Source of the DNA: Lantana camara
Lineage: Eukaryota > Streptophyta > Magnoliopsida > Lamiales > Verbenaceae
Assembly (NCBI GenBank): GCA_037501455.1
Contig: CM074858.1
Span: 48,357,001-48,421,000 of the forward strand
Reading direction: 5' to 3'
Length of the DNA: 64,000 bases
In this document: piece after piece, positions 1-64,000 of the stretch
Numbering within the stretch: the first letter of the stretch is position 1
How the letters are laid out: each line of letters starts with the position of its first letter
The notes under the pieces: generated by a model
What the model was told of the DNA's origin: nothing
Database searches by the model: none
Seen by the model: the letters and a program-made list of their open reading frames with translations, nothing else
Made by a program: the position numbers and the translations under genes

Positions 1-2386
1 CAAGCTTTTAGATCCATTTTCAGCTCCTAAATCGAAACATGAGGCCTATTTGTATGCTGTGTGCGAACTGATCTGCTGCTGTTGCATTTTGTGATTAGTT
101 GGTGGTTCTAATGTGCTCCAATTCGTATCAATTTGCATATACATGGAGTATTTGAGTAGCTTAGCATGTTAGCATTTAGTTCCCAAGCTTTTAACTCCTA
201 ACTCAGCCCCTAACTTGATGATCATGGCATGAATGTATCGATTTCTCAATTTTGGTTCTAATTGCGTTGCTTGTTTGATGAACCTTTTTGGATGCATTCT
301 TGAATCTCTTTGTGTGATTCTTTGGTGTGTATTTGATGCTTGTTTTATGTGTTATAATGCTTGAGTAGTCCCTCTCTTTCAGCCCTTGATTTGCTCTTTG
401 TTTTCTTCCCCTTTTCAACCGCAGCTGTCAGCCCTTTCCGCCTTTTTCGCCTCTGTACCTAGACACCCCCGTGTCTCGGTTTGTTCTTCTGGAGTGACAC
501 GGGCGTGTCACCCCCCCCCTTTTTGTAGCTTTGTTTCTCTCCTGTACTGAGACACGGGGGTGTCTCAGTTTAGGCTTCTGGGATGACACGGGCGTGTCAT
601 TACCCTCGGTTCGATTTTTAAGTGTAACTCTTTTCCGTTCCCTTGCTTTTCATTGCTTTCTCTTGTCCCGTTTGTGGCCTATATGCATTATTAGCTTAAT
701 GTATTATGTGTTAACTTGTGTAATATGAATTTATGGCTTGATTGGTTTGCTCATTTTTGAATTATGACTGCATATGTGCGATATGCCCCTCTAACGTGTG
801 TTTATGACTTCATGCCTCGTTTATATGCCTTGCATGATCATTCTTTGCTCCTTCTATGCTATGAATGCTTTGATAACATGTTTTATGGTACGATAAGATC
901 GTTATATGAAATCTGTGAATCCGTTTGATATGATTTATGAAACTTATGTATTAATATGAACTCTTATGCATTATATGTCAATTTGTTAAGCTCTATACGC
1001 ATCACTTGCATTCATATGCATTCGCCGAGCGTCAATACGGTTCATTTTGAGTCTAAGTTTACCTCTTGCTCTTTGCTTTGCTCTTAGGTTCGTTCCAATG
1101 TGAGGAAGTGGTTCGTTTGACTCCTTTTGGTCCGTTTTGTTCGGATTGGTCGTCCAGGTGAGGTTTATTTCTTTTAGTTATTCGACCTACAACCTTTTGT
1201 GTTTTTTAAACCCGCATGCGAGTATTATATATGTATATTTATGGTAAATATGTGTGAGATATGTATGTTAAGGGCTTGTCCCATTTGTTATACGACTTTG
1301 AAACGGATTTGTAAAGGTATAGAAACTATTTTCCGCTTGTTTTGAACACTTTGGTAAGGGTGCATGTGTTAGCTTTGTTCGTTTGTATCAGATTCAAGCA
1401 AGTCTCCGATTTTCTGGTGGTTTTCATTTGTTGGGCCCCGGAGAGTGGCATGGCAACTCGAGACGACCATGGGGTCGCTGAGCTCTCCCATCAACACTTT
1501 CCATTGAGAGTTTCGCCCGACCTTAGGAGGTTGAGGAAGGGCGGTGCTCTTGAGCCGGCGCAGGCAAATGTCGAAGGATTCAAGGAAGTAATTAAGCCTT
1601 GTATCGTTGGTACTGAGTTCGTAAGCTCGTTAGATAGTTCGGGCCGTACACCCTACTATCACCCGGTGTGAAGGATGGTTTATGATTTCTGTTTGATTTG
1701 TTCGTTTTGATTCGGAGTTAGGGGTTTACTTTTGTATGAAACGTGAAATGAGATTGGCCTTGTGATTAACTAAAATTTGGCATTTTGGCACTTGCCCCTT
1801 TAGTTTCCTTTTCAACCTATATATCTAATATCACGGGAAACGTTTTAGTTTGTAAAACCCATTCTCGGTTCAAGGTTCTTTACTTTTGATACGTGCTTTG
1901 CTTTTTACGTATTAGTGTGAGTGTGTTAGCCCCCTCACCACTCTCTAGGACTGACCCTCGTTATTTCTATCTTTTTCCCCCTTTGATTTGAGGTTGCAGG
2001 TACCCGTTTTGTGGGAGTTGGAGCTAGGCGGTTGTCATTGAGTCTTGGTTTTGGAGAGCTTGAGTCTCATGCATTGTATCTCGGTTATTTTACGCAATTT
2101 GTTAGTTTCGAAATATGCATTAATTTGCTACTTAGTTCTGTCCTGGGATTCAGTTTTTATATTTGCTTGGGTGTCTAAAATTTGTATAAGTAATATGTGG
2201 AGAACAAGATATGATTTGTGCTTGCATGCTATAAGTTTTTATCTATTGGCTTCCGCGATTTTGTCTATTGGATTTTTGTTTGTCACCCGTTCGCCATGGC
2301 TTGATGCGTGGACGGAGACTTAATTTCGTTTCACGTGTTGAGTTACGGTGCGGGGGATGTGGCGCCCTTCGCTCCGGGGTGTTACA
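1..2386 (+). mobile_element. Family A LTR, 3' portion (copy A0)
   Basis: The stretch matches the family A LTR at 54682-58864 in the same orientation; for example, its first 50 bases correspond to about 56243 onward in that copy. It ends with the family terminus CTCCGGGGTGTTACA. The start lies outside the window, so it could be a solo LTR or part of a longer element. No primer-binding site follows 2386, so it is not a 5' LTR reading rightward. It is inserted in C-element internal sequence; the five bases after it (AGCTT) would be one copy of the target duplication. It carries the palindrome cluster at 461-600 and an AGGTGAGG site at 1156-1163. Short ORFs here are not genes. Confidence 0.85.
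461..600 (+). repeat. Palindrome cluster in LTR A0
   Basis: Four perfect dyads occur in 140 bases. 461-476 has arms AGACAC/GTGTCT around CCCC. 495-510 has TGACAC/GTGTCA around GGGC. 546-569 has 10-base arms ending GACAC around GGGG. 583-600 has ATGACAC/GTGTCAT around GGGC. All share a GACAC/GTGTC inner arm and a 4-nt G/C core. The outer arm bases differ between units but pair within each unit. Function is unknown; see findings. Confidence 0.9.
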
Positions 2387-3070
2387 AGCTTCCACTAAAA
2401 TTAGCACTCGTTGGAACAGGTAACGAAGTCACCTGAATATAACCACGAAACTAATGCATGCAGGATTAGGGATGCAAATGGCATGCACTCATATCCAACA
2501 AAGAAGGCAATCAAGCACGTAGAGCAAATGTTCGAAAAAATTACAATTACTCCGATGCATGATGCACGTGCTATGAATGCATAATACCCGTTTTCATAAT
2601 GATAGCATTGATTCCTTGTTTTGAATTCTTGTAGAAGTCTATTGTCTGTCAGTAGAGTATGGCTGCTTTGAATCTCCTGTCAAAGATTTGTAGAAGTGGG
2701 AAGAAGTGTCACGATCATTTACAATTTGGCACCGAGATGTCACCCTACAATTCACAAATTGAATAAATATCTATGCATGCGGGTTAGTACGTGGATATGT
2801 CAAGTAATAAAAGCAATTAAGAACACTTAAGTAATGCAGATGCAGTATGTAATTTAATAAAATTTAAAACATAACAGTGATAATTTTGAAAAAATCGTAA
2901 TCATAGTGTGCACACAATCACATAAGCTCAGACAAATTCATGCAGAGAAGTCAAAATTTCACATCAGACGAATGCAATACACAAGTATTCCTATGCCGTC
3001 CGACCTAAATTGGCACGACACGACTCCAGAGCACCGGTTCTGAACCTGGTGGCTCTAATACCACTTAAGA
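2387..3070 (-). mobile_element. Internal region of C element, truncated
   Basis: This is non-coding sequence between the A0 LTR and the C1 LTR. It belongs to an element read on the minus strand, because a primer-binding site directly abuts the C1 LTR at 3051-3063. After that site comes a leader with CGTGTCGTG and TAGGTCGG motifs shared with the A and B elements. No gag or pol could be recognised. The rest of the internal region lies beyond the A0 insertion, to the left of the window. Confidence 0.7.
3051..3063 (-). promoter_or_regulatory. Primer-binding site of C element
   Basis: On the minus strand it reads TGGTATTAGAGCC, one base from the plant initiator tRNA-Met-type site TGGTATCAGAGCC. 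It lies 7 bases inside the LTR boundary at 3071. This fixes the element as minus-strand and 3071-6725 as its 5' LTR. Confidence 0.85.
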
Positions 3071-6000
3071 TGTAGCATCCCAAGCGGTGGGGCACCACAC
3101 CTCGTACTATGACCCGACACGTCTACGAAATGGAAAGTCCGCACACGCACGAAGCCACAGCGAACGGGTGACAAACAAAAAACCAACCTAGGCTAGGCGG
3201 TACCTAAACCCTGTACAAATGCAATTATGCAAAACCTGAATACGGAAGCGATACAAAATATGAATTCTCAAAAACTTTAATCAGCAATCATAATTCATAT
3301 ATTTCAAAAAGTAACTCAACATCAACTAAACGGGTTCAACTGCCCTAGAACCTGTCCCGATCAAGCATATAATCAAAACGGGTTCATCTAAACCGAGCCC
3401 TGTCCTAACTTGTCCCGAATTTCATACATCCAAATCATAAGTAACAACCTGCATAATATATACATATCATATACATAGTTTCCTTCACAAATCCAAACAA
3501 AGTACTTAACAAATCGAACAGACCGACACAGACTCGACAAACCCGACTCAAAGCCGCCTAGCTCAAACCTGCAAGAACTGAAAAGTGGAAAAGAAGGGGG
3601 AGGGTCAGTCTCTAGAAGACTGAACGAGCAGGAGCGATAAATATATATAAAAACATGCACATGCAAGTCATAAATTCCGAGCAAAGTTTTATTTAAAGTT
3701 AGTTTCCAAGAGGGCAAGAGAATAACTAAGCAATGCTCGGACTTTACGACTAATCATATTAAATTCGTTAAGTTCATAATTCATATATAAACATAAAGAC
3801 TCGGCGAGTGAGCGTGCATCATCTCCAACCAAACTCCGACCGTGTATGACAAATAGCAATAACACATTTGAATACGTGATCATGCAATATATCATAGTAC
3901 ATGCAAGTCATATAACATAAGATATAATCGTTTGGGCAATCCGTATCCCGGCCTTCCCGCACGGTGCCTAAACATATCATAATATAAACATAATCATAAA
4001 ATAAGTTCCAACCTTCTTCCTCTGGGTGGTGGAAGGGTTAGCAAGACCCGACCACCTCATGCATAATGGCTAGTGAGGTACATGAATCCTCAAAAGCCCA
4101 ACTAGCATTTTCTTGTCAAAACTCCTAACGAGATCCGTTTCTTCGTTAAATATAAATGGAATTAGCACATGGGATCACCGCCGGCCCTTGCCTCCCCGGA
4201 TAGCCACATGTACTAAATTCCTGGGCCCGTGAACATAACATACATGCAATCTCGCCAAAACATTTTAGTTCATAAGAAACATAACATATTTCATAATTTT
4301 GGAGAAAATGTTACTCGATAATAATTTACTCGATGACTCCACTTTGAAAATAACATATATATATACATACATAAGGTTTTGGTCAAAACTTGTCACATAA
4401 GGGTTGTAGGGTTTAGTATGTAACTAGAACGAAAACACCCTCACCTGGTACCAGACAAAGCCAAACCCAAAGCAAATGGTCCATCCCGGAACCTGCATGG
4501 CCACAAGTCACCACCCCGGGTGCACCTGTACCAACTGAACACACAAAACACAATATAGAAGTCACACTCACACTCAGACAACCATATAAAGACGCACGAC
4601 ACATGCTCAAGTACTTAAGAAATGCAATGACATAAGCAGAGTTCACATTCATACTAATTACTTGCAAAATAAAATATCACATGGCTCAACATATTCATAA
4701 ACTAGATCAAGAGATGTTCTTATGCATAATTAATTTAAACAAACAAAATGGAAAGGCAATGCATGTCACATTATTTCATTTAAATTCATATATCAAATAA
4801 CCAATTCATATTCGTACGAATAACTTATTTCTTACGTGCAAAAGTTTCTAATTTAATCATATAAGTTTCATACAATTCATATATCGCATAATAGAATTAT
4901 TTTAAATTAAATAATTAAACCTAAATTAAAAAGTTTCAAATTAAATCATCCAAGACATACTAATTCAATTCTTACTAAATCATAAATTGCATAACAAATT
5001 CTTATATCAAATAATAAATTCCAATTCAATTTAAGTGATTAGACTAATTAAAAGCTTCAAGCTTAGGCGTAATAATTTCTCTTAATCGAAATCATAATTA
5101 GCATATTTGTTTTATCAATCCACAAGGATTAATTAATTGAAGTCATACAATTTATATGTTTAATGAAATTACACATACACCCCTTCAAACTTAAACAAAT
5201 AGCATGAATTCAACATATCGGGGTCCAATTTGCGGATCAAGATATTCATACATATCACATTTCACTTAATACATGATTTTATATCCGTTGACATACATAT
5301 TGTTCGACAATTACAACAATACACAATTTATTGCAATTAAACAATTAATTCCAAATATTTCAAAATACATAAAATAAATCACAACAAATCAACCAGACAT
5401 CCGATTGACGAACGGAAAGTGGCGTTGAACTCACCTCGACGAAAGGAACTTGCTGTCCGAAGGGCGTCAGAACGCCGCCACCGGAACCAGCCGAACCGCC
5501 ACGTGCAGCCGTCGGGCCACCACCTCCGGTGGTCAGAAAATTCCCAGGAAGGACAGAAACATGCGCCTTGGCCTGCTCGACAAAAGCCCTCAACCAATTT
5601 TAGAAAATACCAAACACGCCGGACTTCGTTGACAAAATACCGAACTAAATCCCAACGACGAAAATGAAATCCGAACATACCATTGGAAAGCCCGTAGCGA
5701 GGCTTTCGAAAGCCCCATAGCCTAAAGCCGAAAAAGTCGCCGAAAAATTGGACCGCCGGTCCAGAGCCGGTTCGCCACTGGTCCGCCACCGCCGGCCAGT
5801 TCTTGGGCAGCCACCTACACGAACAACTCGATCTTGTCGTGTTAGACAACTTCTCAGAAGGAACCGTCGCCAAAAGATCGCCGAAAAAGCTTCAAACCAC
5901 CGCCAAAAGCCGCGCCACCGCTACCACGCCAGAACCACCACTTCCGCCGCGATTCGCTCCAATCTGAGGCCATCAAGCCCTGTCGGAAAACGCCGCTTTC

Positions 6001-6725
6001 CGCCGCTACAGTAACCGCCACCGTGAGCATCAGGAGGCGCGTGCGGCGCTGTCCGGCCATCATTGGCCGCGCCGTTGAAACTGGAGTTGCACCGGGAGCT
6101 CTTCTAACAGATGGGGTGGCGCGTGTCTGAGACAAGTCGCCGGAGACCGCCGCGAAGAGGCAGCGAAATGGCGGGTGTCCGTTTCGCCGCCACTGCTTCG
6201 CCGTAGCGCCACCACTACTGAGTTTCAGGCTATGATTCTTGTACCATTGTGTCGGGCTCATCGAGTTGATAAATTTCCACTAATCAAACGTCGAATTCTG
6301 TCGAGAAACGAATGAGAACGGACATGTGTGTGTTTTCACACCTCCACTATATGAATATTGCTGGATCACGGGAAGAAGACGGCTAAAGCTGGAGCTGAAA
6401 TTCTGGCACAAAAAACGAGGATCCGGGGTATATATATCGGGTCCTCGTACACAAAAACGGTCGGAAGAACGGGCTAACGAAGTGAGAATGGGGCAAACTT
6501 AGAGTCTACGGACTCGTTTCGATGCCCCGAACGTAAAGTAGGGGTCAAAAAGGTCGAACTCTCGACCGAACGAGAAATGACCGGAAAACCCCTTAAAAGA
6601 GAAAATTGCAACAAGCCCCTAAACTCTTAAAGAGTTCAAAATAGGGCCACACAAAGCACATAATTAAACACATAAAAAGGTTTAAAAGTGACGTAGCTTA
6701 TTTGTAGGACGAGCGGGGTGTTACA
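3071..6725 (-). mobile_element. Family C LTR, copy C1 (5' LTR)
   Basis: The plus-strand boundaries are TGTAGCATCCC at 3071 and GGGGTGTTACA ending 6725 (3,655 bp). It is homologous to C3 (21634-25300) and C2 (28775-35561). The following GTGTA is the likely target-site base run; the same GTGTA occurs at the matching position in D2. On the minus strand it has a TATA-like run near 6430, a GC-rich leader of about 0.9 kb, a GTGAGT donor-like site at 5430-5435 and an AGGTGAGG site near 4440-4447. It is nested in family D LTR sequence. The 135-164 aa ORFs in the GC-rich leader are not preserved in C2 or C3, so I do not call genes. Confidence 0.88.
6424..6445 (-). promoter_or_regulatory. Putative TATA box of C LTR
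   Basis: On the minus strand a GAGGACCCG block is followed by ATATATATACC. The GAGGACC block recurs in C3 (about 24990-25015) and C2 (about 35240-35275). The TATA-like run is weaker there (ATATAATA and ATATGTAA). The position, about 290 bases from the LTR 5' end, would fit a U3 promoter. The transcription start is inferred. Confidence 0.45.
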
Positions 6726-6831
6726 GTGTACTTTTGGGATCAGTTCCCACCTACTATTGTAATGCTTCAAGATACCTCTAGCTGTCGTTCCCTGACTCCT
6801 GAAATCATGCAGTTTAAAGCAGGCAAGAGGG

Positions 6832-6848
6832 TTAGTCAAAGTGACTAA
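6832..6848 (-). repeat. Conserved small hairpin in D1
   Basis: Perfect TTAGTCA - AAG - TGACTAA. It is the family D version of the TCAGTC/GACTGA hairpin seen in families A, C, G and I at the matching LTR position. The T-A pair here replaces a C-G pair, a compensatory difference. Confidence 0.75.
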
Positions 6849-8351
6849 ATGAAGGGGGTATGATAGTTTGTAGATATATGTATATGTATATGTATAATTA
6901 ATATATATATATATTTATATGATCAAGAAGATCTTGATCTAAAATAGTAGCAATAGGATATAACAATTATAAAACGGTTCATGATAATTGTAAAAGTAGG
7001 GATAGGGGTAGTTTGGAATATTTGTAGAAATATGAACCGTTTGTAATAATAACTTTAATGCCCGCAAGCTAGGCTTCTCCATCCGTGACTCCGGAAGTAA
7101 TATGGTAAAACAGTACCGGGCTGATCAAGGCGCCGATACTTTAATAAAACCAATATGATAATACCTCATTACTCCAATGCCGTGGGGAGCTACCCCTAAT
7201 GGTCATGAACAATATGCGGGAAGTAGTGTTCCCTTATAACTTGGCTTGGAGTAACTGACCTCCAGTTAAACCACTACCAAGAGTTGGTGGCGGTCCGTAT
7301 CACCAACAATACCCTCGGCCCGATACCTTCCGGGTAATTACTCGATACGGTTAAGCGCCGGGACCCATAATAATAATGATAAGATATTTTTCTTGCTTAG
7401 TTGGGAATCAGTTCTTAGTAATGATCGGACTGAAGTAATATATATAAGGTCCGGGTAAGATCCTGATTCCGACATAAAAGTATTTTCCTCATAAAGAGGG
7501 ATATTGTAATATGATACTTTGTATATAGGATAATAAATCATAAATAATAGGTAGACTTTAAAATAGTTTTTATATAGATACATATATATAGGCATGATTC
7601 AAGTTGAAAACATTTTAATCCTCACCTATACCGGTAGTCAGACGAAATCATGTGGATTCCAGTTTGCCTGAAAGTATTAACTACTATAGACTTAGAACTA
7701 GGTTTTTATTACTCTAATCGAATAATCACATATAATATCCTAATCAAATAATCACATAAGGTACATGTTATGTAATATGTTAAAGAATTCCCGGTAAACC
7801 CTAATTTTAACTGTTTAAGGGAATTTAATTAATTAATCAGGTTTCATGAATTCTTTAACCATTCAAATATTTATTACTCACATTATAATCCTAATTCGAA
7901 TATTAGAAATATGATTTAGGGTTGAATTCAACAATGTAGGTTGATTTTGAAATTATTTCATAACTTACTGATTTTTGGAAAATTCGGGTAAAATCCTTCT
8001 TTAAAAATTCCAAAACCTATTTTATAATTATTTTTAATTAAGTTTCAAAATTAATGGAATATTGGTTGACCAAAAAGTCAAAATTACTATTGAAAACATT
8101 TACTATTCAATTTCTTATGAATTAAACACTTTATAACATAAAATCGAACGCACACATACACACACTATCACACGTGCACTTCTAACCATTCAAGAACAAC
8201 ATGAACATGTTCTTAGACTTATGAAGGTGTTCATATTAGCTCATGATCAGATCTAACAAGTTCTAGGTCCATAAAACATAATTAAACTTGAAATGTAGCA
8301 CTTTATGTAACTTTAATCATAAAATTAATTCTAAATAAAGTATACTAGGCA

Positions 8352-8356
8352 TGAAT
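8352..8356. repeat. Target-site duplication TGAAT (left) of solo LTR E
   Basis: TGAAT at 8352-8356 is repeated at 11789-11793. The D2 copy at about 31022 shows the uninterrupted site (CATGAATTTAATC). Confidence 0.9.
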
Positions 8357-8812
8357 TGTAACGCCCCGATTTTCATTAATTAATTTCTTACGTTTTATTA
8401 TAATTTTATAAATTAAATTATAGCATACTTTCATGAAATTACATAGAATCATATCAAATTTAGAATTTATTGTATGACTCGAAAATATTTATTACGTGAA
8501 ATATTTATCGGAAGTGGTTTAATTACGAAATTGTCCCTACATGTTCATTTCTTTAAATTTAGGGACTAAATCGCATAGCTTTCTCATGGATTTAATTGAT
8601 CAATTTCCAACCCATACATACTTGATTGCATGACTTGAGAATCAAAAGGGACTAAATTGTAATTTGAACATTTCACCATTTTCAAAAATGGTGAATCACG
8701 TTATATTTCTTCCATGAGTTTCCTTATTCATTTTTCATTCAATTTCATCGATCATTTTGCTTCCCTATCTCACCGAACCTCAGCCCCAACAAGAAAGGAG
8801 AGATTTCATCAG

Positions 8813-9331
8813 ATGGATATCCGAAAATCCTATATTCGTCCGCATTCGAATTCATTTAGAGAGGATATTATCCGAATCCGTCTCAAGAGGATATTATCCG
8901 TATCCGATTATAGATATCCGAATTATAAACGGATAAGGATATGGTAATAAGACATCCGATCTATTTAATATCCGATCCGTTTCATTATCCGTTAGATTTT
9001 CCGTTATCCGATTTATCCGTAATCCGTATCCGATAAATAATATATTATATTAAAATATATACACACAACTGTGTATGTATAATAGATTATTAGTATTAAG
9101 TAAATTTTTTAGCGCATTTATTAAAGAAAAATCTTAGGTTTTAATACTAACCATATGTTTACTTCAACATTTATATAGAGATAATATAAGTAACATATAT
9201 TATGTTATTAATAAAAGTATTATATTTCAAATTAATTATATGATAAAATTTATAATTTCCAACATATTTATACATTCATTAAAAAATAAAATTAATATAT
9301 ATAGATATAGTTATTATTTCTCTCTTTGTCC

Positions 9332-9394
<63 letters not shown>

Positions 9395-9666
9395 AGTCAT
9401 ATAATTATTAAATAATTTATTTGTAAATGAGTAGTTGATAATTTGATTAAAAATTCGAAGTTATATAGTTAAATAATTTATGTCAAAATGAATAGTTGAA
9501 AATCCGATTAAAATCCGAATCCATCCGAATCCGCCTTGTATCCGTATAAAAAGGATATTATCCGAATTCGATTTAAAAGGATATTATCCGTATCCGTCCG
9601 AATCATAAAAGGATAAGGATATGGTAATCATACATCCGATCCGTTTAATATCCGTTTACACCCCTA
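8813..9666. mobile_element. AT-rich non-autonomous DNA element F (MITE-like)
   Basis: The insert breaks the E LTR; the flanks match a continuous stretch of the B LTR near 53575-53610. It is dense in GGATATTATCCG and ATCCGNATCCG motifs. The left (about 8815-8985) and right (about 9530-9665) ends are similar direct repeats. The right end reads CCGTTTACACCCCTA, resembling a hAT-type terminus, but I could not see a clean matching left terminus or an 8-bp duplication. Superfamily is uncertain. It includes a (TCTA)n/(TA)n microsatellite at about 9335-9390. No transposase. Confidence 0.5.
9335..9391. repeat. (TCTA)n-(TA)n microsatellite
   Basis: Five or so CTAT units run directly into an uninterrupted TA array inside element F. 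Confidence 0.95.
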
Positions 9667-10120
9667 TATCCATCCAAGATTTTCAAGAAATATTTCAAGT
9701 TTAGAGCAGAATCATCATCTATTTTTTCCATTTCTTTAGCTTCAAGGTGGGTGTTTGCATGGTTTGATGATTCTTGATCAAATATGAGCGAGCTAGGGTT
9801 TGTGATTTATAGCATAAATGGATTAATTGTTGATTGAAACATGAATATGTGATTATAGCCTAATTTGATACATGAATTCTTGCAAAATTTGAGGTTATGT
9901 GGTGTTTTTATATATGAGCTTGAAAGTGGCAAACTTGGATGATCAAGCATGGTTTGATGAGTTCTTTTGTGTTTGTGTTTTATGATACTATGAATATATA
10001 TATGCATCTTATTTTTCAAGAAATCATGAGTTTTGGACGATTAAAACATGACTTTGTTGCTTTGGTTGTTGTTGCCGTGAACCTCCCCTGTTCTGCTCTG
10101 TTTCTGCAATTGCAGAGGAG

Positions 10121-10349
10121 CGGGAACGGCCCTTCCCGTCCCCAGTTCATTCTGGGAACGACCGTTCCCACTCCTTTGAATTCAAAGACGGCGCGAGCAT
10201 CGGAACGTCCGTTCCCATTTTGGCCTGCGAGCCGAAAGGGTCGTTCCCAGCATAAGTTGCCATTTTCATTTTAAAAGCGCAGGGGCGTTTTCATGGGGCC
10301 ATGGGAACGGCCCTTCCCAGTTTATACTGAGGGCCGGAACGGCCGTTCC
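10121..10349 (+). repeat. Palindrome cluster in LTR E
   Basis: The units are: 10121-10138 (CGGGAA/TTCCCG, one mismatch beside the core), 10153-10170 (TGGGAAC/GTTCCCA around GACC, perfect), 10202-10215 (GGAAC/GTTCC around GTCC), 10302-10319 (TGGGAA/TTCCCA) and 10336-10349 (GGAAC/GTTCC around GGCC). A degraded unit lies at about 10234-10249. It is the same design as the family A cluster with wholly different arms. Confidence 0.9.
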
Positions 10350-11788
10350 CACCACGCTGACAGAACAAAACCTACTGCATATATATCAAGTTTTGAGATT
10401 TTTAACCAATACATTCTTTGATCTCAAATTGCTATTATATGATAGAATACATGCTAAAACAAGATGTTTTCATGCTACATTGTATATTGCATGACATCTC
10501 GTTGCATTTTCGCCATTCGTCATATTTGGTCCATTTAGAGTCAAGTCTCATGTATACATATATCCCTTGCACAAATCAGCTTCTCGTGACGTGGAGCAGG
10601 GGCCGTAGGCCGTGTCTCGACTTGCTTTTTGTCGGTAAAGGTGAGGTTTAATTGCTAGTTACTTAGAACCCGTATAACCTTATGTCACTTTTGGGCCAAA
10701 CGGTATAAATATATATATTTACAAATGTTTCTAAACTCCCAAGTCATGTTCTTTACAAGTAAACCATATGTTCATTGAAAGCAAGTCATGTTCATGAAAA
10801 GTAAGTCGTGTATCGTGTTACAAGCAAGCCATGTACCGTGTTACCGTGATTGAACCGTGATCATGTTTTGGCGAATTATCGTGTATCGTGCACTATGGGA
10901 CCGAGAGTGAGTGTTTGAGCCAACCGTGAAAGCATAGGGTTGACGGGTAACTCTTACACCTCTCTCAAACCGTGGGGATGCCCCCTGAATCCACCAGGAG
11001 GTTTGGTGGAGGAAAGGAGTCCCGTACGTGGGAGTCATGTTCCCGACGTACAACGTGTTATCGTGGGTGGTTCGGCCTTTGCAAACCCACCACCATTGGA
11101 GAATGATGGAGTTCGTGTTATCGACCGTGTGCACTATAATGATTTGTGTGATAACCTAATTAAGTGAAAATATAATCTTTGTTCACTGTCGGGGTTAGGT
11201 TGGAGATCGTGCACGCCCCTCGCCAGGGCCACTGATTGTTAAAATAAAAGTGATTACCGTGTTAAACTTTATAGTTGTAATCTCGGGCAATGTATATTAT
11301 ATCCTTGAACTTATATTGTTTGTATATCAAAAGCGTTACCCGAGGTTATAACATGCATGCTACTTATGTTTATATATATTTATGCCCCTCACTCGGTCTT
11401 CACAGGCTGATGCCTCCACCTTTCAGGTTTCGTCCGTGGCGTGCTAGGCGGGAGTCGGGTCGTGTCTTTTATCCAACTGAGTCTAGCATAGCATTACGTC
11501 CATTGTATTAGCATTTCAAAGTATCATGTTAGTTGTTTTGAGTACTTATATGTGAATGTTATTTGGAAGATGATAATGTATTGATATGATGAAACGATAA
11601 TATTATGCTTCCGCTTTTGAGTTTCATGTATTGGATTTATTTTATTGAGGGTCTAGTCCCGCCTAGCTAGCTTGTTCTTTATTTATCACCCGTTCGCTAT
11701 AGGTTAGTTCATGTACGGGGTATCCATTTCGTACGTGGATCGACCTATTGTGCGGGGGTGTGGCATCTCCACGTGTAGGGATGCTACA

Positions 11789-11793
11789 TGAAT
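11789..11793. repeat. Target-site duplication TGAAT (right) of solo LTR E
   Basis: Matches 8352-8356. Confidence 0.9.
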
Positions 11794-13549
11794 TTAATCA
11801 AATAAGATCATGAATATTTAAACACATACTCATACTATATCATATCATACTTCATGCATTTAATTAAATAAAATTCTATAATGTAGGCACATTGTACATA
11901 AAACTAACAATTATGTATATATTTCATAAAATCAAATTCCTAAAGCATAATTTAATTAAATCTAAGCATTCTACTACTATTATTATACTAAAAACATAAT
12001 ATAAAGCATGAAATAATAAAAGAAAGCACACCTTATGCATAGAGAGGGAGAGTGACCGTGACTTTAGGGAAGTGAGGAGTGATTTGTGTGTTCTTGAAAA
12101 ATGATCTTGGAGGGGTATTTATACTTGGGATTTAGGGGCTTACCTTGCAATTTCTAAGAGTTTAGGGTATGACTAAGGGTGTTGAGTAGGCTAAGTTCAT
12201 TTATTAGGGCATTTAGGTGTTATGCTAGGTGTATATGTGATGTATGTGCTTATGTATACATGTATTACCTAATAAATACATCATAATAAAATAAATCAAA
12301 AATAGGGTGAAAATAATAATGAAAACGTAGGAAAATATTCACATTTTATTTTGAAATGGTAAAAGTTGCAAAGAAAGAGGATCGAAAGGGCTTTCCGATG
12401 ATTATAAACACTTAATATTTAAATGTTTCAAGTTAGAGTAGTAAAGGTTCGGAATTTTGGAAAATATGATAAAATACATAAAATGAAGCTAGGATGAGAT
12501 TTAATTTTCGAGAAAGTATTCATCATTCATAAAATAATTTAAGGATTATTTCGAGTATACTATTGGATACCAAATGTTGTACTGTTTGAAAGTTAGTTTT
12601 TAGGCAGGAATAGTACTTTAGGAAAAATAGGAAAAATTTATAAAACGAGCTAGGATTTGAACTAAGGTTTGGAAAAGGTCTTAGAATTCATAAAATAATT
12701 CAAGGATCATTATCGTTATAGTATTGTGTAGGAAAAGCGTTAGAATTTGAAAATCTTCACTTTAGGGGAAAACTAGGGTTTTGGGCCGATTTTGGCTACT
12801 ACGGGAGTTATAATGAGAATTAGGGTTCGAGAATGATACCATAATTCATAAAATTTCGTAAGGATTCATTCGAACCCAATATTAGATAGGTAAAAGTGTC
12901 CCAGAAAATTTCTACGTTTAGGAATGAATAGTAACTAGGGACCTAATGGGAATTTTTGACAAACAATTTCCAAAGTAGGTTTCAGAATAACAGAAGCTAG
13001 GATATGAATCCGGAAAATGTGGAATCTAACTTTATAAGGTTTCATGAGGAGTATTTGAAGGTTTTGACTTGATGAATGAATAGTGATATGAGTCTTGTAA
13101 TGGAATAACATTTAATAATCAAGGCATAAAAACACATTGTTCACATACAATGAGATGTATAATGAATTGATGTTTTCTTCTAGTCTTTGATTTACCTATT
13201 TCTTCTTGGCCTCGAAATCCGGGATGTTACAATGTGATTCTTGCTTTATAACTTGAATATTTGTGTGTATATGCTTGAATATGTGATAATCTTTGAATTC
13301 GATGCTTAATTGTTGGTATTCTTGGAGCAAGAATGTGTATATATGTTGTATGTATATGTATGTATATATATTTTGTGAGTTTGTTAATTTGTTGGATAAG
13401 TAATGGATTGGTGATGTTTTATGTATATATATGGTATTTGGCTGCTGTTGTGTGAATTTGGGTGAATTCGGAGCTCCGTCGGCATCCTTGAAGCATTTTT
13501 CCGCCACTTCCCTATTTTCCAGATGCCATTTTTGTCACCTGGGTTTAAG

Positions 13550-13640
13550 GGTCGCCGCCGCGACCAACTACTCGAGAGTTTACTGTTTTTCCTTCGCTGT
13601 CGCGACTGCTTTTCAGTACAAATTTGCCATGGCCGCGACA
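13550..13640 (+). repeat. Palindrome cluster in G1, partly decayed
   Basis: 13550-13565 is perfect: GGTCGC/GCGACC around CGCC. The second unit has collapsed to GTCGCGAC with the core lost (about 13599-13606). The third (about 13630-13639) keeps only GGCCGCGAC. The equivalent G2 units are better preserved. Confidence 0.8.
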
Positions 13641-15722
13641 CCCTCAAACGTGCTCCGATTGACCTGAAATTCAAACTGTAGAAACTTTTTTGATTCTGGA
13701 CTATTTTCCAATTGGAATAACCTCAATATCATTTCTGGTTTGGGAGTTACAACCATTTTAATTTTGTGTCGCTATTTTACCGAAACACTGCACTCACCCA
13801 ACTTTGAGCCTACGCCATTTCCACCTTGCTTTGAACCACGATTTGAGCCATATACCATTCAAAAGGCCTATGTGTCTAGTTTCATATCCAACAAACAAAA
13901 CCTAATTCCAACTTCTAGAACTCAAGATACGTACAATTCGTTACAACTTGCGCATTTCAAAAACTGTTAGCTCTCATCAAAACATGCTCAAATCCGTGTT
14001 CTTGCTTTCCTTACTTCCTCGGACTCCGTATGTGATTTGAATGAATTTTATGCATGATTAATTGATAATATGTGATATATTTTGATAGATTATGGATTTT
14101 ATGTTGTGAATCCAATGTGTAAACGTGAAATGAAATTGTGAACGTTTAAATGCTACAATATGGCCTTCCTTGCAACTATTGTTTCTTTATGTGTTAATGG
14201 ATTCCTTTCACCTTAAACTGATTCCTATTCATTCTAAACATGTTGATATGTATGTTATGAATATTATTTTAAGGTTATGGCTCGATTTGATACGATTCAT
14301 GAAAGATATGAAACTAATGAACTTCAAACCTTCACATATTGATTGAACTTGAATGAATTGCTTGTTTATGTGCTTCTAATGCATTAATTGTGCACATGAA
14401 CACCTTCATAATATCTTATTATCTCATATGCACTTCATATCATGTTAATTGCATTGTCGTCCGTTATTTATGGTTCATATAGAGTCTTGAGTCTCATGAA
14501 TGCACCGTGTTGTCTTTCGTACAGTTTTTTCCAGGGCGGAGATTTGTCCGCTTCATAGGCTTTCCTCAAGTCTGCTTGTCTTCTTGATTTTGTTTGGTAA
14601 GGTGTATCAGGTGGGTTTCTCTTCTATTAGATATGCATCGACCCGATACATCCAATGTGAAAGCTTTAAGCCAAAGTATTGTATATATATATATATATAT
14701 CGAGTCTTTTCGAAGGAGTCAATGATTCCCAACGTAAAGCCCTTCTTTTATGTATCCCTACCTTATGCTTTTGGCGAGAGCATGATTATGAACGCACGGG
14801 CCCAAGGACTTGATGCATGTGGCTATCCGGGGAGGCAAGGCCGACGGTGATCCCATGTACTGGTCCCACCTTGAACTACAGCGAAACCGACCTCGTTAGG
14901 AGTTAGCGAGGAAGGGGAACCGGGCTTTTGGGGGTTCATGGACCCCCACTAGCCGTATTGATTATGAGACGCGTTCTCCTGGACGGGTCCTCCCGGGGCA
15001 CCGGTTACACCATCGGGAGGAACAAAACCTGTTAGTGGCATGGGTTCACCCATGGTCAACTGGGACAATATCTTCCGCTGCGCATGGTAGACGAGTTTCT
15101 AACTAGAGGGAAAAGGAGTAAATATTATGATTGAATGAGTGAATGATAATGATTGAATGATCGAATGAACGAATGATTGATTGATTGTTGCATGATCGTA
15201 ATGAATTAATGAATATGTGCACACACGAGTTGAAGGTTGAAGATTTCGCCCACTCGCACGTATTGGCCTCATGAATGAAATGAAAGAATGAATTGATTGT
15301 TGTGATCCCGAGCGCTGTTTTCTTTGTTTTCACCCACTTAGGAAATATTTCAAAACCTCGTGCAGGATTATAGCTTGCATGTGTGGGTGTTTAAATTCTG
15401 TATTATTAAAATAATATGCCCTGTTTTATACCCACCAGTCTCCTTTAGACTGAACCAGGCTTTGTTTTCAGTTTTCTTTTGTAGGTGTTGGAGTGCTAGG
15501 CGGGATTTTGAGTCTGTTGAGTCCTGTGGTTAAGTCAGAGTCAGTTCATAAGCATATCGTAAATTGGATAAGTTATACTATGAATGTATGAATTGTTATG
15601 ATTATATTATACAAATTCGGGATAGGCTTCTAAGGATAGATTGAACCAGTGGTTTATGACTTATGATTTATGATTCATGTTTGAATCTCGGGACTAGGTA
15701 TCTATGCTAGTTGAGCCCCGCA

Positions 15723-15916
15723 TTTCCTTGCTTATATTATAATTGAGTATATGTTTTGCTTCCGCACGTGCATTTATTCTATTAAATTACTTACTTGGTT
15801 TTGAAAGTTAGCTCCTGCCTTTCCTTGCTTATATTATAATTGAGTATATGTTTTGCTTCCGCACGTGCATTTATTCTATTAAATTACTTACTTGGTTTCG
15901 AAAGTTAGCTCCCGCC
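15723..15916 (+). repeat. 97-bp tandem duplication in G1
   Basis: 15723-15819 and 15820-15916 are near-identical; visible differences are TTTTGA/TTTCGA and CTCCTGCC/CTCCCGCC. The unit starts TTTCCTTGCTTAT and includes the CTTCCGCACG block common to these LTRs. Confidence 0.9.
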
Positions 15917-15986
15917 TAGCATAGCGAGTGAGTAGGTCCCCATTTGCCGTGACTTGGCAGGTGTATGGACTTCCCATTTCATATAC

Positions 15987-16088
15987 GGGTCGGGTCTCGG
16001 TGCGGGGGGATATGGTGTCTCATGCTCGGGCGCTACAGGGTCGGGTCTTAGTGCGGGGGGATGTGGCATCACGCGCTCAGGCGCTACA
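15987..16088 (+). repeat. 51-bp tandem duplication of the G1 LTR terminus
   Basis: Two units each end GCGCTACA (16037 and 16088) and begin GGGTCGGGTCT. The LTR 3' terminus is therefore present twice in tandem, with about 8 differences between units. Confidence 0.85.
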
Positions 16089-16262
16089 GTTGGGCACAAA
16101 TCAAAGGGCAAAAAGCATCAAATCAGACGACTATAACCTATCCTATATGTTTTCTCAATTTGCATGGCAATCAGGATCTTTCAAGAAATCAAATGCAAGA
16201 TCATTTGGGAAAAGCAAGTTCAGCAAAGTTTACTCTCTTCCTTACAAGGTAAACAGGCTACA
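16089..16262. other. Unassigned spacer
   Basis: 174 bases between the end of G1 and the start of LTR H. I see no similarity to other parts of the window and no coding signal. It may be older target DNA or a remnant of another element. Confidence 0.4.
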
Positions 16263-17485
16263 TGTAATGCCCCGACTTTTCAAGTCGTTCAGGTATGAAT
16301 TATGTGATAATTACGTGCGCATTTAATTTATTTTAATTACGTTATTAATTGTTTTATTTTATATTATATGAAATTATGAAATAATTGAATTATTTGAAAA
16401 TGTTTGAATTTGAATTTATATGAATTTTGAACGATTTGCGCTTGTATGAATTGTTTGCTTGCTGTTTCTATGCGAAATGAATTCAGAATTTCGTACAAAT
16501 TTAATATGTCGGAGGTATGCGTGTCTTGAATATGAATATATGTTCGTTTCGTATTTTCGGGTTCATTTGCATGAGTTACGAATTTATTTTCATTTTGAAA
16601 TCCAAGTCGGGGGCTAACAAGCAATTAGCGCACCATTGGTTCCTTATTTGATATCTTGAGCTAGGAAACTCGGATTCGAGTTTTGTCAACCTCGTTGAAC
16701 TCGTATCGAAAATTTGAGTTTAATGAACTTAACCTTATATTTTTCCAAAATTATTTGAGCCTCCGAAATTCTACTGAAACATGCAACGGAAACCAAATCT
16801 GCCACAGTTTACTAAAACGACCATATCTTATTCAAACCTTGACCAAATTAACCATGGTTTGATTCCTTGGAACCCTAACTCAACCCTCTAACCACCCTTA
16901 ACCACCTGAAACCGAGATAACCCTCTTCACTTGGAGAAAAGCTTTCCAGTTTTCCCGTAGCTCAAGCCAATCCTTGGAGATTCAAGCTTAAATCTCTTCC
17001 AACCCTCCATTAATCCACAAGGTAAGCTTAGGATTGTATTATACATTCATCATGAGTCATTTTAATCCATTCATCCCTAATTTTGATCATGGTTTTATGA
17101 GTATTTGGCTGACTTGAAGAAATAGGTAGGTTTGAGCACATATGTTGATCTCTTTCAATTCTTGACGTATTTGGTTGATTCCAAGCATGAATATGATTGT
17201 CTTGATCTATTCTTTGCATTTATGGTGAAGTTTTAGCTGATAGTTGAAGCATTCATGAGATATCATTAATGAAATGTTGGAGATATATCATGAATTAATC
17301 ACCACACCCTCCATTTCACGTTTTAATGTTTTGGGAGCATGTTTATGTGTTGTTGTGGAGTGGTTTTCTTGCATATTGGGGATCTTAACTTACCTGAGTA
17401 TGTTGGTTGGAGATTGAATGGTGTTGCTCTGTTTTTCTGCTGCGTATCTTTATTATTATTATTATTTTTTTGGCTACAGACTCAG

Positions 17486-17575
17486 ATCCACGGGGGTGGA
17501 TTTTTCCTTTGGAAAAATCCGCGGGGGTGGATTTGAGTCAGTAGGCTTCTGGACCAGATCCATGGGGGAGGATTC
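17486..17575 (+). repeat. Palindrome cluster in LTR H
   Basis: 17486-17501 is perfect: ATCCAC/GTGGAT around GGGG. 17515-17534 has 8-base arms of AAATCC type around GGGG with one mismatch. 17557-17575 keeps GATCC/GGATT arms with a decayed inner part. Confidence 0.85.
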
Positions 17576-18468
17576 TGTCCTGTTTTTTTTTTTTTTTTTT
17601 ACTCCTGTTTCGTTTTTCTTATTTTTCTTCGATTGTTTTATATTCCTCCACCTCTTTTATGACTTCTATGCTATGCTAACATGTATTATCTTGAGTTTTA
17701 TCAAATTTTATGATTTTTCGTGGAATATTTTACGAGTTATGCTTCAATGTAACGCCCTGACTTTTCGGCCGTACAGGTATGACTTCACGAGTGGGTTTAG
17801 ACCGAGAGTTATGTGACTTATATGATTTAATTGACAGTGTTATTTAAATTCATTTCTGACATGTTTATTTGGTAATTCAATATTTTATTTTACTTATACA
17901 CTTATTTGATTTTATATGAAATCCTTGGGCTCTATCGAACTTTTAATTGGACCCCAATTGATCATCTACCAAACCTTGGGGCCTTAATCGAATCACTTAA
18001 ATTTCCCAAGGACCAACGTGTAATTTCTCCTCTTTCCTCCACCCATTTACACGATCTCCCTCCCCCTCTCTTCTATCATTTTTCTCTTCTTCATTTTCTT
18101 TCAAGAGATAAGCTCCCAAACCCTTCCCTTTCTTCCCCTAAAAATCGAGCCAAGCTAGAGACAAGGAAGCAAGAGGATTCTTCTTCAATTCCAAGCCAAG
18201 AACAAGCTCCATTCAATCTTCCTCCATCTTCTTCTTCTTCCTCTCCAAGGTATATATGTATATATGTATATATGTGTATATATATATTATGTGAGTTGGT
18301 GAAATTTGATGGTTTAATGCATGAATTTATGAGTAATATGTGTATATATGTTGTATTTGGTGGTTGTGGTGTGATTATGGGTGATTTGGGAGCTCCTTTA
18401 GCCTTCTTGAAGCTAATTTCCGCCTTTGCCCTGTTTTCCCGTCGCCAAACGCAGCTGCTGGAATTGGG

Positions 18469-18549
18469 GGTCGCACCCGCGACCGTTTTGTGACCATTTT
18501 TGGTCGCGGCCGCGACTGATTTTCAGTGCAATTTTGTCACGGCCGCGAC
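18469..18549 (+). repeat. Palindrome cluster in G2
   Basis: 18469-18484: GGTCGC/GCGACC around ACCC, perfect. 18503-18516: GTCGC/GCGAC around GGCC. 18536-18549: GTCAC/GCGAC around GGCC, one mismatch. Confidence 0.9.
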
Positions 18550-20491
18550 TCCCTCGTCCGAACTCAAAATGACCTTATTTTTGAACTCACGGAAACCTCT
18601 TGAAGTGTAGAATATTCTGCAATTAGAATCACTTCAATATCTTTTCCCATTTGTGAGATATTATCAATTATTTTTGGTGTCGATACCTTCTCGACAATCT
18701 GTAATCACCCAACTTCGGACCTACGCCATTTTCACCTCGTTTTGAATCATGATTCGTGCCATATATCAACGGAAAGGTCTTTGAGTCTAGTTTCATATCC
18801 AATAAGAAAAACTTAATTCCAACTTTTATAACTCAAGCTATTACAGTTTCCCTACAGAATGTACGTTTCCAAATATTGTCGGGTTTTGCCCAATTTCATC
18901 AAAACCTCTCTTCTTGCTTTCCTTTCACCCTCTTGGCTCCCATATGTGAATTGTATGAATTTTATACATGATTAATTGATGATATATGGTATAATTTGAT
19001 ATGATTATGGATTTTATGTTATCACTTCAATGTGTGAACGTTTATGTGCTACTTTTATGGATGCGTGAATGGTTTGCTTCGCTTAATTGTTTTGTATGTT
19101 GTGTATAACTTCTTCCATGACTTATATATTTTGTTAATATGTTACATTATGTGTTAACTTGTATATTATGAAATCATAATGTGATCTTGTTAAACATTTT
19201 GTGAATTATGATCCAATATGCCTTAAAATGCTCTCTAGCTTGCATGCATGAATTGTTCCTCCATTTATTGGCCTTATATACTAACTCCTCGCTTCATTTA
19301 TGACTCGTATGTATTGTACACATGTTATAGTACGAGTTATGATTATTGTGTTAAGGTATGGCTTAAATTGGTACAAAATATGAAAGATATGAAAAGCATG
19401 AATAGAAACCCATAGTGTATTGAACATTTTGAATAAATTACTTGATTATATGACATCATAACAGGATTTATGCTCTTTATGCATCTCATATCATGTACAC
19501 AACATGCCATGCATCTATGTGGTTTCATATTAAGTCATTTTCTCACGAGTACACATTGTTTCCCTTCTTCTATAGTTTATCTCCAGGGCGGAGACTTCTG
19601 AATTGAATAGGCACCCGTATTACTCATGCTTTATGTCTCGTGGTATTCCAGGTGAGGGTGTTTTCGTTCTAGCTACCTACTAAACCCTACAATCCTTATG
19701 TGACAAGTTTTGGCTAAAACCTTATGTATATATATATATATATATATATATGTTATTTTCAAAGTGGAGTCATCAAGTAAATTATTATCGAGTAATCTTT
19801 TCTCCAAAATTATGAAATATGTTATGTTTCTGATTAACTGAAATGTTTTGGCGAGAATATGATTATGGATATGATTATGATTGCACGGGCCCAGGGACTT
19901 AGTGCAAGTGGCTATCCGGGGAGGCAAGGGCCGACGGTGATCCCTTGTACTAGTCCCACCACATTTACGGTGATACCGGCCCTCGCTAGGAGGTTTAGCG
20001 GGGAATGGGAGCTGAGTGCCCTTGGGGGATTTATGTACCCCCATTGGCCTATGTATGGACCGGTGGTCGGGTCTTGCTAACCCGTCCACCAACCGGAGGA
20101 AGAAGGTTGGAACTTATTTTATGATTATGTTATGATTGTTTTGCACCGTGTGGGAAGGCCGGGATACGGATTGCCCAAACGAATATGTTTTAGGATATGA
20201 TATATGATTTGTGTGTACTATAATATATCGCATGATCACCTATTTAATGTATTATTGATAATTGTCGTACACGGTCGGAGTTTGGTTGGAGATGATGCAC
20301 GCTCACTCGCCGAGCCTTTATGTTTATGTATGAATTATGAACTAAGGAATTTAATATGAATTAGTCGTAAAACCCGAGCATTGTTTAGTTATTTTCTTGC
20401 CCTTCGTGGGAACTACCTTTAAATAAAACCTTGCTCGGGATTTATGACTTGCATGTGCATGTTTCTATATATATGTATCGCTCCTGCTCAC

Positions 20492-20510
20492 TCAGTCTTC
20501 TAGAGACTGA
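20492..20510 (+). repeat. Conserved small hairpin in G2
   Basis: TCAGTCT - 5 nt - AGACTGA, perfect. It lies 30 bases upstream of the TTGCAGG acceptor-like site. Confidence 0.75.
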
Positions 20511-21098
20511 CCCCTCTTTCCCACTTCACAGTTCTTGCAGGTTTTGGCTTGGCGGGAGTCGAGTCATTGAAATTTTGATCTAGTCACACTTGTACACTCG
20601 AGTCACATTTCATATTGTTATGTTTTAATTATAGCACCTTTATGTATTGGGCCTGTGTGCCAATTATGATTATTATTGGATATTGATTCGGGACAGGTTG
20701 TGTGCCTAGCTGAACCCGTTGTTAGGATGCATGATGGATTTAATTTATGTATTGGAATTGTTGGGCTTGTTGCCATATGTCAAAATTTATGAATTATACG
20801 TTATTGCTTCCGCATTGCACTCTTGGTTATTTTTGATTTAATTGGTACAGGGTTAGTTTCCGCCTAGCTAGGAATTATTTTATTTTGTCTCCCGTTCGCT
20901 ATGAGTCCGGTTCATGCTTGGATTATCCATTTCACGTGTGGACTAGACTTGTAGTGCGGGGGATGTGGCGCCTATCGTCCCGGGTGCTACATTCAATGTG
21001 TCTTCTTTGCTCCTGATGTGCGCATGCATGGACTTTGCTCTTAAGTTTGAACTCTAATTGCCATTTATTCCTTATCTTTGCATGCATGCATGATCATG

Positions 21099-21129
<31 letters not shown>

Positions 21130-21633
21130 CTTTGCATGCATGCATTAGTATTCATTAAATTGTTTGTTGTAAATTGCATGCATGCATGTTATGATTTTAA
21201 TGTGTTTTGTTTAATTTATATATGCTACGTATATAGATAATTAGGTTGATATATATATATATATACATTATTTATTTAATGCATGTTTAATGTTATATAT
21301 ATTTAATTATGGTTTAATTTATTTAAATCTTAGAATTTAATTGTTATTTTAATTTATGTTATATAATTTCCGAATATGACTAGAATGTTTCTATTTGCCT
21401 ATTTGCCAAGTGTGAACATGTTATGCTACTACGTGTCTTGATCGTTATTTAAATTCCTTGGATTAATTTGGTATGAAATATGGAAGAGATGAACTTTAAC
21501 AAATTTAAATGCTTCATGAAAGGAATGAAATGGATGTTTATATGTCTTTAAGGCATTAATAGTGCACATGAACGTGTTCATTACATAATATATTCTTTTA
21601 TGCATTCATATCATGATCATTTTATTGCCGAGA

Positions 21634-24600
21634 TGTAACACCCCAAGCGGTGGGGCATCACACCCCCGCACTATGACCCGACACGTGTACAAAATGAAGA
21701 GTCCGCACACGCACCAAGTCACAGCGAACGGGTAACTAACGAAAAACACACCCACTAGCTAGGCGGTATCTAACCCTGTACGAATGAAAGAATGCAAAAC
21801 ATGACAGCGGAAGTAGTACGAAATGCCAACTTTCAAAAACTTTCATACCTTAAACATACAGTACCATACAAACATCAAAATCAACTAAACGGGTTCGACT
21901 AATCCAGCAAACCTGTCCTAACCTGTCCCGAGCAATCATATATTCAAAACGGGTTCAATTAATCAGAGCACTTGTCCTAACCTTTCCCGAATTCCATAAA
22001 TTCAAATCATAAATGCAAACCTGCACAAACATATCTTATATAGCATTCACAAATCGTAAACCAGAGCCAGAACTTAATACATTTAAACAGACAGACACAG
22101 ACTCGACAGACCCGACACACAGCCGCCTAGCACGAACTCCAACGACCTTCAAAGCAAAGCCTGCGAACTAAAATATAAAAGGGGAGGGGTCAGTCCAAAG
22201 ACTGAGCGAGGGGCTGATGCACGCACACTATACATATATATAGAGCAAAGCACAAAGAAGAAGCGACGTTCGTGAACCCGGGGTTAGTTTTTGCACGCCA
22301 AAACATTTTCTCGTGATAATATACATATAGGGAGACTTATCAAACAGACCAAACAAATCTTAAATCAAAAGTTTCTTAAGGCACAACTCAGATTCAGACA
22401 GACTTAACACACATATCGGAGCATATCTTATTAACTTAAAAGTATATCAATTTTTATCTTAATTTAACAATCTACCCCCGTTTCACGAACTTATTTCTTA
22501 AATAACTAAACATAACGAAAAACGAACATAACCCAAACGCACACACACATCATCCGTCGACCTAAAATAAGCCGTCCCGGATGCAGAACTGATCACAACT
22601 TATCATATCAGAACCTCCGTTGACCTAAAATAAGCCGTCCCGGAGCATATCATGCACACAGACAGATCGGAAGCAGAATCTTACCGTAATCAGAGCATAA
22701 CTAGGTCCGCGACCTATCTCATATCACAAAACATAGCAAAAGGTATAAGCGTAAAGCATATCATACCTCGCATAATCATACGCACACGCATTACATATAC
22801 ACAGGCTTATCTCACATGCAAACATATAGGGCACATATCATTAGGGTATAACTATAACCTAACCTCACCTGGTACCAAACACAGCCGAACACAAAGCAGA
22901 AGCTCCACCCCGGAACCTGCACGACTCACTAGTCACCACCCCCCGGGTACACCTGATCCACTGAACACACAAAACAGACCACAAAGCTCAGACTCAGACA
23001 GACAACCACACAGAGACGCATGGCAAATGCAATCACATTATCTCGTATCAATTCATATATTGCACATTTACAAAGCAATCAAATCAAATTCATATATAAC
23101 ATTTCATAAACTTGCACGTATTACAAGGCCAAATAAATCATGTAATAACATGCTACGAATTCATTTAAATCCACGGGGTCATAAGCAACTTCCAACTAAG
23201 GTACATAATTATTCAAGTTCTCATATAATTTTCCGATGCATAACAAATTCACAAATATTACATAATATATTAAATTCCAATTTAGGTGATTAAACCTTAA
23301 TTTAAAGTTCAATGTTAGACATAATAATTTCTTTAACACATCGAGATTAACATATTTATTTACCAAGTGACAAATTAGAGTTAAATTAATTCAAATCACG
23401 CAAGTTCACATATTATATTTCATACAAATTTGCACGTATTACAAAGCTAAACAAATCGTAATAGCATGCTTCGAAATTTATATAAATCTCACGAGGTTAC
23501 CTATTAAATCCCAATCATACTAAGTTCATATAATTCCTACGTGACATACCCAAATCATATGTTACAAAATGGATTCACTTAGCAAGGTTGAACAAATCAA
23601 ATCAAACAATTTCATCCTGTTTCAAAATTACACAAACACCCCCTCTAATTTAATCAATTAGCATAAATTCAATAAATCGGGATTCAATTTACAAATTACA
23701 AAGTCCATACTTATCATATTTCATATCATACATGATTTCATACACATAGGAGTACATTTCAATCAACAATTCAAACATATTGCAATTAATTCGTATTTAA
23801 ACAATTAATTCAAATAAGCCCCAAATACACAAACAAATTCATAGAAAATAAACCGAGTGTCCGATTGACGAACGGAAAGTGGTGTTGGACTCACCACGAC
23901 GAAGTGGACAAGCTGTCCGAAGGTCGCCGGAGCGCCGCCACCGGAGCCGCCGAAACAATGGCCGGCCGCCGTTCGGCCACCGCCAAAACGTTCCGGAAAA
24001 ATCCCAAAAAAATCACCTGTTCAAGGATTCCTCGTGCTCAATCCAATTTCTCGATCAATTTCTGCAAATTCCAAGCCAATTGTCTCCAATTTCAGATCAA
24101 ACAATACGAAAACCCTAAAATCTTCAAACTTCAATTACTTTCAAACCGGTGAACCAAAATGAGATCCGAAAGAGGCATCGGCTTACCCGTGACGAGCTTT
24201 ACGAAAGCCCTAAGCTTTCTCGCCGGAAAAATCCTCGGAGACCTCCGCCACCGTGAACCGCCGCTGCACCGCTGCGAACCGCCACCAATGGGTTGAATCA
24301 AGAGTCGTGTGATCATAGGCCACTAATTCTCGTCGTTCCGAACAACTTTCGTGAAGGGCACGAGACCAAAAGATGGCCGGAAAAGGCCCCCGTTGGCCGC
24401 CGAAGTTTCTGCCGCCGCACGCCTCGCCGGAACCACCACCTACGGCCAAAATTGGGTGAAATCGATGCCGGAAATGAACTCAGGGGGTCGGAAAAGGGTA
24501 GAAGACACCAACCTTGGTCCGAAAAAGCCGTCGGAGAGGCGAAAACCGCCGCTGCTACAGTGGCGCGACGCCGCCGCGGGCTTCGGACGGTGCGTGCGGC

Positions 24601-25300
24601 CCAACCGCCGGCCCGGTGGCGGCGCCGCCTACGTCAGAGGAAATGCCGGGAGTCCTTCTCCATGGGTCTGGGGCGCGTGTCGCCGGAGGATCGTCGGAAG
24701 CCGCCGCGAAAGTGCGGCGAAGTGGCGGCTCCGCCACCTCCTCCAGCCGCGACTGAAAATCGCTGATAACTCCGCTGTCGGTCATCGTTTGGTCGAGTTC
24801 TTGGTACGGTTGTGACCGCATCGTCGAGCTCATCGAAATGGACCATTGGATCGTCGAATTCCGTCGAGAAACGAGCGAGTTTGAGTAGTGTGTGAAAATA
24901 CACCTTGGGCTGTGTGTGAGGGTCGTGAATCGTGGGAGAGGGAGAGAGAGAAGCTGAAGCTGGAATTATGGCACGCAAAACGAGGATCTGGGTATTATAT
25001 CTCAGGTCCTTGTACACGAAAACGGTCGAAAGAAAGGATTAACGACGTCAGAATTGGGCAAACTCAGAGTCTACGGACTAGTCTCGATGCCCCGAACGAG
25101 TTGAAGGGGTCAAAATGGTCAAAATCTCGTTCGAACAATAAATGACCGAAAAACCCCTAAAAAGAGAAAATTACAAAAAGGCCCCTAAACTCTTAAAAGA
25201 GTTCAAAATAGGGCCACGAAAAATATAAAATCACACAATTAAACACATTAAAAGGTTGAAACGTGGCGTACCTTATAAATCGGACGATCGGGATGTTACA
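21634..25300 (-). mobile_element. Solo LTR, family C (copy C3)
   Basis: On the plus strand it begins TGTAACACCCCAAGCGG and ends CGATCGGGATGTTACA (3,667 bp). It is flanked on both sides by H LTR sequence. The flanking five bases are CGAGA and CGAGC, a duplication with one change. On the minus strand it carries the GTGAGTCC donor-like site (23889-23895), AGGTGAGG near 22863-22870 and the hairpin 22190-22205. The GC-rich leader (about 23880-24860) gives many overlapping ORFs of 80-157 aa in all frames; none is conserved in C1 or C2, and the 213-aa ORF at 22652-23293 is antisense. No gene is called. Confidence 0.9.
23862..23900 (-). promoter_or_regulatory. Conserved donor-like block of the C LTR leader
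   Basis: A block containing GACGAACGGAAAG and GACTCACC (minus: GGTGAGTCC) is shared by C1 (about 5401-5435), C2 (about 34275-34315) and C3. GTGAGT is a strong plant 5' splice-site match at the end of a GC-rich leader. Splicing is inferred, not shown. Confidence 0.5.
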
Positions 25301-26266
25301 CGAGCATCTTAATTGGTCATTTTGAGTCTCACTTCACCTTTCTTGCACAGATTTTGGTCCTGTTGGAGACGAGGCCGGTCCGTGAGGCTCTTTTGTTCTC
25401 CTTTTTGCCGTTTAAGGTGGGTTTCTCTTCTATTTAGTTATATGACCCTATATATACCTTCAATGTGAAAAGTTTTCGACCAAAATGAATATATATATAT
25501 AGAGTCGTTTTAAAGAGTAAATGTTGTCAATGTAAAGCCTTATTTTTATAAATCCTACCAATGTTTTGGCGAGAAATGAATGAATGCACGAATGGGGCCC
25601 AGGGACTTATTGTGAGTGGCTATCCGGGGAGGCATGGGCCGACGGTGATCCCTCATACTAGTTCCACCAATTAACGGCGTAACCGGACCTCATTAGGAGT
25701 TAGCGAGGAATGGACGCTGAGTGCCACTAGGGGAGTCATGTAACCCCTTTTGGTCAATGAATGGGTGGTCGGGCCTTGCAAACCCACCACCAACCCGGAG
25801 GAAGAACCCAAAAGATCAAATTAAGGGACTAGCAGCACCAAAAGATCTTGAGTACATCACAGTTCAAATTGAAAACAATTAAAGCAACAACCCAAATGTT
25901 CATAAATAAATACCAAAAGTTGGAAACACTTTGTCCTTTTTCGAACAGACCCTCAACCAAAGGACATGCTCCATAGAAACAGTAGTAATCTCTATTGATT
26001 TATCTCATTATTTATAAATCACCAGCATTTAGATCACAACATTCTTGACAGAGCATTCATTTAATTTCTAAACTTCAATTTCCATGTTCTTAGGTATAGC
26101 AACACAATAGTCGAAATTGCTCTTCTAAGTAACTTGATTCATTTCTACCTCATCCATTATGATTTTAGGAGTTGGGATAGTAAGGTAACTTATGTAGAGA
26201 CCAATTCTATAAAATTCATACCCTGAAGGTTAAACTATAATAGAATTCAAAATATGAAAATCATAC

Positions 26267-26334
26267 CTCTTTCTCTGTTATAGCAATCCGTTTCCATGTT
26301 GAGATGTCAATATGTGATTCAAGAGAGTTGTCTG
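26267..26334 (-). pseudogene. Possible orphan exon, unknown gene
   Basis: A 68-nt open segment on the minus strand, preceded by CTATAG and followed by GTATGA, which are good acceptor and donor contexts. One frame reads DNSLESHIDISTWKRIAITE. No family recognised; it could be chance. Confidence 0.25.
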
Positions 26335-26794
26335 CTATAGTATATAATAGCATAAAGTTCAGAAAACAAACATGCAAATAGATACATAGATATAGTTGTG
26401 CACAAGCAAAACATTTCAATATCCAGATGTTTAAAGCCTTTCAGGAGAGTTGAATAAAACATAACACTGATCCTACATGTCAAGCCAATTACGAACTAAA
26501 GATTATTCAACCCATAAATGGACAAATTTAAAATCAATTTAGAATACAAAATTCATAATAAGGCCTTGCAGTCTCTTTATATCTAGTTATCTGAAATTTT
26601 CAGCACTTTATAACAGGAATTTGACTTCGAAAGAAGGAAGATTAGGTATCTTGCAGCTGCAAAATAGACTTACATACCCACCAAATTGTTGTAGTGAATA
26701 GTAGTCATAACAATCAACCCAGCTACTGAAGCAATTCCATGTGGAAGAGATAAGTATGCTTGAGAAATTACAGATCTATACAATAATTCATAAA

Positions 26795-26912
26795 CTTATT
26801 TTGGAAGCTGGAGAAATTACTGTGCTTGAAGTATTCTGGAGCAGAATTGTGGGAAACTTATGAGAATCCCACACAATGAAGTTGTTCTTGGCTCTGCTTC
26901 ACAAAATCAGCC
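26795..26912 (-). pseudogene. Heat-shock transcription factor DNA-binding domain fragment
   Basis: The minus-strand translation gives SRAKNNFIVWDSHKF (to about 26852) and then, after a one-base frameshift, YFKHSNFSSF (26803-26832). These match the order and spacing of the conserved core of the plant HSF DNA-binding domain. The codon before SRA is TGA where the family usually has Trp, and the frame is lost again after SSF. The rest of the domain, oligomerisation and activation regions are absent. Non-functional relic; HSF identity is recognised from the motif only. Confidence 0.7.
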
Positions 26913-27529
26913 CATCTGTCCAATGAGAGCTAAAAGAACATAAAGAAATTACATATTTATATGTAAAAACAACATCAATACTCTTCTAATTATTTGAAGG
27001 ACAATTTTTTTCCCCCAAATACTCAAAGTCCAGAAAGGAAAAACTCAACACAAAAAAGAAAAATAAGCTATGAAATTAGTATCAGAAATAAAGGAGACAT
27101 TAGAATCAGTACATTCTATTTTTCTGCAAGAAATCCATTGCGCCATATCAAAGAAGAGAAAGCCACGGGGCTGAATCTAAAAAAACAAAGATATTGTACC
27201 TGAGTATCGAGTGAGAGAGAGATAGAGGTGCTAGTGGAGACAACCCAAAGTAGCATATGTTTGTTTTTGAGAAATAGTGAGCCGGCGGCGGTGACGGCGG
27301 CAATGCCGATGGTGGAGGTGGCGGCGGCGTCGATGGAGGCGACGAAGTGGCAGAAAGTGTGGGTGAAAGAGATGATTTGGGGAAGAAGATTTTAGGTGAG
27401 AAGTGCGGCTCTGAAAGATTTGGGGGAAAAATAATCTGAAGGAGATTGAGAGAGGCGGGGAGAGGGAATTTAAGGTGAACCAAATTAGGGCTTAGAAGTA
27501 CAAATACCAGATGCAATACAGACGAAAAT

Positions 27530-28196
27530 TTTGTCTGCTACCAAACACATTTCCGACGAATTCCAACAAAGCTTTTTGCCAGGATTTCACCGCCTTTGAG
27601 AAAACCTAGGATGAACTCGAAGATTCTTGTAAAATATTTAGAAGCATTTTCGATGACTTTTTTGTCTGAATTTCATCGCCGAAGTGTTCTATTTCACATG
27701 AAACGTTTCATTGTAATTTCACCTGACACTTCCGATGATTTTCAGGCGAAGCTTCATCTAATTTTTGTGCAAAATAAGCCCAAAAATTTTCAGACGAACT
27801 CGTTGGCCGGAATTTCAACGCAAAAAGAAAAAAAAACATTTTATTTATAAATATTTCAGACGAAAAAATTTCGTCAAAAATTGGCCAAACTTTACGGATG
27901 AACTTCAGATGACTTTTTGTCTGAGTGTTAATTTACAAAAAATATTTTAATTTTCAGACAAATCGTTGGTCGCAAAGTTCGTCTAATTTATAAAAAATAA
28001 ATTTTTTTATATTAAAAAATAAATTTTTTTATATAAAAAAAATTAGTTCATCAAAGTTTCATCGGAAATGCGCTGAAAATTTTGCATTTTAGGAGAAAAA
28101 TAAAATATTATGAATTTCGTCGGGAGTTCATCTGAATTTCGTAGGAAATTTACAGTCGAAAAAAGTTCGTCAGAAAATGACTGTTTTCTTGTAGTG
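27530..28196. mobile_element. CACTA (En/Spm-type) transposon, right end and subterminal repeats
   Basis: It ends TTTTCTTGTAGTG at 28196, the reverse complement of a CACTACAAGAAAA terminus. About 0.65 kb inward is packed with GACGAA/TTCGTC-type motifs in both orientations (for example about 27550, 27792, 27860, 28115 and 28155), as in CACTA subterminal regions. I did not find the matching left terminus, so the element may be truncated or extend leftward over the gene fragments. No transposase recognised. Confidence 0.72.
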
Positions 28197-28494
28197 TATA
28201 TTTTCTAATAAAAATACTAGATTAAAATTTTATAACATAATTAAATGTTAAATACATACAAATATTAATATAACTAACTATAAATATATACAAACATTAA
28301 CTCATAAGTATAATATATAATTTACAATAAATGTTCCTTGTTATTAATAAAATTTATTATTATAAATAATTTGATATTATGTTTAATGTTGTTATTATTT
28401 TTATAATTCTCAAATAATTATATAATGCATAAATTAATATATATTTCATCAAGAATATAAATATATATATATATATATGTTATTAGATACAGAT
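28197..28494. other. AT-rich spacer
   Basis: Very AT-rich with short TA runs. No coding or repeat signature beyond low complexity. Confidence 0.5.
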
Positions 28495-28675
28495 TACGGA
28501 AATATATAACGAATGTATAAACGAATCGGATATTAAACGGATCGAATGTGTGATTACCATATCTTTATCCGTTTATAATTCGGATATCTATAATCGGATA
28601 CAGATAATATCATCTTTAAACGAATTCGGATGCGAGCGAATATCGAACTTTCGGATATCCATTTACAGTCTTATC
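28495..28675. mobile_element. Second fragment of element F
   Basis: It contains ATTAAACGGATCG, GATTACCATATC and CGGATATCC blocks in the same order as the reverse complement of 8813-8985. It is a diverged copy of one end of element F. Confidence 0.55.
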
Positions 28676-29087
28676 TTGTACTAATTGAATTCTAAAAGAA
28701 TAAAGAAATCTCCTTTACTTAAAGAACAGTAATTTTACTAATTGATCATCATCTATATTTTTTAATATATGTTCTATAGCACCCCGCACGGTGAGACAAC
28801 ACATCCCCCACACTATAGCCCGGCACGTGTAACGAAATGGAGAGTCCGCACATTCACCAAGCCACAGGGAACGGGAGACAAACAAAAATCCAACCTAGGC
28901 TAGGCGGGATGTTAACCCTATACAAATGAAAAAATGCAAGACCTGAATGCGGAAGCGATACAAAATACGAACTTTTAAAAACTTCTAACAACAAGCATAA
29001 TTAATACATTCCAGAAAGTAAATAACGTTAACTACACGGGTTCAACTAGTAAAGGAAACCTGTCCTAATCTGTCCCAAATATCATAC

Positions 29088-32000
29088 TGTAGCACCTTCC
29101 TAGCACTACAACCCCCGCACCGCAATACTCCCCAAGTGGAGGTTAGACCCAACACTCAAGAAATACTATGGCGAACTGTCAAGATAATATATGAGTTAAG
29201 TGCATGAAACAGTGCAGCGGAAGATAAAGAGATTTAAAACTTTGCCAATAAACGGGAAGGATAACTTGTAAAGAACAGGGATTATCATTACTGATTAAAT
29301 AGTTCGAAGAATAGTATAACAGGATGACATGTAAGGCCAAGTATGAGGTAGCTCATTTCTGTGGAGAATATGCTCAAGACAGTGTACTCTTAGGATTAGT
29401 TCTAACTTACTATTGTAATGCTTCAAGACACCTCTAGTTGTCGTTCCTTGATTCCTGAAATCATGCATTTTAAAGTAGGCGAGGAGTTAGTCAAAGTGAC
29501 TAAGTGAAGGGGTTATAATAGTTTATAGATATATGTATACGTATATATATTTATATGATCAAGAAGTTCTTGATCTAAAATATTAGCAATAGGATATAGC
29601 AAATAGGAAATGATTCATAATAATTGTAAAAGTAGGGATAGGGGTAATTTGGTGTATTCGTAGAAATATGAACCGTTTGTAATAATAACTTTAATGCCAG
29701 CAAGCTAGGCCTCTCCATCCTTAACTCCTTAAATAGTTGGTAAAATAGTAACGACACTGTACATGGTATCGATACTTTAATAAAACCAATATGATAATAC
29801 CTCCTTAACTCCGGTGTCACGCCCAGGGAGCTAACCCGCGGTGGCGTAACAATAATTGGGAGCTCATACCACTCCCTTATATATCTCTTGGCGTGGAGTA
29901 ACTAACCTCCAGTTAAACTACTACCCAGAGTTGGTGGCAGTCCGCAGCACCAACAACACCCTCGGCCCGATACCTTCCAGGTAATTGCTCGCTACGGATA
30001 CAGCCGGGGCCCGTAATAACAGGAATAATAAGATATTTTGCTTGCTTGGTTGGGAATCAGTTCTTAGTGATAATAGGACTGAAATATATAATGTCCGGGT
30101 AAGATCCTGATTCCAACGTAAAAGTATTTTCCTCGTAATGAGGGATATTGTATAATAATATGTATAGGGAGTAAATCAAATAAAAGGTAGGCTTGAAAAT
30201 AATTCTTATATAGATACATAGGTATAGGCATAATTCCAGTTGAAAACATTTGAACCCTCACCTATATCGGTAGTCAGACGAAGTCATGTGGATTCGACTG
30301 CTTGATCCTAGTTTCCACTGAAACTATTAACTACTACAAGCTTAGGACTAAGTTCTTTTATTATTATTCTAATCAAATAGGCACATAAGGTATATAATGT
30401 TCATACTTAAAAAGGGTAACACATTATTCTAATCAAATAAGCACATAAATTATAATTCCCGGTTACCCCTAATTTTAACCGCTTAAGGGAATTTCCTTAA
30501 TGAATTAGGTTTTATGAATTCTTTAACTAATCAAATATTTATTAATCCCATTATGATCCTAATTATAAGTATTTGAAATGAAAATTAGGGTTTAACTTGA
30601 CAATGTAGGCCACATTTTAGAAAACGTTTACAGGATTGCCGATTTTCGGAAAATTCGGATAAAATCTTCCTTTAAAAATTCCAAAACCTATTTTATAATT
30701 ATTTTTATATTAATTTCAAAATATTCAGAATATGGGTTGACCAAAAAGTCAAAATTACTATTGAAAACATCTATTATTCAAATTCTTATGAATTAAACAC
30801 TTTATAACATAAAATTGATCACATATGTACACACACTAGCACATGTGTACCTTAATTTGATTCAAGAACATTATGAACATGTTCTTAGACTTATGAATAT
30901 GTTCATATTAGTTCATGATCGTTCCTAACCAATTTCTTATTCAAAACATGTGATTAAACCTAAATGTAGCACTTTAGGTAACTTTAATTATAAAAATAAT
31001 TCTAAATAAATAATTCTAGGCATGAATTTAATCAAATAAAATCATAAATATTTAAGCACATACTCAGATTATATTACATCCTAATTCATGCATTTAATTA
31101 AATAAAATCCATAATGTAGGCATATTATTCTCAAAACTAGCAATTATACATATATTTCATAAAATAAAATTCCTAAAGCATAATTTAATTAAATCTAAGC
31201 ATACTATAATCATAAATACCCTAAGAACATCTTATAAAACATGAAATAATAAAATAAAAGATAATACCAGAGAGAGAGAGTTGCCTATGCCGAACCTAGG
31301 AGGAAAAATGTGAAGAAATGTGTGTTCTTGAAGAATGAATGGTGAGGGGTATTTATAGGTAGCATCTTGGGGACTTAAGGTGTAATTTTGGATAGTTAGA
31401 TGTGTGAGTCATGCTTTTGAGTAGGCTAAGTGTATTTATTAGGGTATTAGGTGTATACTTAGGTGTACTCATGATGTAAGTGCATATGTATACGTATATT
31501 ACCTAATAAATACATCATAATAAAATAATTCTAAAACAGGGTGAAAATAATAATAAAAATGTAGAAGAATATTCAGATTTTAGTTTGAAATGGTAAAATT
31601 TGCAAAAGAAAGAGGATCGAAAGAGCTTTCCGACGATTATAATCACTTAACGTTTAAACGTTTCAAGTTAAAGTAGTAAGGGTTCGGAATTTTGGAAAAT
31701 ATGATAAAATATATAAAATGAAGCTAGGATAAGATTTAATTTCTGAGAAAGTGTTCATGATTCTTAAAATAATTTGAGGATTATTTTGAGTGTAATATTG
31801 GATACCAAACGCCATACGGTTTAAAAGTTAGTTTTTACGGTGGGAATAGTAATTTAGGAAAAAGAGGAAAAATTTATAAAATGAGCTAGGATTTGAACTA
31901 AGGTTTGGAAAAGATCTTAAAATTTATAAAATAATTCAAGGATCATTTTGGTTGTAATATTGGATAAGGAAAATGTTAGAATTCGAAAATCTCTAAGTTA

Positions 32001-32467
32001 GGGCTAAAGTAGGGTTTCATGGCCGGTTTTGATTACTACGGGAGTTACAATGACAATTAAGGTTCGGGAATGATATCATAACTCATAAAATTCTGTAAGG
32101 ATTCATTTGAACCCAATATTGGATGGGTAAAAATGTCCCGGAAAATTTCTACATTTAGGAATGAATAGTAACTAGGGAACTAATGGGAATTTTTGACAAA
32201 CAATTTTCAAAGTGCATCTCGGGATAGCAAAAGCAATGATATAAATCCGAAAATGTGGAATCTAACTTTCTAAGGTTTCATGAGGAGTATATGAAGGTTT
32301 CGATTCGATGAATGAATAGTGATATGAGTCTTGTAATGAAATAACATTTAATAATAGAGGCATAAAAGCACATTGTTCACATAAAATGAAATACATAATG
32401 AATTAGTGCTTCCTTATAATCTTTGATTTACCTATTTCTTCTTGGCCCCGAAATCCGAGATGTTACA
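29088..32467 (-). mobile_element. Solo LTR, family D (copy D2)
   Basis: On the plus strand it begins TGTAGCACCTTCC and ends CCGAGATGTTACA (3,380 bp). The flanks are CATAC and CACAC, a 5-bp duplication with one change. It is continuous with D1 over its length apart from the insertions in D1. It has AGGTGAGG (about 30257-30264, minus) and the TTAGTCA/TGACTAA hairpin at 29487-29503. No internal region or ORF of note. Confidence 0.9.
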
Positions 32468-32712
32468 CACACAATAAAAACGGGTTCAACTAATCCATGA
32501 ACCTGTCCTAACCTGTCCCGAATAGCATAACACAGCGAATAAATTAAACTTATACATTTAACAACGTAAATCAGATACAAATGAAAGCAAAACATATACA
32601 AATACAAAGACCTAACTCAACTCGAACAAAGCGAAAGACTCGACTCAACCGCCTAGCTCCAACGAAGTCCAAAGCTAAACCTGCACACTAAAAACATGGG
32701 GAGGGGTGAGGG

Positions 32713-32729
32713 TCAGTCACACTGACTGA
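32713..32729 (-). repeat. Conserved small hairpin in C2
   Basis: TCAGTCA - CAC - TGACTGA, perfect. Counterparts are 3605-3623 in C1 (TCAGTCT/AGACTGA) and 22190-22205 in C3 (TCAGTC/GACTGA). Confidence 0.75.
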
Positions 32730-35566
32730 GTGAGGGGTTAACACACGCACACTATACTTATATACGAGCACAACACATAATGTATTTAAAGTTCATGAAC
32801 CGGGGTGTGGTTTTTGCAATCTAAAACATTTTTACGTGATAATAGATGTATAGGGAGATTTGAAGCCTAACGGCAAAATAACCAATTTTAATCAATTTTA
32901 AATCCACTCCCGTTTCACGAACCATTTCAAATTTAACAGAACCCGATGGGTATAAGTGAAAACCCACCAAACTCCTCATATTCATATTTCAGACAAACAT
33001 ATCTCTTCTCCGGGTGATGGAAGGGTTGTACATACCCTAACCATCCAAACATATATGTATAGGTCATGAGTTTCATGACACTATAGCCCGAGGATTCCAT
33101 TCCCCAACCATCCTCTTGGTGGGGTCCGGGTTGGTCCTTTCAAAGTGCAGACTGTACTCGGGAGTAACCCGACGGCCCAATGCCGTCCCGGGGCTCCTTT
33201 GCACCAATCTCTGAGCCCCAGGAAAGTGCAAAGTTCAAAGTTTCAGATCCCGCCACAGACAGACAGACAGACATAACTCATGCATAGCATACTTATCATA
33301 TCGTACTACATAACACACATACTTACCTCAAAATCATATCAAAACCGAGACTAAGCATACATAGGCTCATACATAGTGTTTATACTTTCAAACATATAGT
33401 AAAACCATCAAGGTACATACTTCGCACATATCTACGTATACATAAGGCTTATAAATCACATGCATTCGAAAACAGGCACGTTGCAATATGGTATAACTAT
33501 ATCATAACCTCACCTGGCATCAAACAAAGCCGAAGACACAACAAATGGTCCACCCCGAAACGTGTACCACCCAATTATCACAACCCCGGTTGCACCTGTA
33601 CCAACTGAACACACAAAACACAACTCAGGGCTCAGACTCAAACTTAGACAACCATACAGAGATGCACGACAATGCTCATGAATGCACAAAATGAAATACA
33701 TACAATGCACATTCGCATAATAAACCAATTATTTTCATATAACACATTTCTTATAAAATTCACACATTGCAAAGCCAAAGATATTACATAATAGCATGCT
33801 ACGAATTTCATTTAAACCTACGGGGTTACCTATCAAATTCCAACTAAGTCATTTAATCATTCAAAGTTCATACATTACATAATAAATTCAAATACAACTT
33901 AAGTAGTTAGACTTTAATTGAGAAAGTTTCAAATTTAATCATTCAAGACATAATAACTCATTTATATGTGGTTAAGATTAGCATATTCGTTTATCACGTG
34001 CTAAGGTTTAATTAATTCAAGTCATACAAATTTACACATTTAGGAAAATTACACATACACCCCTTAAAGTTAAACGAATAGCGAAATTTCAACATATCGG
34101 GATTCAAGTATCAAATCAACACATCCATACATATCATATTTCATTCAATATATGATTTCATATACATCGGAATACATTTCGATCGACAATACAAGCATAT
34201 CGTAATCAATTTGCATTTATAACAATTAAATCAAATATTTCCAAATACACAATTAAATTTATAACAAATAAACCGAGTGCCCAATTATAGAACAGAAAGT
34301 TGTGTTGGACTCACCGCATCGAGAAGAACAAATTGTCCGGAGACCGCCTGAGCATCGCCGCCGGAGCTACCGAAACAATGGCCGACCGCCGTTCGGCCAC
34401 CGCCAGATCGTGCCGAAAAATTCCCCGAAATTCACCCGTGCAGGAACTCCTTGTGCTCGTTCCAAATCCTCGATCAATTTCTAAAAATTCCAAGCCAATC
34501 GTCTCCAATTTCAGATCAAAGAATACGAAAACCCCCATAATCTTCAAATCCAAATTACTTCCAAACCAGAGAACAAAAATTGAATTCGTAAAAAGCATTG
34601 TCTTACCCGTGAGGAGGACTTCGAAACACATATGATGTTCGCCGGAAAAAGTCGTCGGTACAGATCTCCACCGTGAGCCGCCGCTGCGCGCCACCTGCAT
34701 CGTCGAAAAACACCATTTTCGGCCACTTTCGTGCCAAATCGATGCCGAAATCGTCTTCAGGAGGTCAAAAACCATCGGGAAACGTCAAGAGTCATTGGAG
34801 AATATAGCCGGAGGCAGGAGTTTGGTGGCACTACAGTAACACGTGCTGCCGCAGCCAAGTTCCGCCGGTGCATGCGCCACCACCGCCACCCCGATGGCAG
34901 TGCCACCAACGTGAAAATGACCATCGGGGAGTTGCCTTCTAGATCTCGATGGTCGTGTCTCAAAACGGTCGCCGAAAACCACCACGGAACGCTGTCAAAG
35001 TCGCACTGGTCGGACACCTCCACTGCTGTGACAGAAAATCGGCGATATCTTTGCCACCATTCATCGTTAGGTCAAGATCTTGGTACCATCGTGATCCTCT
35101 CGTCGAGCTCTTCGAAATAGACTACTCATTCGTCGAATTCAGTCAAGAAACGGCCGAGTTCCGATTAGTGTGTGTGTTTGTGCATATGAATAGTGATAGA
35201 AGAGGAGAGAGAGAGAGGCTGGTTCGTCTGACCGATCAAACACGGGTCTGGGTGTTACATATCGGGTCCTCACACGCGAGAATTAACCCATAAGAGGGGT
35301 TAACGACGTCAGAATTAGGCAAACTTAGAGTCTACGGACTCGTTTCGATGCCCTGAACTAGTTAAAGGGGGTCCATGAGGTCGAAACTTCGATCGAACGA
35401 GAAATGACCAAAAAGCCCCTAAAAAGAGAAAATTGCAAACAAGCCACTAAACTCTCAAAGAGTTGAAAATAGGGCCACGCAAAGCACAAAATCACAAAAT
35501 TAAACACACAAGAAAGTCGACATGTGACGTAGCTCGTAAGTCGGAAGTGTGGGATGTTACATGTTC

Positions 35567-35872
35567 TTCACAAATTCTTTTATTTTTGGATAAGTTAGTA
35601 TTATAAAAGGTAGAAACACTAAAATAGATGAGGATTTGGAAACATAATCGGATCATGGGTGTTCTGCGAAATAAGTCTAGATCTTTTTTTATTTACTAAA
35701 ATAAAATAGGTTAAAATTTAGAAGTTGAAGTTAAGAATAAGCTCATATTTAATCATGATTTTTTATTTTTTTTTGGTAGTGTTTACAAGGGCCTTACAGT
35801 CATAAAAAACTATAATATTTTTTAGAAAAAAAAAATCACTTATTTTTTTTAAAACTCGAAAGCAAATGAAGG
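35567..35872. other. AT-rich non-coding stretch
   Basis: A/T runs and no recognisable motif. It probably belongs to the 3' side of the RNase H relic. Confidence 0.4.
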
Positions 35873-36346
35873 TATTACATCATAACCATATCTTCTATCA
35901 AACTAGGAGACACTAGATTAGGCAATGTCCCCATTACTTGCATGGAGCGTTAACCTTGTCAAGTGATGAGCAATCTTATTTCCTTCTCAATGGATGAATA
36001 TGAGTGATACTGCGCACATAAGCAAGAATGCAACGAATTTCATCAATGATAGCTCTAGTGTTTGAAAGCTCCTCTTCACAACACTATAACTTGATAATCA
36101 AATTCATGTAGTCACTTTCGATGACCACTCTCTGGTAAGCCTGAGAACGAACTATTAGAGTATCTGCCTTGATGCCATCATTTCCATAACCTTCGGATCC
36201 AAGATTCCCTCCAAACGTAAGCTCTGTCAATAAATTCACCCCCTTCTGAAGTCCCTAACCATCAGGCCAAGTCCCACGCATTTCTCCAGTTCAAATATAA
36301 CTCGGTCGATGTTCATCTTCAAGTCCCCCTTCGATGGTTCACTCCA
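35873..36346 (-). pseudogene. RNase H-like (RVT_3-type) domain relic
   Basis: Minus-strand translation, in order: WSEPSKGDLKMNIDRVIF, then ...GLGLMVRD, then IRRL/LRLEG..DPKVMEMM in another frame, then QRVVIESDYMNLIIKL, then EEELSNTRAIIDEIRCILA and THIH near the end. These match the W.P..G..K.N.D, ESD and H(V)xRxxN regions of the RNase H domain found in plant LINE-type ORFs and in stand-alone RNase H-like proteins. At least two frameshifts and several stops break it. No reverse transcriptase is recognisable upstream, so the source cannot be decided. Confidence 0.72.
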
Positions 36347-36386
36347 GCGACTGTGGAGCAAAGTGATCTCCGCTGGTGGATACGCC

Positions 36387-36896
36387 TGTTGGAAAACGAG
36401 TTCAAAACGCAACGAAAATTTTAAAAAAATTCAACAAGAAATCATGCACTTGCAAGTATTATTTTGAAACTCAATAGAAAGTTTCGAAGAAACTTACTTT
36501 ACTAGAAGTTTTCTTGAAGTGTATTGAGCCGCCCTCAAACACGCTTCATGCGGTAATGAATTTTCCCGTTTCTTATTAGTTCTTTCCTTTGAGACTCCAA
36601 AGTAGAAGCCATCTGGAATGTATCCACACCAATTCTAGATTCAAATCAAATCAGTGAGTAGATATAAGTGATGTGCCAGCCAACCGGATCATTCGGAGTG
36701 GCAATCATAATATTAAAGTGGTTTCTAGATTAATTTAACAGATTAAAAGAGATATCCGGACGTCATAGTAGTACCAATCCTCCTCTTCGGCAAACCACAT
36801 CTGCTCTCAAACCAAACATATTGAATCAGTTTTTTCAAAGAATCTATCCGTTTGGTTTTGCTTTTAGTTTCAGATAGAAAAACTAAAAATGGATAG
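36387..36896 (-). mobile_element. Probable Ty1/copia LTR remnant
   Basis: Read on the minus strand it ends TTTTGAACTCGTTTTCCAACA-like, typical of copia LTR 3' ends. Upstream lies a stretch with GGTGTGGATAC. The start is not defined, and assignment is by resemblance only. Confidence 0.35.
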
Positions 36897-37075
36897 TGTT
36901 AGGAATAGTGCCCTTAAAGTAGCATTTATGCTTGACTATTTCCTTGTAAAATCACAAACAGACTTGCTTATGTGATTATGTCCTTTTGAAGGATCATTCA
37001 GTTTCATGGAATGATAAGTGCATACGATGATGCGTTCATCATACATAAGGGTGATTGTTACTAGAACTTCATCAC
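36897..37075 (+). mobile_element. Copia-like LTR remnant, left part (host of the A element)
   Basis: It begins TGTTAGGAATAGTGCCC, a typical copia LTR start. It continues beyond the A element at 47352, since ATCAC is duplicated there. The right limit is near 47729, where Tat-type LTR sequence starts. No coding sequence. Confidence 0.45.
37071..37075. repeat. Target-site duplication ATCAC (left) of the intact A element
   Basis: Repeated exactly at 47352-47356. Confidence 0.95.
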
Positions 37076-38087
37076 TGTAACACCCCGGAGCAAAGGGCGC
37101 CACATCCCCCGCACCGTAACCCAACACGTGAAGCAAAATGGGAACTCCGACCACGTATCAAGCCACGGCGAACGGGTGACAAACAAAAATCCAACCTAAG
37201 CTAGGCGGTCTAGACCCTACTCAGAGCACGCAATAAAACAAGTAACGGATGCGGAAGCACCAGAATCTCATAAGGCAAATAAACATACTCAAGACATATC
37301 AAACTTTCGATTCAATTTATACAAACTTTACAATTCCGAATTTAAAGCATAACTTATACATATTTCAGACTTGGCCAAAGTGCATGAAGAAAACGAAAGT
37401 ACAATGCATGAGACTCAAGCTATCCTCAAACCCGACTCAAAGACAACCGCCTAGCTCCAACACCTCAGAACGGGTACCTGCAACTCAAAGCAAAAGGGGA
37501 AAAAAAGATAGAAATAACGAGGGTCAGTCCTAAAGACTGGTGAGGGGGCTAACACACGCACCCATACATATACATAAGAGCAAAGCATATACAAAGCTTA
37601 AAGGGGTTCATGAACCGGGCACGGTTTTTGCATTCTAAAACATTTAACCCGTGGTAATATATATAAAGAAAGAAGGTTGGGGCCGAAGGCCAAATCAGTC
37701 AAGTTTTAGAGTTTAGAAATCCGCCCCCGTTTCACAACCATAATCGAAACGTAACGAACTGAAAGCTTAAATCCATCACCCTTACTTACTCCATACACCA
37801 AGGCAAAACGAAAACAAAGCAAATCATAACCCAACTCCACCCCAACACCGTTTTGGGGAGAGAGGTGCCCCTCTCAACCCCTGCTGAAAGCTGAATGAGA
37901 CGGGGGATCCACCCGCTCCTTCGACGGGTCACTAAGCACACCGCCGGCTCAAGAAGACCCGCCTTCCCCTCGACCTCCCGAGGATGGGCGAAATCTCCCT
38001 TTTGTGGAGTCGTGTTGATGAGAGAGCCCGGCGACCCCATGGCCGACCCGGGATCACATACCACTTCTCCGGGGCCCAAACTTACAC

Positions 38088-38117
38088 TTACACTTACACT
38101 TACACTTACACTTATCA
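38088..38117. repeat. ACTTAC hexamer array
   Basis: About five to six ACTTAC-type units. The partner LTR has two fewer units (about 44421-44440), accounting for the 12-bp length difference between the LTRs. Confidence 0.9.
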
Positions 38118-39042
38118 CGCTTACCAGGCGAAGCTTATCCACAAATCGTATCACGCTTACAAACACACACACACTTAACAAAGCTTGTCAAAACAAAAGA
38201 AAATAGAGCTTATATACGTATAAAAGCGTTTTCAAATTCTTAAGGCAAACGGGATAAATCCCACGAAATACGTATCCAAACACATATCTATATATATACA
38301 TATATAAGTCGCATGCGGGTTCGAAATTCAATTAGGGTCTTAGGTCATCATAACTAAAAGGAAAGAAAACCTCACCTGGACGAGCAAACCAACCAAAACG
38401 GACCAAAAGGAGTCAAACGAACCACTTCCTCAACAACGGAACGAACCTAAGAGCAAAACAAAGAACAAGAGGCAAACTTAGACTCAAATGAACCATATTG
38501 ACGCTCGGCGAATGCGTATGAATACATAGGAGATGCTATTATGTCATGAACACGTTCATGTGCACTATTAAGGAATTTAAATCATATAATCAAGTCATTC
38601 AATTCTTCGCTCACTTTCATTCGAATTCATAATTTCACGTTTCCAATCAATTCAAGAAATTCAAGGCACAAGCTCCAACATTTAAGCAAATAAGAGCATT
38701 GAAGCAAATTAAGTTCGACACATAATCAAACGTATTCAATCTTACACAAAACCCTACTACATACACCCTATTACATAATATAACATATTCCCAAAGTTTG
38801 AAAGCAAGAACAAATCACAAGACATGGGAAAAGGGTTATGGAAATCACAAACGCCACAAAACGCACATAAACGGCATTCAACAAAAGCACGCCTAAATCT
38901 CACCCAAAAGTTATGAAATCGAACCACAATATTCCCAAAACATATTATAACAAGTTCATAGTTCATCACAAATGAAGATAAAGGCATCAAAGAGGTGAAA
39001 CAAACCAAAAACCGAAAAGGAAAACCAAGGGCTGCGCAGGGG

Positions 39043-39168
39043 GAGGGACACGGGGGTGTCCCTCAACTAAACTAAGCTGAGCCACGCCCGTGGCTCAGTC
39101 CAGACATGCCCAGGAAGCATGACACGCCCGTGTCTCACCTTTCAAGGCAAATGAGACACGGGGGTGTC
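39043..39168 (-). repeat. Palindrome cluster in LTR A3
   Basis: 39043-39064: GAGGGACAC/GTGTCCCTC around GGGG, perfect. 39077-39098: CTGAGCCAC/GTGGCTCAG around GCCC, perfect; the inner arm has changed on both sides relative to the usual GACAC/GTGTC. 39121-39134: GACAC/GTGTC around GCCC. 39155-39168: GACAC/GTGTC around GGGG. Confidence 0.92.
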
Positions 39169-41022
39169 ACGGTACAGCACCAAAAACGCATACAAAGTTT
39201 GCCGGCAAAACTGACCCTAAACAAAATCAGTCCAAAAGCATAGCAAATCAACTCCAAATATTATGAAACTTGATATACAACATAATTAGCATGTTAGGAA
39301 CATATTTCATTTAGAACTCAAAGGCTAAATCACGCATTAAGGTCACCGAAATCATGCAGCAACTCTGGAGCGCCAAAAACGGACATATGAGCTCAATTGG
39401 TTCAATCATGCCATGATCAAGTGCTTAGGAGTTGAAAATGAAGCTAAAACTCTAGGGAATGAATACTAACATGATGAGAAACTAATATACTCCATGTATA
39501 TGCAAATTGACACGAATTGGAGCACATTAGAACCACCAAATAATCACAAAACGCAACAGCAGCAGTTCGGTTCGCGCATAGCATACAAACAGGCCATCAT
39601 GCTTCGATTAGGAGCTGAAAATGAATCTAAAAACTTGCAAGAGCAGGGATAACATGTAAAGAAATTAGTATACAACATCTCCATGCAAATTCGCACGAAT
39701 TGGAAGTCATTAACTCAAGCAACGAAGCACAAAACGTCACAGCGGTTCCAAAACAGGGGAGCAGATTTTAAGGTTCAAGAACTCAAGTTTGCAGCCATAT
39801 TAAAGCATGAATTCAGGGAAAAACGAAGCAAATTCATAGAAAAACATGTATACTACATTACCAAGCATTAGCATACGAAATTGGAGGCAAGAATTCATCC
39901 ATTTGATCTCAAAAACGTGACAGCAGTTTGGTGGAAATGAGCAGATTTGCAGCAGTTCGGTTTTCAAGTTTCATGGCCAAAAAATTCAAGGTTTCAATCA
40001 TGCTATCAAAGAGAAAACAACTCTAACACATCTAGCATGAAGTAAGAATCAAGAATGGAAGCAAAGGAGTTCATATAATCAACAAGGAAGCACCAAATCA
40101 GCCACAAACTCAAGCTAAGGCAAGGAAGCAACAAATGACCTCTAACCCTAACTATTCATGCAAGTCTCCATGACCTTATTAAATCTGATGCAAATCATGA
40201 ATTTCAAGGATCAAATGAAGCATAGAAGAGAGGATAATACATAAATATGCTTACCTTTAAGAGTTGATGAAGTATGGAAGAGTTTAGCTCCAAAAATCAC
40301 AAGCCATGGGAAGGGGTTTTCTTTCTTCTTCTTCTTCTTTCCATTTGCAGCAGATTTTTCCTTCTCTTGGGGTGAGGAGCACGAAATGGAGAGGTAGGGA
40401 AGAGATAGGAGTGGTTAAAGATCAAATAAACTAAGGGTTAAAGTTTAAGCATGGTTAAAATGGCCCCACAAGTGTAAGACTAGTCAAAGAAGGTGGCTTA
40501 AGCACAAGCTGTTCGTTCCGGGTGAAAAACGAGGGTCCAAACGGGCTTAGAAAAATACCAAATCAGGTTCCTTGGCTTCGTCTCTTCGTTACGAGTCCAA
40601 CGCATCTTCCAGAATTCGAATCCGAATTCCCTAGCTCAAGTTATGGCCTCCGGAACAAGAGACGCGCTAAAACTAGTTAGGCTCTCATGTCCCTCGTCAA
40701 ATACTTAAGGTTTAAAACCTCGACAAACGAACCCGAAAACATAAAACGAGCATGCAAACACCTTCATAACTCACATATATCACGCATATCGAAATCTCAC
40801 AAAAATCGGAATTGAATTCCGGCACATAACGAGCAAATTACGAGCATACGAAACTTAAACGTTTAAAATCAAAGTTCATGAATATAACCAATTAATTTCA
40901 TATAAATTCAAATAATCATATAAGCATTAAAATAACATTCAAATACGTAATTAAATAATTTAAAGCACATAAAACCCTCTCGTTACGGCGTACCTGGAAA
41001 TCCGAATGATCGGGATGTTACA

Positions 41023-41036
41023 AACTCCCCTCCTTC
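41023..41036 (-). promoter_or_regulatory. Polypurine tract of the A element
   Basis: The minus strand reads GAAGGAGGGGAGTT, immediately before the 3' LTR start TGTAACATCCC. Confidence 0.8.
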
Positions 41037-41039
41037 AAA

Positions 41040-41059
41040 AGGACCTGTCCTCAGGTCCT
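41040..41059 (-). repeat. Dyad beside the polypurine tract
   Basis: AGGACCT - GTCCTC - AGGTCCT; perfect 7-bp arms with a 6-nt loop, 4 bases from the purine tract. Confidence 0.8.
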
Positions 41060-41775
41060 AAGGAGAATCTTGGACGGCTCCGAAGACAAGCCCAAAATCC
41101 ACACTTCCGCTGCGCCACTCTGATCCTATACTTCTCGAAACCCTATCTCCTTAATTGGCGAACCGGACACAAAGTCCTAGTCATTTGCCCCCACTTCCCA
41201 AATAAAGATTCGGGAGTAGTTGGAGAATTCTCAACCTTGGCACGTAGACATTACTACACAAAGTCCATAACGTCTTTCTTATGCCAGAATATCCGGGTCC
41301 CAAAACTCCGAACAACCTCAACCCTGAGTGGGATAAACTCGTGACCTTGCACTCTTTAAGGCGTAGGCTACCGTTCTTCTACGAGCAACACACAACAAAG
41401 GCCTTCCTTTATGCCTCGGTTGGAAACAAGGTAGCCTTTTGTACCTTTGGTTAGGCGAGAGCCAATACCGTGGGTAACTCTCTTCAACCGCCTCTTCCCA
41501 CTCAAAACCGTGCCTCTTACTCTTGAGACAATCCTCGGTTCTTCCACGGGAAATACCAACGGGTTAGCCTTCTACCTAATACCCGAAGATATCGTTGAGT
41601 CCCTGACGGACCTCCTAAAAGCAACAGCTAACGCCAACGAAAACAAGGCACCTTCAGACAAGCTGATCAAAAGCGGCTCGACCCTCACAACTCACCAAGC
41701 ACTCACGAACACTCCACACCACAAGCTCTCACCACAAGAAAGTACTAACACAAAAAGGAAAACAAACAAAGCACA

Positions 41776-42000
41776 CAACGAACAAGAGCCAAGAAGGAAA
41801 AGAAATACATAACAAGCAAAACTAGGAAATAAAGGAAGCACACTTCAAACAAGAACCAAGAAGAGAAAGAATCACACAATAGGCAAGAACCAAGGGTGAA
41901 AGAAATTACGCATCAAGCAAGACTGAAAAGGGAAGGAAACACATTACAAGTAAGAGCCACGAAGGGAAAGAAACACTTAACAAGCAAGAACAAGAAGAGG
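41776..42000 (-). repeat. Minisatellite of about 33 bp in the A internal region
   Basis: About seven imperfect units. CAAG anchor points fall at 41783, 41813, 41850, 41884, 41914, 41947 and 41981, followed by purine-rich GAAAGAAAYAC-type sequence. Strongly A/G-biased on the plus strand, C/T-biased on the element's own strand. Confidence 0.75.
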
Positions 42001-43396
42001 CATAATTACGCAACAAACATAATGAAGAATCACCTAAAAAAAATAAGGAGTAAGACAATAAGCACATGGGTTTCCCCCGAATGTTAAAATATGTGGGAAA
42101 TGTAATGCCATGAATGCTTCATGTACCGTTCACCATAGGAGTAGCGTTGAGTATGGTGCCCTCCTCTTGTTTTCCGGGAGGATCATCTTGTGCTTGAACC
42201 GGGATCTTGAAGTCATAGCATTTCCTTGAAGACCTCAACTTCTTGTTGTTCGATTTAACTTTCATCATGCCTTCGATTCCTCCACAATTGAGTCCTCCTA
42301 CCACCTTTGGTATTGAAATTTCTCTTTGCTTGATATTGGTGACCTCATGAGATTCTTGAGTTTCTTCATTCCACGTAATTTGAGTCTCTACGATATATAT
42401 TAAATTGCTTCCGGTGAGGAGATGTAAAAATCTATCCATCTTCGTTATTTGAATCTTCTTATACTCGGCAACTTTGAAGTCTTAAGTTTTCAAAATTTCT
42501 CTTGTCTCTTAGTTTCTCGCCTTGTCTCCCAATTATATCACCTTGAAATATTTTCCCAACTCGCGACACTTGAAACAATTCCTAATTCCTCTTAATTTGA
42601 TCCTTTTACTCCGGTGTTGGAATCTTTCTTTTCTTGACATTGTTGATATCTTGAAGCTTCTCGAAATTTCTTGAAATTTAGATTCCTTGCTTGATCTTCG
42701 AACCAAACTGATCTTTTCTCCTCATAAGTGTTGGCAAGACTCCCTTCATTAATTGCCCATTCCTTCATAGCTCCTTTTATCTTGTATCCTCGGATCACGC
42801 ACATATTCTTGAAATTTGAAGATTTGATCGAATTTCATACTTACTTGCTTGAAATCAATTCCGAACCTTAGGACAGTCCTCGAAGATACCCAATCTTTTA
42901 AACCTATAGTGGAAATCGTCCATCTACTTTCATTCTTAAATTTGAAACTTTCCTATCACCAAACACGAAAGGAGGGTGCTTGCTCAAAGTTCTCGAATAG
43001 AACTTCTTCACAGGAATTATTCTCGAACTCCTCAAATCTTTATTCAAATCTCTTGATCGCCTAGAACTTGACCTTGATATCCCCATTTCAAACCGCTTCA
43101 AAAGATAAAGTCTCTAAACCCCTTATAGCCCTAATATACCTATCTCCCTTGTCCTTTTCCCGGTAATACTTGTTGATGTCGAAGGAGTATCCTGAAATAA
43201 AATACAATTCCAAGAAAGTATCGATGCATGCGGGGTTTCTAGTGCATGTTCATGTGAACTATTAATACAAATAATATCAAATAATATCAAGTAATTCACA
43301 TAAGTGATGTAGTGAATGCCAACAAACACGAAATCCTAAGCCGAACGACCTAGACAAACCCGACACGACACGAGAGCTCCGGTTTTGCAACCCAGA

Positions 43397-43408
43397 GCTC
43401 TGATACCA
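43397..43408 (-). promoter_or_regulatory. Primer-binding site of the A element
   Basis: The minus strand reads TGGTATCAGAGC, exact for plant initiator tRNA-Met-primed elements. It starts 8 bases inside the 5' LTR boundary at 43417. Confidence 0.93.
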
Positions 43409-43416
43409 CCTATAGA

Positions 43417-46400
43417 TGTAACACCCCGGAGCGAAGGGCGCCACATCCCCCGCACCGTAACCCAACACGTGAAGCGAAATGGGAACTCCGACCACGTATC
43501 AAGCCACGGCGAACGGGTGACAAACAAAAATCCAACCTAGGCTAGGCGGTCTAGACCCTACTCAGAGCACGCAATAAAACAAGTAACGGATGCGGAAGCA
43601 CCAGAATCTCATAAGGCAAATAAACATACTCAAGACATATCAAACTTTCGATTCAATTTATACAAACTTTACAATTCCGAATTTAAAGCATAACTTATAC
43701 ATATTTCAGACTTGGCCAAAGTGCATGAAGAAAACGAAAGTACAATGCATGAGACTCAAGCTATCCTCAAACCCGACTCAAAGACAACCGCCTAGCTCCA
43801 ACACCTCAGAACGGGTACCAGCAACTCAAAGCAAAAGGGGAAAAAAAGATAGAAATAACGAGGGTCAGTCCTAAAGACTGGTGAGGGGGCTAACACACGC
43901 ACCCATACATATACATAAGAGCAAAGCATATACAAAGCTTAAAGGGGTTTATGAACCGGGCACGGTTTTTGCATTCTAAAACATTTAACCCGTGGTAATA
44001 TATATAAAGAAAGAAGGTTGGGGCCGAAGGCCAAATCAGTCAAGTTTTAGAGTTTAGAAATCCGCCCCCGTTTCACAACCATAATCGAAACGTAACGAAC
44101 TGAAAGCTTAAATCCATCACCCTTACTTACTCCATACACCAAGGCAAAACGAAAACAAAGCAAATCATAACCCAACTCCACCCCAACACCGTTTTGGGGA
44201 GAGAGGTGCCCCTCTCAACCCCTGCTGAAAGCTGAATGAGACGGGGGATCCACCCGCTCCTTCGACGGGTCACTAAGCACACCGCCGGCTCAAGAAGACC
44301 CGCCTTCCCCTCGACCTCCCGAGGATGGGCGAAATCTCCCTTTTGTGGAGTCGTGTTGATGAGAGAGCCCGGCGACCCCATGGCCGACCCGGGATCACAT
44401 ACCACTTCTCCGGGGCCCAAACTTACACTTACACTTACACTTATCACGCTTACCAGGCGAAGCTTATCCACAAATCGTATCACGCTTACAAACACACACA
44501 CACTTAACAAAGCTTGTCAAAACAAAAGAAAATAGAGCTTATATACGTATAAAAGCGTTTTCAAATTCTTAAGGCAAACGGGATAAATCCCACGAAATAC
44601 GTATCCAAACACATATCTATATATATACATATATAAGTCGCATGCGGGTTCGAAATTCAATTAGGGTCTTAGGTCATCATAACTAAAAGGAAAGAAAACC
44701 TCACCTGGACGAGCAAACCAACCAAAACGGACCAAAAGGAGTCAAACGAACCACTTCCTCAATAACGGAACGAACCTAAGAGCAAAACAAAGAACAAGAG
44801 GCAAACTTAGACTCAAATGAACCATATTGACGCTCGGCGAATGCGTATGAATACATAGGAGATGCTATTATGTCATGAACACGTTCATGTGCACTATTAA
44901 GGAATTTAAATCATATAATCAAGTCATTCAATTCTTCGCTCACTTTCATTCGAATTCATAATTTCACGTTTCCAATCAATTCAAGAAATTCAAGGCACAA
45001 GCTCCAACATTAAAGCAAATAAGAGCATTGAAGCAAATTAAGTTCGACACATAATCAAACGTATTCAATCTTACACAAAACCCTACTACATACACCCTAT
45101 TACATAATATAACATATTCCCAAAGTTTGAAAGCAAGAACAAATCACAAGACATGGGAAAAGGGTTATGGAAATCACAAACGCCACAAAACGCACATAAA
45201 CGGCATTCAACAAAAGCACGCCTAAATCTCACCCAAAAGTTATGAAATCGAACCACAATATTCCCAAAACATATTATAACAAGTTCATAGTTCATCACAA
45301 ATGAAGATAAAGGCATCAAAGAGGTGAAACAAACCAAAAACCGAAAAGGAAAACCAAGGGCTGCGCAGGGGGAGGGACACGGGGGTGTCCCTCAACTAAA
45401 CTAAGCTGAGCCACGCCCGTGGCTCAGTCCAGACATGCCCAGGAAGCATGACACGCCCGTGTCTCACCTTTCAAGGCAAATGAGACACGGGGGTGTCACG
45501 GTACAGCACCAAAAACGCATACAAAGTTTGCCGGCAAAACTGACCCTAAACAAAATCAGTCCAAAAGCATAGCAAATCAACTCCAAATATTATGAAACTT
45601 GATATACAACATATTTAGCATGTTAGGAACATATTTCATTTAGAACTCAAAGGCTAAATCACGCATTAAGGTCACCGAAATCATGCAGCAACTCTGGAGC
45701 GCCAAAAACGGACATATGAGCTCAATTGGTTCAATCATGCCATGCTCAAGTGCTTAGGAGTTGAAAATGAAGCTAAAACTCTAGGGAATGAATACTAACA
45801 TGATAAGAAACTAATATACTCCATGTATATGCAAATTGACACGAATTGGAGCACATTAGAACCACCAAATAATCACAAAACGCAACAGCAGCAGTTCGGT
45901 TCGCGCATAGCATACAAACAGGCCATCATGCTTCGATTAGGAGCTGAAAATGAATCTAAAAACTTGCAAGATCAGGGCTAACATGTAAAGCAATTAGTAT
46001 ACAACATCTCCATGCAAATTCGCACGAATTGGAAGTCATTAACTCAAGCAACGAAGCACAAAACGTCACAGCGGTTCCAAAACAGGGGAGCAGATTTTAA
46101 GGTTCAAGAACTCAAGTTTGCAGCCATATTAAAGCATGAATTCAGGGAAAAACGAAGCAAATTCATAGAAAAACATGTATACTACATTACCAAGCATTAG
46201 CATACGAAATTGGAGGCAAGAATTCATCCATTTGATCTCAAAAACGTGACAGCAGTTTGGTGGAAATGAGCAGATTTGCAGCAGTTCGGTTTTCAAGTTT
46301 CATGGCCAAAAAATTCAAGGTTTCAATCATGCTATCAAAGAGAAAACAACTCTAACACATCTATCATGAAGTAAGAATCAAGAATGGAAGCAAAGGAGTT

Positions 46401-47351
46401 CATATAATCAACAAGGAAGCACCAAATCAGCCACAAACTCAAGCTAAGGCAAGGAAGCAACAAATGACCTCTAACCCTAACTATTCATGCAAGTCTCCAT
46501 GACCTTATTAAATCTGATGCAAATCATGAATTTCAAGGATCAAATGAAGCATAGAAGAGAGGAGAATACATAAATATGCTTACCTTTAAGAGTTGATGAA
46601 GTATGGAAGAGTTTAGCTCCAAAAATCACAAGCCATGGGAAGGGGTTTTCTTTCTTCTTCTTCTTCTTTCCATTTGCAGCAGATTTTTCCTTCTCTTGGG
46701 GTGAGGAGCACGAAATGGAGAGGTAGGGAAGAGATAGGAGTGGTTAAAGATCAAATAAACCAAGGGTTAAAGTTTAAGCATGGTTAAAATGGCCCCACAA
46801 GTGTAAGACTAGTCAAAGAAGGTGGCTTAAGCACAAGCTGTTCGTTCCGGGCGAAAAACGAGGGTCCAAACGGGCTTAGAAAAATACCAAATCAGGTTCC
46901 TTGGCTTCGTCTCTTCGTTACGAGTCCAACGCATCTTCCAGAATTCGAATCCGAATTCCCTAGCTCAAGTTATGGCCTCCGGAACAAGAGACGCGCTAAA
47001 ACTAGTTAGGCTCTCATGTCCCTCGTCAAATACTTAAGGTTTAAAACCTCGACAAACGAACCCGAAAACATAAAACGAGCATGCAAACACCTTCATAACT
47101 CACATATATCACGCATATCGAAATCTCACAAAAATCGGAATTGAATTCCGGCACATAACGAGCAAATTACGAGCATACGAAACTTAAACGTTTAAAATCA
47201 AAGTTCATGAATATAACCAATTAATTTCATATAAATTCAAATAATCATATAAGCATTAAAATAACATTCAAATACGTAATTAAATAATTTAAAGCACATA
47301 AAACCCTCTCGTTACGGCGTACCTGGAAATCCGAACGATCGGGATGTTACA
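43417..47351 (-). mobile_element. 5' LTR of the intact A element (A4)
   Basis: 3,935 bp, co-linear with A3. It holds the same palindrome cluster (about 45372-45497), donor-like site (about 46578-46587) and AGGTGAGG site (about 44699-44707). It ends GGGATGTTACA at 47351, followed by ATCAC. Confidence 0.95.
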
Positions 47352-47356
47352 ATCAC
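47352..47356. repeat. Target-site duplication ATCAC (right) of the A element
   Basis: Matches 37071-37075. Confidence 0.95.
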
Positions 47357-47729
47357 TGAGATGTCCCTCGTGAGAACATTCCTAAATGGGAAAGGAAGTC
47401 TCCTAGAAACTTCCAGATTAGGAAATATCTCACAGGTCAATAACGTGATTCATTAATCCTTAAACTTGAGATTCTGTAATGTCTCATATGAGCTAACTCT
47501 GTAATCTTTGTTAGAATTAGTTTTAAACTTTAATTGAGTAGGAATTAATTATAAAAGCCCAATTCGAAATAAAGAAGCCCCAAAAATAATTAATTATGAA
47601 TTAATTATTAATTGAAAATTGGCATGATTTATTTGTGAAACAAATATGGTATTATCCAACCTTATTTATTTAAATTAAATAAAAATATAATATTATAAAA
47701 TATTTATTTATGAAATAGATAACGGATAA
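47357..47729 (+). mobile_element. Copia-like LTR remnant, right part
   Basis: Continuation of 36897-37075 across the A element. AT-rich toward its right end, where it meets a Tat-type LTR. Lineage assignment is tentative. Confidence 0.4.
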
Positions 47730-48342
47730 TGATGAGGCTGAAATATGTTTGACCCTCATTTTAGCACGTGGCGTCGTCGTTGTGCGACACGTGGAAATTA
47801 GGGCCTACGTGAGTCGTTCTCAGACGAGCGTCACCCTCATTCCCAAATGTATCCCAACTCTCCAAGAGTTAACTCCCGAGCGTGGAGTGTTGTATTACCC
47901 TCGGAGGAATATCCTCACATGGGTCGCCCTCGTCCCCTCGTCTCCCAGATTGTTCTAATTCTCTAATGGGGAACACTTTCTCGAGCGTTGGACCCTCGGA
48001 ATCTTCGCAGCCCTCGCCCTTGTATGAACTCTCCCACAGGGACGTATTGAGGGGTAAACCTCCTCTCATCACCCCAAAGGCCTTGGCCCAGATATCCCTT
48101 GGATCTGTGAGCCTCCAGGTCTTATGGTTGAACACGAGCGTGTGCTCGCCCTCAACACCAACCCAAAATGGCTCTCTGATATGCATTACACACCCCCGCA
48201 CCTGCCACTGTTGCCTGCCACCAACTTTTCACTAGCTTTTGCAGAAGATTCCTCCTAGGTTTCTTCTCACTGCGCCACGTGTTAGGGCAACATTAGGCCA
48301 GGACCACACGAGGACAATTACTAAAGGGTCCCTGACCCTCAA

Positions 48343-48354
48343 CTATAAATAAGG
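48343..48354 (+). promoter_or_regulatory. TATA box of the Tat-type LTR
   Basis: CTATAAATAAGG sits about 100 bases upstream of the conserved GCGTCGGAG block, as expected for the U3/R boundary of this LTR type. Confidence 0.7.
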
Positions 48355-48615
48355 GACTTCATCTCTCCCACTGTAAGCAATCTCTGATACTTGAACTCTG
48401 CATTTTTGCTTCATCTTCATCTTCCTCAGTTCAGATCATCATCTGACTTAAGCGTCGGAGAGCCAAACTGGGAATGACCCCCAGTTCCCCCAGCTTGGCT
48501 TTTTGACCGTTTGTTCTTGGTGTTTGTCCTAGCAGGTTGAACCCCCCCCCCTTTTTTTTTTTTTCCGGCGAGCTTACTCTGTTTCCCCACACTCAAACAA
48601 ATCTCAAAGTGATCG

Positions 48616-51600
48616 TGTGACACCCAGACTCCTCGATCGTATAGGCATGACGTATGTGCGCAATTTAAATTATTTTAATTTCATATTTAATTGATGCATT
48701 TAATTGAATTATATTTTATTATTTGAATTATATGTCAAAATTTGCCTCAAGTGATTTATGATATGAATTTCTATGAATTTATGATATGTGAAATTAATTC
48801 CCGAACAAGATAATTTCATAAATTATGTGATTTATATGAGTTAAGGGCTTAATCGTATGATTTTCTTTAATTTTGGACTTAATTAAAAATTTGAATTGGA
48901 CTTATTTGACACTTTTTGAAAGTTTAGGACCTAATTGAAAATAGCCTTTTTAATAAAATTCTTTTTATTTTAATTCATTTGATTTTTAATTTAATTTGTT
49001 TTATTTATTTATTATTTCTTGAATTAGAATTTTATTATTCGAATAATATGCCTATTTGTTGAAATGAGTTGCGTTCGTGTTCGATTTGAAATCGGAATTT
49101 CGTGCCATTTTAATATGTTGGAGTTTTATGAGTCGTGAACTTGAATACGTGCTCGTTACGTGTTTTCAGGTTTATATGGTGGGTTTTCGGGAGTTGTTTT
49201 CGTTGGGTGACCTAAAGGGGGGCTAAAGTGTGCTTAGCGCGCCTTGGGTTCCGGGTAGTGTATTTTGAGCTCGGGAATTCGGATTCGAATTCCGTCACCT
49301 CCGTTGAACTCATTTCGACGATTTGAGTGTATTGGAACAGTACTTATAATTTTTTGACCTCGTTTGATACTCCGAAATCAGCCCGTAACTTTGTCTCGCG
49401 CTCATATGGCCACCTTTCACTAATTTGCACATAAGTCCCTCATCTTTTGAGCTTTTCACATGAAACCTAGACCCACATCTCACTAACTCAACCCTTTATC
49501 ACCCCATACTCCTTTCACTTCTTTCCATGCACAAGAGAAAGGAGGGAGATCAGATTTTTGGAGTAGCAGCCCCTTTTCCCGTCACTATTCGCCCATTGAA
49601 GAAATTGAGCTCTAATCTTCATTTTCCTTCACCATCTTCAAAGGGTAAGCTTGTATTTGATATGTAAATGATTAAGTGGTCATTTGAATCCAAGAAAAAC
49701 TGATTTTGATCCATGTTTGATATAGTTTTGCCTCAAGACATGAATAGTTTGGTTTTTATGCCATTTTTGAAATCCATCACCTCTCTTGGTGTTTTGCTTG
49801 AATTGGGGCTGGAATATTGGTCACTTATGCTTCATTTATTGTTGAATATACCTGACTTTGGTGGTATTTGTGATATGGGTGAATTACCATTAATGTTCTT
49901 AAGGTTTCAAGTTGAGATATGCATGAGTTGGTTCCATTTTCTTACCTTAGCTGCTGCTGTTCGTTTCCAGCTGGTGTGAAGAGGTATTTGTGCTGAATTA
50001 CTGCTGTTTTTCCTGCCTTAGCATGCTTGGATGAGATGGTATTTTTTTGGTATGAGATGCAAGGCTGAACAGGGACATTTCCACCATTTTTCCCATCTCT
50101 GGAGTGTCTCCCCGGCCGGGGAGATTTTGCTCATGAAAATACCCGCCCGGGTACCTTCTATGCAGAAACATTCTGCATAAAAAGTACCAGGGAGGGTACT
50201 TTTATGAATAAAAACTCCCCTGGATGGGGAGATGGGGTGCAGCCATGGAATGTTCTAATTGTTTTCCTAACTTTTGCATGATTCCTTACGTGAGATGCAT
50301 GGAATACTTCATTTGTTTCCTAACTTTTACATGGTTTGTACATGGGAATGCATGGTTTGATTATTTGTGGACTTTACATGGACTCTACATGGATTATAAA
50401 TGACTTTAAGGTTTAAGGAATTGCTGGAACGTGTATATATACGTGTAGTATATTATGTTATATATTTATGTAATATGTTTAAGCGCTTTAAGTTTGATAT
50501 TTTAAATTAAATGTGATCCTATGGTTTTATATGAATTCTTATGTATGAAATGTGTAATCTAAATGTGATTTTATTATTTAAATTATTTGTTATATTTTAT
50601 GAATTACGTTTATGAATTTATTTGATACGGTTCGTACATGTTTTGAATTTAAATGACCTAAATGACGCATTCTTGCATTTCATATGCATTCATTTCATAC
50701 ATATGAATTTCCGAGCGTCTAAGTGGTACATATTTGAGTCTAAGTCTCGGGTCTTGCGTTCTTTTGTTTCAGAGCCTCTTCAGGAAGTTAACAAGCCCGA
50801 GGTTTAGGTGTCCGGTTGCTCCTTTTGTTCAGTTTTCACTCCATTTCCACTTCCAGGTGAGGGTTAGGATCTTTTCTTTTAGATAAGTGACCTATGGCCT
50901 TTATGTTATTGATTTCCTATCCTGCATGTGGCTATATATGTATTATATGGTTAAATACGAATGCTTATGATACGTTTATGATTTTATGAATCTCCTTTTT
51001 TGAATTTAAGAAAATGGTATAAGTATGGGCGTATATGAGCTTATGATTTGAATCCCTTATACGTTTCCTTTATGTTTCTAGCGAGATGTGCCCTGAAAGA
51101 TGGGATTATTGGTAAGTTTCTTATGAATCCGGGCCCAGGGATTGCGGGTAAGGACGCCCCGAGACGGCAAGGGCCGTCAGGTTAAACCTGTGCACTTCCC
51201 ATTTGTGGTGGTGGCGTGCGACTCTTGGAGGTTGAGAAGGAGCTATTACATTGAGCCCTCGGTGAATAACCGGGGAAGGCATATCGTGGGTTAGCTACCC
51301 CGAATATATATAGAATCCATAAAGGTGGAGAGGGTTTGACTCCCGATCACCAAGGCATTGAGCAGTTATGAATTTATGAATTCTTATGTATTTGTGATTT
51401 GTACGAGGAGTTGAGGAGGTCCTTACTCACCGGACGTTTATGTTTCCTTTTATGCTTTGGTGGTTATGAAACGAGTTAGGATTTCTTTAAGTACTATATG
51501 TTATGTTTTGAAATATTTTGGTATGCAAAACCCTAGCTCAGTTCATGATCGACCCCATTTGAATACTTGCTTTGCTTTATATGTATTTAGGTGTGGGTGT

Positions 51601-52048
51601 GCGTTTAGCCCCCTCACTCAGTCGAGTTTTGACTGACCCCTTCCTTTTAACACTTTAGTTGTATGTTGCTCGAGCTAGGCGAGGAAGTGCGTCGGTCGTG
51701 TCGTACTTTCGGGTTTAGGTCGAGTCAGCATATTTACCTGTTGCACTTGTTATCTTTTCTGACTTGTTTTGAATTCTATATATGTATTCGGAGAATTATG
51801 TAAATACTTTACCTATTTTTGGGCCGTCAGGCCATTGTATATGATGTAAATGTTAGTATAGAGCTCTTTTCGATCCTTATGTTGTTGCTTCCGCATTCTT
51901 ATTTGTTTGTTTTGCGCGCTCTGTTTGAGTTCTAGCCCTGCTTAGCCTAGCGTGTGAGTGTAGGTTCCCGTTCTCTTAGACATATGCTCATGTATGGAAA
52001 TCCATTTCATATGTGGGTTCAGGTTTACGTGCAGGGGATGTGGTGGCA
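48616..52048 (+). mobile_element. LTR, family I (probable solo LTR)
   Basis: It begins TGTGACACCCAGACTCC. It ends near GGGGATGTGGTGGCA, short of the usual GYTACA terminus, so the 3' end is slightly degraded. About 3.43 kb; no internal region. I could not identify a 5-bp duplication. It shares the GAGCTCGGGAATTCGG block with family A. It has AAGG|GTAAGC at 49645, palindromes at 50107-50231, CCAG|GTGAGG at 50857, a hairpin at 51618-51636 (TCAGTC/GACTGA) and GAGCTAGGCG at 51670-51679. The 88-aa ORF at 49713-49979 is not supported by other copies. Confidence 0.82.
50107..50231 (+). repeat. Palindrome cluster in LTR I
   Basis: 50107-50124: TCTCCCC/GGGGAGA around GGCC, perfect. 50140-50153: TACCC/GGGTA around GCCC, perfect. 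50181-50202: AAAGTACC/GGTACTTT with a 6-nt centre. 50215-50231: CTCCCC/GGGGAG with a 5-nt centre. Two different arm types alternate within one cluster (CTCCCC and TACCC/GTACC). Confidence 0.9.
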
Positions 52049-52102
52049 TGAAAATCTTCCTACTGTTTTCATATTCAGAACCATATTCAGAACCATCATT
52101 TT

Positions 52103-52120
52103 TGGCGCCGTCTGTGGGAA
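52103..52120 (+). promoter_or_regulatory. Primer-binding site of the Tat-type element
   Basis: TGGCGCCGTCTGTGGGAA, the sequence commonly found just inside Tat-lineage 5' LTRs. It lies 8 bases after the inferred LTR end. Confidence 0.85.
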
Positions 52121-52176
52121 ACCACTGTTTTCATTTCTTTACCTACGCTAGTTGAAAAGCAAGCACCACTTTCACC

Positions 52177-53080
52177 ATGGTCACCACCAGATCTGGCGTA
52201 GCAGGAGACGGTGATGACCTCCCACCCCCAACCATTACGGGAGGCGCGCCACCAGTTGGAGGAGCTCTCCCCACGACGGGGCAAGCCACACTCCCAGGGG
52301 GAACCACCACGGAACAACACCGCCACGGTGGCGGGAGAATCTGGGCTTTAGGTTACCCAGATTATCCCTCAGAGCCAAACTCCCGCCATCCAAGTCCACC
52401 CAGGGGGATATCCCTTTATGATGCCTCCGCCTGGTTATGCCTTAACTCCTTCTCCCATGCTCCCCATGGTCCAGCCTTACCACGCCGGCCGGATACAGCT
52501 ACTCGTCATCCTCTCTAAGGAGATTGAAGGGGTAGAGATACCCCCCATGATGCCCCGACAGTTATAGGCTATTTACACTCAATGCGAAGTTCAGGCTGCC
52601 CAAAACACCTGGCAAAACTTTATCGCCACCTATTTCCCCTCAGGGACGGCTGCTCAGATTGCCCTTTCCCCCCCCCCCCCCCCCCCCCAATGGAGGGATG
52701 GCGGGTCCATCCTCTAACGACAGCCCAAACGATTTTACAAGCCCAGCCACCACCTCCACATGCTAAAGAGAAGGAAGTCCCCGTGAGGGGAGGGGAAGAA
52801 CGGCCACAGGCCAATAAGGGAAAGGAGCCTGTGGAAAGAATGAACATTGATGATGAGGCTCATTCTCAAGCCTCAAAAAGAGGGAGCAAGGCAAGAGGAG
52901 AAGATCCCAACCTTCTCGCGGGTATATAAGACTAGCTGTAGGGGTTACAGGATATAGTGGGATAGCTCTCTCGACTACGGTCTCAAAACCCCCATGCTGG
53001 GGACGATAGGGCCAATGCCAGAGACGCCCACCGCCAAGCCCGACAACAACACGCTCCCAGGCACCAAGAGCAAGAAGAAA
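52177..53080 (+). pseudogene. Tat-type gag, frameshifted and truncated
   Basis: The ORF starts MVTTRSG, a common gag start in Tat elements, 57 bases after the primer-binding site. The first frame continues to about 52350. The gag-like sequence then moves to another frame (GYPFMMPPPGYALTP, about 52408-52455), followed by stops and a C homopolymer at about 52669-52688. The sequence is cut at 53080 by the B element. Gag would form the retroelement particle; this copy cannot. No protease or polymerase remains in the window. Confidence 0.7.
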
Positions 53081-54032
53081 TGTAATGCCCTAATTTCCAG
53101 ACAGTCAGGTACGCTCGACCCGAGTGAGTTTCGAGCGTTAGGATTTTATTTTATTATTTTCGTTTATTCAATTTCTACGTGTTATATTAATTTTATGAAT
53201 TGCATTTCAACATGATTACGTGAAAATATGTGAAAACGTGTCAATTTGCGAATTATTGTATAATTGGAATTCAATTGCTACATGAAATAATTGCCGAGCG
53301 TGATTTAATTGCTTAATTGTCGTTAAATGCTCATTTCCTTTTCTTTAAGGACTAAATGGCATGAAAATCTTGTGGACTAAATTGATCATTCTTTTATCTT
53401 TATATCCTTAATTGCATGACTTATATGTTTGGAGGATTCAATGGCAAATACCACCCTTTTCCAAGACATATATCGATATATGCATCTCTTCCATCTTCTT
53501 CATTTTCATTTCATGCCAAAAATATCAACCTTTGCTTCCTCTTTCCACCGAGCCAAACCATGAAGAAGGGAGGAGAAGATTTCATCAAATTCATCAAGTT
53601 TTTCCAAGAAAATTAGAGTTTTAAGTTCCATTTTTATCATCTTCTTCCATCTATTTTCCTTTCAAGGTATATATGAGCTAATTCTAGGAATTCTTGAATT
53701 AGAGCTTGAAGCTAGGGTTATGATTTCTATGTAATAACTTGCTTATAAGATGTTAGAATTATAATTCTAAGCATTAGACTTGAAATTCATGCATAAATAT
53801 TGAGAATTATGGATGTATATGCTAAGTTCATACATGAGTTGATGATGATAATTCTTGGAGATTCAAGCATGATATAAGTGTTTATATTGGTTTTATTGTA
53901 TCTCAAGCATGTACACATATTTCCTTTCATGAATTATAACATTTAGAAGTAAATCATGGATGTTTAGCGGAGAATTGGTTGTGGTTCATGTTCCCCTGTT
54001 CTTCCTGCTCTGTTTCTGTAATGTCTGCGTAA

Positions 54033-54240
54033 CGGGAAAGGCCCTTCCCGTTCCCTTTGTATTTGGGGAGCGGCCATTCCCATATTTTAAATTATGTGCA
54101 TGGCGGTGAGGATGGGAACGACCGTTCCCACTTTATCTCACAGACGAGAACGGTCGTTCCCATCTTCGGGGCATAATATCGGGAGACTGGGAATGGCCCT
54201 TCCCATTTTACACTATAACCCGGAACGACCATTCCCATCT
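54033..54240 (+). repeat. Palindrome cluster in LTR B
   Basis: 54033-54050: CGGGAA/TTCCCG. 54113-54130: TGGGAAC/GTTCCCA around GACC, perfect. About 54147-54162: GAGAAC/GTTCCC around GGTC, one mismatch. 54188-54205: TGGGAA/TTCCCA. 54222-54235: GGAAC/ATTCC around GACC. A decayed unit lies near 54066-54080. The arms match family E. Confidence 0.88.
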
Positions 54241-54681
54241 CACTGACAGAACAAAACATTCTGCATAAAATTCCAAATTTCACATTTTAATCCAATGGTT
54301 TTATTGATCCCAATTTGTGATTATATGATCAATTACATGCAATAATATGAATATATCATGCTACATTCGTAAATGCATGTCATCTCGTTACTTGATCACG
54401 CCGTGCGTCCTATTTGGTACCATTATTAAGTCATTGTCTCACAAGTGCACAATGTCCTGTTTTCTTGTCCAGTTCTTCTCCAGGGCGGAGATTGTTGATC
54501 ATGAGCACGTTCACGTATCCATGAGTCGTCGTGTCGCCTATCAGGTGAGGTTTAATTGTAGTTACTTAGAACCTATACAACCCTTACGTGAGCTTTCGGC
54601 CAAAAAGGTATTTATACTTATAGTTTTCCATGAAAATACTCATGATTACAAGCAAGTCATTTCACGCAAGCAAGTCATGTT

Positions 54682-57600
54682 TGTAACATCCTGATCGTTC
54701 GGATTTCCAAGCATGCCGTAACGAGAGGGTTTTATGCGCATTTAAATTATTTAATTTCTTAATTGAGTGTTATTTTAATACTTATTTGATTATTTGAAAT
54801 TATATGAAATTAATTGCGTATATTATGAACTTTGAATTTTAACGTTTAAGTTTGCATGCTCGTAATTTGCTCGTTATGTGCCCGAATTCAATTCCGATTT
54901 TTGTGAAATTTTGATATATGTGATATATGTGAGTTATGAAAGTGTTTGCATGCTCATTTTAAGTTTTCGTGTTCGTTTGTCGGGGTTTTAAACCTTAAGT
55001 ATTTAACGATGGACATGAGGGCCTAACTAGTTTTAGCGCGCCTCGTGTTCCGGAGGTCATAACTTGAGCTCGGGAATTCGGATTCGAATTCCGGAAGATG
55101 CGTCGGACTCATAACGAAGATATGAAACCAAGGAACCTGAATTGGTATTTTTCTAAGCCCATTTAGACCCTCGTTTTTTGCCCGGAACGAACAGATTGTG
55201 CTAAAGCCACCTTATTTGACTAGTCTTCTTGGCGGGACCCATTTTGAACTTAACCAAAGCCTAACCTTGATCCTTGGAGCTGAGTTAACTATCCCTTATC
55301 TTCTCCTAGCCCTTTAAACCGAGCCAAACACCCTCCATTTTGCTGCAAATGATCGAGACAAAGAGAGGAGAGGAGAAGAGAAGATAACTTTGGCCCTTTT
55401 GTGGATTTTGAGCTCAAATCACCATCTTTCTTCTTCATATCTTAAAGGTAAGTATATTTATGTATTCTCCTCTCTTCTATGCTTCATTTGATCCTTGTAA
55501 TTCATGAAATGCATCAGATTTAATAAGGGAATGGAGGCTTGCATGAATAGTTAGGGTTAGACTTCATTTTTTTAATCCTTGTCTTAGCTTGAGTTTCATG
55601 GGGGTTTGATGCATGTTAACTGATTATTTGAGCTTCTTAATCTCAATATATGACTTATACTTCATGTTAGTTGTGTAACATATGATCTACCATTGATAAC
55701 TTGAAGAAAGCCTGAGTATTTAAGCATGAAACTGGAATCCGAACTGCTGCTGCAAATCTGCTCATTTTCACCAAACTGCTGTCACGTTTTTGAGATCAAA
55801 TGGATGAATTCTTGCCTCCAATTTCGTATGCTAATTCTTCATAATGTAGTATGCATGTTCTTCTATGAATATGCCCTGTTTTCCCCTGATTTTATGCCCC
55901 TTTTCAGTTGGATATATGAGTTAGAATATGACTTGTTTTCATGCCTTTCTTGCATCAGTTTTATGTGGCTGTTTTGGGGTGCTAAATCTGATCATATGAA
56001 CTTATTATGCTCCATTTTTGATGTCTAATACTTGGTGGTTATGTAAGGAATGATTTTCCATTAAAACCTTTGAAGAAATATTGAGTTTTGAGCATGAAAC
56101 CTAGCATACTATCTGCTCTACGGGATCTGCTGCTACTGTGTGGATTTGTGCTTTGTTGCTTGAGTTAATGACTTCCAATTCGTGTGAATTTGCATGGAGA
56201 TGTTGTATACTAATTTCTTTACATGTTAACCTTGCTCTTGCAATCTTTTAGATCCATTTTCAGCTCCTAAATCGAAACATGAGGCCTGTTTGTATGCTAT
56301 GCGCGAACCTAACTGCTGCTGTGAAACTTGAAGTGTTTGGTTGATCTCTTGTACTTATTTTCGTGTGAATTTGCATGAGCATGAAGTTTATGAATTGATA
56401 TTTATGTTAGATTTGCCCTTTCTAGCTTTTAACTTGCATTTTGACCCAAATTTGAAGTGCATGGCCTGTTTGTAAGCATGGTATAACCGAACTGCTGTTG
56501 TTGCATTTTTGTGATTACTTGGTGGTCCTAATGTGCTCCAATTCATGTCAATTTGCATATACATGGAGTATTTGAGTAGCTTAGCATGTTAACATTTAGT
56601 TCCCAAACTTTTAACTCCTAACTCAGCCTCTAAGTTGGTGATCATGGCATGAATGAATGGTTTGCTCTCCTTTGTCCGATTTTTGTTGCTTGATTTAAAT
56701 GATCTTTGTTGCTGCATTCTTTGGCCTTTTAATGTGATTATTTTGTGTGTATTTTATGCATGTTATGTGTGTATTTGAGGCCTAAGAAGTTCCCCAAGAG
56801 CTGCTCCTGAAATGCCCTGATTTTGCCTTTAAAAATGTTGCTGCGCCAAAAACAGTTTTTCAGAAATTTGAACTGGACACGGCCGTGTCCAGTTTGTGCT
56901 GATTAGTGACACGGCCGTGTCAAGGCCTCGACTTGGGCATCTGATTTATTTAAATTCGGACACGGCCGTGTCCGTTTCCTTTGGTTTTGGACATGGCCGT
57001 GTCATATGTCACGGTGGTGCCTCGGGGGAGTTTCTTTCGTCGTTTCGTTGCTTTTAATTGCTTTCTTTCGTCCCGTTTGTGACCTATATGCATTGTTAGC
57101 TTAACGTATTGTGTGTTAACTTATGTTATATGAATTTAAGATTTGATTTATGTGCTCATTTTCGAATTATGGCTTCATATGTGCGATATGCTTCTTTAGC
57201 GTGCGTTTATGACCTTCTGTCTCGTTTATATGCCTTGCATGATCAATCGTTGCTCTTTATAAGATATGAATACGTTGATAACATGTTGTATGGTATGATA
57301 TGTTCGTTATATGGAATCTGTGAATCCGTTCGATATGATTTATGAGACTTATGAATTAATATGAACTCGTATGCATTATATGTCAATTTGTTAAGCTTCA
57401 TACGCATCACTTGCATTCATATGCATTCGACGAGTGTCAATATGGTTCATTTCGAGTCTAAGTTTGCCTCTTGCTCTTTGCTTTGCTCTTAGGTTCGTTC
57501 CGATGTGAGGAAGTGGTTCGTTTGACTCCTTTTGGCCCGTTTTGTTCGGTTTGGTCGACAAGGTGAGGTTTTCTTTCCTTTTAGATATGATGACCTAAAA

Positions 57601-58864
57601 CTTTAATTGAATTTCGAACCCGCAAGCGACTTATATATGTATATATATAGATATGTGTTTGGATACGTATTTTGTGGGATTTATCCCGTTTGTTTTGAGA
57701 GTTTGAAAACGCTTTTATAAGTATATAAGCTCTATTTTCGTTTGTTTTGACAAGCTTTGATGAGAGTGTGTGTGTGTAAGCGTGATAAGATTTGTGGATA
57801 AGTTTCGTATGGTAAGTTTGATAAGTATGATCAGCGGAAGTATATATGTTTGTGTGATGGGCCCCAGAGTTGTGGGTAAGGGAGACCCGGGACGATCATG
57901 GGGTCGCCGGTTATGACCCCTGTGCACTTCTCCACAAAAGGGAGACTTAGCTTATCCTCGGGAGGTCGAGGGAAAAGCCGGTCTTCTTGAGCCGACGGCG
58001 TGCTTCGTGACCCATCGAAGGAGCGGGTGGAACCTCCGTCTCATTTCGTGTATATGTGGGGGTTGAGAGGGGCACCTCTCTTCCCCAAACGGTGTTGGGG
58101 TGCGAATGATTTATGATTTGTTTTGTAATTCGCTTCGCCTTTGCTTCTGGAGTAAGTGGGATGGATTTAAGCTTTCGGTTCGTTATGTTTCGTTTATGGT
58201 TGTGAAACGGGGACGAATTTCTGAACTCTAAAACTTGTCTTGATTTGGCTTTCGGGCCTAAACTTCTTTCTTTATATATATTACCATGGGTTAAATGTTT
58301 TAGAATGCAAAAATCGTGCCCGGTTCATGAATCCTTTCAGCTTTGTTTATCCTTTGCTCTTATGTATATATATATGGGTGCGTGTGTTAGCCCCCTCACC
58401 AGTCTCTAGGACTGACCCTCGTTATTTCTATCTTTTTCCCCCTTTGATTTGAATTTGCAGGTATTCGTTCTGAGGAGTTGGGGCTAGGCGGTTGTCTTTG
58501 ATTCCTTATTTTGGGAAAGCTTGAGTCACATGCATTATATTTTGTTTATTTATGCATTTTGTTAAGTTATGATATATGTATAAGTTTATGGCTTTAAATT
58601 CGAAATTTTAAAGATAGTATAACTTGAATCGTAAATTTTGATTTGTCTTGAGTTTGTTCATTTGTTTTGTGAGATTCTGGTACTTCCGCATTCGTTATTT
58701 GTTTTGTTGCCCACTCTGAGTAGGGTCTAGACCACCTAGCTTAGGTTGGACTTTTGTTTATCACCCGTTCGCCATGGCTTGATGCGTGGACGGAGTTCCC
58801 ATTTTGTTTCACGTGTTGGGCTATGCTGCGGGGGATGTGTCGCCCTTCGCTCCGGGGTGTTACA
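54682..58864 (+). mobile_element. Solo LTR, family A (copy A2)
   Basis: It begins TGTAACATCCTGATCGTTCGG and ends CTCCGGGGTGTTACA (4,183 bp). ATGTT at 54677-54681 is repeated exactly at 58865-58869. No internal region. It carries AAAG|GTAAGT at 55448, a palindrome cluster at 56871-57003, an AAG|GTGAGG site at 57563, a hairpin at 58400-58414 and TTTGCAGG at 58454-58461. Orientation is opposite to the intact A element and the same as A0. Confidence 0.95.
56871..57003 (+). repeat. Palindrome cluster in LTR A2
   Basis: 56871-56894: 10-base arms ending GGACAC around GGCC, perfect. 56907-56922: TGACAC/GTGTCA around GGCC, perfect. 56957-56974: CGGACAC/GTGTCCG around GGCC, perfect. 56990-57003: GACAT/GTGTC around GGCC, one mismatch. 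All four cores are GGCC, unlike A0 and A3. Confidence 0.93.
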
Positions 58865-59934
58865 ATGTTCATGAAAAGCAAGCAAGCCATGTATCGTGCA
58901 TGTTTTAGACGAGTAAGCATGACCGTTCACGTTGGGCCCAAGGGTAGTGGCTTGAGCCAACCGGGAAAGCAAGGGCTGACGGGTAACTCTCGCGCTATCC
59001 TCACCACATTGGGATGATCCCTGAATTCGCTAGGAGATTAGCGGAGGAAGGAGTTCCGGGCTTAGGGATTCATGTACCCTCTGCTCAACATGTTGTGGAG
59101 GGTGAAGGCTAGCTACCTTCCCATCATTGGAGGGAGAAGGAGACTGGGGACGGGTCCGGCACCACGGATTGTCCTCGGGGTATTGCATGATTTCCATTCC
59201 TTGATTGAATTACTTGATTGCACTATCGCACGATTGCACGATAATTGAATTGCATGGTCACCTATTGATTAACAAAGCAAGCATGTTTCATGTACATTTG
59301 GAGTACGGTTGGAGACTGCCCTCACTCGCCGGGGCCATGTATTGAATGCATGAAAATGAACAAGTATTTAAATATTGATAGTTGTATTCTCGGGCGAAGA
59401 GTACTTCATTATTGAACTTATATTCTTATCTTTTCTAAAACTTTACCCGGGAATATAGCTTGCCTGTTAACTACGCTAATATTATTTAAACCCCTCACTC
59501 GGTCTTCACAGACTGACGCCTCCACCTTTCAGGTTATTGCAGGTGCACGCTAGGCGGGAAGTGAGTCGAGTCCAGTTCTTGTAACCGTGTCTAGCACGAT
59601 GCATTTTATTTGTTGTTGCATGACAATTATTGTTATCTATTATACATTTAAGAGATGATAATGTATTGATATGTAAAGTTAGAACATAGTTTACTTGATA
59701 AAGGATCATTAAAGATAACACGCACTCGAAGTTGGTAATTGATATTGAATGAATTATGCTTCCGCTTTACTTTTGTTCGTTATGTTATTTGAATTGAGGT
59801 TAGTCCCGCCTAGCTAGTTGTCATTTTATTTTATTGTCACCCGTTCGCTGCAGGTTGGTTCATGTACTGATTATCCATTTCATGTGTGGATCGACCTGTA
59901 GTGCGGGGGTCGTGTAGGGGTGCCACATCTTAGG

Positions 59935-59948
59935 TGGTATCAAAGCCC
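59935..59948 (+). promoter_or_regulatory. Primer-binding site of the B element
   Basis: TGGTATCAAAGCCC, initiator-Met type with one change (AAAG for AGAG), 7 bases after the LTR end. Confidence 0.88.
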
Positions 59949-62900
59949 GGTTGCAAAACTGAGGTTCTAGTGTCGTGTCGTGTCTAGTGTAGTTTAGGTC
60001 GTACGGCTTAGGAAATTAATTGTCAATTTGAGAGTCTTGCATTTTCTTTGAACTTGTTGATTTACTTGAACTCTTTGAATTAATTGAATTGCTTGATAAC
60101 TTGTGCTTTGCATTAATTTATGTTATTGATTGTCAATTAATTGATCTTGAATTGTTTGAAGTCTAGGTGATCAATGTGTTTTATTTCAAACATTGAGGAA
60201 TTACTTGTTGCATTTATATTAAACTCTTGCTATTGGCATCAATTATGTGATAATTGTGTGACATGAGCATGTCTTACCCACATGCATTTATTTTCAAAAG
60301 GAAGTTGTAAGTTACAGGTTACAGCAACAATATCAAACCACAGCCAATTTCGTAACAACCTCAGCATAGAACAAGTTTTTTTTTTTTCAACTTGGGAAGG
60401 ATACAATATGGAATAGAGATAAAACCAAGTGTGAAAGTCACTTGCATCCTTAATTTCGGGATAGGTAAGAAAGTGTGCTAGAAATTCATACAAGGCTTCG
60501 AGGGTTATTATCTTCTCATCGAGTTAAAATTCAAGCGAGGGGATTCGAAAAGAGGAATCAATCGTTGAAATTATTTACACAATTCGAGGAGTTAAAGCTG
60601 GCAGATGCTTAAACCAGGAGTTCTAGCAATACGGAAGAGGCAGTTCTCGGGGAATTGATAATGAAGTGGCACCAAAGATTACCAACTATGGTATGGTTGA
60701 ATTGAAAGATATGGAGCAACAAATGGAAACAATAAAGAAAGGCAATGTGATGACGAGGGTGAATGTTGGGATCACCGTTAGAGATTAATTCCTTGAGAAA
60801 TGCCGAGATATCGATGGCATGAGAATAGAAGCAATTCAATCCAAGAAGTACCACATCGAATCCTAAAGCTACCGAAAGCCCTACTAAGAAATTTTGGACC
60901 AAGGAATAAATTATGGAAAAGGGTTCAGAAACTATTTGGACATCAATAACCGGGAAGGAGTTGCGTTCAAGAAATTTTCAACCAAGTCAAGGAAAGGTCC
61001 GAGTGGAAGCCGGAGAAGCTTGAGGAAAATTAAAGAAGGATCAACCGTTCGAATCAAGCTTGCAATTTGGCCAAAAAGGAATGGATACCGGATCTAAGCT
61101 TAACATCTCTTCGGTGACAGGTTCTTCAATGCATTCATAAACACGTGCATCATAATTGTTAATTAATTGCCTCTCATTTATAAGTGTTGTCATAGATATT
61201 ATTTGAAATTACCTACTTGATGCATTAAGCATATGCTTAAATTCGTTGAAGTATTTAAATTTCTTTATTTATAAGTATATCTTTAAGTTAATATAATTAT
61301 CCCAACGTGTTGCATTTTAAATTGGTGGTAATATGTATATCAACATTTTAACCCACATGCATTATTTAGTGTTTATTGTATATAGGCTTTCCCTATTCTC
61401 TACCCAATTACCTTTGCAGTCCATTTCTACTACCTCAAGTTTCAAGAAGAGTATCCCTTAGCCATCGGGTATTGTGTTGGTGATCGGGTCATCCGATTAT
61501 ACTTGAAATCTAGTAATGTTTTGGGAGTTTGTAAGAATTATTGGTTCGTGATGTAACAAGATCCGCCATGATATAGATAGTGGAAAGATTATTGGGATCT
61601 ATAAAATGTTGATACGTTCAAGCAGATAAATGTTCAGTGGTTTCTTCAACTTTCAGGAATTAGTCAACATCTTGGAGATGTAGTGGTGCAGGAGAATGGA
61701 TTTCTTCTTGCTTCAAGTCATGGTGCCGGATTTGTCAAGTATCAACCCTCTGGAAGCAATACGTGGCAAGTGAACTTTTGGTTGCACTTTTACGGACAGC
61801 AGAAATCCACAACCTTTATCTAAGAAACTTGGATGGTTGATTATTTTTCATTGGATTGTGGGACGCCGGGAATCACAGATATTAGAGCAGAGTGACGATA
61901 TAGTTGGAGAAATTAAGAAAGGTTAAATAAGTTCAAGGAATTAGAAATCTTCAATTTCTTAAGGGGGAGAGTCGATCGGGAAACTTCAAGAAAATTAATT
62001 CTTCCTGGAGCCTTTATCGGAATCATGTGAAGGAAGTTTTCAATACCTCAAATCTTTTTTCTCTCTTTCAGGCGAAGAAAAGTTCCATCATCGACAGTAC
62101 CTTCGCTTTATCACCCTTCTCAAGGATGTGGGTACACCGTTTATAATCCTCTGATAGTCTCAAGATATCAGTTGGCTCAGCAAGTAGAAAAGGATTCAAC
62201 TTGGTTAATGTTTGGAGTCTGTCTGGGATTAAAGATTTTCTTGGCTATAAATAGGGCAACTGGGATGATCTAGAACTCTATATGAGTTGTCTCTTCAAGC
62301 GTGCTTCCTGCGTCGCCTTCATGAACGTATCAAGTTGACGTGGAATTGATGTCTCTTTCCATACCAACACCTCTGAGAAGATTGAAGCCTTGAAAATTAT
62401 CGATTAAAGAATTGATTCTCTCTTTCGGGATAATTTGCGGATTGTTGGGTTTATCATCAAATTTCAAGGATCAATGGAAAATGTTCATCAGGACCTGGTG
62501 TCTTCGGTTTCTATGTGCTATCTTGTATTGGAATAGAGAATTTAAGATTTTAGTTTTGAGGGAGTACTTTACTCTGACTAAGGAGGTTAATGAGAGGGTA
62601 AAACCTGTTCTCTCTGTTTGTTAGATAAGAGCATGCTTGGAGCACAAAGCTATTCCTCTAAGAGTGAATACACAACCATTTTCTAACAAGAAGCTCAACG
62701 GTTACTTCTATTTTCGGGTATGGAAAGTAGGTATAGGAATCAACCTAAGAATGACTCGCCCGAAAAATTGATATTGAAATTTCAAAGACATGTGGTGATT
62801 AATGATGATTACGGATTGTTGTGAGAAGGAAAAGGAACACTAGGGTTGAGAAAACTGTCAAGGATTAAAATTTTAAAACAGAGATGAACTAAAGGATGGA

Positions 62901-63212
62901 AACTTCAATTGCAAGGTTATGTACGCTGAATGTTGAAGCATGCTAATGCAATAAGAAGGAATCTCAATCAAAGGATTAAGTATTCAGCCGAACTGTACGA
63001 GTCCAAGAACTTCAATCCCCGGTGAACGGTACACTTCATCATGCATACCACGAGCATCATTAATTTATTATACGTGATTCCTTGTATGCTATTAATTTGT
63101 TTTATATGAACAACAACTTGATATAATTGATACCCTTTTTCCTAGTCTTTACGTGATAACTGTGAAAATTTTTATTATTATTGTTGTTGCCTGAACTTTA
63201 TTTCGTGTGCGT

Positions 63213-63317
63213 GAGACACGGGGATTCTCTTAAGGGTTGTCAAGAGACGGGGTTCTCTTGTTTCTTGATCGAGGGACGGGGGTCTCTCGTTAGTTGTTTG
63301 AGAGACGGGGCACTCTC
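63213..63317 (+). repeat. Hairpin group near the B polypurine tract
   Basis: Four spaced units share an ACGGGG centre. 63213-63229 has GAGA/TCTC. 63241-63260 has CAAGAGA/TCTCTTG, perfect with a 6-nt loop. 63270-63289 has CGAGGGA/TCTCTCG, one mismatch. 63300-63317 has GAGAG/CTCTC. Same idea as the LTR clusters but inside the element body. Confidence 0.82.
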
Positions 63318-63550
63318 ATTATTTCCAGCTACTTGTCAACTTGTTCTAGTGGAAGGTTACATTTTCTTTCGAGTGTTTAGGCTCTGGAAAGTTGAGGGTC
63401 GTGACTTCACACATTGGAGGACCTTGTGAATTGAAGGCCTCTTTCGAACTAATCCCTGACGGGGAATGGCCAACCCGCGTGGGATGAAAACGTGAGAGTC
63501 AATTAAATTTCAGAAATGCAAGACAGTGGATCTGGGGACCAGATCCTCTT

Positions 63551-63563
63551 AAGGGGGAGAGAG
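63551..63563 (+). promoter_or_regulatory. Polypurine tract of the B element
   Basis: AAGGGGGAGAGAG, one base before the 3' LTR start at 63565. Confidence 0.88.
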
Positions 63564-63564
63564 T

Positions 63565-64000
63565 TGTAACGCCCCAATTTCCAGACAGTCAGGTACGCTC
63601 GACATGAGTGAGTTTCGAGCGTTAGGATTTTATTTTATTATTTTCGTTTATTCAATTTATACGTGTTATATTAATTTTATGAATTGCATTTCAACATGAT
63701 TACGCGAAAATATGTGAAAACGTGTCAATTTACGAATTATTGTATAATTGGAATTCAATTGCTACATGGAATAATTGCCGAGCGTGATTTAATTGCTTAA
63801 TTGTCCTTAAATTCTCATTTCCTTTTCTTTAAGGACTAAATTACATGAAAATCTTGTGGACTAAATTGATCATTCTTTTATCTTTGTATCCTTAATTGCA
63901 TGACTTATATGTTTGGAGGATTCAATGGCAAATACCACTCTTTTCGAAGACATATATCGATATATGCATCTCTTCCATCTTCTTCATTTTCATTTCATGC
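63565..64000 (+). mobile_element. 3' LTR of the B element (start only)
   Basis: It begins TGTAACGCCCCAATTTCC and matches 53081-53516 with about 15 differences. The rest lies beyond the window. Confidence 0.92.

Follow-up and report, generated by a model that had tools for sequence, protein, structure and literature searches.

Mostly paired palindrome arrays in the long terminal repeats of likely Del/Tekay-type retrotransposons of Lantana camara

The closest described counterparts of the arrays reported here are the palindromes of Sireviruses, reportedly the subject, in maize, of a 2016 study by Bousios et al. For the LTRs of these Ty1/copia elements, Bousios et al. 2010 (PMC2829016) describe clustered repeated palindromes whose core is CGG-CCG and whose arms vary from element to element, and give at least eight copies of these RM boxes per element, with 3-14 in the 3' LTR. 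Passages of two further papers (PMC10760457, PMC5311732) report that the Sirevirus palindromes of maize are hotspots for small RNAs. Del (Tekay) LTRs, of the Ty3/gypsy superfamily, possess plastic 5' CpG islands, with no CpG island in the eudicot group (Cruz et al. 2014, PMC4029996); large retrotransposon derivatives (LARDs) are named in the same paper. The palindromes at insertion sites treated in passages of PMC6911290 are a separate matter.

We analysed a stretch of 64,000 nucleotides of Lantana camara DNA (the window), in which an earlier note had described dyad clusters in ten LTR copies and had stated that it knew of no described element of this kind. The clusters are real, and the dyads are present at all ten positions; nine clusters are distinct, A3 and A4 being identical copies in the two LTRs of one element. 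The statement on novelty was wrong: clustered LTR palindromes were already described in Sireviruses (PMC2829016). The six families carrying the clusters are likely plant retrotransposons, and their clusters and LTRs are arranged as follows.

1..2386, + strand: A0 LTR, 5' part cut off by the window; ends GGGGTGTTACA
461..600, + strand: A0 cluster, 4 palindromes, centres 468, 502, 557, 591; spacing 34, 55, 34
8357..11788, + strand: E solo LTR, 3,432 bp; target-site duplication TGAAT
10121..10349, + strand: E cluster, family arms GGGAAC/GTTCCC; centres 10129, 10161, 10208, 10310, 10342
13550..13640, + strand: G1 cluster, weak, with a single perfect dyad and otherwise decayed units
16263..17747, + strand: H LTR, 5' part, starts TGTAATGCCCC; H is interrupted by G2
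17486..17575, + strand: H cluster, centres 17493, 17524 (31 bp) plus a decayed third
17748..20991, + strand: G2 solo LTR, 3,244 bp; target-site duplication TTCAA
18469..18549, + strand: G2 cluster, centres 18476, 18509, 18542; spacing 33, 33
37076..47351, - strand: complete A element, LTRs 37076-41022 and 43417-47351; target-site duplication ATCAC
39043..39168, - strand: A3 cluster, 4 palindromes; spacing in LTR sense 34, 40, 34
45372..45497, - strand: A4 cluster, sequence identical to the A3 cluster
50107..50231, + strand: I cluster, centres 50115, 50146, 50191, odd-core dyad near 50223; unlike arms within one LTR
53081..59927, + strand: B 5' LTR, ~2.66 kb without the nested A2 LTR
54033..54240, + strand: B cluster, six units in three pairs; spacing 32, 48, 32, 43, 32 at the looser threshold and 80, 32, 43 at the stricter
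54682..58864, + strand: A2 solo LTR, 4,183 bp, nested in the B 5' LTR; target-site duplication ATGTT
56871..57003, + strand: A2 cluster, centres 56882, 56914, 56965, 56996; spacing 32, 51, 31

The LTRs of the complete A element differ by 18 mismatches and 12 gap columns over 3,935 aligned columns, and its primer-binding site lies at 43408. The B element has a primer-binding site at 59935, a polypurine tract at 63552 and a 3' LTR that begins at 63565 and is cut by the window end. LTR ends around the I cluster were not located.

The host LTRs likely belong to the Del (Tekay) lineage of Ty3/gypsy, an assignment made from the LTR ends only. As in that lineage (PMC4029996), they have a TGTAACACCC-like start, a mostly GGG-type end and a length of 2.7-4.2 kb, the seven full-length LTRs measuring 2,659 to 4,183 bp (H is partial) within the Del range of 1.1-4.8 kb. 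The Del U3 end, TGTAACACCC with positions 3, 6, 9 and 10 conserved, is found here: TGTAACRYCC starts LTRs A2, A3/A4, C1-C3, E, F, G2 and the B 3' LTR, whereas H and the B 5' LTR have T at position 6; for the G1 and I LTRs no start was found, and that of A0 lies outside the window. The Del U5 end of type A (GGG at -8 to -10) is carried by A0, A2, A3, A4, B, G2 and C2, with A at -8 in E and C1 and TATA as the C3 end (H, G1 and I ends were not located). On the side of differences, the word stem "palindrom" occurs 0 times in the main text of PMC4029996, and no CpG island was found in the eudicot group studied there. When 10 of the 24 ORFs of at least 75 aa in four inter-LTR stretches were scanned for coding domains (RT, RNaseH, integrase), no Pfam family reached the cut-off, and the only two matches were far below it; for a gag-like ORF at 52156, none of 12 candidates proved to be a homologue at E 0.001. 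With two long LTRs, an internal part of 2.4 kb and no domain found, the A element resembles the LARDs. LTR palindrome arrays are not known as a defining feature of LARDs.

The LTR junctions are not those of Sireviruses. At the 5' junction, CA/ATTGG-TATCAGAGC is expected and A4 has CA/TCTATAGG-TGGTATCAGAGC, TCTATAGG separating LTR end from primer site, unlike in Sireviruses; the junctions of B and C1, CA/TCTTAGG- and CA/TCTTAAG-, are not of the Sirevirus form either. Nor is the Sirevirus polypurine tract AGGGGGAG followed by AT/TG present: B has the octamer followed by AGAGT/TG, and A has GGAGGGGAG-TT/TG. The arrays share with the RM boxes (PMC2829016) several palindromes per LTR, a partly CGG-CCG-like centre, element-specific arms, a CpG-rich cluster and LTRs that are highly divergent elsewhere. 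They differ in their 16-bp frame, whose core is mostly 4 nt long, in showing no TATA enrichment, and in a 31-34 bp pairing with a T-run of which the consulted parts of that paper make no mention. Clear units number 3-6 per LTR here (A, B, E, G2, H and I, linker copies uncounted), with 4 per LTR in the complete A element. No description of such arrays in Ty3/gypsy LTRs was found in the titles and abstract openings of the literature matches listed; an earlier description may exist.

Dyads with perfect arms of at least 6 bp and cores of 0-6 nt number 350 in the whole window, 33 of them in the ten clusters, and 28 of the 63 GC-rich dyads (arms at least 6 bp) lie within the clusters. The comparison of dyad density that had been proposed was clear: GC-rich dyads with arms of at least 8 bp, counted without overlap and with A4, the exact copy of A3, included, number 13 per 1,349 bp in the clusters versus 2 per 62,651 bp elsewhere, a 300-fold difference that is too large to be explained by choosing clusters by eye. 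In 1,000 dinucleotide shuffles per cluster, at most 5 matched each of eight of the nine distinct clusters, figures that are optimistic given that the clusters were originally chosen by eye for dyads; G1 was reached by 121 and is therefore supported only through its homology with G2. The H cluster passes (5/1,000) via a T-rich 10-bp dyad overlapping its GC-rich palindromes.

In the proposed frame of 6-bp arm, 4-nt G/C-rich core and 6-bp arm, 34 units can be listed in the nine distinct clusters (some imperfect units were added by eye). The commonest core, GGCC (14/34), is itself self-complementary; CGGCCG is exact in 7 of the 34 centres; pair 3 is C-G in 24 of the 34, and pair 2 is G-C in 24 as well. 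Counted outwards from the centre, pair 5 is complementary in all 34 units and pairs 6 and 7 in 33 each, which is a description and no test, the units having been chosen for complementarity. Arms hardly vary within B/E, within G and, in their inner part, within A, whose copies share arms. They are unlike between family groups, as the earlier note had it, giving five arm groups (A, B/E, G, H and I), with the correction that B and E share arms.

Arm covariation, which the earlier note had proposed as a check, was borne out in part. With palindrome centres fixed, 28 of 48 outer pairs in family A are complementary versus 15.0 expected by shuffling (P 0.00005), and 25 of 44 with one homologous unit removed (P 0.0003); the three I units have unlike arms. 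Within B/E and within G covariation was not found, the arms being constant in sequence. The suggestion of selection on symmetry has in its favour that symmetry survives arm change between groups and in the family A outer arms; selection itself is one possible cause, since copying that makes hairpin arms perfect would leave the same picture. Such copying, by a reverse transcriptase template switch in a hairpin that copies arm onto arm and then spreads among units, would account for uniform arms within families, for perfect arms that differ wholly between family groups, and for cores in both orientations, the outcome expected of loop inversion (CCCC with GGGG in A0; GACC with GGTC in B). We regard it as distinctly unlikely, because mismatches persist (24 in 31 units, I left out, the young A element included with 2 of its 24 arm pairs) and because it predicts neither the pairing in every arm group nor the one-sided T-run described below.

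Of the 28 distances between adjacent palindrome centres, 15 are 31-34 bp, a bin that was noticed first and tested afterwards (null mean 2.2, null maximum 9 in 5,000; no other 4-bp bin has more than 4 distances). This pairing is present in all five arm groups, which are what carries the result, same-family LTR copies being non-independent and G counting through G2 alone. A distance of 31-34 bp is about three turns of B-DNA. TTT, likewise noticed before it was tested, follows the first unit within 6 nt in 15 of 18 pairs versus 1 of 15 for second units (background 0.114), and in 12 of 15 when pairs are found by rule alone. The earlier note had overlooked both the pairing and the T-run. In the E cluster, the rule used to find units for the spacing count also picks 10235 and 10282, both with unlike arms.

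Spacer identity over the first 14 nt is 0.37 within families and 0.35 between: arms are kept and spacers are not. Recent tandem duplication is rejected as an explanation, because arms are kept while spacers differ about as much within as between families; uniform arms with spacers so unlike would also suit copying. That the dyads arose by chance, from ordinary tandem duplication or GC-rich composition, is extremely improbable, being contradicted by the shuffle, spacing and spacer results alike, even if the two A0 pairs have spacers partly in common and the GC-rich stretches of C1 and C2 show some dyad excess (reached by 14 and 8 of 300 shuffles; C3 has none, 194/300).

When seven LTRs were folded, no stretch or hardly any folded more strongly than the clusters, whose predicted minima lie between -48 and -57 kcal/mol per 110 nt, with cluster means of -38.1 to -48.3 versus -16.5 to -21.1 kcal/mol for the rest of the same LTRs, a comparison uncorrected for base composition. 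Together with the covarying family A outer arms and the small-RNA hotspots at maize Sirevirus palindromes (PMC10760457 and PMC5311732), this is what would be seen if the arrays were kept as RNA, as a chain of U3 hairpins recognised either by a Dicer-like enzyme of the host or by an RNA-binding protein of the element. We consider that rather unlikely: the C1 and C2 LTRs fold alike (minima -49.6 and -58.4) without ordered palindromes, the commonest core, GGCC, pairs with itself and is no loop, and hairpins need neither three-turn spacing nor a one-sided T-run. No G-U preference was found among the mismatched arm pairs (G-U 6/24, A-C 7/24, I left out), as expected if DNA, not sense RNA, is read. 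No Rfam match reached the gathering score, and two family-A palindromes in tandem had no match among viral contigs, a collection that, being viral, says little.

Our main reading, to which we give a probability of about 0.5, is that these arrays of ~16-bp palindromes, mostly paired, in likely Del/Tekay-type LTRs serve for DNA binding at a site upstream of the LTR promoter. The function that we infer is most likely that of binding arrays close to the promoter, RNA hairpins being a by-product, and the device is probably of one kind with the repeated CGG-CCG motif in Sirevirus LTRs (PMC2829016). A dimeric host DNA-binding factor would sit on each palindrome, a pair would be read from one helix face, and the array would set LTR transcription. 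Once transcribed, as U3 of the 3' LTR, this stretch is predicted to form hairpins that would yield small RNAs, which could drive arm change while symmetry is kept; binding alone does not explain the step between arm sequences. Against binding, symmetry is present in the family A outer arms and the unlike I arms although their sequence is not fixed, something that a sequence-specific dimer would not require, and the strong predicted RNA folding fits hairpins equally well.

We propose, tentatively and with less than even confidence, that the conserved unit is a directional module (palindrome, T-run, palindrome three turns on) whose geometry is conserved across a Ty3/gypsy lineage while its letters turn over completely between family groups, so that symmetry and phasing would be inherited and not sequence, and that the same solution arose separately in the Ty1/copia Sireviruses. 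Where geometry outlives sequence, it shows clearly and testably what is constrained, and it would allow the direct question of whether plants silence these elements via hairpins or the elements recruit a host factor via phased palindromes. Clustered LTR palindromes as such are known from Sireviruses (PMC2829016); the 31-34 bp pairing with T-run and the likely Ty3/gypsy setting differ. If the lineage assignment holds, LTR palindrome arrays occur in both plant LTR superfamilies and are no Sirevirus peculiarity, which would suggest that a host factor or a host pressure is common to both. The array would suit a promoter switch of a kind so far known from a different retrotransposon group.

In favour of the binding reading, observed/expected CpG rises at the array, compared with the interval before it, from 0.15 to 0.91 in A2, 0.26 to 0.94 in E, 0.36 to 0.88 in B and 0 to 1.10 in G2. 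Against it, H shows this step weakly and A4 not at all, and CpG ratios above those of the clusters occur at LTR starts and in parts of E. Between A0 and A2, the 450 columns directly downstream of the array are well conserved (0.85, 0.87, 0.94), a side that is not singled out, an upstream stretch reaching 0.92; between A4 and A2, low identity continues beyond the cluster. A TATA box at a set distance, such as Sireviruses have, was looked for and not found, which counts against the binding reading: a TATA-like word lies within 100 nt downstream of 2 of the 9 clusters, no excess over the background of 0.22. In E, a TATA-like word stands 31 bp from the cluster.

Across the whole window there are 350 dyads with perfect arms no shorter than 6 bp and a core no longer than 6 nt, 33 of them within the ten clusters that the earlier note had placed in LTR copies A0, A2, A3, A4, B, E, G1, G2, H and I (letters denote families). 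GC-rich dyads number 63, with 28 inside the clusters; at arms of at least 8 bp, 13 non-overlapping GC-rich dyads fall in 1,349 bp of cluster (counting A4, identical to A3) and 2 in the other 62,651 bp. The noted clusters are confirmed. Eight of the nine distinct ones were matched by at most 5 in 1,000 dinucleotide shuffles, H passing by a T-rich dyad; the dyad level of G1 was reached by 121 of 1,000 shuffles. The two outside dyads (41040–41059 and 63528–63546) are hairpins with unlike arms, one in the A and one in the B element, each immediately before the polypurine tract. LTR copies C1 and C2 have a GC-rich (up to 70%) and CpG-rich 5′ stretch (5400–6400 and 24200–24900) that folds strongly, yet without ordered palindromes.

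Thirty-four palindrome units fit a frame of 6-bp arm, 4-nt core and 6-bp arm (A0, A2 and A3, 12; B and E, 11; G, 5; H, 3; I, 3), the core being G/C-rich (GGCC in 14 of 34) and occurring in both orientations. Counted from the centre, pairs 5, 6 and 7 are complementary in 34, 33 and 33 of the 34 units, each of these positions using two to four pair types, although these figures describe units picked for complementarity. In family A the inner arm is nearly invariant (59 of 60 pairs complementary, P = 0.08), and complementarity persists despite letter changes at the eighth pair (9 of 12 vs 4.0, P = 0.005) and at outer pairs 9–12 (28 of 48 vs 15.0, P = 0.00005); leaving out one homologous unit gives 25 of 44 for the outer pairs (P = 0.0003) and 8 of 11 for the eighth (P = 0.014). 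Symmetry kept through changing arm letters, as had been proposed, is thus seen between family groups and within A and I, but not within B/E (arm P = 0.36, outer P = 0.11) or G (arm P = 1.0, outer P = 0.97).

The units lie at these distances:

Spacings between neighbouring units (bp)
A0: 34-55-34
A3: 34-40-34
A2: 32-51-31, then 18 to another match
B: 32-48-32-43-32
E: 32-47-27-47-28-32
G2: 33-33
G1: 45
H: 31-48
I: 31-45

Among units found by rule (GC-rich, at least 4 of 6 arm pairs), 15 of 28 neighbour distances are 31–34 bp, a bin picked after the distances had been seen (random placement: mean 2.2, maximum 9 in 5,000), and 11 of 21 at a stricter threshold (vs 1.45); no other 4-bp bin contains more than 4 (2 under the stricter rule). 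Outside the clusters, 0 of 10 neighbours within 16–80 bp show this spacing. A T-run follows the first palindrome of such a pair, positions 3–5 being T in 42 of 54 letters, compared with 14 of 45 past second palindromes (Fisher P = 5e-6, computed on letters, which are not independent). The 18 pairs counted include three with a decayed or odd-core unit added by eye (10208/10241, 13599/13632 and 50191/50223), without which TTT is found in 12 of 15, and unit 18509 serves both as the second member of one pair and as the first of the next. Spacer identity (18 spacers, first 14 nt) is 0.37 within families vs 0.35 between. When A4 is aligned with A2, the region that holds the cluster (columns 1651–2850) has an identity of 0.44–0.61, against nearly 0.9 in the flanks: sequence was replaced, while the layout of four units in two pairs was kept. 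This pattern is not general, as the B–E and G1–G2 clusters are conserved about as much as their surroundings, or more.

Phased binding sites lying upstream of a promoter are a better match for the layout than free hairpins, given the spacing of three helical turns, the polarity of the T-run, the lack of G-U bias (24 mismatched arm pairs: 6 G-U, 7 A-C, 11 other) and a CpG content that rises at the array of A2, B, E and G2, with a slight rise in H and none in A4. Against such candidate sites count the absence of TATA enrichment near the clusters, the outer arms of A and I, which change yet stay symmetric, the high CpG ratios that LTR starts also have, and the strong RNA folding predicted for the clusters. 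Arms may also be perfected, and cores flipped, by copying during reverse transcription, a mechanism that could act jointly with selection on spacing.

Self-comparison and end scans showed long LTRs nested in one another, their ends resembling TGTAACRYCC...GGGRTGYTACA:

37076–47351, minus strand: complete A element, 5-bp target-site duplication, LTRs of 3.9 kb
A2, E and G2: solo LTRs, each with an exact 5-bp target-site duplication
B element: 5′ LTR split by A2, 3′ LTR running past the window end

The A element is young, since its LTRs differ by 18 mismatches and 12 gap columns across 3,935 aligned bases. A comparison with the junctions of Sireviruses (PMC2829016) gave no match: other bases separate the LTR end from the primer site, and the polypurine tract from the LTR. 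Del elements are reported to have the U3 attachment site TGTAACACCC and a type A U5 site (PMC4029996); the LTR start here fits the former and most located LTR ends the latter, with E, C1 and C3 departing, which suggests that these elements belong to the Del lineage. The primer site TGGTATCAGAGC fits the Met-tRNA type, an assignment that PMC2829016 makes for TATCAGAGC. No Pfam family reached cut-off in ten scanned ORFs (of 24 listed of at least 75 aa in four inter-LTR stretches). The features of these elements suggest a plant host. A different element, with primer site TTTGGCGCCGTCTGTGGG and a gag-like ORF (MVTTRSG...) without Pfam or protein match, lies at about 52100–52926 and is presumably of another gypsy-type lineage.

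The closest known system is the Sirevirus RM array, reported from 13 of 21 Sireviruses and from none of the classic Ty1/copia elements in the same comparison (PMC2829016). The arrays appear akin to it and, as far as titles and abstract openings of the literature searched go, new for this lineage: these hold no description of such arrays, the stem "palindrom" does not occur in the main text of PMC4029996 on Del elements, and in maize such strong local structures are reported to be concentrated in copia LTRs, Ty3 elements generally having no obvious peak (PMC10760457).

At 15717–15917, self-comparison also revealed two copies (96%) of a directly repeated stretch of about 100 bp. The 5′ splice site-like word AGGTGAGG occurs 13 times in the window vs 0.99 expected:

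1156, 10639, 19650, 50855, 54543, 57561: plus strand, AGGTGAGG
4439, 7620, 22863, 30256, 33508, 38370, 44699: minus strand, AGGTGAGG

It is absent from the G1 and H pieces; in the A, B, C, E, F, G2 and I copies it always lies in the sense of its host LTR, and it may mark an intron start inside these LTRs.
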